Virus record (IMG/VR): IMGVR_UViG_3300017613_001114
Coordinates: 1 to 43,865 of that record
Strand: one strand, 5' to 3'
Origin: a virus
DNA: 43,865 nt
Made by a program: the position numbers and the translations under genes. The notes beneath the pieces were generated by a model. That model had not been told where the DNA came from and did not search any database. It worked only from the letters and a program-made list of their open reading frames with translations. Numbering within the stretch: the stretch's first letter is position 1; every line of letters starts with the position of its first letter. Positions 1 to 43,865 of the stretch are shown piece after piece.

Positions 1-31
1 ATCCCCCCACACCTCGATTAAGGACACTTCG

Positions 32-322
32 TTGGATGATACTGAAAAACTCAAAAGGCTAAGGATAAAGCGGGAGGCTCTTTGGGAGAAGATAAAAAAG
101 CGGAAAAGAACTTACAACAACGCATATAGAATCTACTCTCGTCAAAAAGGACAATATGAAGAACTTCTCCACAACTACAAAAAACTGGATTATGAAATGG
201 CTGAAGTCGACGGCAGATTGAAGGTTATAGATAAAGAAGCCGTCCGGGTGTCAAACTATTTAAAGAAGATGACTGACAAACAACGCGAGGAACTGCTAAA
301 ATCATTGAAGGAGCTTCTTTAA
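32..322 (+). CDS. small coiled-coil protein, possibly cut at the window edge
   Basis: I do not recognise this 96-residue protein. It is rich in Lys, Glu, Arg and Leu and should be almost entirely helical, with heptad-like spacing through the middle suggesting a coiled coil. The start shown is TTG at 32, with AAGGA about 8 bases upstream. The frame stays open to base 2 of the window, so the real start could lie outside. The last 18 residues carry a Met-x-Asp-x-Gln-Arg-x-x-Leu-Leu-x-x-Leu pattern that recurs at the C-termini of the proteins at 475-807 and 4940-5161. A consensus promoter follows the gene directly, so it ends an upstream unit. Function is unknown. Confidence 0.55.
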   Translation: MDDTEKLKRLRIKREALWEKIKKRKRTYNNAYRIYSRQKGQYEELLHNYKKLDYEMAEVDGRLKVIDKEAVRVSNYLKKMTDKQREELLKSLKELL

Positions 323-340
323 AAAGATTTAAAAAAACCA

Positions 341-369
341 TTGACACCTACGAAAACTTATGTTATAAT
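341..369 (+). promoter_or_regulatory. consensus sigma-70 promoter
   Basis: TTGACA at 341-346 and TATAAT at 364-369 are separated by exactly 17 bases, a perfect match to the bacterial housekeeping promoter. Transcription should start near 376, giving a leader of about 100 bases before the gene at 475. It lies in a 152-base gap between genes. Host polymerase would use it at once after infection, so this is probably a major early promoter. Confidence 0.9.
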
Positions 370-389
370 ATTTTCAACAATGGTCAGTA

Positions 390-467
390 GCAGGTCACTT
401 TGAGCCCAGAGGCGGTGGTCTTTTCTTCGTTCACGACCTGCCCTATACCATAACTCAAAGAAAGGAG
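390..467 (+). promoter_or_regulatory. structured 5' leader, possible H-type pseudoknot before the ribosome site
   Basis: Two perfect 7-bp complementarities interlock in this leader. GCAGGTC at 390-396 pairs with GACCTGC at 435-441. CTTTGAG at 398-404, inside the first loop, pairs with CTCAAAG at 454-460, outside it. The order gives an H-type pseudoknot with loops of 1, 30 and 12 bases. The second helix ends directly against the Shine-Dalgarno AAAGGAG at 461-467. The geometry suggests translational control of the gene at 475. Single 7-bp matches in about 100 bases are not rare by chance, so this is a candidate only. Confidence 0.4.
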
Positions 468-474
468 CAAAACT

Positions 475-807
475 ATGGGAGCAATTGAAGTAACTGCGAA
501 GAAAGGCGACAAGGCTTGTGCTGTACCTTACGATTTCGGTGATGATCTTAAGGGTATGATAGCCAAATACTCTGACGAAGTCGTTTTCTCCAACGCTCGT
601 GCAAATATGAAGATAGTTCTACAGGCAGGGCTCAGGCGCTGTTTGGAGCATGACAAAGATCCTCATGAATTCGCATCACGGTTTATTCCGGGCGTTGTAA
701 CAGCTGCTGCTGCTGTCGATCCTGTCGTTGCGATGAAAGCCAAGTTCGCTACTATGGACGACACAGAAAAAGCACAGTTCTTGAAAGATTTGAAAGCTGG
801 GAAGTAG
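475..807 (+). CDS. early protein of unknown function, single-gene unit
   Basis: This 110-residue protein is not recognised. It has a mixed N-terminal half, a helical middle and an Ala/Val-rich stretch near residues 77-90. Its C-terminus (Met-Asp-Asp-Thr-Glu-Lys-x-x-Phe-Leu-x-x-Leu) resembles those of the proteins at 32-322 and 4940-5161. The ATG follows AAAGGAG. The gene stands alone between a consensus sigma-70 promoter with a long leader and a strong intrinsic terminator, so it is probably made early and in quantity, as host-takeover or abundant DNA-binding proteins often are. That role is inferred from context only. Confidence 0.85.
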   Translation: MGAIEVTAKKGDKACAVPYDFGDDLKGMIAKYSDEVVFSNARANMKIVLQAGLRRCLEHDKDPHEFASRFIPGVVTAAAAVDPVVAMKAKFATMDDTEKAQFLKDLKAGK

Positions 808-831
808 CTTCATCGGGAGGCTACCACCAAC

Positions 832-870
832 GGGACAGACCTTAAAGGCATCGGGTCTGTCCCTTTTTTT
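832..870 (+). terminator. Rho-independent terminator
   Basis: GGGACAGACC at 832-841 pairs perfectly with GGTCTGTCCC at 854-863 around a 12-base loop and is followed by seven T residues. This is a textbook intrinsic terminator 24 bases after the stop at 807. It closes the one-gene early unit and separates it from the ligase. Confidence 0.93.
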
Positions 871-906
871 GCCTTTAAACTCCAACAATTTTGTTAAGGA
901 GAACTA

Positions 907-1812
907 ATGTCAAGACGAAAAGGAATAATGCTGTGTTACCCGTTTGAAGAAAAGCGTCTTGCGAAGTGGAATCCGCCATACCTTGTTCAACCTAAACTCG
1001 ATGGAGATAGATGCAAAACCATCTACCTCACTGACCCTTCTGGAGCTATAGACCTATTGAGTCCTACTTTACTTTCTAGCGAAGAAAACACAATAAGTTC
1101 TGTCCCTCATATCAACCAAGCTATAGTAGCCCAAGGACTTATCGGTCAGCCTCTGGACGGTGAACTTTATATCCACGGCAGAACTACAGACGGAGAAAAC
1201 GGTATTCGCTCTATAAGCAGTCGAACGGTAAACATACATCAAGACCATGAAGCTATGGAATACCACATCTTCGACCTCGCATCTGACGAGCCTCAGTGGA
1301 AAAGAACAAGAAGACTTCTAGACATGAACGTTCACCCTCCATTGAAGATAGTACCGTCAGCTATGGCTAATGATCTAGACGAAGTTATAATAGCCAACGA
1401 TATGTATGTAGAGATGGGCTACGAAGGTATTATAGTCCGCCATATGGATGCTCCTTATATCAAACGTAGGTCTACCTTCGTTATGAAGTTCAAACCCAAA
1501 AAGAAGGATTATTATCTTATCTCCGACATCCATGAGGCTTTTACTAAAGACACGAAAGAACCCAAAGGAATGGCTGGAGCTATCGAGTGTATTGACGACA
1601 TGGGTACTACATTCCGTACAGCACCTGGCATTGGCTGGACAGAAGAAGCTAAGAAAAGACTTTGGCATAAGAGGAAAGATATGATAGGTAGATGGTGTGA
1701 AGTTCACTATCAAAACATCACGTCGGGTAAGAATGTTCCGCGTTTTGGTAGGTTTGTCGAGATCGTAGACGTAAACCCGGAAAAGGTAAGTCCTATTGAC
1801 TTGCCAGTTTGA
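907..1812 (+). CDS. ATP-dependent DNA ligase
   Basis: This 301-residue protein seals nicks in duplex DNA using ATP, joining replication and recombination intermediates in the cytoplasm. The nucleotidyltransferase motifs appear in order: motif I KLDGDR at residues 30-35, where Lys30 would carry the AMP; motif III LDGELY at 83-88; a YHIFDL segment near 118-123; motif IV EGIIVR from 173; and motif V with Lys194 and Lys196. The remaining ~90 residues fit the OB-fold. The size matches compact phage ligases without extra domains. The ATG follows AAGGAGA. It is the first gene after the terminator at 832-870 and probably starts the replication operon, although no promoter was seen in the gap. Confidence 0.93.
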   Translation: MSRRKGIMLCYPFEEKRLAKWNPPYLVQPKLDGDRCKTIYLTDPSGAIDLLSPTLLSSEENTISSVPHINQAIVAQGLIGQPLDGELYIHGRTTDGENGIRSISSRTVNIHQDHEAMEYHIFDLASDEPQWKRTRRLLDMNVHPPLKIVPSAMANDLDEVIIANDMYVEMGYEGIIVRHMDAPYIKRRSTFVMKFKPKKKDYYLISDIHEAFTKDTKEPKGMAGAIECIDDMGTTFRTAPGIGWTEEAKKRLWHKRKDMIGRWCEVHYQNITSGKNVPRFGRFVEIVDVNPEKVSPIDLPV

Positions 1813-1823
1813 AAGGAGGTTAA

Positions 1824-2768
1824 ATGGTACCTAAAGAAAACCCAACTTGGGTCATAATAGACTCTTCCAAAATGCAAACCTACCTAGAATGCCCTCGGCT
1901 CTATTTCTACCAATACGTTCTAGGTTGGCGTTCTGTCTTTCCGAACAACCACCTTGTGTTTGGCGAAGCTTGGCACTTACCGATGGAACATCTGCTACTC
2001 AACGGATACAGCGACGATATTGTTATTGAAGGTTACAACTTGTTCGAAAATCACTACCGCAAAGTATTCAACCCAGACACAGACGAAATGTTCAAGAGCA
2101 AAACACCTGCCAACGCATTCTTGGCTTTAGGTCTTTACGCCAGCCATATGGATTATCGTAGGGACTTGAGCAAGTACGAAGTCCTTTACACTGAAATCGC
2201 TGGCAGTGTAGCTATTAGCGATAGCAAGTTGATGTACTTCCGGATGGACTCCATCTTACGCAACAGGATGACTGATAAAAAGTTCTCACTTGAACATAAA
2301 ACTGGCTCTCGTCTCTGGATGTGGGCGGAGCAGTGGCCTCTTTCCATCCAAACTGGCACCTACACCCACGTGCTTCATTGTCTATTCCCTTTTGGACAGG
2401 TGGAAGGTGTTACCATGAACGGAACCTTTTTTATGAACAGGAAGAAAGACCCCATCGAATTCTATCGCTTTCCGGTTGGTCGTACTACTGATCAGATGCA
2501 AGTATGGCTTGATACTGTTAACTATTACTACGAAGACATAGTCCGCAACATGGAGATGCTTTCGGATGCGAAAGAAGAAGACGAAGTCTTGTTTGCCTTC
2601 CCGCTTCGCCCGACAAGTTGTCTAAACTATGGTCGCATCTGTGCTTTCAATGACTATTGCAACGCGTGGCAGAACCCGTTACAAAAATGCTTTGAACCTC
2701 CACTCGGCTTCGAGATTGATTTCTGGAATCCTATGGAACGTGAGGCAAAGGAGATAATGAATCTATGA
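1824..2768 (+). CDS. Cas4/RecB-like PD-(D/E)XK nuclease with probable iron-sulfur cluster
   Basis: A 314-residue exonuclease-like protein of the PDDEXK_1 (RecB/Cas4) group. Visible features are an N-terminal LECPRLYFY box with Cys23, an acidic strand with Asp142, the catalytic EHK signature (Glu157, Lys159), and a C-terminal cluster of Cys266, Cys273 and Cys279. One early and three late cysteines is the layout of the 4Fe-4S cluster in AddB and Cas4 nucleases. In phages such proteins resect DNA ends to give single strands for annealing. The ATPase and SSB-like genes downstream support that role. Its end overlaps the next start by 4 bases (ATGA). No Cas1/Cas2 or CRISPR array is present, so it is not a CRISPR gene here. 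Confidence 0.85.
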   Translation: MVPKENPTWVIIDSSKMQTYLECPRLYFYQYVLGWRSVFPNNHLVFGEAWHLPMEHLLLNGYSDDIVIEGYNLFENHYRKVFNPDTDEMFKSKTPANAFLALGLYASHMDYRRDLSKYEVLYTEIAGSVAISDSKLMYFRMDSILRNRMTDKKFSLEHKTGSRLWMWAEQWPLSIQTGTYTHVLHCLFPFGQVEGVTMNGTFFMNRKKDPIEFYRFPVGRTTDQMQVWLDTVNYYYEDIVRNMEMLSDAKEEDEVLFAFPLRPTSCLNYGRICAFNDYCNAWQNPLQKCFEPPLGFEIDFWNPMEREAKEIMNL

Positions 2769-3565
2769 CAGATAACTTCCTTGAAATAAAAAAATCTATC
2801 GAAGAAATAAAAAAGCGCTACGCAGAAGACCCTCGCCAACAAGCTTTCAATGCCTTAATCCTTGGCGAACATGGAAGTGGTAAAACCTTCCTCCTCCGCA
2901 CTGCTCGCAAACCTGTCCACATCGACAGCTTTGACCCTGGAGGTTCCAAAGGCTTACGTGACTATATTGAAAAGGGCGAAATCGTGGTGGATGCTAGATG
3001 GGAAGCTGAAGACCCTTTAAAGCCCTTTGCCTACGACGAGTGGCGAAGAGTAATGGAAGACCGGATTAGAATGGGTTACTTTGACCACTTCGGAACCTAC
3101 TGCCTTGACGGCTCTACCACTTGGTCTGAAGCTATTATGAACAAGATCTTAAAACGTGCTGGCATTGCCGGTGACCCTCCGCGCTGGGCAAAGGATTATG
3201 TTCCACAGAAAATAGAGATAAGAAACTGGCTCAAACGTTGTCTTGCTCTACCCTGTGACTTTATTCTAACTGGTCATCTTGAGGGCTACCCAGATGATGT
3301 TACTGGTGGAATGTCCTATCGCTTTATGACGACCGGAAAAGGGACAATAACTATACCACTCAACTTTGACGAGATATATGTTATGTCACCTAGAGAAACA
3401 TCTAAGGGTGTAGAATATAGAATCTTGACCGAGGCAACTGGAAGAGATGTGGCAAGGAGTCGTCTCTCAAAGGGTGGTAAGCTTGGGATATACGAAAAGC
3501 CTGATCTGAAAGAGATACTAAAGAAGGCAGGAATGTCCACCGAAGACAAACCTTTATTTAAATAG
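2765..3565 (+). CDS. Sak4-like RecA-fold ATPase (AAA_24 type)
   Basis: This 266-residue protein has a Walker A motif GEHGSGKT at residues 34-41, and a hydrophobic strand ending in Leu-Asp-Gly near 117-119 that may serve as Walker B. A DFILTGH strand lies in the C-terminal half. The pattern fits the phage nucleotide-binding family (AAA_24) to which Sak4 single-strand annealing proteins belong. Sak4 proteins act with a phage SSB in homologous recombination, and an SSB-like gene lies one gene downstream beyond an HNH gene. Start overlap with the nuclease gene implies coupled translation. Confidence 0.82.
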   Translation: MTDNFLEIKKSIEEIKKRYAEDPRQQAFNALILGEHGSGKTFLLRTARKPVHIDSFDPGGSKGLRDYIEKGEIVVDARWEAEDPLKPFAYDEWRRVMEDRIRMGYFDHFGTYCLDGSTTWSEAIMNKILKRAGIAGDPPRWAKDYVPQKIEIRNWLKRCLALPCDFILTGHLEGYPDDVTGGMSYRFMTTGKGTITIPLNFDEIYVMSPRETSKGVEYRILTEATGRDVARSRLSKGGKLGIYEKPDLKEILKKAGMSTEDKPLFK

Positions 3566-3573
3566 GAGGATTT

Positions 3574-4038
3574 ATGAACAAGGCAATAGACAGCGAAAGA
3601 TTCTGGGCGACGGTAGATATCGGTGCGGAAGACGATTGTTGGGAGTGGAAAGCATCTAAGCATAACAGACAAGGGTATGGAATGTTAAGAGTCTACGGCA
3701 AGAAAACATATGCTCACAGGTATGCTCTTCTAGGTGAGGACTGCTTGGTAGATAAAGTCCACGTTCTACACAAGTGTGACAGACCAGCCTGCTGTAACCC
3801 TAAGCATTTATATAAGGGAACTCACGCCCAGAACATGGCGGACAGAGACGACAGGTTAGACTATGATAGAAGAAATTTATTAAACAGAACACTTAAAGAT
3901 GGAGAAGTTTGGTTGATTAAGAAACTGTTAATCGAGGGGAGGTATGCAAATTCTTATATAGCAAAGATGTTTAGAGCTAATAGACACACAATAAAAAGAA
4001 TTAATTCTGGAGCAACTTACAAAGAAATAACAGTATAA
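3574..4038 (+). CDS. HNH endonuclease with C-terminal helix-turn-helix
   Basis: A 154-residue protein with the core of phage HNH_3-type endonucleases: a CWEWKASKHNRQGYG strand region, VLHKCDRPACCNPKHL with the HNH His and zinc-binding cysteines, then GTHAQNMADR. The last ~45 residues look like a helix-turn-helix (YIAKMFRANRHTIKRI) that could give site recognition. This domain order is common in free-standing homing endonucleases. The gene lies between the Sak4-like ATPase and the SSB-like gene, which usually go together, so it is probably an insertion. The start follows AGGAGG. It is a different subtype from the HNH genes at 7042 and 10500. Confidence 0.88.
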   Translation: MNKAIDSERFWATVDIGAEDDCWEWKASKHNRQGYGMLRVYGKKTYAHRYALLGEDCLVDKVHVLHKCDRPACCNPKHLYKGTHAQNMADRDDRLDYDRRNLLNRTLKDGEVWLIKKLLIEGRYANSYIAKMFRANRHTIKRINSGATYKEITV

Positions 4039-4049
4039 GGAGGTAAAAC

Positions 4050-4457
4050 ATGAGTTCAATCCTAGACTTAACAGATGTAAATCTCGACGACCATCAAGAA
4101 CTAACAACGGTAAAAGCCGGTGAGGAGTACAAGCTCCGCATCATTTCTGTTCTCCAAGGCACTGACAAGAACAACAAAGAATACATCATGCCCTTTTTTG
4201 AGGTAGAAGGCGAACCCACTTGTAAAGAATTCGGCGACTATATGCCTATACCTAACAAAAGTGATATGTCGGAGAAGGAAATAAACCTCGCCAAAATTCG
4301 GATGGTAGCGTTCTTCACTGCCTTCGGTATCGACTATTCCCGTGAGATCAACTTTGAAGACCAAGTAGGTCAAACTGGATGGGGGATCTTGGGAATGGGC
4401 AAGGATCAACAAGATGAGCCTGTGAATAAGGTAAACAAGTACATTGCCGGGCGTTAA
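4050..4457 (+). CDS. probable single-stranded DNA-binding protein (DUF669-like)
   Basis: A 135-residue protein with an acidic start, a KAGEEYKLRII strand, polar beta strands, and a closing GWGILGMGKDQQDEPVNKV region. This is the general layout of phage DUF669/SSB-like proteins that accompany Sak4-type ATPases. It would coat single strands made by the nuclease and load the recombinase. Identification rests on overall pattern and neighbours, not on a catalytic signature. ATG follows a strong AAGGAGGT. One base separates its stop from the first 23-bp palindrome. Confidence 0.65.
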   Translation: MSSILDLTDVNLDDHQELTTVKAGEEYKLRIISVLQGTDKNNKEYIMPFFEVEGEPTCKEFGDYMPIPNKSDMSEKEINLAKIRMVAFFTAFGIDYSREINFEDQVGQTGWGILGMGKDQQDEPVNKVNKYIAGR

Positions 4458-4458
4458 C

Positions 4459-4481
4459 CTATGTTAATTTAATTACCATAG
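4459..4481. repeat. 23-bp palindrome, copy 1
   Basis: Arms CTATGTTAATT and AATTACCATAG around a central T, with one arm mismatch (T versus G at arm position 6). It begins one base after the stop of the SSB-like gene and touches the 5' end of the first tRNA-like element. In the reading direction it is followed by AGGGC. Confidence 0.95.
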
Positions 4482-4549
4482 AGGGCAGTGGCAGTTTCAG
4501 GTGGTGGTTGGTTGGGTTTGCTTAACAGGTTCAATCCCTGGCTGCCCTC
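4482..4549 (+). tRNA. tRNA-like element, probably degenerate
   Basis: AGGGCAG at 4482-4488 pairs perfectly with CTGCCCT at 4542-4548 as an acceptor stem. A T-arm is visible: CAGG, loop TTCAATC, CCTG. Position 8 is T. The D-arm is only weakly formed and I cannot fold a normal five-pair anticodon stem with a seven-base loop in the remaining space. A TGC triplet lies where an anticodon might be. CCA is not encoded. At 68 bases it is short. It may be a decayed tRNA, an unusual tRNA or a tRNA mimic. Confidence 0.35.
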
Positions 4550-4555
4550 TAAAAT

Positions 4556-4713
4556 GGAACGGGTGGCGGAATGGTATACGCCGTGAATCTCGGGAGGGGT
4601 TATGGGTGCTCCTTGAAAGTAACACGGGCTTTCAAAAGCGGTTTCATCATAAGAGGCTGTCAACCGAGAACCGAAGGCCTCTACGTGGGTTCGAATCCCA
4701 CCCCGTTCCACCA
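4556..4713 (+). tRNA. tRNA-like gene with an internal insertion of about 60-70 bases
   Basis: The two ends are clearly tRNA. GGAACGGG at 4556-4563 pairs with CCCGTTCC at 4702-4709, followed by A and an encoded CCA. A D-arm GGCG/CGCC encloses an AATGGTATA loop, and the T-arm is perfect (GTGGG, TTCGAAT, CCCAC). The D-arm resembles tRNA-Leu. However, 158 bases is far more than the ~85 of a class II tRNA. The interior contains hairpins TTGAAAG/CTTTCAA (4613-4635) and AGAGGC/GCCTCT (4654-4681). A pairing of CTCGG (4589-4593) with CCGAG (4664-4668) presents a loop CTGTCAA with GTC in anticodon position. The anticodon and any intron borders are unresolved. Confidence 0.6.
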
Positions 4714-4728
4714 TTTAGGAGACAACTA

Positions 4729-4956
4729 GTGTACAAACCTCGACTAACAGTCCAAATAACTGAACAACAATTCGATGGACTCCGCAAGCACCTCGAGTTC
4801 GGGATGCAGAAGCTTTTGTTCGGAGTAATAATAGATGATCTTCTCGAGCTCTTTGAAAGATATGGACCGGAAAAAGTTATCGGGGCGTTAGTTGAGAAGG
4901 CTATTAGTTTGAAAGACATATCTAAACTGGACTTGAAAAATGGCAACAATAGATGA
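4729..4956 (+). CDS. small helical phage protein of unknown function
   Basis: A 75-residue protein starting at GTG 4729, about 6 bases after AGGAGA. The frame is open further upstream, but that part would run through both tRNA-like elements, so the GTG is preferred. The N-terminus looks like a short strand followed by helices, and the middle (IIDDLLELFERYGPEKVIGALVEKAI) is strongly amphipathic. It resembles small conserved phage proteins found beside replication genes, but I cannot name a family. It overlaps the next gene by 17 bases. Confidence 0.7.
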   Translation: MYKPRLTVQITEQQFDGLRKHLEFGMQKLLFGVIIDDLLELFERYGPEKVIGALVEKAISLKDISKLDLKNGNNR

Positions 4957-5161
4957 CCTAAACACCTCCATCACCGAAATGGAACACGAACGCTTGACTA
5001 AACTCTTTCTCGAAATCCGCTCTTCCCGCCGGATTAAGAAGAAAAAACCTACAACCACGTCTAAAAAACCCAAACCTGAGATGTCCGCAGAAGCACTTGT
5101 ATCTTCAATGTCAAAAGATCAAAAGAGCAAGTTATTGGCTGAGTTAGAAGAAATGTTGTAA
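4940..5161 (+). CDS. small charged protein with shared C-terminal motif
   Basis: A 73-residue protein of unknown function. Residues 30-48 are a Lys/Thr/Pro-rich linker that should be disordered and could bind nucleic acid. The last ~18 residues (Ser-Met-Ser-Lys-Asp-Gln-Lys-x-x-Leu-Leu-x-x-Leu) match the C-terminal pattern of the proteins at 32-322 and 475-807. The shared tail may be a docking helix for a common partner. The ATG lies inside the preceding gene, so translation may be coupled. Confidence 0.7.
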   Translation: MATIDDLNTSITEMEHERLTKLFLEIRSSRRIKKKKPTTTSKKPKPEMSAEALVSSMSKDQKSKLLAELEEML

Positions 5162-5200
5162 TTTGTTGTTTTAATATAACTGGAAAAATCGGAGCAGAAC

Positions 5201-6535
5201 ATGAAACTGGGACTAGTAAAGATTTCGAAAATCGATCTGGGCGACCGCGCGCGTGAAGACTATAAAGACCTTGACTCCCTCGCACAATCTATTAAAGACC
5301 GTGAACTCATTAACCCTATCGCTGTATCTATTCATCCCGTAGTTGAGGACGGTTATCTAATGGCAGCTGGTGGGAGACGTTTGGCTGCTTGTAAACTATT
5401 AGATTGGGAAGAAATACCTTGTCGGATTTATGACCACGTGCTTTCCAACTTGGAACTCTTTTCAATCGAGTTAGAGGAGAACATTAAACGGGAGGATTTA
5501 GAATATCATGAAGAAGTCAAACTTAAGAAGAAGATCCATGAGATACAAGTTGAAATACATGGAGAAAAGACTTCAACAACGCCTGACGCACCTGGAATTT
5601 CTATGCGGGACACCGCGAAGCTACTTGGAATATCTCATGCGAAACTCTCAGACGACATCGCGCTCGCAAGAGCTATGGAAACGTATCCAGAACTACAACT
5701 CGATGATTGTAAGAATCGGCAGGAGGCTATCAAGCTAAAACAAAAAGCTGAAGACGCTGTAGTCAGACAAGTATTGGCTAAAAAAGCTGAAGAAATAATG
5801 GGCAAGGAAGATACGTTTAGGTCACGTCTTTCCGATGCTTATGTTATCAAAGATTTCTTTGAGGGTGTTAAGCAGATACCTGACGGGATTATGGATTTGA
5901 TAGAGATAGACCCACCTTACGCTATTGATCTTGGTAAGGTGAAGAAAGTAAACAAAGACATACGTGTTTCAAACTATGACTATGGGGAGGAAGGTTATGA
6001 AGAAGTTACAGCAGACGGATACCCTGCATTTATGCAAAGGACCTTTCGAGAATGCTATCGTGTTGCGAGTCCAAACTCATGGCTTATCTGCTGGCACGCA
6101 TGGGACTGGGCAGACGACATGTTCGGGTGGCTTATTGAGTCAGGATTCGATTCTATCAGAATACCGGGTGTGTGGCGAAAGAAGACTGGACAGAGTAATA
6201 ACCCGACAATCCGACTCGCCAACTGCAACGAGCCTTTCCTGTATGCCTGGAAAGGAAGCCCCACCCTCGCCCGCCCAGGAATGACCAACGGCTTTGACCA
6301 CGACCCTGTCCCACCACAATACAAGATCCATCCAACCGAACGACCTATTACTTTAATGGACGACATTCTAACTACCTTCGCAATTGAAGGTTCAAGAGTT
6401 CTCGTACCTTTTGCTGGCAGTGGTAACACTATGATCTCCGCCGCTGGTAATAAGATGGTTCCACTTGGGTTTGATATTAGTCAGCAGTTTAAAGACGGTT
6501 ATGTTATACGGGTGAAGGAGATGTTTAGTGGCTAA
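5201..6535 (+). CDS. ParB-domain / DNA N6-adenine methyltransferase fusion
   Basis: A 444-residue two-domain protein. Residues ~1-110 are ParB/Sulfiredoxin-like: an opening DSLAQSIKDRELINPIAV segment, AAGGRRLAA near 55-63 and ENIKREDL near 94. A helix-turn-helix-like SMRDTAKLLGISHAKLSDD follows. The C-terminal half is a methyltransferase with the catalytic DPPY at 237-240 and later FAGSGNT from Phe404, preceded by HPTERP. Catalytic motif before SAM motif is the beta-class order. DPPY points to adenine-N6. Such fusions are known in phages, where they protect phage DNA from host restriction or mark it. No matching restriction enzyme is nearby. ATG follows CGGAG. Confidence 0.88.
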   Translation: MKLGLVKISKIDLGDRAREDYKDLDSLAQSIKDRELINPIAVSIHPVVEDGYLMAAGGRRLAACKLLDWEEIPCRIYDHVLSNLELFSIELEENIKREDLEYHEEVKLKKKIHEIQVEIHGEKTSTTPDAPGISMRDTAKLLGISHAKLSDDIALARAMETYPELQLDDCKNRQEAIKLKQKAEDAVVRQVLAKKAEEIMGKEDTFRSRLSDAYVIKDFFEGVKQIPDGIMDLIEIDPPYAIDLGKVKKVNKDIRVSNYDYGEEGYEEVTADGYPAFMQRTFRECYRVASPNSWLICWHAWDWADDMFGWLIESGFDSIRIPGVWRKKTGQSNNPTIRLANCNEPFLYAWKGSPTLARPGMTNGFDHDPVPPQYKIHPTERPITLMDDILTTFAIEGSRVLVPFAGSGNTMISAAGNKMVPLGFDISQQFKDGYVIRVKEMFSG

Positions 6536-6737
6536 TACAAAGGTAGTAATCTACAAACAAAGAGATAAATACTTCTGGGCTATGCAGACACAAAGGTTCA
6601 GAATGTCAAGCAAACACTCCTACGCCACAAAGGGTGGTTGTAAAAGATCTGTGATCTCATTTATTGAGAAGCATAAGTTTGACTACTGGGGTGTAGATAT
6701 TAAATATAGAGACTTTGATGAAGGAGGAGAAACATGA
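6528..6737 (+). CDS. small basic protein of unknown function
   Basis: A 69-residue Lys/Tyr/Phe-rich protein starting at GTG 6528 inside the end of the methyltransferase gene, with GAAGGAG upstream. The pattern of short strands followed by a helix (YATKGGCKRSVISFIEKH) faintly recalls DUF1508/YegP-like folds, but this is only an impression. It overlaps the next gene by four bases. Confidence 0.65.
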   Translation: MANTKVVIYKQRDKYFWAMQTQRFRMSSKHSYATKGGCKRSVISFIEKHKFDYWGVDIKYRDFDEGGET

Positions 6738-7045
6738 ACACGAAAGATTTTAACAACTTAGTAGTGAAGACACAAGAACAATGTATTAAAGTTCTGCACG
6801 AGAAGGAAAAGCAATACGCTACAAATGATGATCGTCTTATTCAATTTAAAAGGGCTGCTACCTTGCAGGAGATGAGTCATATAGAAGCCCTCGGCGGAAT
6901 GATGGTCAAGCATACCACTAAACTCTACATGATGATAGCTGACTGGGCTAACCCTTCCAATGACTGGGACGAGGTAATCACTGACCACATTAACTATCTT
7001 TATCTTTTGAAAGGGGTTTTGGAAGACTCAAAGGGGAGAAAATGA
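6734..7045 (+). CDS. helical protein, possibly of the DUF1599/Nmad1 type
   Basis: A 103-residue, almost all-helical protein. It contains HEKEKQYATNDDRL near residues 22-35, a LGGMMVKHTTKLYMM helix, and DHINYLYLLKGVL near the end. The combination of an acidic Lys-rich turn and a late Asp-His-Ile-Asn-Tyr helix is reminiscent of DUF1599, called nucleotide modification associated domain 1, and of all-alpha NTP-pyrophosphohydrolases. I cannot confirm either. If correct, it would act on nucleotides, fitting the dCMP deaminase two genes on. Start overlaps the previous stop and follows AAGGAGGAG. Confidence 0.6.
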   Translation: MNTKDFNNLVVKTQEQCIKVLHEKEKQYATNDDRLIQFKRAATLQEMSHIEALGGMMVKHTTKLYMMIADWANPSNDWDEVITDHINYLYLLKGVLEDSKGRK

Positions 7046-7473
7046 TTTACGAAATGGAAGGCGAAAGTCTAGACACAGGTAAAATAAGCGATGGTGTAGG
7101 TGGAACAAAGATTGCATACTGCCGTGAACGTAAGGTTAAGAGAATATATGAACATAGGCTAGTTGCAGAATATTTCAATGAAAGACCTCTAAGGGTTGGT
7201 GAAGTAGTTCATCATATAGATGGTGATAACTCCAATAATGATCCACGCAATCTTATGGTCTTCAGAGACAACGCGGCTCATTTTATGTTCCATGTTAATG
7301 ATAGAGCTGTAAAGGCTTGTGGTCACTTACACTGGAGACACTGTACGTATTGTAAAGAATACGGCGATCCGAAGAATATGGTCAACTCTGGAGAGAAGTT
7401 CCGACACAGAAAGTGTGCCAACGACTACTATAAAAGGAGAAAAGATGGAAAAACAAAAACGGTGGGACGCTAA
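7042..7473 (+). CDS. HNH endonuclease with C-terminal zinc-binding module
   Basis: A 143-residue HNH_3-type nuclease. The core reads EHRLVAEYFNERPL, then GEVVHHIDGDNSNNDP and NLMVF, with the paired His and the Asn of the HNH fold. The C-terminal part has a CTYCKEYGDPKNM module with a later Cys that could bind a second zinc. It is a clear paralogue of the protein at 10500-10913, sharing the HNH core and the Cys module. It overlaps its upstream neighbour by four bases and the deaminase gene by 29, so it is tightly embedded in the operon. It is probably a mobile or formerly mobile gene. Confidence 0.88.
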   Translation: MIYEMEGESLDTGKISDGVGGTKIAYCRERKVKRIYEHRLVAEYFNERPLRVGEVVHHIDGDNSNNDPRNLMVFRDNAAHFMFHVNDRAVKACGHLHWRHCTYCKEYGDPKNMVNSGEKFRHRKCANDYYKRRKDGKTKTVGR

Positions 7474-7966
7474 GTTTCTACGAATATGCAACGAACTCGC
7501 TTCATGGTCTAACTGCATGTCACGTCAGATAGGAGCTATTCTGGTCCGGGATTATACTATCATCGCCACAGGTTACAATGGTCCTCCTCGTAACATTCCG
7601 CATTGTGGACATAACGGTGGCATAAAGAATGTCGAGCTATTTCACGAGGTAAGAAACGCTGATCTACTAGGCGATAAGACTATGTGTCCACGTCAAAGGC
7701 TAGGCTATCCATCTGGTCAAGGATTGCATCTCTGTCCAGCCGCCCATGCAGAAGCAAATTGCATCGCTAATGCTGCCCGGACAGGAGTAGTGACACTTCA
7801 CTCTACTATGTATATGTCTTGTGGCGTACCTTGCAAGGACTGTCTAAAACTAATCATCAACGCAGGCATTGATCAACTGGTCTGCACATCAGAAGAACTT
7901 TACGACCAGCAATCGCAGTTTCTACTTGACAATAGCCCGGTGTCTGTTCGCACCTATGGTAATTAA
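7445..7966 (+). CDS. deoxycytidylate (dCMP) deaminase
   Basis: A 173-residue zinc enzyme converting dCMP to dUMP, the precursor for dTMP. The catalytic set is visible: HAEANC with His101 and Glu103, and PCKDC with Cys130 and Cys133. The N-terminal part (RQIGAILVRDYTIIATGYNG) and the inserted segment with CGHNGG are typical of the phage/bacterial family. The start is ATG 7445, about 6 bases after AAAGGAG and inside the HNH gene. A longer open frame upstream is shadow. The last residues, Tyr-Gly-Asn, and the stop are encoded by the 23-bp palindrome at 7954. No thymidylate synthase is in the window. Confidence 0.9.
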   Translation: MEKQKRWDAKFLRICNELASWSNCMSRQIGAILVRDYTIIATGYNGPPRNIPHCGHNGGIKNVELFHEVRNADLLGDKTMCPRQRLGYPSGQGLHLCPAAHAEANCIANAARTGVVTLHSTMYMSCGVPCKDCLKLIINAGIDQLVCTSEELYDQQSQFLLDNSPVSVRTYGN

Positions 7967-7976
7967 ATTAACATAG
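7954..7976. repeat. 23-bp palindrome, copy 2
   Basis: Arms CTATGGTAATT and AATTAACATAG around a central A. It overlaps the end of the dCMP deaminase gene, whose TAA stop (7964-7966) lies inside it. It is followed directly by AGGAGG, the ribosome site of the 27-residue gene at 7988. Confidence 0.95.
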
Positions 7977-7987
7977 AGGAGGTTAGA

Positions 7988-8071
7988 ATGGAACCCGCTG
8001 AATTTCTAATACTATTATATGGAGTAGCCTGCTTCGTTCTAGGATTCTATATGGGAGGGAATTTAAAATGA
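7988..8071 (+). CDS. 27-residue single-span membrane peptide
   Basis: An ATG at 7988 follows the strong site GAGGAGG by six bases and opens a 27-codon frame ending TGA at 8069-8071, which overlaps the polymerase ATG (ATGA). After Met-Glu-Pro-Ala-Glu the peptide is hydrophobic (FLILLYGVACFVLGFYMGG) and ends Asn-Leu-Lys, enough for one membrane span. Context argues that it is real: good ribosome site, coupling to the polymerase gene, and position first after a palindrome. Function is unknown; it may serve mainly as a coupling leader for the polymerase. Confidence 0.65.
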   Translation: MEPAEFLILLYGVACFVLGFYMGGNLK

Positions 8072-10503
8072 AAGCGCGAACCTATGTTCCTCCATCAGTT
8101 AACACTTCCTTGCCCTACGCTATTATAGGAGAGCAGCCCGGTAAAAGAGAAGTAGCATTGCGTAGAGGTTTTGTAGGACCAGCAGGCAGAGCCCTAGACG
8201 AGTGTCTAATGGTCGCGGGGATACTTAGAGACCAATGCTACTTCTCTAATGTAATCAAGGATTTAGACCGCCCACTGAAACACTACATCGACTTGTCTAA
8301 AAAGGAAGCTGTTTATTCTAAAGAGGGACTACAATATCTTGAACAACTGACGGAAGAACTCGACAAGACTAAGGCAAAGGTTTTTATAGCTGTTGGTGGT
8401 GTAGCGCTGTTTGCTCTGACTGGTCGTAAGGGGATTACCAAATGGAGAGGGTCTGTGATAGAGTGCGCTGGACTACCAGATAGATGGGTAGTTCCAACCT
8501 TTCATACTGCCACTATCATCCCACCGAAGAACCAATATCTAAACAAACTACTAATCCAATTCGATCTCAAGCGTGCAAAGAAGGTAGCGGATGAGGGCTA
8601 CCACCCCTCATCCCGCACGCTTATAACAAGACCTAGCTACCTAGAAATAATGCACGCGCTTGGGACGATAGAAGAAAGAGGATTAAAAGGTGAAACCATT
8701 GACTTCGATATCGAGCTTTACAACGAGGAAGTTTCGTGTATCTCGTTCATGCTGGGAGAAAGGAGAGCAATATCTATACCTTTCGTTGATGGGAAAGGGG
8801 ATTATTTTACAGTGGAACAGGAAGCGGCGGTCTGGCTACGTATCGCTAAGATCTTGGAGAGTAGAAAGATCACCAAGCGAGGTCAGAATATTTCCTTCGA
8901 TTCACATTTTCTTCTCCGTAAGTATGGTATTAAGACACATAACCTTGAGGACACTATGGTCGCCCAGCGCATCATTATGCCGGACTATCCTATTGGGCTG
9001 GACTTTATCACCTCCATATGGACTGACCATCCGTACTACAAGGACGAAGGTAAAAGGTACTTTGGTGGTGGAGGATGGGAAGAGCTCTGGCGATATAACT
9101 GCACTGACTCCCTCATATGTCAAGAGTCGTTTCCTAAACAGTATAGCGAAGTGGTTAAGCAAGGTAATGAGGCTACTTATCGCAGGCAAGCGGATATAAT
9201 AGAACCACTCGTTTATATGCAAGAGCGTGGGATTAAGATAAATGTTGAAGCTATGAGTGAAGAATACGACCGGATGGAGATAGAAATTGACCAGATGAAA
9301 GAAGAACTAAACGCAATGGTCGGGCGTGAGTTAAATCCCAATTCCTTCCCACAAGTATCTCATTACTTCTACATCAACAAAGGACTCACTCCATATAAAC
9401 ACAAAGGCAAAACAACTACTAACGAAAAAGCTATGGTACGCATAGCAAGGAGAGGTTTTGATGAAGCGTGGAAAATCCTTGACATTCGTAGAGCAGTCAA
9501 AAAGCGATCTACTTATCTCAACCCCGCTAAAATAGACAAGGATGGTAGGATAAGATGTTCCTACAACCCTGTTGGTACTAGGTTCAGCCGCATATCTTCT
9601 TCAGAAAACATCTTCGGTACTGGCAACAACCTACAGAACCAGCCTCATGAGGTGTTGGAATACTTCTTAATCGACGATGGTTACATGGGTTATTTCCTTG
9701 ACCTTTCGCAGGCTGAAAACCGGATAGTTGCCTACGAAGGTGGCATACGTAGAATGATGGAAGCCTTTGAGAACAAGGAAGACGTGCACTCGTTGACTGC
9801 CTCCCTTATCAGCGGACTGTCTTATGATGAGGTAAAGCAACAGGACAAGGACAATGTCTTCTGTAATATTGGTAAGGGTGACAAAAGCTGGCGGTTCTAT
9901 GGCAAGAAGTCTAACCACGCATTGAACTACGATGAGGGATACAAGACCTTTTCCCTCGATCTTGAAATCCCGGAACGTGATGGTAGGTTCCTTGTCGACC
10001 GTTACCACCTTGCCTACCCCGGTGTCCGTAATAAGTACCATAAGAAGGTGATAAGATGGATAAGGGAAAGCAGGGCTATAGTAAACCTGATGGGCAGGAA
10101 GACTTTGTTTCTGGGCGAGATCGCGGACAAACTTTACAAAGAAGCATACTCCTGCATCCCTCAAGGGACTGTTGGCGATGTTATCAACGAGCGAGGGCTG
10201 AACTACATCTATTACAACCAGGACTTGTTTGGTCCTGTAGAGCTACTGACGCAAACGCACGACTCTATTGCTTTACAAATTCCGTTATCTATAACCTGGG
10301 AAGAACATGCGTGGATGATAGGGAAGATAAAGGAGGAACTTGAAACACCTCTGACAACTACTGACGGAACAAGCTTTGTCATACCTGTCGACGTACACGT
10401 CGGGCTTTGTTTCTATAAACCTAAATGTGAAGAAATAAAAGGCATTCCAACTGCTGATAAGCTACTTGAAGTCTATAACAAACTAGTCAAGGAGGATTCA
10501 TGA
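8068..10503 (+). CDS. family A DNA polymerase with N-terminal UDG-like domain
   Basis: An 811-residue replicative polymerase. Residues ~15-185 resemble family 4/5 uracil-DNA glycosylases: GEQPGK at 21-26, GFVGPAGRALDE, an Asn-containing FSNVIKD, and FHTA where HPx is usual. The N-terminal CxxC expected for the Fe-S cluster of family 4 enzymes is missing. A 3'-5' exonuclease follows with the DIE motif (Asp214, Glu216) and YNCTDS near 345. The polymerase domain has motif A DLSQAENR from Asp545, motif B Lys residues near 613, and motif C THDS with Asp732. HDS replaces the common HDE. SPO1-like phages have a comparable UDG-PolA fusion. The start overlaps the 27-residue gene. Confidence 0.93.
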   Translation: MKARTYVPPSVNTSLPYAIIGEQPGKREVALRRGFVGPAGRALDECLMVAGILRDQCYFSNVIKDLDRPLKHYIDLSKKEAVYSKEGLQYLEQLTEELDKTKAKVFIAVGGVALFALTGRKGITKWRGSVIECAGLPDRWVVPTFHTATIIPPKNQYLNKLLIQFDLKRAKKVADEGYHPSSRTLITRPSYLEIMHALGTIEERGLKGETIDFDIELYNEEVSCISFMLGERRAISIPFVDGKGDYFTVEQEAAVWLRIAKILESRKITKRGQNISFDSHFLLRKYGIKTHNLEDTMVAQRIIMPDYPIGLDFITSIWTDHPYYKDEGKRYFGGGGWEELWRYNCTDSLICQESFPKQYSEVVKQGNEATYRRQADIIEPLVYMQERGIKINVEAMSEEYDRMEIEIDQMKEELNAMVGRELNPNSFPQVSHYFYINKGLTPYKHKGKTTTNEKAMVRIARRGFDEAWKILDIRRAVKKRSTYLNPAKIDKDGRIRCSYNPVGTRFSRISSSENIFGTGNNLQNQPHEVLEYFLIDDGYMGYFLDLSQAENRIVAYEGGIRRMMEAFENKEDVHSLTASLISGLSYDEVKQQDKDNVFCNIGKGDKSWRFYGKKSNHALNYDEGYKTFSLDLEIPERDGRFLVDRYHLAYPGVRNKYHKKVIRWIRESRAIVNLMGRKTLFLGEIADKLYKEAYSCIPQGTVGDVINERGLNYIYYNQDLFGPVELLTQTHDSIALQIPLSITWEEHAWMIGKIKEELETPLTTTDGTSFVIPVDVHVGLCFYKPKCEEIKGIPTADKLLEVYNKLVKEDS

Positions 10504-10913
10504 GTGGAATATTCATTTGTCATGACGGAGCTATAATGATTCATCTCCCTACCCATCCAAGAGCTGGGAAGAATGGGTATGTATTTGAGCACATATTAGT
10601 AGCTGAAGAGTACAACGAGAGACCTCTAAAAAGAGGCGAGGTAGTTCATCATATAGATGGAGACTCATCTAACAACAATCCTAATAATCTTATGGTGTTC
10701 AAAGATAACGCGACTCATCTATTCTTTCATATAGAAGAGAGGGCTTTTAAAGCCTGTGGCAATAGACACTGGCGACACTGTACATACTGCAAAGAACATG
10801 ATGACCCAAAGAATATGTATAACGCAGGTAACTACTATCAGCATAGGTCCTGTCGTAATGCTTACATGAAAGAATATAGAAAAAAAAGATCATACGCGAA
10901 TGAGACAGCTTAA
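10500..10913 (+). CDS. HNH endonuclease, paralogue of the 7042 gene
   Basis: A 137-residue HNH_3-type nuclease. The core EHILVAEEYNERPL, GEVVHHIDGDSSNNNP, NLMVF and the tail HCTYCKEHDDPKNM closely follow the 7042-7473 protein, so one is a copy of the other. The N-terminal ~30 residues differ. It overlaps the polymerase gene by four bases and the helicase gene by 14. Its place directly after polA is typical of homing-type nucleases, which often interrupt or flank replication genes. Confidence 0.88.
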   Translation: MSGIFICHDGAIMIHLPTHPRAGKNGYVFEHILVAEEYNERPLKRGEVVHHIDGDSSNNNPNNLMVFKDNATHLFFHIEERAFKACGNRHWRHCTYCKEHDDPKNMYNAGNYYQHRSCRNAYMKEYRKKRSYANETA

Positions 10914-12093
10914 TGACTGGATCGACTCATACCTAGTCTACACAGACAACTCGGAACCTCCAGAAATGTTCCGGTTATGGACAGCCATAAGCACCATAGC
11001 CTCCGTCCTTCAACGCAAATGCAAACTAAAGTGGGGGTCTTTAACATTCTACCCCAATATGTACGTTGTGTTAGTAGGTCCTCCTGCATCACGTAAGGGA
11101 ACTGCTATGGATCAGGCATTTCACTTTCTGGAAGAACTAGGCATACATATGGCTGCTGAATCAATCACTCGTGAAGCCTTGATTAGAGAGTTGAAGAAAA
11201 CTTCCGACAACGAGATGGGTCCGGATGGTGAGATGGTGTTCCATAGCTCGCTTACTGTCTGGGCTCAAGAGTTGACGGTGTTTCTTGGTTATGGAAACCT
11301 ACAACTACTAAGTGACCTCACTGATTGGTACGACTGTCGCAACCGTTGGACCTACCGCACTAAACATATGGGAACAGACGACATAGTAGGCGTGTTTGTT
11401 AACCTCATCGGTGCTACCACGCCAGATCTTATCCGTTCTTCAATGCCTCTGGATGCTATTGGCGGTGGGTTAACATCAAGGATGATCTTCGTCTTTGAAC
11501 GGAATAAGGGGAAGATAGCTCCGTACCCTGGGCTGTCAGATGCGGAGAAAGGATTGAAGATACAGCTACTGTCCGACCTGCGTAGAATCCTCATGCTCCG
11601 AGGTAGGTTCTACCCATCCGATGAGTTTATAGACAACTGGATAGAATGGTACCCGGAACAAGAACGTAACCCTACATTTCAAGACAAGTTCTTTGACGGC
11701 TACTTTGCTCGCCGGGCTAACCACGTGATGAAACTCTCCATGCTCATGTCTGCGTCGAGAACTGATAGTATGCTTGTAGAACTACAAGACTTCAAACGCG
11801 CTGTTCGTATAATAGAACGGACAGAAATAAAAATGCCTAGCACCTTTAGTGGTATGGGCAAACTACCATACGCGGATGTGTTGGAGAAGGTTATGACAGA
11901 AGTTGGTCTGCGTGGGGAAGTTCCGCTGGATGAACTCATTTGGATGCACCGCAACGATGTTGACAAGTGGACTATGGAACGTATTATTGATACGCTGCGG
12001 TCGTCTAATTGGATAAGAACTACGAACAAGGTAGGGGTTGGTACTACTGTTCATTATACGAAGAAGCAGATAGAGCATAAAGAAGAAGAATAA
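10900..12093 (+). CDS. DUF3987-like replicative helicase/ATPase
   Basis: A 397-residue protein with a modified P-loop VGPPASRKGTAMD near residues 58-70, as seen in phage and plasmid DUF3987 proteins. An acidic/hydrophobic strand near 120-130 (LTVWAQELTVFLG) could serve as Walker B. NLIGATTPDLI and an Arg-rich GGGLTSRMIFVFER near 190-203 resemble sensor and arginine-finger segments. The last ~70 residues look like a winged helix. DUF3987 proteins act as replicative helicases or primase partners. With polymerase, ligase and SSB-like genes near it, this is the best helicase candidate. No separate primase is visible. Confidence 0.78.
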   Translation: MRQLNDWIDSYLVYTDNSEPPEMFRLWTAISTIASVLQRKCKLKWGSLTFYPNMYVVLVGPPASRKGTAMDQAFHFLEELGIHMAAESITREALIRELKKTSDNEMGPDGEMVFHSSLTVWAQELTVFLGYGNLQLLSDLTDWYDCRNRWTYRTKHMGTDDIVGVFVNLIGATTPDLIRSSMPLDAIGGGLTSRMIFVFERNKGKIAPYPGLSDAEKGLKIQLLSDLRRILMLRGRFYPSDEFIDNWIEWYPEQERNPTFQDKFFDGYFARRANHVMKLSMLMSASRTDSMLVELQDFKRAVRIIERTEIKMPSTFSGMGKLPYADVLEKVMTEVGLRGEVPLDELIWMHRNDVDKWTMERIIDTLRSSNWIRTTNKVGVGTTVHYTKKQIEHKEEE

Positions 12094-12097
12094 CCAG

Positions 12098-12120
12098 CTA
12101 TGTTAATTAAATTACCATAG
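12098..12120. repeat. 23-bp palindrome, copy 3
   Basis: Arms CTATGTTAATT and AATTACCATAG around a central A. It lies four bases after the helicase stop and is followed directly by GGGGAATA and the ATG at 12129. Confidence 0.95.
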
Positions 12121-12128
12121 GGGGAATA

Positions 12129-12443
12129 ATGGAAGACGACAAAAGAATAGCTAGCAACCTACATCTCTTCATGTGTACTAAACATCACATACCGAAGGAT
12201 GGAATCTCGACAGACGAAGACTGTTGTTGGTATTTAGAAGAACAACTTCCCAATCGCTGGGAAGAACCTGACCACTCGGAGCATTTAGTCTATGCTAATG
12301 CGCTTATTGAAGTGATGACTGTGGAAGAAGTCGACAAAGCTTTAAATATATTCCGCGAAGCATGTTCGAGGGTTAGCTTCGCATCTAACGCCTATCCGGC
12401 GGCTGTAGATATTTTACGCAGAATGATTGTGAAGGCTATCTAG
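12129..12443 (+). CDS. hypothetical protein at the end of the rightward operon
   Basis: A 104-residue protein that I do not recognise. It is acidic in the first half, with four cysteines and three histidines in ~50 residues (MCTKHHIP, EDCCWYLEEQL) that could bind a metal. The C-terminal half is helical. It is read from a palindrome-associated start (GGGGGAAT before ATG). Its end overlaps the end of the leftward 1112-residue gene by eight bases, so the two transcription directions collide here without a visible terminator. Confidence 0.72.
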   Translation: MEDDKRIASNLHLFMCTKHHIPKDGISTDEDCCWYLEEQLPNRWEEPDHSEHLVYANALIEVMTVEEVDKALNIFREACSRVSFASNAYPAAVDILRRMIVKAI

Positions 12444-15400
12444 ACCTACTCCTAGATCTCCCACCGCGGGTCCTGCCACTACCACCACCCTTTCGTCCTT
12501 TGGTAGGATCAATTCTTGGCAATCCGAACACCTGCCTCCACGGTGAGTCGTAGTACCCTGTTGGATAGTTAGCTTCCGACGCTCGTTTGAACTTACTCAA
12601 CGTACCCCAGTATTTAAAGTGATCCGCCGTACCTCTAATCAAACCTTTATCAGCCGCTCTAGCGTGCCACTGGTCAGTAGGACTTATAGCAAGTTCTGGT
12701 TCTGTAAGTTTGTATCCCGGAAAGTCTTTAGACGCGTGCATGAGATGCCTTACAAACGGTGGATGGAGAAAGAGTTCTAAAATACTAGTATCATTCGCTC
12801 TTGCTATGGTCTCCGCCAATCCTACCGCCACTATATACCTAGTCAACATAGTACCATAATGCGTCCCAAAAGCATCTCTCTGCCCCTTCGCTGCTCTCTC
12901 AATCATCTGCCATTTATACTCCGCAAGTTTAAACGGCGTCAACTGAAACATAGTAGCTGCTCTCGCATACCATCGCTTCTGCCATAGCATCTGATCCCAC
13001 TGTCCGCGGAAGTTGGTATCCAATACAGTTCTCCATATAGCTCTCTGAACCGTTCGCACATCAAGACCTTTCTCCGCTCCAGAAATAACACCTGCTAATA
13101 TAGAAACACCATTATCGAAAGCTTCAATAGCAACAGTAGGTTGGGCTATAAGTTGTTTGAATCTACTAGTCGTTTCCTTCATTGACGGAATCTCATCCAT
13201 CGCCCGGACTATGTCCCTGCCAAACAAATAAGATCTCAACACATCCAGTTCCCTACCCTTCGGAACACCACCCATCTTTTCTTTCAGCACCTGTCCCGGT
13301 ATCTTAAATGTCTTAACCATCGCCTTCACATTAGTTATGGCATCATATCTAGCCATAGTCGCCGGAAGTTTCAATAAATGCTTGAAGCCCACAGACAACG
13401 ACAATCCAATCAACCTCGCATACTCAAACGACACAGCCGCATTAACCCCTTTCTCTAAAATATGCTCAGATCGCTTATACAAATTAGCATCCATCCAATC
13501 CCGCATATAATTACGAACTTTGGGCGGAGCATCAACTTCTATAAATTCCGACCAACGGTTTAGAAAAGGTTGGTACGCTAGCTTTCTATTCAACAACGGT
13601 ATATAAGCATCCATGATACCGTGAGCACTAGGATACCATATCCTACCCTCCGGTAACTGCGACATAAACTTCATAACTGTGGGAGTCTTCTTAAACCTCT
13701 TGAAAAACCTTTCCGCAAACTGAGCATCTTTAGGGTCTTCCATAAGCTTACTCCACAATCTCGTCATATAAGCCCTATCCTTTATAGTCGGGATACCTAC
13801 AGCATCCAAATGCTCTCTTGCCGCTTCCATATAGTTTCTAATCTGCTCAGAAATTCTTATCTCTTCTGCCGACATCTCAATACCCTTAGGCAACGAGTCA
13901 CCAGCGTTTAAAGCTATCCTTACATCAGCGTTGTTCTTGGCAAGGTCATACACAGCCACATCGTAATCCATCATCATAGGTTTGAGCTTCTTATTAGCAG
14001 CTTTAATATCTCCTCTTAAATTCTTCAACTCTTTCTTCAACTGTTCCTTGCGAGGACCTTTAGCTATTCTCCTAACTTTTTCTGTCTTAAGATTTATTCT
14101 TCTATAAACTTCAGATCTTTTATTAAGAACATCTTTATACTTCTCATAAACAGGATTAAGAGCTTCAGAAATCTCTACATCAGTTTCTTTAACACTCTTC
14201 AACAACGACTTCTTCCATCTTCTCTGATTAAACACATTGGTAGCCATGGACATATGACCTTCCATAGCATCTATAACAGGATGATTATCGAGGCTGAAGA
14301 CCCTTCCCAAAACATTACCCGGCGACTCACCTACCCTCCATAGCTTACCCTCTGGTTCTATAAAAGGAATCGACTTCTCATCAATCAAAGGTGTCATCCA
14401 TCTGGGCATTGGATCACCTTTCTTCCATCTAGGAACCATTCTACCAGCAGACTCCATCCACTTAGCAAACCCAGAAGGATCACTATACTTTATCGCGTCA
14501 ATGTTCTCATCAATTTCAGCCGTAGTTACGTCTGTTTTCACCTCAGCCTCTTTGTTAGAAACACTTAAATCTCCCTTCTCTAACCCTTCTGGATACATCT
14601 GACCAACAGCCCTGTCGATCTTTCTGGCTGTAGCGGAATCGTAACCCCCCTTAATCAGATAATCCTTTGTAGATATACCAGCAGTTTTGGCTTCCTTGGC
14701 GATCCGCCGGATTAGTTCGGAACTTTCTTCTGATAGCCCACTAAGATCTACCATCCCTCTCTCATCAGTAATTATATTTCTAATATCAACACCAGCATCC
14801 CAATCTGCTTCTGGCATCTTGGTGAAATCAGGCTTCTCTCTAGGTTCTAACTTCTGCGGTTTCTTCTCCACTCCCCTTAACAACTCGGAAAGTTTATCAA
14901 CTACTTCAGCTGTTCTACTATATGGGTCTATGCTAGCAGTTAACCCTGCCAACTCATCCAACTTCGCCTCAGCATCAATACCTTTCTTAAGCTTCGCAGT
15001 TTCAGTTTTCGGATCAAGCTCCATAACCTCATCCATGATAGCTTCAACTCTATCCATAACATCCATCTCGAACTCAGGACCTTTAGCTTCTTCGGCATAA
15101 TACCCCTCAACAGCCTTCCCAACGTCTTCAACTGGAAGGTCTTCCGGGTATGCTTCTACAGCGACCCGATAATTCTTCCCCATCTTTATAACCTGTGCAT
15201 CAAGCTCAGGGTCTACCTTTCCAGCAAACGCTTTGGCATCAGCATAAGTCATACGCTCGCCGGGTTTGCTTCCTCTCGGATGAACCTCCAGCCCGGCAGC
15301 TTCTGCCGCTTTTTTAGATTTGTAGATCGGAACCTCTGGCTCTTTAGCTCTCAGCTCATCAATAGCCCCAGCGAGCTCGGCTTCACCTTTGGTTCTGAAT

Positions 15401-15774
15401 ACCTCTTCTACTGGTGCCGCTTCTTCTTTGACTTCTTCTTTTGGTGGCTCGGCGTCCACCCTGTCTTTCTCAACGTCGAGTACACGTACCGGTCCAGGCT
15501 CTTCCCCTTCAACCCTTTCTTCCTCCCTTGCCTCCGTAACTTCCTCTCCAGCTCTAGCGGCATCTCCAGTCCCCCTTCTCTCTTTAATATGCTCCACCAC
15601 ATTAGAATGTTCCGCATCTAGTTCACCTATCTCCCTGTCCAGAACATTAATAGTAGCATGCTCCTTGCTAATACCTTGTTCCTCAGCAATGCGGTTGGCT
15701 TCCCTAGTAATCCTACCTCTATCATATCTCGGAATCTTTATCCCATGCAGTTTTAAACACTCAATCAGATTCAT
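12436..15774 (-). CDS. large internal virion / ejection-type protein
   Basis: A 1112-residue protein. The first ~380 residues are low in complexity and very rich in Glu, Lys, Ala and Val, with long predicted coils. The middle (~540-680) is highly basic and helical. The C-terminal third has hydrophobic and aromatic segments like those of large phage internal proteins. The last ~20 residues are a basic Gly/Arg/Ser tail with repeated Arg-Ser. Such proteins are packed in the capsid of short-tailed phages and ejected with DNA. No lytic transglycosylase motif was seen. It is the last leftward gene and is coupled to the 84-residue gene by ATGA. The assignment is from size, composition and position. 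Confidence 0.65.
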   Translation of the reverse strand: MNLIECLKLHGIKIPRYDRGRITREANRIAEEQGISKEHATINVLDREIGELDAEHSNVVEHIKERRGTGDAARAGEEVTEAREEERVEGEEPGPVRVLDVEKDRVDAEPPKEEVKEEAAPVEEVFRTKGEAELAGAIDELRAKEPEVPIYKSKKAAEAAGLEVHPRGSKPGERMTYADAKAFAGKVDPELDAQVIKMGKNYRVAVEAYPEDLPVEDVGKAVEGYYAEEAKGPEFEMDVMDRVEAIMDEVMELDPKTETAKLKKGIDAEAKLDELAGLTASIDPYSRTAEVVDKLSELLRGVEKKPQKLEPREKPDFTKMPEADWDAGVDIRNIITDERGMVDLSGLSEESSELIRRIAKEAKTAGISTKDYLIKGGYDSATARKIDRAVGQMYPEGLEKGDLSVSNKEAEVKTDVTTAEIDENIDAIKYSDPSGFAKWMESAGRMVPRWKKGDPMPRWMTPLIDEKSIPFIEPEGKLWRVGESPGNVLGRVFSLDNHPVIDAMEGHMSMATNVFNQRRWKKSLLKSVKETDVEISEALNPVYEKYKDVLNKRSEVYRRINLKTEKVRRIAKGPRKEQLKKELKNLRGDIKAANKKLKPMMMDYDVAVYDLAKNNADVRIALNAGDSLPKGIEMSAEEIRISEQIRNYMEAAREHLDAVGIPTIKDRAYMTRLWSKLMEDPKDAQFAERFFKRFKKTPTVMKFMSQLPEGRIWYPSAHGIMDAYIPLLNRKLAYQPFLNRWSEFIEVDAPPKVRNYMRDWMDANLYKRSEHILEKGVNAAVSFEYARLIGLSLSVGFKHLLKLPATMARYDAITNVKAMVKTFKIPGQVLKEKMGGVPKGRELDVLRSYLFGRDIVRAMDEIPSMKETTSRFKQLIAQPTVAIEAFDNGVSILAGVISGAEKGLDVRTVQRAIWRTVLDTNFRGQWDQMLWQKRWYARAATMFQLTPFKLAEYKWQMIERAAKGQRDAFGTHYGTMLTRYIVAVGLAETIARANDTSILELFLHPPFVRHLMHASKDFPGYKLTEPELAISPTDQWHARAADKGLIRGTADHFKYWGTLSKFKRASEANYPTGYYDSPWRQVFGLPRIDPTKGRKGGGSGRTRGGRSRSRSR

Positions 15775-16025
15775 TCCAAAACCTCCGAAATAACTATCGC
15801 AGCTACAATAGTAATAACTTCCTCATCATCAGCATATATCTTTTCTCGCCGTATGATTTCTCTCTTCCATCTTTCGGTTGGAACTCTGCCGCCCAGAAAC
15901 TCCATCTCTGGAATCCCTATAACTGCAACTACAACAGCTATATGTATATAACCTCTCGTCGCAATTTCTAGCGAAGTAAACTCTCCACCTATCAATCCAT
16001 CTGTTGCTATTAGTAATGGATTCAT
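15771..16025 (-). CDS. small virion-associated protein
   Basis: An 84-residue protein with two related Ile-Ala-Thr-x-Gly segments near its start (LLIATDGLI and LEIATRGYI), a pattern I associate with small phage virion proteins near fibre and baseplate genes. The ATG at 16025 is only three bases from a palindrome, so the GGG there is too close for a good Shine-Dalgarno. A TTG at codon 11 is an alternative. An in-frame TAG two codons upstream excludes a longer form. The end is coupled to the 1112-residue gene. Confidence 0.6.
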   Translation of the reverse strand: MNPLLIATDGLIGGEFTSLEIATRGYIHIAVVVAVIGIPEMEFLGGRVPTERWKREIIRREKIYADDEEVITIVAAIVISEVLE

Positions 16026-16028
16026 ACC

Positions 16029-16051
16029 CTATGGTAATTAAATTAACATAG
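16029..16051. repeat. 23-bp palindrome, copy 4
   Basis: Arms CTATGGTAATT and AATTAACATAG around a central A on the + strand. It separates the leftward genes at 16057-16626 and 15771-16025. Read leftward, its final CATAG is followed by GGT and the ATG, the closest spacing of any copy. Confidence 0.95.
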
Positions 16052-16056
16052 AAACA

Positions 16057-16626
16057 TTATTGTCTGGTTACCGTAGTTGTCGTCTCACCGTCGCCAGAGA
16101 TCTCTTGGTCTATACTGCCAGCCTGCCTACTTGTCGGTGTAACTGTCATCGGATTGCTTGCATCCAGACCTTGGAGTTTGTGTAGTTCGTCCGCCCGAGT
16201 ATCTATATTATCCAGCTTGGTGCTCTCTGCTCCAGTCAAGCCGCTTACACCTGTTTCAACCACTATGTAACCAGCACTGTTTGTAGGAATAACTTGTACT
16301 TGGTTCTGGTTTAATATCCCAGAAGCAACATCAAATATGTTATTGTTAGAACCAGAAAGAATCACTGTATACTGACCGTCCTCAAATGTGATACTATACC
16401 CATTGATGATCTCAATAGTTCTTGCATAGGTAACACCAGCAACTGTAACTTCTGTATTATGCCTATGTGTGTCAAGATGTGCTATCCCTTCTTCATTATC
16501 TTCTATGTCTTTCAACCATTTCCGTAGATCGTTGGTATCAAGTCCATAGAGAGTCCCAGAATCAAATGTTAGATCTGCTTTTGGGATAGTTATAACCTTT
16601 GTCAGCCAGTTAATTGAAAGCGCCAT
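16057..16626 (-). CDS. conserved phage tail/fibre-associated protein
   Basis: A 189-residue protein. Its first ~120 residues have a pattern common in phage tail regions: LRKWLKDIEDNEEGI, then THRHNTEVTVAGVTYARTI and EIINGYSITFEDGQY, followed by an Asn-rich stretch and QVQVIPTNSAGYI. The C-terminal part is Thr/Gly-rich and probably flexible. A related WLQDL/LINGF domain opens the 646-residue protein at 20639. The start follows AAGGGATT and lies directly after the stop of the gene at 16627. It is probably a structural adaptor of a fibre or tail complex. Confidence 0.7.
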   Translation of the reverse strand: MALSINWLTKVITIPKADLTFDSGTLYGLDTNDLRKWLKDIEDNEEGIAHLDTHRHNTEVTVAGVTYARTIEIINGYSITFEDGQYTVILSGSNNNIFDVASGILNQNQVQVIPTNSAGYIVVETGVSGLTGAESTKLDNIDTRADELHKLQGLDASNPMTVTPTSRQAGSIDQEISGDGETTTTVTRQ

Positions 16627-16914
16627 TTATAATCCCTTTAGCTTTTTAATCTCAACCTTTAGTTCTAATATTTCTTTAACAAGATTATCATGCTCTGCTT
16701 GGCTCTGCGCGATACTGTCTCTTGTTATCTGTTTTTGTATCTGCACATTCTTATCCGCGTTTTCAAGTTGTTCAGTACAGAACTTTGAGTGTGCCCTGTG
16801 TCGTACAACTTCTTCTTCAAGCTGCTCTGTAGCTGCCTTCAAAGATATATGATGTCTGCGTAAAGTATTCCAATCATTTTCAAGTTGCTTATACGGTTTC
16901 TTCTCTTCAGACAT
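16627..16914 (-). CDS. small coiled-coil protein
   Basis: A 95-residue, highly charged helical protein (HHISLKAATEQLEEEVVRH, then KEILELKVEIKKLKGL) that should form a coiled coil. The chosen start is the ATG at 16914, preceded by AGGAG at good spacing. A further ATG 15 bases upstream is open but has no such site. Its stop abuts the next start. It may trimerise or link the appendage proteins on either side. No family recognised. Confidence 0.68.
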   Translation of the reverse strand: MSEEKKPYKQLENDWNTLRRHHISLKAATEQLEEEVVRHRAHSKFCTEQLENADKNVQIQKQITRDSIAQSQAEHDNLVKEILELKVEIKKLKGL

Positions 16915-16921
16915 ACATCTC

Positions 16922-18454
16922 CTATTCATCAGTTATTAAAAATATAGTCGTGATAAATCCAGCACTTGTTATAGCACCCTGAATACTGCTTGTCTTCCAT
17001 AATCCAGTAGATATAGGAAGTCCAGTTATTGTAACCTGTGTTCCAGTTGACCGCCTATCCAAACTATTAGTAACCCACATCCACATGGTAGTTTGACCAA
17101 TAGCACCTATTTCCAAGTCAAAGTTTAACTCATCATCTGTCCAAGTATTTATAGTCTGCTCTACTTTTGTTCCCGTAGCATATACAACATTATTAGATAT
17201 CTCTAGTTTCCCAGAACCCTGCGTATCTTGCATGTAAGTACCGTCAAGTACAATATTTGATTCTGAAGCTGAAAATATCTCATCTTCTATATCAGTAATA
17301 GTCGGTGTTCTGTATACTTGAACTGCATACCCAACGCTAATATGCCCAATACTATTTGTAGCAAACAGCCACAAATCAATATCAGTTAAGCCTCCTATCG
17401 TAAGGTCAAACTGAATTGACTGGTCGCCCCACGTGTCAATACTTTGAGTCACTTTAGACCCAGAACCATACACCACATTATCTACCAACTCTAGTTTACC
17501 AGTACCTTGCGTTGCTATAAAATTAGTTCCGGTCATGGTTATATTAGTTTCGTTTGTCTCAAACAACTCATCACCTGCATTAGTGATGGTTGGCGTCATT
17601 TCAACGTGGACTTCCCACGCATTACTGACTGTGGCAGCACTATCGGTAACGTATAGCCACAACTGCTCCTGATCCAACGCACCAATAGCTACATCAAACT
17701 GAATAGACGTATCCGCCCATGTATCTATGCTTTGTGACTGAAGATTTGCTGAACCATAAGTAGCACTATCACCAAGCTCTAAGTCCGCCGAACCTGTATC
17801 CGTCCCAAATCCTGTACCGGTAACCACTATGTTTGTTTCAGTTAGAGTAAAATTCTCATCACCAGCATTTGAAATAACCGGACCAGCAGCATCTCCATAT
17901 ACTCTAAGGTTCTGAAAGGCAAAATCGCTCTGATATACGTTACCACTTGTTGCTAACTCAACCCGAATCCGCACATAAAAATCATTGTTTGAATAAGTTG
18001 TGCAATCATACGGTCCTTGGCTTGTAAATGAAGTTGTGCTGTTACCTGCATACGTGCCTAAGTTTTGCCAGTCAGAACCATCCCATGCTTGTACCCATAG
18101 TGTAGCATTCGTATTACCATAAACACAAGTATCGACAGTAACATAGAGAGCAAACGCTCCAGCATCCACTTGGTTAGCAGTTTTCATCGTTGCAGTACAG
18201 ATATCACCTGCTGCTGCATTAGAAGAAGATTCTGGATAAGTACACCCACCATTAGATGCAGGTGGGCCTGTGCTACTTGAAGGGCTTGTTCCTGTGTTGA
18301 ATGCCCAGTTCGGAGCATCAGAATTACTTCCAGGCATATCACAGACACCAGAGGCACTGCAAACATCTGGGAATGAAGCATTGTCTGAAAAATAATCGAA
18401 GTCAGCTACTGCGTTAGAATATGTATCTTGTGCGTATGTTTCATCATGCGCCAT
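16922..18454 (-). CDS. appendage protein: jelly-roll-like domain plus three IPT/TIG-like repeats
   Basis: A 510-residue beta-rich protein. Residues ~15-185 look like an Ig/LamG- or MAM-like sandwich with several Cys (DVCSASGVCDMP, GGCTYP, GDICTAT). Three tandem repeats of ~95 residues follow. Each starts with Ile-x-x-Ala-Gly-Asp-Glu or similar, has Asn-Ile-x-x-x-Gly-Thr near its middle, then Ile-Asp-Thr-Trp and Leu-Trp-x-x-Val-Thr-Asp/Asn-Ser near its end, as in IPT/TIG immunoglobulin-like repeats. Such domains in phages often bind cell-surface sugars. No signal peptide. The start shares a base with the preceding stop (TAATG), so it is coupled to the 31-residue gene. Confidence 0.75.
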   Translation of the reverse strand: MAHDETYAQDTYSNAVADFDYFSDNASFPDVCSASGVCDMPGSNSDAPNWAFNTGTSPSSSTGPPASNGGCTYPESSSNAAAGDICTATMKTANQVDAGAFALYVTVDTCVYGNTNATLWVQAWDGSDWQNLGTYAGNSTTSFTSQGPYDCTTYSNNDFYVRIRVELATSGNVYQSDFAFQNLRVYGDAAGPVISNAGDENFTLTETNIVVTGTGFGTDTGSADLELGDSATYGSANLQSQSIDTWADTSIQFDVAIGALDQEQLWLYVTDSAATVSNAWEVHVEMTPTITNAGDELFETNETNITMTGTNFIATQGTGKLELVDNVVYGSGSKVTQSIDTWGDQSIQFDLTIGGLTDIDLWLFATNSIGHISVGYAVQVYRTPTITDIEDEIFSASESNIVLDGTYMQDTQGSGKLEISNNVVYATGTKVEQTINTWTDDELNFDLEIGAIGQTTMWMWVTNSLDRRSTGTQVTITGLPISTGLWKTSSIQGAITSAGFITTIFLITDE

Positions 18455-18549
18455 TATTCATCTCGTACCATAAGAATAATAATGTCTATACCAATTGCTG
18501 TAATGATAATTTCAATCTTAGCCGTTTCATAAAAGTCTACTGTAGCCAT
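18454..18549 (-). CDS. 31-residue protein between two large appendage genes
   Basis: A complete 31-codon frame with TAATG overlaps at both ends: its ATG shares a base with the stop of the 691-residue gene, and its stop shares a base with the start of the 510-residue gene. The sequence is Ile-rich and strand-like (KIEIIITAIGIDIIILMVRDE). Aligned without gaps, its last 20 residues share about seven identities with the last 20 of the 510-residue protein, including Gly near the middle and the final Asp-Glu. Precise fit in the gap supports a real gene. Function is unknown; a small virion strand or a translational relay are both possible. Confidence 0.6.
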   Translation of the reverse strand: MATVDFYETAKIEIIITAIGIDIIILMVRDE

Positions 18550-20624
18550 TATAACGTTCCTTTCCTAACCACACCAGAAATCGGTTGGTCACTTGTATAT
18601 CTATGTGTTTCATTAACTTCACCAGCGGCATCTGTTGTCTCATTAACAAGACTTGCAGTTGCTGTAATTGTTCCAGTAGCAGGAGTATCAGGCGTTCCAG
18701 AAACTGTATAACTATAACTGCCAGCACCTATATACGTTATAACGTGTTCACCGTTGTACTCTCCTTGAACTGCACCCTCTATGAGAATAGACTCCCCATC
18801 CTCCATACCGTGAGCAGAGTGCGTAACTGTGGCAGTTGAAGAAACCCTTGCTATAGTAACGCTATCACCCGCAGGTAGATCGCCACCAGAGTCTGCCTTT
18901 ATATATACTCTCGCACCCTGTATAAGACTCCCCGACTCGATATCCTTTACAGTAACTTTTATAGGAACAGTTTGAACAATATTAGTTTGACCATTCCCTG
19001 TACCAGGATCTCCTGCCGTTAAGGACGAACCGTTTGTTGAATTAATTGTTAGTGTATTGCCTGTAGCATCGTTATAAACATCCCCTGATACCGTAACATT
19101 ATCAAATGTCAGAGTGGAATTTGCACTTGTATCAATCCTCAAGTCACCAGTAATTGTAATGTCAGTTAAGTCTTGAGCTGAGTTTAAATAAACATCACAA
19201 TCAAAAGTTCCACCTTCTATGGTCGCTCCGTTATCAAGAGTCACTTCTCCTGTCGTGGCAGTTGCACCACCTGTGAATGTAGAGGATTTTATTGTAATTG
19301 TTCCATCACCTGTTGCACTATAAGCAAAAGCACTACCTGCCGTTGCATCAATAACTAAGTCCACGGCTGTAAGGACAATCTGTGCTCCTGACCTACTAAC
19401 TATTGTGCTCGTTTCACTATCGTAATTGTCATACCAATAAGATTTTGCTCTATCATACAATTCAAGGGCATCATCAATAGTTGAATATGCATCAACGGTA
19501 GCCTTTGTTGTCTGTGTGATAAGTATATCAGTCACGAGAGATACATTATCTACAATATCAACATTAACAGTAAACGCATCAACTCTTGGATTATATAAAT
19601 AGTGTCCAATAGCTCTAACGTGATCTTCTCTGTTTGTTTTTGTGACTCCTGCGTAGGTTGAATTAAAAAGAACCTCAACACTATCATATGTTGGTAGTGT
19701 AGTAATTAACCCACTCGAATTAGTTTGATCGTTTACGGTTTCCAGACTCTGTTCATCTACTATTATAACTGTGGCATCTTCTACAGCAGTCTGGGTACTA
19801 TCCCCAACGAATAGCGAGTATCGAAAACATATTCTGGTAATATCCGCAGCAGCATAAGCAGATGCACGAAGAGTAGTGAAATCAGGATTTATAAATGTTA
19901 CTTCTGCATCTCCGAGGTTTGGTACTATATGAAAAGTACATGAGTCTATCTCGACATCTTGCAAAACAGGAGCCAAGCTAGTTCCATCTGCCATTTGAAA
20001 TGCGTACGTACAGTTTACAACTTTTGTCCTATTAAGACTAAATGTAGGAACATCACCACCAGTATCAAACGTGTACAGTTTTATTCCAACAGCACCAGTA
20101 TCGTGCATCCTTGAATCATCATAGTTCAAATCCTGATTAGTACCCCATGATGTGCTGGATTCTCCACATGAAACCCCATCCTCAAGTTCAAGGTCACAAT
20201 CAACCGTTGTCCATTCACAATCAGTTCCTAATCTAATACGATGTGAAGCATAAACCATACTACCATATGCCCTGAACGTACCTGTGGTATAAAGTCTAAA
20301 TGTATCATTAGCAAGCATTTCAACATTAAAAGCACCCCCAGCAGCACTCAACGAACTAGTATAAGTTCCTTGGATAACCTGACCGTATATTTCAAATAAT
20401 GACGCATTTATTGTAACCATCTCATCTGAACAATCCCATACAGAAGCTGTACCAGTCGATCCAGAATTACCTATCCTTATTGGATAGTTAAAAAAATATA
20501 CAGCTTTGCCACCGCTGGTGTCTTGAAAATGACCCGTTCCACCAATATTTGTGTATATACCTGCTGATGTAATATCAACTCCGGTACACTCTAAAACACC
20601 AGCAGTATCATTATATGTTGCCAT
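18549..20624 (-). CDS. large beta-rich appendage (probable tailspike/fibre) protein
   Basis: A 691-residue Thr/Ser/Gly/Asp-rich protein. Residues ~30-260 and ~430-540 contain short repeating strands typical of right-handed beta-helices (TITIKSSTFTGGA, VTLDNGATIEGGTF, LRIDTSANSTLTFDNV). A VTVKDIESGSLIQGARVYI region near 560-580 resembles a carboxypeptidase-regulatory or Ig-like domain. Glycan-binding tailspikes are built this way, but no catalytic residues could be assigned. AGGG lies about eight bases before the ATG. Its gene is coupled to the 31-residue gene. Confidence 0.68.
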   Translation of the reverse strand: MATYNDTAGVLECTGVDITSAGIYTNIGGTGHFQDTSGGKAVYFFNYPIRIGNSGSTGTASVWDCSDEMVTINASLFEIYGQVIQGTYTSSLSAAGGAFNVEMLANDTFRLYTTGTFRAYGSMVYASHRIRLGTDCEWTTVDCDLELEDGVSCGESSTSWGTNQDLNYDDSRMHDTGAVGIKLYTFDTGGDVPTFSLNRTKVVNCTYAFQMADGTSLAPVLQDVEIDSCTFHIVPNLGDAEVTFINPDFTTLRASAYAAADITRICFRYSLFVGDSTQTAVEDATVIIVDEQSLETVNDQTNSSGLITTLPTYDSVEVLFNSTYAGVTKTNREDHVRAIGHYLYNPRVDAFTVNVDIVDNVSLVTDILITQTTKATVDAYSTIDDALELYDRAKSYWYDNYDSETSTIVSRSGAQIVLTAVDLVIDATAGSAFAYSATGDGTITIKSSTFTGGATATTGEVTLDNGATIEGGTFDCDVYLNSAQDLTDITITGDLRIDTSANSTLTFDNVTVSGDVYNDATGNTLTINSTNGSSLTAGDPGTGNGQTNIVQTVPIKVTVKDIESGSLIQGARVYIKADSGGDLPAGDSVTIARVSSTATVTHSAHGMEDGESILIEGAVQGEYNGEHVITYIGAGSYSYTVSGTPDTPATGTITATASLVNETTDAAGEVNETHRYTSDQPISGVVRKGTL

Positions 20625-20638
20625 AGGTTAACCCTGTT

Positions 20639-22579
20639 TTAATAGTCGTCAATTCTTGATGCGACTGAACTACCACCAGTTGATCCAAGACTACCTTGAG
20701 ATTCAAAGGTCTTCATGGGAGTACCTGATGTACCTTCCCGTACTCTAATCCATAATGTTCTCGGAGCATCGTACTGTAGAGTAAACTCTTCGTCAGTATC
20801 TGCGGATGCCTTGTCTATAAAAGCAAGCATAACACCGTTGCCAGCAGCAGCGTCGTCAGGATCTTGCCAGTCAGATGAACCTATTGTGAACTCATCATCA
20901 CCGTCGTGTGAAGTGTAAGCGACTCTACGCCTTCGTCCATCGTCAAGTGTTACCCTAAGTACACCAGTCGCAGGAGCATCGGCAGGAATATTTCCAGTGC
21001 CAACATCTATAATTGTTTCTGACGGACCGGTTAGGTCTCCACCAGTATCAATCGTCATCTCAGTCCATTCAAAGTCATTGCCAGTGTCCTTATTTCCAAC
21101 AAGGATTCTATCACCAGCAACCATGCCAGAAACTTCAAAGGTCACGTTGTTAGGTGGAGTCTGAGCAGCACCTACTAATGGTTGTACTGAGTCAGTAGCA
21201 AGCAAATCATCAGCATCAATACCAATACCATACGCACCGATCAGTGAACCAGTGTAAGATCCTAGGAATGTCTTGGGGATCGTCTTGGCAGCTACTGAAC
21301 CTGCAATTGTCGTGGTATTTGCAGATGTAGTGCCAGTAACTACTTGGTCATCAACAGGAGCAACACCACTTATCAACTGAAAGTAAACATCGTCATCGGT
21401 AGTATTCTCAGCAAGCATAATACCTTGACCGCCACCCTTGTCATCATCTACCCATGTATCAGTAGAATTAGCATACACAGTACCGGCTGAAGCTTCTTCG
21501 ATAACATCATTGTTTAAATGTCCTACTGTGATATCTTCCAAAGCAAGTATCATGGCTGACGTTCCGTTGTCATAAAGAACCTTACCACCGTTGATTATAA
21601 CAGTAGCACGTTTGATAACTACATAATCACCCGCAGAAAACGTTCCACCAGTAAGACCGTCATAACTGACCTGTGTACCCCAGTAGATGTTCTCGTTCTG
21701 AGTCAACGCCCCAGTATCTGCATCATACGCATACCCATGAGTAACACCTAAAAAAAGTTCACCTACCATATCATAAGGTTCGGCAGCTTCTGGAGAATCG
21801 TTACCACTGATCTCTTTTATGTGTTCCCAGATAGATTTCATTAAAGCAGCATTGGTGTTATAAGTCCACTTGCTGTAGTACTCTTTATCACCGTTACCGT
21901 TATTAATGTCAATATTTTGCCAGCCCTCAGTGTTCGTAGGAATGTCACCGCCTGCCCAACCCTGAACCGTGCCAATAGCAGTATCATTCTGTGCGTCTGG
22001 CGTGGTACCGATAGCAGCAACCGACTCGCCTTGACCAAGAGTTACGTTAAAGAAATCGTATGAATCTCCCCATGCTCTGGACTGTACCCTTACCCTCTTC
22101 CCATCAATATCAGCACCGTTGTCCCTGCTCTTAACAAGAATACGAAATAATACACCACCAGTGGCATCTCCGTTATATCCACCAGTAGATTGATCGCCCC
22201 AGAAAGGACTTGTCGTATTGTAATAGTCATGGTCTTGTATAACCTGGAGTTGGGTGTCCGTATCATTAACAGCACCAAGAACTCTAAGCCCAGAATACAC
22301 AGTATTACCACCGTCTTGTGTAATGCTCCCACCATAGAAATACTCAGCAGCATCATCGTCAATATTAAAACCGTTGATAAGCGTTATAATATTATCGGTA
22401 GATCGTTCCGATGGTGTCAGGCTTGTAATGTCAACGACATCATCAGCAGCAGCAGGAGATTCATCGTCAGCAAGATCCTGAAGCCACCTATGCAGTTCTA
22501 ATACGGTGTAGGTATTGGTGTTTGCAACGTGAGTTATATTACCACTCACGTCAATTTCAAAATCTGTCGCAATAGCCAT
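20639..22579 (-). CDS. large beta-rich virion protein with tail-type N-terminal domain
   Basis: A 646-residue protein. Its N-terminal ~90 residues (ELHRWLQDLADDE, then IITLINGFNIDDD) echo the protein at 16057-16626. The rest is Gly/Asp/Thr-rich with repeated short strands, suggesting stacked beta domains of an appendage. No enzymatic motif is recognised. Strong start: AAGGAGAAG before ATG, 18 bases below a palindrome. It is the first gene of a coupled appendage cluster running to 16922. Confidence 0.68.
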   Translation of the reverse strand: MAIATDFEIDVSGNITHVANTNTYTVLELHRWLQDLADDESPAAADDVVDITSLTPSERSTDNIITLINGFNIDDDAAEYFYGGSITQDGGNTVYSGLRVLGAVNDTDTQLQVIQDHDYYNTTSPFWGDQSTGGYNGDATGGVLFRILVKSRDNGADIDGKRVRVQSRAWGDSYDFFNVTLGQGESVAAIGTTPDAQNDTAIGTVQGWAGGDIPTNTEGWQNIDINNGNGDKEYYSKWTYNTNAALMKSIWEHIKEISGNDSPEAAEPYDMVGELFLGVTHGYAYDADTGALTQNENIYWGTQVSYDGLTGGTFSAGDYVVIKRATVIINGGKVLYDNGTSAMILALEDITVGHLNNDVIEEASAGTVYANSTDTWVDDDKGGGQGIMLAENTTDDDVYFQLISGVAPVDDQVVTGTTSANTTTIAGSVAAKTIPKTFLGSYTGSLIGAYGIGIDADDLLATDSVQPLVGAAQTPPNNVTFEVSGMVAGDRILVGNKDTGNDFEWTEMTIDTGGDLTGPSETIIDVGTGNIPADAPATGVLRVTLDDGRRRRVAYTSHDGDDEFTIGSSDWQDPDDAAAGNGVMLAFIDKASADTDEEFTLQYDAPRTLWIRVREGTSGTPMKTFESQGSLGSTGGSSVASRIDDY

Positions 22580-22597
22580 TTTTTCTTCTCCTTGTTT

Positions 22598-22620
22598 CTA
22601 TGTTAATTAAATTACCATAG
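22598..22620. repeat. 23-bp palindrome, copy 5
   Basis: Arms CTATGTTAATT and AATTACCATAG around a central A. It lies one base after the stop of the leftward gene at 22622 and 18 bases before the ATG at 22579. It is the copy with the longest spacer to its start codon. Confidence 0.95.
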
Positions 22621-22621
22621 G

Positions 22622-22945
22622 TTAGAGTTCCCTAACTTCAATAGATTTAATAAAACCTTTACCATCCCGCTTTACCATAAAGTTCCATTTCTTCTTCGCA
22701 TCAACTACTTCGGGCGGATCAGCTTTCATCAAGCCAACTACTTCATCACCCTTCTCTCCCAACACATCTACCAAGTTCACTCCAACACTACGTATAGCAC
22801 TAACTATATCCTTAGCAATTTTATTAGTATTACCTATTCGTCTGTCTTCGAGTCTTTTAAGTTCAGTCTCTCGGGTAGGTTTTACTTCAATCCCTTTGTC
22901 CTTTAGCCTCTTGATATCTTTTTTCGAAACAGTTTTCATACTCAT
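22622..22945 (-). CDS. small basic virion-associated protein
   Basis: A 107-residue protein, very rich in Lys/Arg in its first half (KKDIKRLKDKGIEVKP) with a central helix and a strand-like C-terminus. ATG at 22945 overlaps the stop of the preceding gene (ATGA) and has GGGAG 11 bases upstream. A GTG four codons earlier is less likely because that site would be too close. It sits with internal-virion-type genes. No family recognised. Confidence 0.65.
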   Translation of the reverse strand: MSMKTVSKKDIKRLKDKGIEVKPTRETELKRLEDRRIGNTNKIAKDIVSAIRSVGVNLVDVLGEKGDEVVGLMKADPPEVVDAKKKWNFMVKRDGKGFIKSIEVREL

Positions 22946-24294
22946 AGGCCTAGACACTCCCTTAAGATTCTATAATCACGCCTTTTAAGGTTTAGCTCTT
23001 CCAAAACCTCACCGGCGTCTCGTGATACTTTGTAGGTTTCTCCGGTTTCTTCCGCCCTTACTTCTGTTTCATACGTCAAGCCTTTACCCTGCTCTACAAG
23101 AGGATCAACTTCAGGCTTCTTAACATCAGGAATCTTTTCAACTGGAGTAGGCTCCGGCCTTACAGCCGGGACTGAAGGTTTTTGAACCAACGTAACCGGC
23201 TCCTTTGCCGGAGCCTTAGGTTTGGGTTTAGGTTCTGGTCTAGGTGGTGTAGTAAACTTATTAAGCTGGCTCTTCATTTCCTGAACCCGCTGCATATGTT
23301 CTTGGGCTTCAACATTAGTCCGCTGAGCATCCTCTACACGCTTCTCTTCCAAAGCAACTCTGATAGTAGTATCACCCTCAGCTTCCAACTCAGTCGCGAG
23401 CTTGGCAACACCTTCTGGATCTATGTCAGCTGCGCCCTTGACAGCAGGCTTGACTTGTTCAGCTGGAATGTCTTTGAGAAATGCCTTAGTTCTACCCAAA
23501 GTTAGATGAGCACCTTTAAACAATCCAAGTATGTAAGTTAGTCTAGCAACTTCACCAAGATTAGGTGATCCCCACTCCTTTGTAAAGTGTTCTAACACGG
23601 CATCAGGTCCTGGGATTCCAAAGAAGGGTTGATCTACGAATCCTGGATCTGCTTCCGTGACCGGCTGGAAAGGAGTTAAAACATTCTCTAAAGCATGAAT
23701 ACCTTTTAAGGCAGGTTCCATAACACCTTCAGCACCCGGAGAGATACCTTCTGGCTGAGATAGAAACTGAAGAGCCTGTCGCCAGTAACCTAAACGTTTA
23801 CCAGTCCTCTCTGCAATACCTTTCGGATCAGTATACTTATCCCAACCGAACTTCTCAAGTTGGTCGGGAGTAAGTGGTCTATCCGGACCAAAGATCTTCT
23901 CCGCAATACCCTTACGCCACTTATCTAAATCACCGCCAAGAAGCTCCCCAATCATAGTTTTACCTCTAACTTGAGGGGGTCTAGCTTTGGTCATTAAGGG
24001 TTTTAAATACGGATCAACTCCACTACCATACCCAACAGTCGCCGGAGTCCCGATAAGATCTAAACCAAAACCTATAGCCCCACCAGCCAGAGCCCTACCA
24101 GCTTCCAATGGAACACCTATATCATGCGGGGCTACGTCAGCCGGTTGTAGGTCTATATCTCTAAGTGACTCCAACATTCCGGGCTTTGGAGCAGGTATGC
24201 TGGTCCTAAAACCTTCAGGGACATCAAGGTCTCCGAACAGACCACTAGGCGAACTATCATCTATTACTAGATCGTCAAAGAGTTTGTTAGTCAA
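22942..24294 (-). CDS. internal virion-type protein with Pro/Lys-rich linker
   Basis: A 450-residue protein. A Gly/Ala/Leu-rich stretch near 63-85 (GRALAGGAIGFGLDLIG) could insert into a membrane. A helical body with several Trp and Tyr follows, then a Lys/Pro/Val linker at ~350-400 that is surely disordered. Hydrophobic glycine stretches plus long disordered parts are common in proteins ejected with phage DNA. No enzyme motif seen. Its end overlaps the next start (ATGA). Confidence 0.6.
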   Translation of the reverse strand: MTNKLFDDLVIDDSSPSGLFGDLDVPEGFRTSIPAPKPGMLESLRDIDLQPADVAPHDIGVPLEAGRALAGGAIGFGLDLIGTPATVGYGSGVDPYLKPLMTKARPPQVRGKTMIGELLGGDLDKWRKGIAEKIFGPDRPLTPDQLEKFGWDKYTDPKGIAERTGKRLGYWRQALQFLSQPEGISPGAEGVMEPALKGIHALENVLTPFQPVTEADPGFVDQPFFGIPGPDAVLEHFTKEWGSPNLGEVARLTYILGLFKGAHLTLGRTKAFLKDIPAEQVKPAVKGAADIDPEGVAKLATELEAEGDTTIRVALEEKRVEDAQRTNVEAQEHMQRVQEMKSQLNKFTTPPRPEPKPKPKAPAKEPVTLVQKPSVPAVRPEPTPVEKIPDVKKPEVDPLVEQGKGLTYETEVRAEETGETYKVSRDAGEVLEELNLKRRDYRILRECLGL

Positions 24295-24295
24295 A

Positions 24296-24994
24296 TTACT
24301 CTCCTAATATTGATATTCCTAATTCTTTTTCTAAAAGTCTCAAGACATCTTCGATAGTTTTAGTTCCTCCCCTCCCAACCTTTTCAGAGATATATCTGGC
24401 AGTTATTCTCTTACCAGTATTCCTGTCTATAACAGGAGGAAGATCTATCACATGCCACTTATCTGTATCGTAGACTATTCCTTCTTCAAACTCATGAACA
24501 GCCACATAATGAGCTTCACTCTTATTTATGATAGCAGCTTCACCAGCTCTCTGACCAGAACTTAGAGCAGTATCAGCTACATTTTTAGTAGCCAGAGCCA
24601 GATCACTAGCTATCTTTCTGTTCTCTGGACTAGATGGATATCCGAGTGTGTGTACCCTACCACTACTAGGATCAGCGTAAGCATACTCACCACCTGCTGT
24701 AGTAATCAAATCAGGCTTATGACCTAGTTGCGGCTCAGCTCCAGCACCAGTCGGCAAGACTGTGCCAGTCCCTTTATGTATAGATTTCCAAGTGACCTTT
24801 CCGTCCGGACCTACCACTTTCTTCAACTCATAACCACCACCGGTCGGATGCATAGCACTAAGAATACTATCAAAAGTCTTCCTACGAAGCTCCCTTTCCG
24901 CCTGATCTGCGTTTATAATCCCACCTATTTGTTCCGGCGTTAACCCTAACAGGTTGACATCTTTCAGTCCCGTTGCTCCTGTTAGGGTCCCCAA
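24296..24994 (-). CDS. hypothetical protein in the internal-virion cluster
   Basis: A 232-residue protein starting at TTG 24994, 13 bases inside the end of the preceding gene. No ATG occurs for ~47 codons, so a coupled TTG start is the best reading. It has a helical N-terminus, a Gly-rich middle with strands, and an all-helical C-terminus (KTIEDVLRLLEKELGISIL). I recognise no domain. One base separates it from the gene at 22942-24294, which supports membership of the same operon. Confidence 0.6.
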   Translation of the reverse strand: MGTLTGATGLKDVNLLGLTPEQIGGIINADQAERELRRKTFDSILSAMHPTGGGYELKKVVGPDGKVTWKSIHKGTGTVLPTGAGAEPQLGHKPDLITTAGGEYAYADPSSGRVHTLGYPSSPENRKIASDLALATKNVADTALSSGQRAGEAAIINKSEAHYVAVHEFEEGIVYDTDKWHVIDLPPVIDRNTGKRITARYISEKVGRGGTKTIEDVLRLLEKELGISILGE

Positions 24995-25503
24995 GGGTTT
25001 TCCATAACGTGTCGAATCTTCCCACCAAGAGAGCTTTCCCTTGGAAGAGTTTCAGTAGTAACCCTCACACGACCTTGTGGCGTCATCTTTTCTGTCACAC
25101 TAGTCTTGCCTTCCTTATCACCAGTAGTAAGCTCGTCTTCACCACCAAGTGTTCCTTTCAAAGCCTTTCCAGCCCCATGACTTTGTGTCAGACCTAACAG
25201 TGCCTTAGCTCTATCCGGCTGCCCCATCAGATGCAACGCACCTGACCCCAAAATACCTACATTTTGCGGATCACCAAACATCTTCTTCAACGCCGCACCG
25301 AAGTCCCAACCTCCAGGTTCAGCAGGCTCAGCAGGCAGCGCAGCTGACATACCGGCCGAAGCCGTCATACCCTCATCGATCGATCCTCCTGCCAGAATAC
25401 TTCCAATATCAGCCGGTGCCGCTTGTGGTACTGTAGGACTGATCGGTGTAGTCTTACCTAGCCCCTGCGTCAACTCATGAAACCTTCTAAGATCAAAAGC
25501 CAT
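24982..25503 (-). CDS. hypothetical protein in the internal-virion cluster
   Basis: A 173-residue Gly/Ala/Pro/Leu-rich protein. The first ~75 residues are Ala/Pro-rich and probably flexible. A short structured part (WDFGAALKKMFGDP) and a charged tail follow. ATG is preceded by AGGAGGATATA, a strong site. Not recognised. Composition and position are consistent with a packaged internal protein. Confidence 0.6.
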   Translation of the reverse strand: MAFDLRRFHELTQGLGKTTPISPTVPQAAPADIGSILAGGSIDEGMTASAGMSAALPAEPAEPGGWDFGAALKKMFGDPQNVGILGSGALHLMGQPDRAKALLGLTQSHGAGKALKGTLGGEDELTTGDKEGKTSVTEKMTPQGRVRVTTETLPRESSLGGKIRHVMENPWGP

Positions 25504-25515
25504 TATATCCTCCTG

Positions 25516-26415
25516 TTATAACAAACTTGCTCCAAGTCCTAAAACTCCTCCGATTATCGCACCCGGCCCGCCAGGTGCTATCATATTACCAACAACTGCA
25601 CCACTAATAGCCCCACCAACAGCACTTTGTGCCTGACTAATTTGCTTATCCTTCGTGGTCGCAGCTGCTCCTGCAATAGATGCTAGTGCATTGTTGCCGT
25701 ATTGAAACAGCGCTAAATCCCACAACGCGTCTTGTTCATCTATCCAGAGATCTCTGTCATCTTGTTCTTTACCAGCTGCTATAGACAAACGTCTTACTTC
25801 AACGGTATAGTGAGCAAGATCTCTTTCATACCCAATTATAGACATAAGTGTGGTTAGCATAACTTCAGCTGATTTTATAACTCCATCAGTTCTTTGGAGG
25901 TTCATCTTCATCCGAAGTTCTGTCCCATATTTCGTAACGTCTCTTGCCCCGAACGCTTCTATCAACCCCTCACCTATCACAAACGCGCTAGTCATAACAG
26001 CATTAATATCACGCATTCCGGCTTTGAACCTTGGCAGAACCTTCGTATCTCTCTCATCATCTAACAAATCCGAAAACGCGTTTATATCAGCATTGATGTA
26101 AGTATCATCTATCAAACTATCAACCGCCGTCTCAGCCGCTGTCATGGCACTAGACCAATCCGTCTCATTATCCAACGCATCCACAGCTGTATCAAAAGCT
26201 GTTATAGCAGAAACCATTGCTGTAATATCTGTGGAAGGATCGAACGCGACGACAGACATAAACGGACTATTACCATAAGCCGCATTTATAGCATCAACAA
26301 CGCTGTTAGCAAAAGTATCCGTCCCATCATCGTCTAACATACTTCCATGAAAAGCTTCCATATAGGCTGGGTATTTTATCTTACCACTAGACCCACCTGA
26401 TCCGCTCGAACCCAT
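25516..26415 (-). CDS. internal virion-type protein with C-terminal glycine-zipper
   Basis: A 299-residue protein. It opens with a Gly/Ser linker, continues as a long helical body (~60-250, Ala/Asp-rich with regular spacing), and ends in a Gly/Ala/Val/Ile segment (AISGAVVGNMIAP, then GAIIGGVLGLGASLL) typical of a membrane-inserting glycine zipper. Similar tails occur in phage pilot and ejection proteins that help form a channel across the host envelope. It is the first gene after a palindrome whose altered arm forms part of its ribosome site. Function is inferred. Confidence 0.65.
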   Translation of the reverse strand: MGSSGSGGSSGKIKYPAYMEAFHGSMLDDDGTDTFANSVVDAINAAYGNSPFMSVVAFDPSTDITAMVSAITAFDTAVDALDNETDWSSAMTAAETAVDSLIDDTYINADINAFSDLLDDERDTKVLPRFKAGMRDINAVMTSAFVIGEGLIEAFGARDVTKYGTELRMKMNLQRTDGVIKSAEVMLTTLMSIIGYERDLAHYTVEVRRLSIAAGKEQDDRDLWIDEQDALWDLALFQYGNNALASIAGAAATTKDKQISQAQSAVGGAISGAVVGNMIAPGGPGAIIGGVLGLGASLL

Positions 26416-26422
26416 ACATCAC

Positions 26423-26445
26423 CTCTGTTAATTTAATTACCATAG
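26423..26445. repeat. 23-bp palindrome, copy 6, with one extra change
   Basis: Left arm CTCTGTTAATT instead of CTATG, right arm AATTACCATAG, central T. Read leftward the change turns ACATAG into ACAGAG, giving AGAGGTGATG just before the ATG at 26415. It starts two bases after the stop of the gene at 26448. Confidence 0.93.
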
Positions 26446-26447
26446 GG

Positions 26448-26888
26448 TTATAATTGCCAAGATACAAACATAAACTCTGCTTCAGCTCCCATTTCTTTAG
26501 CTCTATCAATCATAGAGTCGAACGAAGTGTATCCGACAATCTTAGAACATCCTTTGCTTTTAGCGTATTTAGCTAAAGCTTCGAATCCCTCTTTCCATGT
26601 ATTATCATCTGCCCAATCGAATGTGAAGATTGAATAAAGCAAGAAGTTCCTTGCTCCGGTAATCCCATCATCTAACATGGTCGTAGACACAACAGCATCC
26701 ATAGTCATACCATCATCGCCGTTTTTGTAAGAAACCCAACAGTCCATTCTTCCGTCCAACAACGCCATAAGAACATTATTCATCTTCTCATCAGACTCAC
26801 CTGCCACGGGCGGAAGGGCTTGTTCTATGGCGTAACTAATGGTCTCCCAATTCTTTGCTATCTGATCAGGAAGCAGTTTTACCAGCAT
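26448..26888 (-). CDS. GNAT-like acetyltransferase-fold protein
   Basis: A 146-residue protein with the feel of phage GNAT-fold proteins: a central block MDCWVSYKNGDDGMTMDAVV, a strand FLLYSIFTF, then EGFEALAKYAKSKGCSKIVGYTSF and a closing MGAEAEFMFVSWQL. The classic acetyl-CoA loop (Q/RxxGxG/A) is not obvious, so activity is doubtful. Related sequences often occur among phage tail or neck genes, possibly as structural derivatives. It starts 23 bases inside the end of the preceding gene with AGAGG upstream. Confidence 0.6.
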   Translation of the reverse strand: MLVKLLPDQIAKNWETISYAIEQALPPVAGESDEKMNNVLMALLDGRMDCWVSYKNGDDGMTMDAVVSTTMLDDGITGARNFLLYSIFTFDWADDNTWKEGFEALAKYAKSKGCSKIVGYTSFDSMIDRAKEMGAEAEFMFVSWQL

Positions 26889-28302
26889 GATATAAACCTC
26901 TTATACTTCTCTTATCCGACATCTTCAACCTGGCGCTTAAATAACTCACGCTAGCCTCAGCATTCTGATAACCACCTCCACGTAGGAGAATTTTGAACTC
27001 GGTAGCTGTGATTATAGGATATACAATTCCTTCTCTATTCAACCTCTTCCAACCGGTTTGGTCGAAGCTTCCGCCCCTGTAGTTGTACTTAAATTTAACT
27101 GATGCTTCTAGGATATCTACATCCGGGTCGCCAAGGATTTCAGCATCTTCATCATCTATGATTATAAAATCATCGTCAAACATTGCTTCTATTTCACCCA
27201 GATCTCTATAAAAATCAGCTCCAAACTCCAAAACCGAAAGTGTCTTCATGCCTCTCTGATTGAAGTCCAGAATATCAGTTTCAAACCTGATTTCATAATC
27301 ACCTGAATCACCCCAGAAGCCACAAAATGCTCCTTCATGATAGCCGGCTGATGTGACTAGCTGGTTGGTAGAATACAACCCATATTCGGTGAGACCATAG
27401 CCTGTGACTCCGTCACTAATAAAGAACCGTTTCTTTTGCGGAACGTAAGTGATTATAATATTAGCACTAGTCATAGCTTCAAAAAATTCTTTGTAGCCAA
27501 GCTTTTCAAACTTACCATCTCCACTAGCAAACCACAACTCGTCGCTAGTATCCAGAAAACAATGAGCGTCTTCATCCCCAGCAACGTGATTACCAGAAGC
27601 TATACCAGGACCTGGAATGTTTCTGATACCAAAACCGGTAAGACTCTCAAGGGCAAAAGGCACTAATAACATCTTACCATTGTTGCTATAAACAGTAACG
27701 GTTTTGCCGAGCTTCATGACTTTTAGAACTATGCCCTGACCGGATTTAGTTTCCGCCTCAGCCCTTCTTATCCATGGGATAGATGTAAAGCCGGCAGTTT
27801 GATCCTGCATAGGCCGGAAGTCAAACGATCCTATCGCACTCCACATAACGTTGCCGAGATCGTAATCATCCCATGGATGGTCGGATGTAGTTACCCCACC
27901 CCCAACACATTGTCCATTGAAGTTGCAAGCAGTTACAAATCCAGGAGCCGCTGCTGTTGGTAGTGCGGTAATAGCACCCCACCCGGATTCAGCAGTCACA
28001 TCACGGACAAAAGACCCACTAACCGGATCGTTGTCGGAATCATATCCGAAAACAGATACTATATAAAACGTTCCGAAATCCGCCACGTCTATTTGATCTA
28101 TCTCATCCAGATCACCAAGATTACCAACCTGAACAGCAAACCAGTGCCCGTATTCGTAATACATTTCAAACAGGTAGATTGGTGTAGTTCCACCACCGGT
28201 TATCTTCGCAGCAACCAGAACATAACTATCCAGAAAAAAGGCTCTCGGATAAGGCCACGAGACACTCCAATCAACATTATCGTTGTCTGATATTATAGCC
28301 AT
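26866..28302 (-). CDS. probable tail nozzle / beta-propeller-like tail protein
   Basis: A 478-residue protein rich in aromatic residues and beta strands. Repeated blade-like units of about 40-60 residues are suggested by motifs such as FYIVSVFGYD, MLLVPFALESL, DELWFASGDGKFEKLGY and KKRFFISDG. In short-tailed phages, proteins of this size and place (after adaptor and fibre genes) form the nozzle. The identification is by position and texture. The start has AAGGTGATTAA before ATG. Confidence 0.6.
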   Translation of the reverse strand: MAIISDNDNVDWSVSWPYPRAFFLDSYVLVAAKITGGGTTPIYLFEMYYEYGHWFAVQVGNLGDLDEIDQIDVADFGTFYIVSVFGYDSDNDPVSGSFVRDVTAESGWGAITALPTAAAPGFVTACNFNGQCVGGGVTTSDHPWDDYDLGNVMWSAIGSFDFRPMQDQTAGFTSIPWIRRAEAETKSGQGIVLKVMKLGKTVTVYSNNGKMLLVPFALESLTGFGIRNIPGPGIASGNHVAGDEDAHCFLDTSDELWFASGDGKFEKLGYKEFFEAMTSANIIITYVPQKKRFFISDGVTGYGLTEYGLYSTNQLVTSAGYHEGAFCGFWGDSGDYEIRFETDILDFNQRGMKTLSVLEFGADFYRDLGEIEAMFDDDFIIIDDEDAEILGDPDVDILEASVKFKYNYRGGSFDQTGWKRLNREGIVYPIITATEFKILLRGGGYQNAEASVSYLSARLKMSDKRSIRGLYHAGKTAS

Positions 28303-28311
28303 TTAATCACC

Positions 28312-29403
28312 TTATGCAGGATTATAACCGTAGCCGGTTATCCATAGATCTATACTAATAGTCGTGAACGGACCTGTGTTATCCCAATAGAGGTCAAATG
28401 CCCTAGACGATACAGGGATTTTAGCACTAGTCAACGTATCCATAGAACTAGTAGCAGTATCCATGTAAAAGTTCATTCTAGCGATCATATTATCCATGCC
28501 CTTCGCTGTGATACCGTCCTCTGCTCTAGCATACAAATATAACCAGGGTGATGTACTAATAGTCCCGCTATCAGCACTCATGAAGATTTTCACCTCAATC
28601 CAATCCGCACCCGAAGGAACAGAATTCAACGCAGTCCAGGTATAATCCTGACCACCTCCAGTAGGACCTACACTCTCCCAGGTGTCCTCAGTAACGGTCG
28701 TATCAACAGCAAACTCTGTGTCTGAAACAGTAGGATTCCCATTAGAGTCATTAACAAACGCTTCAGAGTCACACTTATTATTAACCTCAGTAACAGTAGC
28801 AGTCACATCTGTACAACCTACAGCGAGAAGATGTGTATGGCTGTTCTTAGCTGTACTACCATCACAGGCAGTGTTTATTTCTATAGCCGTCGCTGCTATA
28901 CTACTAATGTCTGATGGTATTCCTAACTCCACTAGAACCTCAGCTATATCTGCAGCTGCTAATGCAGTAGTCATCGTAACACTTTCCGTCCCGGCAAACC
29001 AATCAGCCGGGATATACAACAACGTTTGTGACCCGGCAACAGTACCCGTTCCACTAAACAACTGATAATTTCCAGCCGTCAGCGGTCCGTTTATCGTAAG
29101 CGTGTAGGTGTCGATGTCTAGCACACAACCGTTAAGCCAGTGTATATGAAGTGTTGATGGTATAGTCACATGAGCAGCGAGCGCATCAGGTACTTTGTTT
29201 ATGATAAGTGTGCGCTCACCAGCACCTATATCCGAGACGGCATCAGCTAGATCAGAATCATAGTCGCTTAACATCAAAGCTGGAACTATATACTCCGACT
29301 TGATCTTCTTAACAATCCCGGTGGACTCCTCATTGATTACAAGATAATCTGCTTCCCGTCTTTCGGTTAGTTCTGTCAAGTCTTCTATCTTCGTGTCAGC
29401 CAT
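28312..29403 (-). CDS. tail fibre / receptor-binding-type protein
   Basis: A 363-residue protein whose N-terminus (KIEDLTELTERREADYLVINEESTGIVKKI) has the attachment pattern common in phage fibres. The middle is Thr/Ala/Gly-rich with strand repeats. The C-terminal ~130 residues form an aromatic-rich sandwich-like domain (EVKIFMSADSGT, SIDLWITGYGYNPA) that could bind the receptor. No catalytic motif. It sits between adaptor/nozzle genes, as in many podoviruses. Confidence 0.65.
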   Translation of the reverse strand: MADTKIEDLTELTERREADYLVINEESTGIVKKIKSEYIVPALMLSDYDSDLADAVSDIGAGERTLIINKVPDALAAHVTIPSTLHIHWLNGCVLDIDTYTLTINGPLTAGNYQLFSGTGTVAGSQTLLYIPADWFAGTESVTMTTALAAADIAEVLVELGIPSDISSIAATAIEINTACDGSTAKNSHTHLLAVGCTDVTATVTEVNNKCDSEAFVNDSNGNPTVSDTEFAVDTTVTEDTWESVGPTGGGQDYTWTALNSVPSGADWIEVKIFMSADSGTISTSPWLYLYARAEDGITAKGMDNMIARMNFYMDTATSSMDTLTSAKIPVSSRAFDLYWDNTGPFTTISIDLWITGYGYNPA

Positions 29404-29413
29404 TTTATCTACC

Positions 29414-29647
29414 TTATATTATAATCCTATTTCCAGTATTCAAGAGAATATGATCCCCTGTATTCATAAGCAGGAAGAAATTAGCTTCTGTTCCTATAAG
29501 CACAATCTCCTCATGCAACTCCAGTCCCTGCTCTGCAGGCATCCAGTTATGACACTCAACCAGAGTTTGAGCATTTCTGGGATTAGTTTTAAACCTTCTC
29601 AAACCCTTCAACAATCCATCATCGAAGTTGAATTCAAACTCTCTCAT
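29414..29647 (-). CDS. small tail-nozzle-related protein
   Basis: A 77-residue protein. The opening FNFDDGLLKGLRRFKTNPRNAQTLVECHNW resembles the N-terminal arm of podovirus nozzle proteins, where a Gly/Leu turn is followed by an Asn/Ala-rich loop and a Trp strand. The rest is short strands. It could be a separated arm of a nozzle whose main part is the protein at 26866. Starts 14 bases inside the preceding gene. Confidence 0.55.
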   Translation of the reverse strand: MREFEFNFDDGLLKGLRRFKTNPRNAQTLVECHNWMPAEQGLELHEEIVLIGTEANFFLLMNTGDHILLNTGNRIII

Positions 29648-30128
29648 CCGTTAGTTTCTCCAGCTCATCAATTAGGAACCTTTTAATAACAGATTCCTTG
29701 ATGTCTATATTATACAAAACAGAGTACCAAATATCTTCTATTTCCGATTGCGTAGACGCAACTACTACATCTCCGGCTCTGACAGGCATATCAAGATCTA
29801 CTACCCCACTCGATTTCTTGACCGCAAACACATGAACGTTGCTAGAACCATCAGATCCTCCAACGTCGAATCTAAACTGGATAGGATCTTTAGACTCATA
29901 CTTTCCAACAGCCACAGCCGCACGCGTTATTTTGCCATTCGCGGGGACAATCTGTTTAAACATAATCCCATTCTCATCCGGCCACTTAACATAACCTTGT
30001 ACTGGTATCGGCGGAATAACGCCAATCACAGTTTTATGTAACTTCCTCTGAAAACGCTGAAGAATCTTCTCGATATGCTCAAGCTTTTCAGAATGATTCT
30101 TCCCCTTAATTTTAAGTTCTTTTCTCAT
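29634..30128 (-). CDS. hypothetical head-tail region protein
   Basis: A 164-residue protein. The ATG at 30128 overlaps the adaptor stop (ATGA) and has GGAG eight bases upstream. A longer open frame upstream lies wholly inside the adaptor gene and is rejected. A basic helical N-terminus is followed by a strand-rich region (TVIGVIPPIPVQGYVKW, AAVAVGKYES, FDVGGSDGSSNVHVFAV) that looks like a small jelly roll, then a helical C-terminus. This pattern resembles a cement or fibre-base domain. No family assigned. Confidence 0.62.
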   Translation of the reverse strand: MRKELKIKGKNHSEKLEHIEKILQRFQRKLHKTVIGVIPPIPVQGYVKWPDENGIMFKQIVPANGKITRAAVAVGKYESKDPIQFRFDVGGSDGSSNVHVFAVKKSSGVVDLDMPVRAGDVVVASTQSEIEDIWYSVLYNIDIKESVIKRFLIDELEKLTDERV

Positions 30129-30847
30129 CCCCACATCTCCTCTAACTCCGCGATCTCCTCCGTAACCCCATCCATGTCTATACCTTCCACATTGGCAGTT
30201 ATAGACCCAAGCCAATCCTTAGCACCTTCAGTATTGCGATATGAAACTTCGAGCATGTAGAGCGCCGCCCAGACAAGGGTCATAGGATGATTTATAGACC
30301 AATAACTTTCTATTGTATTACCAGTAAGTTCAGTAGAATAAAACTTCCCCCAAACTTCCACAACATAAGCCTCATCAATTGGAGGATATATTACTATCCC
30401 ACTATAATCGTCACTATCTGCAAGAATATGATTGAAAAAACTGCCGAGCGAATCGATGTCTGTTTCGTCCAGAGACCGTAGAGATGCAGGTGAGTAATAG
30501 GCTGGCTCGCCCTGGTCAGTAGCCGAAATCAACCCAGAGTAGAATTCACGCAAATCGGACAAGTCAATCTTTTCGAGTTTAAACCTCTCCTCGGAATTAT
30601 TGACCCAGACTTCAGTTATCGCCCGGCAGCGTCTTTGAAAGTCATAGTACCAAGTACCCATTGCCTTTTCATCAAAAACCCGTGCATTTTCTTTTGGGAG
30701 CGGAGCCATCCGGTCGAGGAAGTCTTGTCCTGAATTTATAAAAAAGTCCGCCCCACTGTCCGTGTCGAAGCTATCCGTCGACGTAGTGGCAAGATCATAC
30801 CTGCCACTGATTTCACAGAATTTCTGTCTGATATCTAATAAGTCCAT
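30125..30847 (-). CDS. head-tail adaptor protein
   Basis: A 240-residue helical protein. Its N-terminus (IRQKFCEISGRYDLA, then DFFINSGQDFLDRM) has the signature of phage gp6-like/tail-tubular-A adaptors, where an Ile-Asn-x-Gly-Gln helix follows an Asp-rich loop. A beta-rich insertion and a C-terminal helical part (WAALYMLEVSYRNTEGA) complete the usual layout. It would form the ring joining portal and tail nozzle. The ATG follows GGGGAGGG, directly after a palindrome and a terminator, so it starts a new late module. Confidence 0.75.
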   Translation of the reverse strand: MDLLDIRQKFCEISGRYDLATTSTDSFDTDSGADFFINSGQDFLDRMAPLPKENARVFDEKAMGTWYYDFQRRCRAITEVWVNNSEERFKLEKIDLSDLREFYSGLISATDQGEPAYYSPASLRSLDETDIDSLGSFFNHILADSDDYSGIVIYPPIDEAYVVEVWGKFYSTELTGNTIESYWSINHPMTLVWAALYMLEVSYRNTEGAKDWLGSITANVEGIDMDGVTEEIAELEEMWG

Positions 30848-30857
30848 AATCCCTCCC

Positions 30858-30880
30858 CTATGGTAATTAAATTACCATAG
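30858..30880. repeat. 23-bp palindrome, copy 7, perfectly symmetric
   Basis: Arms CTATGGTAATT and AATTACCATAG around a central A. This is the only copy with no arm mismatch. Read leftward it is followed by GGGAGGG and the adaptor ATG. It lies just after the terminator of the capsid gene. Confidence 0.96.
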
Positions 30881-30913
30881 ATAAAATGAAGTGCGTTGTT
30901 ATTCGGGACGCAC
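30881..30913 (-). terminator. probable intrinsic terminator after the capsid gene
   Basis: Read leftward, GTGCGT and ACGCAC (30908-30913 and 30891-30896) form a 6-bp stem with an 11-base loop, followed by TTCATTTTAT. An alternative stem TTCGGG/CCCGAA overlaps it. The T-run is interrupted, so termination may be partial, which would let some transcripts continue into the adaptor genes. It starts 13 bases after the capsid stop. Confidence 0.6.
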
Positions 30914-30925
30914 CCCCCGAACCTA

Positions 30926-32215
30926 TTAAGGTGTGCCGTTGTCACTCCCAAAGCTATTGAAGTAACCGCACTTAGAGGGATGATGGAATTCTAGACCACA
31001 TTCAGTCAGGTATTCCTCGTCCGTTCCATCGATCCTGCCCCGACCAGTGTTCTTCTTGTCCGGATCTGGATAGAACGTAGTATCCGTGATATAACGGTAT
31101 GTTAAATCTCTAGGCTCAAAGCATACCATCGTATTCCGGTTTGTAACCTCATAGCTAAACAGTGGATGTCGTTTGAGATGGATAACGCCGAAAGGTGTAA
31201 CCCACTCCATTACCCTTATACCATAACTGGTTGTCTTCGGAGTAAACGTGTAGTTACCATACTCCTTAACCAACTTGTTAATTTGAAGGATAACACCACT
31301 TCCACAGAAAGCAAGTCTTTCATCACTACCGTAACGGAACACTTGTTCCAAGTTAAAATCCAACCACTCTTCCCCAGCATCCAACCATGTTACATCGGTG
31401 AAGTCAGTTTGAGTAGCAAAGTCACTCACAATCCCACCATTGGCTACAATGGAAGGAATCAGCCCGGCAGTAGTTCTTTCAGGCTTACCATTAGCCCCGG
31501 TACCCTCAGTAGCTATACCCCACAGATAACCCTTTTCCATTTCGATCGAATGAAGCTCCAAACACTCACGTTTGGCCTTCTTATAAGCATCTCCAGTCCG
31601 TAATCTGGTCAGCCTTGCCGTACGTGTGATTGAAAGCGGAGTACGGAAAATCTGTGTGTAGTTATAGTACTTCGTCGGATCGTAAGCAATCGCTGCTGGC
31701 ATCGGCGCGCCTTCCGGATTGGAGTTACCAATGACCAGAATCCTATCCGCGTCCGAAAGATCATTAGTTGACCCATCATCAGCTTCTAGAAGCTTCACAG
31801 CGATCTGTGAATCAGCACCATTTGAAGTAGTAGAAAGCACTCTACCACGACAATCAACTGCATAGTCGCTGGTATAACGCATAAGTGCTATGTGTCCCTC
31901 ACGGAAGTGATCCATCGTTGCTGCGGCGACTTGGACATAAAGAACATCACCAGCTGCCCCACCAGATGTGTAGGACGTAGCCATCACCGCATCGGTGAAT
32001 ATATCAGTAATCGCACCAGCCTGTGTCGGCAATCCTTGTGTCCACCAATAGTATTCCGGATCATCTACCTTTTCCTCCGAAAGTTTGGACAGAATCGCCG
32101 TAAGCGGAGCGTCCCCATTGGGATAGAGCCATAAGACTCCCTCCCTCCAATTTTTAGGTCTCATATCAGAATCAGACCAGTCTCCAGTACCTCTCATGCC
32201 TAAAAAAGCACTCAT
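30926..32215 (-). CDS. major capsid protein (SU10/DUF5309 type, HK97 fold)
   Basis: A 429-residue protein forming the shell. The N-terminus (FLGMRGTGDWSDSDM, RPKNWREGVLWLYPNGDAPLTAIL) and the centre (FRTPLSITRTARLTRLRTGD, LHSIEMEKGYLWGI) fit the DUF5309 family, whose best-known member is the Escherichia phage SU10 head protein. The last third has FGVIHLKRHPLF and LTYRYITDTTFYPDPDKK. Length is normal for the family. The start has AAGGAGGAATTTGAA before ATG. It is followed by a terminator, as expected for the most abundant late product. Confidence 0.88.
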   Translation of the reverse strand: MSAFLGMRGTGDWSDSDMRPKNWREGVLWLYPNGDAPLTAILSKLSEEKVDDPEYYWWTQGLPTQAGAITDIFTDAVMATSYTSGGAAGDVLYVQVAAATMDHFREGHIALMRYTSDYAVDCRGRVLSTTSNGADSQIAVKLLEADDGSTNDLSDADRILVIGNSNPEGAPMPAAIAYDPTKYYNYTQIFRTPLSITRTARLTRLRTGDAYKKAKRECLELHSIEMEKGYLWGIATEGTGANGKPERTTAGLIPSIVANGGIVSDFATQTDFTDVTWLDAGEEWLDFNLEQVFRYGSDERLAFCGSGVILQINKLVKEYGNYTFTPKTTSYGIRVMEWVTPFGVIHLKRHPLFSYEVTNRNTMVCFEPRDLTYRYITDTTFYPDPDKKNTGRGRIDGTDEEYLTECGLEFHHPSKCGYFNSFGSDNGTP

Positions 32216-32265
32216 TTCAAATTCCTCCTTCGTTCAGCTCAATAGCATGAAACCTTTGGTTAATG

Positions 32266-32829
32266 TTAAGCTGCAACAACTGCAGCGTCGGCTGACAATG
32301 GAATCCAGAAACAATAGAAATCTATGTCTCCGGTAAGTATATCATCTACTGAAACAGTCATGATAATATCTGCGCCGTTGCCGATAAGTACCCACTCATC
32401 AGGCATAGCAGCACCATTATCATCAGGAGCTGTTAGCAAAGTCCAAGCGTCTCCGACATCAAAAGCTGTGCCGTCAATTGCATCTTGAACACATAGAATA
32501 GCAGTAGCACCTGCTATACCTACCTCTGCGGTTGAAGTGCCACTAGTACACGTAACTGCTACGTCTACCGAACCGCAAACCATACACAAAATATCGCCCG
32601 TCACAGTGAAGAGATCTACCGTAGTACCAGACGCTACTAAATCCCCAGTTGACTTCAGCGTAATCTGCTGAGCCCCTCTGGCGATTCCCTTAGTATATCC
32701 CATTAGAGAAACATCAGTATCGATTATACTAACAGCAGCATCCGTCTTATTACCCACAACATCTCTCATCCACCGGTTTGCTGTACCGTCGGCTCCAGGC
32801 CTTCGAAGCCTTTCAATTAATCTGGACAT
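32266..32829 (-). CDS. possible capsid decoration or head-associated protein
   Basis: A 187-residue protein. A basic N-terminus (SRLIERLRRPGADGTANRWMRDVVG) leads into a strand-rich body (QITLKSTGDLVASGTTVDLFTV, CMVCGSVDVAVT) ending in Ala-rich residues. Position directly upstream of the major capsid gene and a small beta-sandwich texture suggest a head decoration protein. There is no family signature. The 50-base gap to the capsid gene holds only its ribosome site. Confidence 0.6.
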   Translation of the reverse strand: MSRLIERLRRPGADGTANRWMRDVVGNKTDAAVSIIDTDVSLMGYTKGIARGAQQITLKSTGDLVASGTTVDLFTVTGDILCMVCGSVDVAVTCTSGTSTAEVGIAGATAILCVQDAIDGTAFDVGDAWTLLTAPDDNGAAMPDEWVLIGNGADIIMTVSVDDILTGDIDFYCFWIPLSADAAVVAA

Positions 32830-32843
32830 TCAAAATCCTCCTT

Positions 32844-33185
32844 TTAAGCTACTTGTTCAAACGGCACGACCCAGTCGATACCAGTACAGTAAAACAGTGC
32901 CGCATCGTCGTTAGCGTCCATAGCGCCGTAAGTCGTGATTTCTGTTTCGGACTCGTAGTCCTTCACGGTTACCTTGTTGGTAACACCATCCGGCGCTTGA
33001 ATCCAATAGAACTTTCCCGTTGCCTCTGCCATAGGCGGAAGAATGATACTCACCGCTGCAGTGGCAGACTTGACGTAGACAATGTGATCTCCAGCAAGTA
33101 AAGTGGCATCTTCATTATCAACCCACTTAATTCCACCTTCTGGTAAGGTTTCGTCAAGACTCCTAGTACGTGCTCTCTGACTCAT
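32844..33185 (-). CDS. small head protein, tandem paralogue B
   Basis: A 113-residue protein starting at ATG 33185 with a strong AGGAGGTG upstream; a longer frame that starts before the site is rejected. It is clearly related to the gene at 33202-33531: both open SQRAR, then Leu-Asp-Glu-Thr-Leu, share AGDH-x-VY, LPPM-x-EA-x-GKFY and close with CTGI-x-WVV. A small beta-sandwich typical of phage decoration or fibre-base proteins is likely. Tandem duplication next to the capsid genes suggests two versions of one surface component. Confidence 0.72.
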   Translation of the reverse strand: MSQRARTRSLDETLPEGGIKWVDNEDATLLAGDHIVYVKSATAAVSIILPPMAEATGKFYWIQAPDGVTNKVTVKDYESETEITTYGAMDANDDAALFYCTGIDWVVPFEQVA

Positions 33186-33201
33186 TTTAAAACACCTCCT
33201 T

Positions 33202-33531
33202 TTAAGTAATACCGTTATATACAACTACCCATGCTATACCCGTACAGAAAAACAAACAGTGATCGTCGTTTGTATCAAAGTCGCCAACTTCGCTAGCTGC
33301 CTCATAAGTATTTACGCTTACGTCTGCAGTACCAGCACTAGGCGCTCTAACAAAATAAAACTTTCCAATCGCCTCAGGCATAGGTGGGAGAGTAACTACT
33401 ACTGCTCCACCAGATGAATCAGCGTAAACAACGTGATCTCCGGCTTGTAGAGTAGTATCTGCACTGATCCACTTTATCCTGTCCTCTACTAAGGTCTCAT
33501 CAAGACCTCTAATTCTTGCCCTCTGACTCAT
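33202..33531 (-). CDS. small head protein, tandem paralogue A
   Basis: A 109-residue protein, paralogous to the neighbour at 32844-33185 over its full length, with the second copy three to four residues longer near its C-terminal third. Strand pattern: AGDHVVYAD, AVVVTLPPM, GKFYFVRAP, then a loop rich in Asp and a closing FFCTGIAWVVV. It lies between the scaffold and capsid genes, with AAGGAGGAAC before ATG. Confidence 0.72.
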   Translation of the reverse strand: MSQRARIRGLDETLVEDRIKWISADTTLQAGDHVVYADSSGGAVVVTLPPMPEAIGKFYFVRAPSAGTADVSVNTYEAASEVGDFDTNDDHCLFFCTGIAWVVVYNGIT

Positions 33532-33545
33532 TTCTTAGTTCCTCC

Positions 33546-34364
33546 TTATATATCGAGTGTATCAGCCACGTCTGCTTCTAACTCACTAAGCTTCGGAGCC
33601 GATGGCTTTTTAGATGGTTTGACAGACTTAACCAGCGCAGGCTTTCTGCGTTTAGCAGGTTTTACAACCCCTTCTTTTATGCCGAGAGTTTCTCTAGTCT
33701 TCACAGCTGATTCCTTGAAAACCTTGTCCAAACTCCATTCCGGATTTTGTGCTTGAATGTCAGTAGCTATAGCACCAACTGTTCCTTTCACATTAGCTAA
33801 GTCCGGATTAGTTTGATAAAACTCCTCAACCGCATCACGCAAGATAGTCTGCTGCTGAATTTGGGTAACGACCAGCTCGGGAATAGCTCTTAAAACATCT
33901 TCTGTCGTGGCTATTCTAGTTCTCTTTTCAACCTCATTGAGAACTTCCTCAAACTTCCTCGGGTCAGAAACGACGTCGTCAATGTCTAGACCGTCGAGAA
34001 ATCCCTTGACTTCCGCAGGAGGTTCGGGTTTAGCCGGAGTTGGAGTTGGAGCAGGAGCAGCTGTAGTTACTGCTTCCAAACGCTCAATTAGTCTGGTTTC
34101 CCGTTCTTTCGACTCTTTTAACTGGTCTTCCAAACTTACTTCTTCCTCAACTTCCTCCTCTACCTCCTCCTCCAGTTCTTCTTCTGCTCCCGCAACGACT
34201 TCTTCAACTTCTTCTGCCTCAGGGATTTCTTCCTCTGCTGCTTCAATACCCGCCTCATCCTCTTGCTCCTCCTCGGTATCATCAACTTCGTCACTTTTAA
34301 TGTCCAAAGAAGGATCGAGATCACTAATCATTTCGTTGATCTCTTCTTCCAATCCGTTTCCCAT
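33546..34364 (-). CDS. scaffolding protein
   Basis: A 272-residue protein with an extremely acidic first ~95 residues (long Glu runs), a coiled-coil segment (LKESKERETRLIERLEAV), an Ala/Pro/Thr linker and a helical C-terminal half with a basic end (KPAKRRKPALVKSVKPSKK). Acidic, helical and flexible with a basic C-terminal capsid-binding end is the usual make-up of scaffolds of HK97-fold phages. It lies between portal and capsid genes, the standard place. GGGGAGG touches the palindrome. No protease motif was seen. Confidence 0.75.
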   Translation of the reverse strand: MGNGLEEEINEMISDLDPSLDIKSDEVDDTEEEQEDEAGIEAAEEEIPEAEEVEEVVAGAEEELEEEVEEEVEEEVSLEDQLKESKERETRLIERLEAVTTAAPAPTPTPAKPEPPAEVKGFLDGLDIDDVVSDPRKFEEVLNEVEKRTRIATTEDVLRAIPELVVTQIQQQTILRDAVEEFYQTNPDLANVKGTVGAIATDIQAQNPEWSLDKVFKESAVKTRETLGIKEGVVKPAKRRKPALVKSVKPSKKPSAPKLSELEADVADTLDI

Positions 34365-34376
34365 GGTTTGCCTCCC

Positions 34377-34399
34377 CTATGGTAATTAAATTAACATAG
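34377..34399. repeat. 23-bp palindrome, copy 8
   Basis: Arms CTATGGTAATT and AATTAACATAG around a central A on the + strand. It starts one base after the stop of the gene at 34401. Read leftward it is followed directly by GGGAGGCAAACC and the scaffold ATG. Confidence 0.95.
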
Positions 34400-34400
34400 A

Positions 34401-34682
34401 TTAATCCATACCCTCTTCGTCAGGAAGATCTTCCAACTCTAACTCATCATCCTCCTGTTCCTTTTCCAATAGAGCTAAAATAGTACTCGGTAGATTCAAC
34501 ATCACCTGAGCAAATTCAGCCCTTCCTTGAAAGCGATACATCTCCTCCAATTCCTTCTCAACCTCCAGATGATCTCTGATATTATCCCTCATATCATTAA
34601 TCATATACATCATATCTTGCCATACAGAAGTTTTCAAAAAGTCTTTGAAATGAAAAGCACTTGACCTAAACTCATCCTTCAT
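34401..34682 (-). CDS. small acidic protein after the portal
   Basis: A 93-residue helical protein. It has a WQDMMYMINDMRDNIRDHL segment, RFQGRAEFAQ, LPSTILALL and an acidic end. The FQGR-containing helix followed by an acidic tail is a pattern seen in short conserved phage proteins encoded after portal genes, of unknown role. The start is coupled to the portal stop (TAATG). Confidence 0.68.
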   Translation of the reverse strand: MKDEFRSSAFHFKDFLKTSVWQDMMYMINDMRDNIRDHLEVEKELEEMYRFQGRAEFAQVMLNLPSTILALLEKEQEDDELELEDLPDEEGMD

Positions 34683-36631
34683 TACATTATCCCTTCAAGT
34701 GGCACAATGTTGCCCGCCTGAGCCTGTTGTTCAACTTGCGCGTCGGGCATAGTCTTGATTCTTACAAACTCATCAACATTTTTAGCTCCTGAGTTCCTTG
34801 CTATATGTTTGAATATTCTAACGATATCGAACTTTTCAGCCAGTTCAGGATACTTACCTAGAGCATCAAACATTCGAAGCCATACTTCGGAGTAGTTGTC
34901 TCCCGGAACGCTCCCGTCTCTTACCTTCACATCATAGTCGATAAGTATATCAAATGGTGTGACCTTCATCCGACCACGGTTGTTTTGAAGGTTCGTTCCA
35001 AACTCATCCATCAAAACCTGCTGCCACCGGCCGGTGTATTGGACGTAGCGTTCTTCACTCATGAGCTGCTGAGTGTGTGAGCCAAACATATAACCGATGT
35101 CTTGCATAGCTTGGAGACCGATAATCCGGGCTATCCTCTCCAATCTGGAAAATGCTCCCTGCTGTGTTCCCTGGAACTCACCCTTAGTCAACCTCTCCGG
35201 ACCACCTTTCCTCAAGCTACCCATCTGGGCATCATCAGCGGCACCTACCTTCTGCATATACTCAATAATCCACGCGGAGTCAGCTATATTCTGTCTTGTT
35301 ATATCATTGACGTCTAGTTGTTGAATGACGTCCTTCACCCCACGACCCCATGCCGGCCTTCGTAGTCTTATTAACTTACCAGCACCTGGATTCTTCAAAT
35401 CGTTAGTGTTTATGAGATATGGGTCATAAACAAACATATCATTCAACGCTTTACGCACGTTCCTGATATGAGCATTGAACAGCCAATCTAACGTACCCTG
35501 CAAACCATAAAGCTTTTCCAACCTCGAAACTGGTGTTGTAGAGTACCCATCAAAGTCTGGAGCACTAACAGCAACCGGAAACATATTATGATCCAGGTCC
35601 AAAGGCTTGGCTCTTATAACAACATCGTCAGCGGCGAGTGAAAAGAACCACTTCTCTGGGTACTCTCCAGGTCCAAGATTCCATTCCTTTGGAATCAACT
35701 TCATATACATATTTACAATATCAACAGGCCGGGTAGTGGCAGAGGTTCTAGCAGGTCTCCCACCGATCTTTCTCTCCCTTTCACTTTTGTCTTCGCCAAA
35801 GATAGAAGTCTGTTTATTATGTACGCTTTCAACATATCTGACGTTGAAAAGGTCTTCATCATAACGTTCTTCTGAAAGCAAGTCCAGGTAGTTTGTTCTC
35901 TCTACCCACCCGAAGAACTCGCCATCTTGGACGTTGTGGATGGAGATGTTAGGGTCAGGTAGACAAAGATAAGGGTCTATGTTGTTTAGTTTATTCCCTT
36001 CATACAACATAGCTTCTTCCACAACCTTATCATATCCTGTATTTTTAAACAATCCAGAAATAGCACTCATAAATCCTGACTCTCGTTTGACAGTCTTACT
36101 CCCCCAATGCTCTGTCCATGAGGGTACTACGACACCCATACCATAAGACAAACTATCCCTAAACATCGTATGCAAAGCCAGCGGAACTTTCGTTCTATAA
36201 CATTGAAGATCTACAACCTTCTCCAACATAATAGCTCCAATAACATCTTCCGGCGAAACACCTTCATATCGGAAGACTGGATTCTGAAAGAACGCCGCCA
36301 CCATGTAACCAAGTATGGTCTCCAGAATGGCATAAGAGTAAGGAAAAACTATCGAAACCGGCTTTCTGGCATCCTGAGCCTTTATGATCTTCTCACCCTC
36401 ATCCAAATCTATATACGTGGTTAGAATCCTATCTATCTCATTCCACGACGGGAATCTTTTGGACATAATAGTCCCAGCTTCAAGAGCTCTTTGGTGAACT
36501 CTGCTTTTTATCTTCTTATGAAGCTCGCTCCGCGGATCAAGATCTAACCCTTCAGGATAATCATAGTCATGTCTAGTTTTGCCAAAGTCAACTATGGCAG
36601 AAGCTTTCTCTCCGTGTACTATAGCAGGCAT
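34682..36631 (-). CDS. portal protein
   Basis: A 649-residue protein forming the dodecameric DNA channel at one head vertex. Evidence is length, place directly after the terminase cluster, an N-terminal region with KPVSIVFPYSYAILETILGYM, LDWLFNAHIRNVRKALNDMF in the middle, and helical RLERIARIIGLQAMQDIGYM near the C-terminal third. These fit podovirus-like portals of metagenomic phages. Its gene is followed by a TAATG-coupled small gene. AAGGA precedes the ATG. Confidence 0.82.
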   Translation of the reverse strand: MPAIVHGEKASAIVDFGKTRHDYDYPEGLDLDPRSELHKKIKSRVHQRALEAGTIMSKRFPSWNEIDRILTTYIDLDEGEKIIKAQDARKPVSIVFPYSYAILETILGYMVAAFFQNPVFRYEGVSPEDVIGAIMLEKVVDLQCYRTKVPLALHTMFRDSLSYGMGVVVPSWTEHWGSKTVKRESGFMSAISGLFKNTGYDKVVEEAMLYEGNKLNNIDPYLCLPDPNISIHNVQDGEFFGWVERTNYLDLLSEERYDEDLFNVRYVESVHNKQTSIFGEDKSERERKIGGRPARTSATTRPVDIVNMYMKLIPKEWNLGPGEYPEKWFFSLAADDVVIRAKPLDLDHNMFPVAVSAPDFDGYSTTPVSRLEKLYGLQGTLDWLFNAHIRNVRKALNDMFVYDPYLINTNDLKNPGAGKLIRLRRPAWGRGVKDVIQQLDVNDITRQNIADSAWIIEYMQKVGAADDAQMGSLRKGGPERLTKGEFQGTQQGAFSRLERIARIIGLQAMQDIGYMFGSHTQQLMSEERYVQYTGRWQQVLMDEFGTNLQNNRGRMKVTPFDILIDYDVKVRDGSVPGDNYSEVWLRMFDALGKYPELAEKFDIVRIFKHIARNSGAKNVDEFVRIKTMPDAQVEQQAQAGNIVPLEGIM

Positions 36632-36641
36632 AATCTAATCC

Positions 36642-36992
36642 TTATGTGTCTATTAGTCCGTGCGTCCGTAGCGCGGCTAGTATTGAATTAATCTTCGTAC
36701 CCAGCGCATCAAGCGCTGTATTCGTAGTTGCCCAATCGGTAACCCCATGCGACGTAGAAGCATCCGAAATCGCACTCTGTTGATTAGTAACAACTTGCAC
36801 ACCATCGACTTTATAAACTCCTGTTACGTTCTGATCGCCTTGTACTGACTCACCTTCGACAATCTGGTCACCGGTAGTAGCAAGTGCCTTCTGGTACTCG
36901 CCGGAAAAGTCACCATCTTCGTCGTCAATAAGATCATCATCATCATATATAAAAGGTCCTATTGAACCTATATAAACCTTCTTCTCAGCCAT
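36642..36992 (-). CDS. small virion-associated protein
   Basis: A 116-residue protein with an acidic N-terminus (FIYDDDDLIDDEDG) and a C-terminal pattern common in phage fibre- or head-associated proteins (VVTNQQSAISDASTSHGV, then ALGTKINSILAALRTHGLI). The latter resembles a trimeric coiled-coil end. It starts directly after the terminase stop and lies before the portal gene. Function is unknown. Confidence 0.65.
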   Translation of the reverse strand: MAEKKVYIGSIGPFIYDDDDLIDDEDGDFSGEYQKALATTGDQIVEGESVQGDQNVTGVYKVDGVQVVTNQQSAISDASTSHGVTDWATTNTALDALGTKINSILAALRTHGLIDT

Positions 36993-38519
36993 TTACGCCC
37001 ATACCACTTCCAGAGCCTTTTCATCCTCCAGCTCTAAATCTGTAAATTCCGATTCAATATCTTCATCATTCATATCATCAGGGTCGAAGTAATAAGCCAT
37101 CTCGTCCATTACCTTAGTGATATATGCAAACATATCCATCACGTCCCAGTACTTTGATCTGGGAAATCCAAGCAGTTGGCTCTCCAACTTCGTACAAGCA
37201 TCTTGGTTATGGTACACGTAGCCAAGTTTGTAAAGCGGTGCGAGTGTTGCAACACGCGCTTCTTTCTTCCCTATAGCTTTCATTGGGAAGTAAAGTGGAA
37301 ACACTCCCCTCACACGCATCTCGTTTTCAATAGGTTGAGAAATAAAGGACTCGAGTGAAGTTACCTCAACTGCCATAACCCTAGCGTTATATTCCTTTAC
37401 CTTCTCAAACATTACGTTATACAATTCATCAGGCATTACTTTGCCGGAAAAGATATCACGGACAAAGATCTTCCTTGATTGTCTGTCCACACCTATAACA
37501 CCAACAGCTGAATCGGCACTTTGGAGTTTCACGGTTTTCGCCGGATCAACAATAACTACATTAACCAGCCTATTGGCTTGAATAAGTTCTTCTTTCTGCC
37601 CTGTCCGTTCATGAACCTTAAGTCTATCCCCATGTTCCGAATAGTACTTGAAGTAGTTACTTTTGAACACGGCGTCCTCAGTCGAAATAGGTATATTCCT
37701 AAACTCACGATAGAATACATCAAGAATGCCATGTTTTTTATGATAGTCATATTCCTCCCTGACGTCGATAGCCGGCATGAATTCTGGAGCAGTTGGGTTT
37801 AGTTCGTCGTCACAAGCTTCGAGTCTCAAGGATGCCCATTTAGGGGATTCTATAAGTTCTTCAAGAAGCGAATCTTCGTGTTTTAAAGTGTCAATGTAAA
37901 CTACTTGCCAGTTCTTATCTACCCTAGAGGTAGCCTTCATCAAATCCGCATGAAACCATATCTTGCGTTTGAATCTTATATCATCATTCTCGATTGTATC
38001 AGGGTCTTCCAAGTCATCTATTATAAGCATATCTGGTCGAGAGTTTTTATAAAGAATACCACGAATTTGTTGACCACTTCCGCGCGGATATACAAGTGTA
38101 CGGTCACTAACTACCCAAGCTTTTTTAGAAAAAGACTCGTCAATACCAGCTGCCGATCTGGCTTTTATAGGTTGGAAAGCGTTCCTTACAAGCTTGTTAG
38201 AAATCAACTCCATCTTTAAGTTCTCAGTCTGTTGACAAGCAGAATCGAATCCCATACCTACAAACAACAAAACTTTAGATTGCTCGAACAAGATCTTCTT
38301 AGCCGCCAGAGCTAAGCCCACTATGGAAGTCTTACCAAAGCCACGTGGTGCAGCTATTGCGATCCTTGGCTCACCCGAGTCGATGAGGTCAAAGATCTGA
38401 TCGTGTAAGGGAGAAAACGGGACATGGAATCTCTCCTCAAAAAACGTCTGGGCGAACTTCTTAGTAGACTTAAGACACTCTACCATCAAATCCTGTATTT
38501 CAGAGTCTTCTCTTATCAT
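36993..38519 (-). CDS. terL: terminase large subunit
   Basis: A 508-residue DNA packaging motor. The ATPase domain has Walker A APRGFGKT at 57-64 and Walker B LIIDDL at 165-170. The RNase H-like nuclease domain has Asp325 in VIVDPAKT, Glu385 in AVEVTS and Asp462 in WDVMDMF, the expected acidic triad. ATG 38519 overlaps the holin-like gene stop (TAATG) and is preceded by AAGGAATA; an upstream extension of 16 codons lies in that gene and is rejected. No small subunit is recognised, so it may be outside the window or too divergent. Confidence 0.93.
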   Translation of the reverse strand: MIREDSEIQDLMVECLKSTKKFAQTFFEERFHVPFSPLHDQIFDLIDSGEPRIAIAAPRGFGKTSIVGLALAAKKILFEQSKVLLFVGMGFDSACQQTENLKMELISNKLVRNAFQPIKARSAAGIDESFSKKAWVVSDRTLVYPRGSGQQIRGILYKNSRPDMLIIDDLEDPDTIENDDIRFKRKIWFHADLMKATSRVDKNWQVVYIDTLKHEDSLLEELIESPKWASLRLEACDDELNPTAPEFMPAIDVREEYDYHKKHGILDVFYREFRNIPISTEDAVFKSNYFKYYSEHGDRLKVHERTGQKEELIQANRLVNVVIVDPAKTVKLQSADSAVGVIGVDRQSRKIFVRDIFSGKVMPDELYNVMFEKVKEYNARVMAVEVTSLESFISQPIENEMRVRGVFPLYFPMKAIGKKEARVATLAPLYKLGYVYHNQDACTKLESQLLGFPRSKYWDVMDMFAYITKVMDEMAYYFDPDDMNDEDIESEFTDLELEDEKALEVVWA

Positions 38520-38962
38520 TATTCCTTCTTCTTCCCCTTGAAACTTCCCTTCACATAAGTTCCCCAAACGTATCCGCCGAAGAAAAATACTATAACAGAA
38601 CCAGTACCGTAGAACATTATCTTACACGTAGCGACCTCGAACAGATTACTAGCTACTTCGGTATTGAAAGGTATAAACATAGCTGTCACAAACAACAGAG
38701 CGAGTTGAGCCGAAATCCATAGCATGGCGACAAACCTTCTGGTTTTACTCTTAACAGTATTCTCCGCCAATGTAGTTTTCACAAACTCAGTAACTCCCTG
38801 ACCAATAACGATAGCGTCTTGTATCCTTTCAGAGTCTGAATAATGTAAATCGTTTATGAATCCACCTGCTTTAACAAGCAGGCCATCGTCCTTGTCGAAT
38901 AAGTCTTCTGATAACTTCGGTGCACCGACCACAAAGTTTTTTAAGGTTGTCCAAAGTCCCAT
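38519..38962 (-). CDS. putative holin
   Basis: A 147-residue protein with two clear membrane spans: FVAMLWISAQLALLFVTAMF near 79-98 and IMFYGTGSVIVFFFGGYVWG near 115-134, a short loop between them, and a Lys-rich end. The N-terminal ~75 residues are polar with an amphipathic helix. The pattern resembles the phage 3TM-type holins, and it lies next to the endolysin gene. It would make holes in the inner membrane at the end of infection. Confidence 0.7.
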   Translation of the reverse strand: MGLWTTLKNFVVGAPKLSEDLFDKDDGLLVKAGGFINDLHYSDSERIQDAIVIGQGVTEFVKTTLAENTVKSKTRRFVAMLWISAQLALLFVTAMFIPFNTEVASNLFEVATCKIMFYGTGSVIVFFFGGYVWGTYVKGSFKGKKKE

Positions 38963-38963
38963 C

Positions 38964-39338
38964 TTAAGCCTCCCACATTGCTTTAGTGTTATCGTGAACC
39001 TGTATATGAAAATGTTTGCCTAAACCTGTGTCGTGTAGAAGAGCCACGGGAATGTTAGGCCTTTTCGGGTCATAGGTCCACACCCTGTTTATCCTCCTAC
39101 ACAATCCATCCGGTTTGTCGTAGATATAATGCCTTAAATCAAACGCTCTTAAAGGATCAGTAGTATGAATACCACTATCATCATCGTGGATAAGTTTAGG
39201 ACGGTATCCGCTAGTATATACTACCTCCCCAGCCGTCTCAACAATCCAGATAGAAACCCTGATCAAATTAGGATGCCAAGACACGATATGACAGTTCTCA
39301 AACACCCTATCAGTCTTATAACTAACCCGTTCTATCAT
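38964..39338 (-). CDS. M15/VanY-like peptidase endolysin
   Basis: A 124-residue protein. SGYRPKLIHDDDSGIHTTDPLRAFDLR holds His58 and Asp67, and the C-terminal HFHIQVH holds His109, His111 and His115. These match the zinc ligands and catalytic layout of peptidase family M15 (SGYR, SxHxxGxAxD, HxH). Phage M15 enzymes cut peptide cross-links of the cell wall for lysis. ATG at 39338 follows GAGGGA at good spacing. A TTG at 39350 is an alternative start. There is no signal peptide, so a holin is needed; one is encoded next door. Confidence 0.82.
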   Translation of the reverse strand: MIERVSYKTDRVFENCHIVSWHPNLIRVSIWIVETAGEVVYTSGYRPKLIHDDDSGIHTTDPLRAFDLRHYIYDKPDGLCRRINRVWTYDPKRPNIPVALLHDTGLGKHFHIQVHDNTKAMWEA

Positions 39339-39591
39339 CTCTTCCCTCAAGTCTTCCTAAAGCACGATGAATTCTAGTCAATTCTTCACTATGTGCTGTT
39401 CTGGCTTCAGACCGCTCCTCGTTCATAGTATCAAGATGCTTTGTTATACTATCACATCTACCAACCAGAAGCTCCTTCATATCATCAAGCTTGTCATTGA
39501 GCTGGTTTTTAGTGACAAATCTATACCTACCCCATACACCCAATAATACAGCCATCAAACCAGCAGCACCTTCTTCTGTAGGTATCTCCAT
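39322..39591 (-). CDS. small membrane-anchored coiled-coil lysis protein candidate
   Basis: An 89-residue protein with a short hydrophobic segment near 10-24 (GLMAVLLGVWGRYRF) and a charged helical remainder (KLDDMKELLVGRCDSITKHLDTM and a long Glu/Arg helix). A membrane anchor plus coiled coil next to holin and endolysin genes could be an antiholin, a holin-like or spanin-like protein. No outer-membrane spanin partner was found. It overlaps the endolysin gene by 17 bases. Confidence 0.6.
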   Translation of the reverse strand: MEIPTEEGAAGLMAVLLGVWGRYRFVTKNQLNDKLDDMKELLVGRCDSITKHLDTMNEERSEARTAHSEELTRIHRALGRLEGRDDRTG

Positions 39592-39595
39592 ATTC

Positions 39596-41404
39596 TCACC
39601 ATGTTAAAGTTTGACTTCCACCAGTCGTTATAGTTTGAGAGCCACTGCCTATAGCTACCGACTGACTTCCAAGCGCGCCATATTCATGTGCTCCGTAGTC
39701 AGGTGCTGTACCCAACAAGACAACCTCACCGGATGAATCCTTATAAAGCCATACATCATCTCCATCATCTCTATCAAGGGCATTTTTCATCGTAAGAATA
39801 TTTGTTGAGTAGTTAATGCTATCTATCTGAGCGCAGTTTGACACTGTTCCAACACAAATCCAATCCTCGTTTACGTTCGCAGTAGTCCATACATCTTGAA
39901 TCCCGAACCCATCTTGAAAAAATGTGGCGTTATCTACTTGGATAGTTGTATCACACCCAACACCTCCGTTACAGTCATCTGCTGTTGCCACATCAGTTAG
40001 TCGGCCTCCAGCATCAATAGCACCGCTATCCGACTGTAAGCTAAAATCAAACTGATCTTCCTGATCTGGGTCAGGTGTGCCTGAAATGTCAGTAAACTTT
40101 GGGTCTGCATCATTATCTACCCAGTTATCCCTAATTACTTGGTACTGTGGAACACCCCCATTAGTATAAATAGCAACCTGTCTGTCTTCAGACACCAAGT
40201 TTCTGTTATTATAAAAAATGTTGTTAATATATTCGTTGTCCTTTGAGTAAGTAGCATCATCCTGCACAATCGCGGCATGGGAATAAGAATCAAAATAACT
40301 GCTACAATTAGCCTCCATCCATGCATTGTAGCCGTTATACCAGAAAGTGTTGTTATATGTTACCGATCCACTGGAGTTATCAGATATCGGCTTGATGGCA
40401 GTGGACAGTCCACTTCCTTCATTTTGATAGAACATATTGTAACGGAATATTTGGTAATTACCCTGGTTTGTGAAACCTTCGTCAGTACAATTTCCATCGT
40501 TTGCCGCTCCCGTAGCCGAACCGTAGGCAATACGGTTACCTTCAATCAAGTTATAATTTGCAGACCACCCACTTATTGTGAACATAACCCTGTGACCATA
40601 AAGTTTTGCTTCGTATAATAGGTGAGGTTCGTTATGGAAATAATTACCTCTAACCATATTATATCTGCCATGAATGCCTACGGTGTCATGCCCACCCTTA
40701 TAAAACTCGTTGTCTTCAATCAAATTATAGCTCGTATCATCACTCCCCGAAGCCCAACCTATATCCATGATACCGCCAAACTGGTCGCCTGAACCCGTAT
40801 AAGGCTTGCTGTTTTGTCCAATAGTATTGTCGTGTATCCACCAAAATTGTCCGTCTAACTGTATTCGAATAAGATGATAAGAACGATTAGCGTAAGAAGT
40901 AATTAAACCAATGAAGGTGTTGTTTGATAATTCTATATGCGTGGCTGGATCATTCACCGCCCATATAATATCCCACCAATCATCAGCGGCATTGAATACT
41001 ACTCTAAAATCATTTATTTTTATCCAACTCTGCCCTGAGTCCAAGTCAAATGTACTAAACGCACCGTTTGTGCTATTAAGATTTACGGTTTCTCCGTTGT
41101 AGGAAGAATATGTTATCAGGTTGCTTGCGGAAGTACCGCTGTTTGTCGGGTCAATTGCTGCCACATCTGCAAAAGAATAATCTCCCTCACGGAAATAAAC
41201 CGTATCACCAGCAACGATTGATGATCCATCATAGTCTACAGAAGTGTAAAGACAAGCGTCCGTACCGCTTAATGGAGTTTCCCCCTTGCAATCGTCCAGA
41301 CTACTTTTTCCGCCTACGGTATCATCAATCCAATACGTTTCCGCATAAAGAGGAGACACAAACAACGAAAACAGCAAAAACAATAGTATTAATCTCTTTA
41401 ACAT
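39596..41404 (-). CDS. secreted right-handed beta-helix protein
   Basis: A 602-residue protein with a clear Sec signal peptide: MLKR, a Leu/Phe-rich core and VSPLYA, with cleavage after Ala21. The mature part looks like a parallel beta-helix with turns of ~20-25 residues (LIEDNEFYKGGH, MVRGNYFHNEPH, LIEGNRIAYGSA, IFRYNMFYQNEG) and Asn ladders, as in pectate-lyase-like and DUF1565 proteins. A DYGAHEYG motif near the C-terminus occurs in secreted beta-helix proteins. No lyase catalytic set could be assigned. It may bind or cut polysaccharide. Export is unusual for a phage tail protein. GGAGA precedes the ATG. Confidence 0.78.
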   Translation of the reverse strand: MLKRLILLFLLFSLFVSPLYAETYWIDDTVGGKSSLDDCKGETPLSGTDACLYTSVDYDGSSIVAGDTVYFREGDYSFADVAAIDPTNSGTSASNLITYSSYNGETVNLNSTNGAFSTFDLDSGQSWIKINDFRVVFNAADDWWDIIWAVNDPATHIELSNNTFIGLITSYANRSYHLIRIQLDGQFWWIHDNTIGQNSKPYTGSGDQFGGIMDIGWASGSDDTSYNLIEDNEFYKGGHDTVGIHGRYNMVRGNYFHNEPHLLYEAKLYGHRVMFTISGWSANYNLIEGNRIAYGSATGAANDGNCTDEGFTNQGNYQIFRYNMFYQNEGSGLSTAIKPISDNSSGSVTYNNTFWYNGYNAWMEANCSSYFDSYSHAAIVQDDATYSKDNEYINNIFYNNRNLVSEDRQVAIYTNGGVPQYQVIRDNWVDNDADPKFTDISGTPDPDQEDQFDFSLQSDSGAIDAGGRLTDVATADDCNGGVGCDTTIQVDNATFFQDGFGIQDVWTTANVNEDWICVGTVSNCAQIDSINYSTNILTMKNALDRDDGDDVWLYKDSSGEVVLLGTAPDYGAHEYGALGSQSVAIGSGSQTITTGGSQTLTW

Positions 41405-42241
41405 CTACTCTCCAGTTACAGCAAAGGCTACTCCAGCGGCATATGTTGGACTGCTGTTTACTAATGAAGGCCCGCTTTCCCCTAACTCGTAAGCTACACA
41501 ACAATCATGGCTTGCATCAGCATCATAAGCTTCTGTCTGCCCATTAGATGATCCATCTAAGTCGGTGGTATTAGTAAGCCCTGCAATAAACGCCATATCA
41601 TTAGAGGTAAGAGACCCACTTAGTGTAGCTGTCCAGTTCACCCCAAAACCATCCCCTTCATAACCTGTGTCTGTCGTTCCATCTATAGGTGCTGAATCTT
41701 TTACATTTTTCACAAAGATAACGACAACACTGCCAAGCCCCCAATTATTAGTTGCGTTAAGACTGAAATATAAAGTTTTTCCTGATCCCGTAGCAGCATG
41801 GTCTCCATCACTTTGCAACAAACGATACGCTGTTATAAAAGAAGAGTCGTCGTCATCTTGGGAAGAAACAATTTCTGCGAAGTCAACATCCGCATCATCT
41901 CCGTTCCAGTTGAGTTGGTCTACTGTTATGGTGGTACCGTTTCCATCACCTCCAATTACTACAATAGTCATTTCATTGTCGGCGGGTATTGTAATATCTG
42001 CCACCTCGTTATCAACAATTGACCCTCCACCGTTGGCAATTGTCGTAGAGAAAACAGAACCTGTTAACTCTACAGCGTTAGCCGCACCACCAGCAATAGT
42101 TACTCCAACCGCTTCATCAATAGATTCCTGCCCGACAAACGTATCAATAGACTCTACCCCAACAAATGTGTCTAAGTCAGCTTGAGCAAAAGGTATACAA
42201 AGCAAGAATCCAAGCAATATTAAAGTTACAAATTTCTTCAT
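41405..42241 (-). CDS. secreted beta-rich protein with N-terminal repeats
   Basis: A 278-residue protein with a Sec signal peptide (MKK, hydrophobic core, PFAQA with cleavage after Ala21). The mature N-terminus has three near-repeats of Ile/Leu-Asp-Thr-Phe-Val-Gly-x-Glu-Ser type. The rest is strand-rich, with a jelly-roll-like pattern (MTIVVIGGDGNGTTITVDQLNW, GSVVVIFVKNVKDSAP) like domains seen in secreted and fibre proteins. It abuts the beta-helix gene with no space. The ribosome site is weak, so coupling to the gene at 42245 is likely. Confidence 0.72.
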   Translation of the reverse strand: MKKFVTLILLGFLLCIPFAQADLDTFVGVESIDTFVGQESIDEAVGVTIAGGAANAVELTGSVFSTTIANGGGSIVDNEVADITIPADNEMTIVVIGGDGNGTTITVDQLNWNGDDADVDFAEIVSSQDDDDSSFITAYRLLQSDGDHAATGSGKTLYFSLNATNNWGLGSVVVIFVKNVKDSAPIDGTTDTGYEGDGFGVNWTATLSGSLTSNDMAFIAGLTNTTDLDGSSNGQTEAYDADASHDCCVAYELGESGPSLVNSSPTYAAGVAFAVTGE

Positions 42242-42244
42242 ATT

Positions 42245-43531
42245 TTATGTCCCATCATCTAAGAACCAACTGGTGTCAGCTCTAAATAATATAGTGTCGT
42301 TTGTGATAGCCAGAACTGTAGCAACAATCTGAACACAATCACCATCATCGCTCGGTGGAGTTTCCGTCATCTCTCCGGGCGTTTCACTTAAATAAAGAGG
42401 AACACCCTCATCCGTCCAACTCCATGAATCCAGCCTTGCAACGCCGTGAACCAGCACATCCATAGGATTAGTGTCTGTTCCGCCCTCAGCAGCCATACCA
42501 ATCGCAGGAAACTCGCCCGCAACATTAGCATCCGTCAGCATCCACTCGTTGGACGTTCCGTCCATATATACAATGTCACCAGCAGTAATAGTCTCACCGG
42601 CATTTACGCCAGAGATTACAACGCCTACATAAGTTCCGCTACTTCCAGGCGTACCGTCGATATCCAAAGTAGACGACCCAGAAGGCCAATCGTTGTCTAT
42701 TGCATCAAATAGTTCATCAATAGTATCATCACCAGAATCACCGAAGTTCGTGTATGTATCTCCAGCCGTCAAGTCAGTAAACGCCGTGTCAGCAACAGCC
42801 GCCCCAGTACCAAGTTCGGAATCTACAATACCAGCTTTTATTTCCAGATCATCGCCGGTTATCTCAAGATGCCCACCATCATCACCAGCAGTAAGATCAC
42901 CAGAAGAATCTGAATAGACAGGACGATCTGTCGTAAACCCACCAATGGTTATACTAGAAATCTCTTTCGGAAACATAGCTCCATGCCACTGGTCGTCTGT
43001 AGTAGTATAAACGAAAACTAGCAGGTCACCAGTATCAGCCAAATAATCATTCCCCATACCTTCAAGACCTTCTCCCGTAAAGTCAAACGTGGTGTTTCCA
43101 TCATTAACTATAACAAAGATTATTTTGCCATTAGTTAGCTCAGTGTCAAAATCGGTTATAGTAGTAGCACTTGCATTAGCTGTGATAAATACCAAGCCAG
43201 CAGACACATCAGGTGTATCGTCCGTGCTGGCAAACGCCGTAGGCGCGTCTACCAAATCGTCACAATCACCAGAAGCACAATCTAACACAGCCTCAACATC
43301 ACCACCTCCGGCCGGAGTCTGCCATGAAGAAGTATTATCACCATCTTCCCTCAGAAACTTCGTACCTCCTGATTCTCCAGTAGATCTTACGGCTGTCCCT
43401 TCAACCGGTCCGGAAGCACCACCGCCGCCGATAGGACTGCCCTGAAACACACCAAAAGCTGTACCTACCAATACCAGCGCTAGTAATAACACTACAGGCA
43501 GGCTAAATAATAGTTTTCTCCTAGTACTCAC
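42245..43531 (-). CDS. fibre-type protein with N-terminal signal peptide or anchor
   Basis: A 428-residue protein opening with TRRK and a long Leu/Val segment (LLFSLPVVLLLALVLVG), a signal peptide or membrane anchor. The body is Gly/Asp/Thr/Ser-rich. GGTKFLREDGDNTSSWQTP is a motif common in phage fibres, and a C-terminal region (YVGVVISGVNAGETITAGDIVYM, EFPAIGMAAEG) resembles DUF2190-like capsid or fibre domains. An intracellular virion protein would not need the leader, so this may act at the cell surface. GGAGG precedes the ATG. Confidence 0.7.
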   Translation of the reverse strand: MSTRRKLLFSLPVVLLLALVLVGTAFGVFQGSPIGGGGASGPVEGTAVRSTGESGGTKFLREDGDNTSSWQTPAGGGDVEAVLDCASGDCDDLVDAPTAFASTDDTPDVSAGLVFITANASATTITDFDTELTNGKIIFVIVNDGNTTFDFTGEGLEGMGNDYLADTGDLLVFVYTTTDDQWHGAMFPKEISSITIGGFTTDRPVYSDSSGDLTAGDDGGHLEITGDDLEIKAGIVDSELGTGAAVADTAFTDLTAGDTYTNFGDSGDDTIDELFDAIDNDWPSGSSTLDIDGTPGSSGTYVGVVISGVNAGETITAGDIVYMDGTSNEWMLTDANVAGEFPAIGMAAEGGTDTNPMDVLVHGVARLDSWSWTDEGVPLYLSETPGEMTETPPSDDGDCVQIVATVLAITNDTILFRADTSWFLDDGT

Positions 43532-43542
43532 AACACACCTCC

Positions 43543-43865
43543 TTAAGTGCTTGAAATTTCTGGAGTTATTTGAAGAACAGCGTCTTCACCATTGTTCTCG
43601 TTTATAAATCTGAAGTCGTTGATTTGTTTATAATTAGTGAGCTTCATAGATTGTCCTACAGCAAGAATATGACCCACACCTGCTTGCACAGGGTTCGTAC
43701 CCCAAGCAAACTTAATGTCATAATCTTCGCAAGTAATCAAAACCGCAACTACGTTTGCCTTGAATGGTGCTCCAGCTTTAGTTACCGTAGTTTGAAAAAC
43801 AAACCCTGTCACATCATCCAACGTCTCCGCTGTGTCGTCACAAGTATGCGTTAACGTAGTCAGCG
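43543..43865 (-). CDS. hypothetical protein, 5' end outside the window
   Basis: The frame is open to the right edge of the window (107 codons), with no ATG. A TTG at 43821 could start a 92-residue version, but in-frame codons upstream read plausibly (LTTLTHTCDDTAET) and continue off the edge, so I treat it as partial. The sequence is strand-rich (VVAVLITCEDYDIKFAW, GVGHILAVGQSMKL) and looks like a small beta-sandwich virion protein. It ends just before the leader-bearing fibre gene. Confidence 0.65.
   Translation of the reverse strand, partial: LTTLTHTCDDTAETLDDVTGFVFQTTVTKAGAPFKANVVAVLITCEDYDIKFAWGTNPVQAGVGHILAVGQSMKLTNYKQINDFRFINENNGEDAVLQITPEISST

Follow-up and report, generated by a model that had tools for sequence, protein, structure and literature searches.

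A dispersed 23-bp palindrome at gene junctions in a clade of environmental phages, a candidate genome-wide operator

Introduction

The virus record IMGVR_UViG_3300017613_001114, analysed here over its whole length of 43,865 bases (the window), carries eight dispersed copies of a 23-bp palindrome, each at the junction of two genes. What is such a repeat for? An earlier note had suggested an operator for a dimeric phage regulator, a promoter for a single-subunit RNA polymerase, an RNA hairpin or a recombination linker between modules. We weigh these roles, together with a role in genome architecture, against the symmetry, variation and placement of the element in the window and in related phages.

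Eight palindromes in the window

The early genes of the window run rightward and encode a DNA ligase, an exonuclease, a Sak4-like ATPase, a ParB-methyltransferase fusion, a dCMP deaminase, a DNA polymerase and a DUF3987/primase protein. The late genes run leftward and include those for the major capsid protein (MCP; 30926–32215, minus strand), which served as anchor for a conserved junction, the portal (34682–36631) and the large terminase (36993–38567), as well as a giant late gene (12436–15774, minus strand), which is 3.3 kb here and holds no internal copy of the palindrome.

All eight palindromes were re-located, and the coordinates in the earlier note proved exact. Copy 1 (4459–4481) follows the ORF at 4050–4457, and the gene of a candidate binding protein (below) is next downstream; copy 2 (7954–7976) lies at the 3' end of the dCMP deaminase gene, ahead of the DNA polymerase gene; copy 3 (12098–12120) separates the primase-like gene (DUF3987) from the last early gene (12129–12443). 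Copies 4 (16029–16051) and 5 (22598–22620) fall in the late leftward region and are followed by copy 6 (26423–26445). Copy 7 (30858–30880) stands between the MCP gene and 30125–30847, and copy 8 (34377–34399) between 34401–34682 and 33546–34364. Stop codons lie within the palindrome or 1–5 bases from it (45 bases at copy 7), as had been described. No further copy is found anywhere in the window, the last 9.5 kb included, so that its ends are free of copies over about 4.5 and 9.5 kb.

Seven of the eight copies match CTATGKTAATTWAATTAMCATAG exactly; copy 6 has an additional outer mismatch (CTCTG), absent from the earlier note's list. The fixed arm mismatch reported there is also present: in seven copies position 6 is G in one arm and T in the other, while copy 7 is G/G and fully symmetric. 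Which arm bears the G is unrelated to the direction of transcription. In 100 dinucleotide shuffles of the window there was no match at up to three mismatches, and a chance origin of the palindromes is excluded.

Several neighbouring features deserve mention in their own right. Between copy 1 and the candidate binder gene, 4592–4713 (plus strand) resembles the 3' end of a tmRNA or tRNA (GGGTTCGAATCCCACCCCGTTCCACCA); the Rfam tmRNA match is sub-threshold (21.5 bits, E = 7e-7, gathering cut-off 47), ARAGORN calls nothing, and upstream there may be another tRNA-like tail. Three HNH-endonuclease-like genes (3574–4038, 7042–7473 and 10500–10913), conceivably homing endonucleases, occur among the early genes; the Desulfofustis phage introduced below has no such genes at those three places. 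Two small late genes, 32844–33224 and 33202–33531, are tandem paralogues, possibly for capsid decoration, and adjoin elements in several relatives.

The element in related phages

An exact scan of IMG/VR viral contigs for the 23-mer found just one further contig, because the inner letters differ in relatives; palindromes therefore had to be detected de novo. The search for repeated palindromes, made without any preset sequence, covered 80 portal-related and 28 polymerase-related loci. At 27 of these there was a family of at least four 23-bp palindromes, and Markov shuffles yielded no such family. In 17 genomes or large contigs the number of copies ranges from 7 to 20, with 213 in total, and a looser scan of the 55 portal-relatives of at least 9 kb detected the element in 33. 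The carriers are podovirus-like phages that form one clade and lack integrase, known from IMG/VR contigs, from contigs binned in metagenome-assembled genomes and from Desulfofustis phage LS06-2018-MD01 (OP947158; L006), whose portal and MCP are 44% and 50% identical to those of the window. Its element, CTATGTCCCAAnTTGGGACATAG, has the length and ends of the window's palindrome and a different inner arm.

All element genomes keep the 11+1+11 architecture, mostly with CT...AG as the outermost letters. Phages differ from one another in the inner arm, with consensus half-sites including CTATGTTCAAT, CTATGTTACAT, CTATGGAAAAA, CTTCGTTCATT, GATAATTAAAT, GATCGTTAATT and CTCGTTAACAA; within one phage the copies agree, and the two arms shift jointly. 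No description of the 23-bp palindrome was met in the open-access literature searched, and in the passages searched of the Desulfofustis phage paper the string "palindrom" is used for CRISPR only; as far as this literature goes, the element appears to be undescribed.

Some records depart from the common pattern. In the related phage L095/L096 the elements end in CCTAGG and symmetry reaches far into the flanks on both sides (about 47 bp), as against the 23-bp limit elsewhere. The element-less relative G015 (record L107) has another repeated palindrome-like sequence near 37237, GGTTTACTCAGTGAACC, at six places compared with five in a shuffle. On the 64-kb contig IMGVR_UViG_3300045977_000067 (L094/L103) there are two distinct DNA polymerase genes of the window-polymerase family; this contig is possibly two phages joined in assembly.

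Symmetry and co-divergence

Copies differ from one another by a mean Hamming distance of 3.6 within genomes and 9.7 between genomes. The copy at the MCP junction is closer to the other copies of its own genome than to the orthologous copies of relatives in all 12 genomes compared. Such agreement within genomes, together with the joint change of both arms, is as expected if the elements co-diverge with a trans-acting binder.

When oriented by transcription, the upstream and downstream arms agree with the genome consensus equally well (1401 and 1404 of 1628 positions). In the flanks of the 213 copies the symmetry extends weakly outward and there are Shine-Dalgarno purines; no -10/-35 promoter motif occurs at any fixed position. 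Sigma-70 promoters near elements were also considered, but genes with and without an element differed only marginally (p about 0.02–0.05), which is not convincing. Sense-strand mismatches are G:U in 61 cases and A:C in 87; G:U is thus not favoured, and RNA pairing is not the selected property. Equal conservation of the arms, flanks devoid of a promoter motif and the lack of any sign of RNA pairing together argue that the element functions as symmetric double-stranded DNA.

Placement and spacing

The earlier note had looked to relatives for the same junctional placement, and this is what they show: 182 of the 213 copies lie outside ORF interiors (about 32 expected by chance) and 31 inside ORF calls (181 expected at random). 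The median distances are 4 nt from a stop codon and 14 nt to the start codon that follows. An element stands behind the MCP gene (the MCP|30125 junction) in 12 of 16 genomes. The primase|last early gene junction of copy 3 is also occupied in the Desulfofustis phage (at 15470) and the 26448|25516 junction of copy 6 in L006, G004, G005, G009, G013 and G017; these two are kept, as is the MCP junction. Others shift between relatives. The junction of copy 8 is occupied also in G002 and G003. Convergent-gene junctions bear an element in G002, G008, G011, G012, G013, G014 and G017, and where the primase gene lies tail to tail with late genes the element stands between them (all of these except G002).

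A junction is nevertheless not the whole rule. Most copies are found at gene junctions or starts, but ten lie in the middle of genes of at least 250 amino acids, nine of them in the single longest gene of the genome (p = 8e-7): in relatives with a longer giant gene, that gene is the holder of the mid-gene copies. Spacing is also more even than a random choice of junctions would give in almost every genome (combined p about 1e-16), the coefficient of variation in the window being 0.23 as compared to 0.81. Among small early genes copies are crowded, with gaps below 1.5 kb. Copies within the giant gene and between tail-to-tail genes are unexpected of promoters and fit a block, a boundary or an architecture site.

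A stable hairpin (-11.5 kcal/mol; 30901–30922, minus strand) lies between the MCP stop and copy 7, and most relatives have a similar hairpin ahead of the MCP-junction element. Like that of the window, the hairpins of L008, L009, G001, G003, G006, G007, G009, G010 and G012 lack a U-run and lie immediately behind the MCP gene and immediately ahead of the element; their sequence is not conserved. A terminator-like hairpin as general companion of the element was rejected, such hairpins being confined to the MCP junction.

A candidate binding protein

The best candidate for the binder is a 75-residue protein encoded at 4729–4956 (plus strand; GTG start, Shine-Dalgarno AGGAG), which co-occurs strictly with the elements. 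The ORF call at 4501–4956 is wrongly started, the conserved protein beginning at the GTG at 4729. Leaving out the fragments G017 and G025, the family is represented in 20 of 20 element-bearing genomes (16 full genomes and four more records, the elements of one, G021, being weak); the homologue of the Desulfofustis phage is encoded at 9872–10102. Of 10 relatives that lack the element, none has the protein. In 7 of 16 genomes the gene follows an element at a distance of no more than 300 nt, compared with 18% of all genes (p = 0.014), and it stands behind an element also in L092, L104 and L095. The co-occurrence could reflect shared ancestry of one clade. A partial Mantel test of protein against motif gave -0.14, the protein tracking the motif no more closely than other core genes do; since no motif-specific signal emerges, we speak of a candidate binder throughout.

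The family is highly diverged (23–48% identity) and follows a common pattern, in which a short strand-like segment, RLSIEIT, precedes two helices with an invariant glycine between them. In AlphaFold2 models (pLDDT 83.6; 90.5 for the domain) the N-terminus is extended and helices span residues 12–21 and 26–45; the monomer model has no strand assigned. Foldseek returned no significant structural match, and Pfam and PDB searches gave weak ParD matches only (E = 0.05 and 0.99), which agree in direction with the predicted topology. Ribbon-helix-helix proteins (Arc, CopG, ParD, ParG) consist of a strand and two helices, are often autoregulatory and bind palindromic DNA of about 13–23 bp as dimers of dimers. 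The candidate shares this topology, a strand then two helices in about 45–50 residues, and on the models its fold is predicted to be ribbon-helix-helix-like. We know of no ribbon-helix-helix protein with 7–20 sites over a whole phage genome.

Two other proteins were examined as partners and rejected. The second co-occurring family, that of 475–807, is present also in relatives with no detected element. The fusion of a ParB-like N-terminal domain to an N6/N4 DNA methyltransferase (5201–6535) clusters in 20 of 22 compared genomes, including two without elements, VS-ABTNL-3 and the Manatee Spring phage.

Possible functions of the palindromes

Among the suggested roles, an operator for a dimeric regulator is best supported, by the co-diverging symmetric arms, their equal conservation and the co-occurrence of a small candidate DNA-binding protein. 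The account we favour, while giving it slightly less than an even chance, is that the palindromes are genome-wide, unoriented operators or roadblocks for host RNA polymerase and the site of a phage-encoded protein. This protein, probably the small strand-helix-helix product of 4729–4956, would be made early, bind the palindromes as a symmetric dimer or dimer of dimers and occupy all eight sites (7–20 elsewhere). Bound sites would set transcription segments apart by forming a direction-independent block or boundary to the polymerase, also where the early genes meet the late genes tail to tail, and the protein would regulate its own synthesis where an element precedes its gene. A repressive or roadblock role is odd for phages without integrase (PF00589 is absent from the 16 genomes, positive controls having been recovered). 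Even spacing and copies in the giant gene are the observations that this model explains least well; it does not require them.

Those same observations are what the main rival, a role in genome architecture, accounts for. Here a protein bound at intervals of a few kilobases would serve DNA condensation, segregation, entry, replication or packaging, and copies would lie at junctions for no other reason than that they are badly tolerated within coding sequence. The evenness of spacing, the concentration of mid-gene copies in the longest gene and the lack of orientation all speak for it, and some DNA-segregation proteins are of the ribbon-helix-helix type; however, copies crowd among small early genes, the fit between stop and start is very tight, no partition ATPase was recognised and the window's ends are bare. 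We regard it as possible but doubtful. A broader claim, still tentative and in our judgement rather unlikely, is that a small phage protein on a self-tailored 23-bp palindrome every few kilobases organises the DNA of the lytic genome or cuts transcription into regular domains, the giant-gene copies keeping the interval and the letters being private to each phage lineage.

The operator reading has also to be set against roles that begin with the transcript. Were the palindromes phage-specific promoters, a phage or phage-modified RNA polymerase would start at the palindrome's end, which suits copies just ahead of the next Shine-Dalgarno with purines following, a copy number and spread resembling those of T7 promoters, and the MCP junction, where a new start after a stable hairpin would be sensible. 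Yet the element has no direction and no downstream motif beyond those purines, and copies stand between tail-to-tail genes and inside the giant gene. No single-subunit RNA polymerase was recognised among the main window ORFs (the PF00940 search was empty and had no working positive control), no sigma-70 region 4 was found, and matches to the DxDGD polymerase motif were scattered, with no consistent hit in the giant protein or in other large late proteins. Promoters, and the single-subunit version in particular, are accordingly weakened to an improbable alternative. RNA hairpins governing processing, stability or translation would suit copies that are transcribed ahead of start codons and the MCP copy, which follows another hairpin, but besides the shortage of G:U pairs, a G/A or T/C position that would stay unpaired is retained in seven of the eight copies of the window, some copies separate convergent genes, and hairpins do not need letters shared genome-wide; the role is largely refuted and we give it almost no credence. 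Recombination linkers at module borders would account for a common sequence at many borders and for occupied junctions that shift between relatives (L005 and L008 against the window), and leave unexplained the strict symmetry over 23 bp, the inner letters specific to each genome, the even spacing and the copies in the giant gene, which makes them very unlikely.

Comparison with known systems

The nearest parallel is provided by the stoperators of cluster A mycobacteriophages (L5, TipsytheTRex), of which more than 20 copies in short intergenic gaps are bound by one phage protein (PMC9283540). They are 13-bp, asymmetric and oriented with transcription, and bind a monomeric helix-turn-helix repressor of temperate phages (PMC9283540). 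Once bound, the repressor halts elongating RNA polymerase. The present element shares the many copies in short intergenic gaps (eight in the window, 7–20 in relatives), whereas it is a 23-bp unoriented palindrome with equally conserved arms, in phages without integrase. Likeliest, in our analysis, is that it works as stoperators do and is not a member of that class.

The earlier note had likened its placement to the SAS/ESAS elements of cluster K mycobacteriophages, about 10–20 of which lie between genes by start codons in each genome (PMC3203893, PMC12699233). SAS is a 13-bp asymmetric motif, GGGATAGGAGCCC, adjoining the start codon, and ESAS a pair of 17-bp inverted repeats with a variable spacer, its letters varying somewhat by phage (PMC3203893, PMC12699233). 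The likeness holds for placement but not for sequence or structure: the SAS 13-mer has no match at up to two mismatches, and in place of paired 17-bp repeats there are 11-bp arms about one fixed base, 11+1+11 in all genomes. A third dispersed intergenic phage repeat, SPBRE of the temperate Bacillus prophage SPbeta, differs in being a 15-bp motif of promoter regions, bound by MrpR, a degenerate tyrosine recombinase; it was found in silico decades before this master regulator (PMC10516654).

Significance

A clade of environmental phages appears to use one undescribed genome-wide element that co-diverges by lineage. If the candidate protein binds it, the two would constitute a compact family of protein-DNA recognition with many natural specificity variants, and a test case for the ways in which virulent phages, with no RNA polymerase of their own, partition or organise the genome. 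The private letters of each lineage may, in addition, act as barriers to mosaic exchange.
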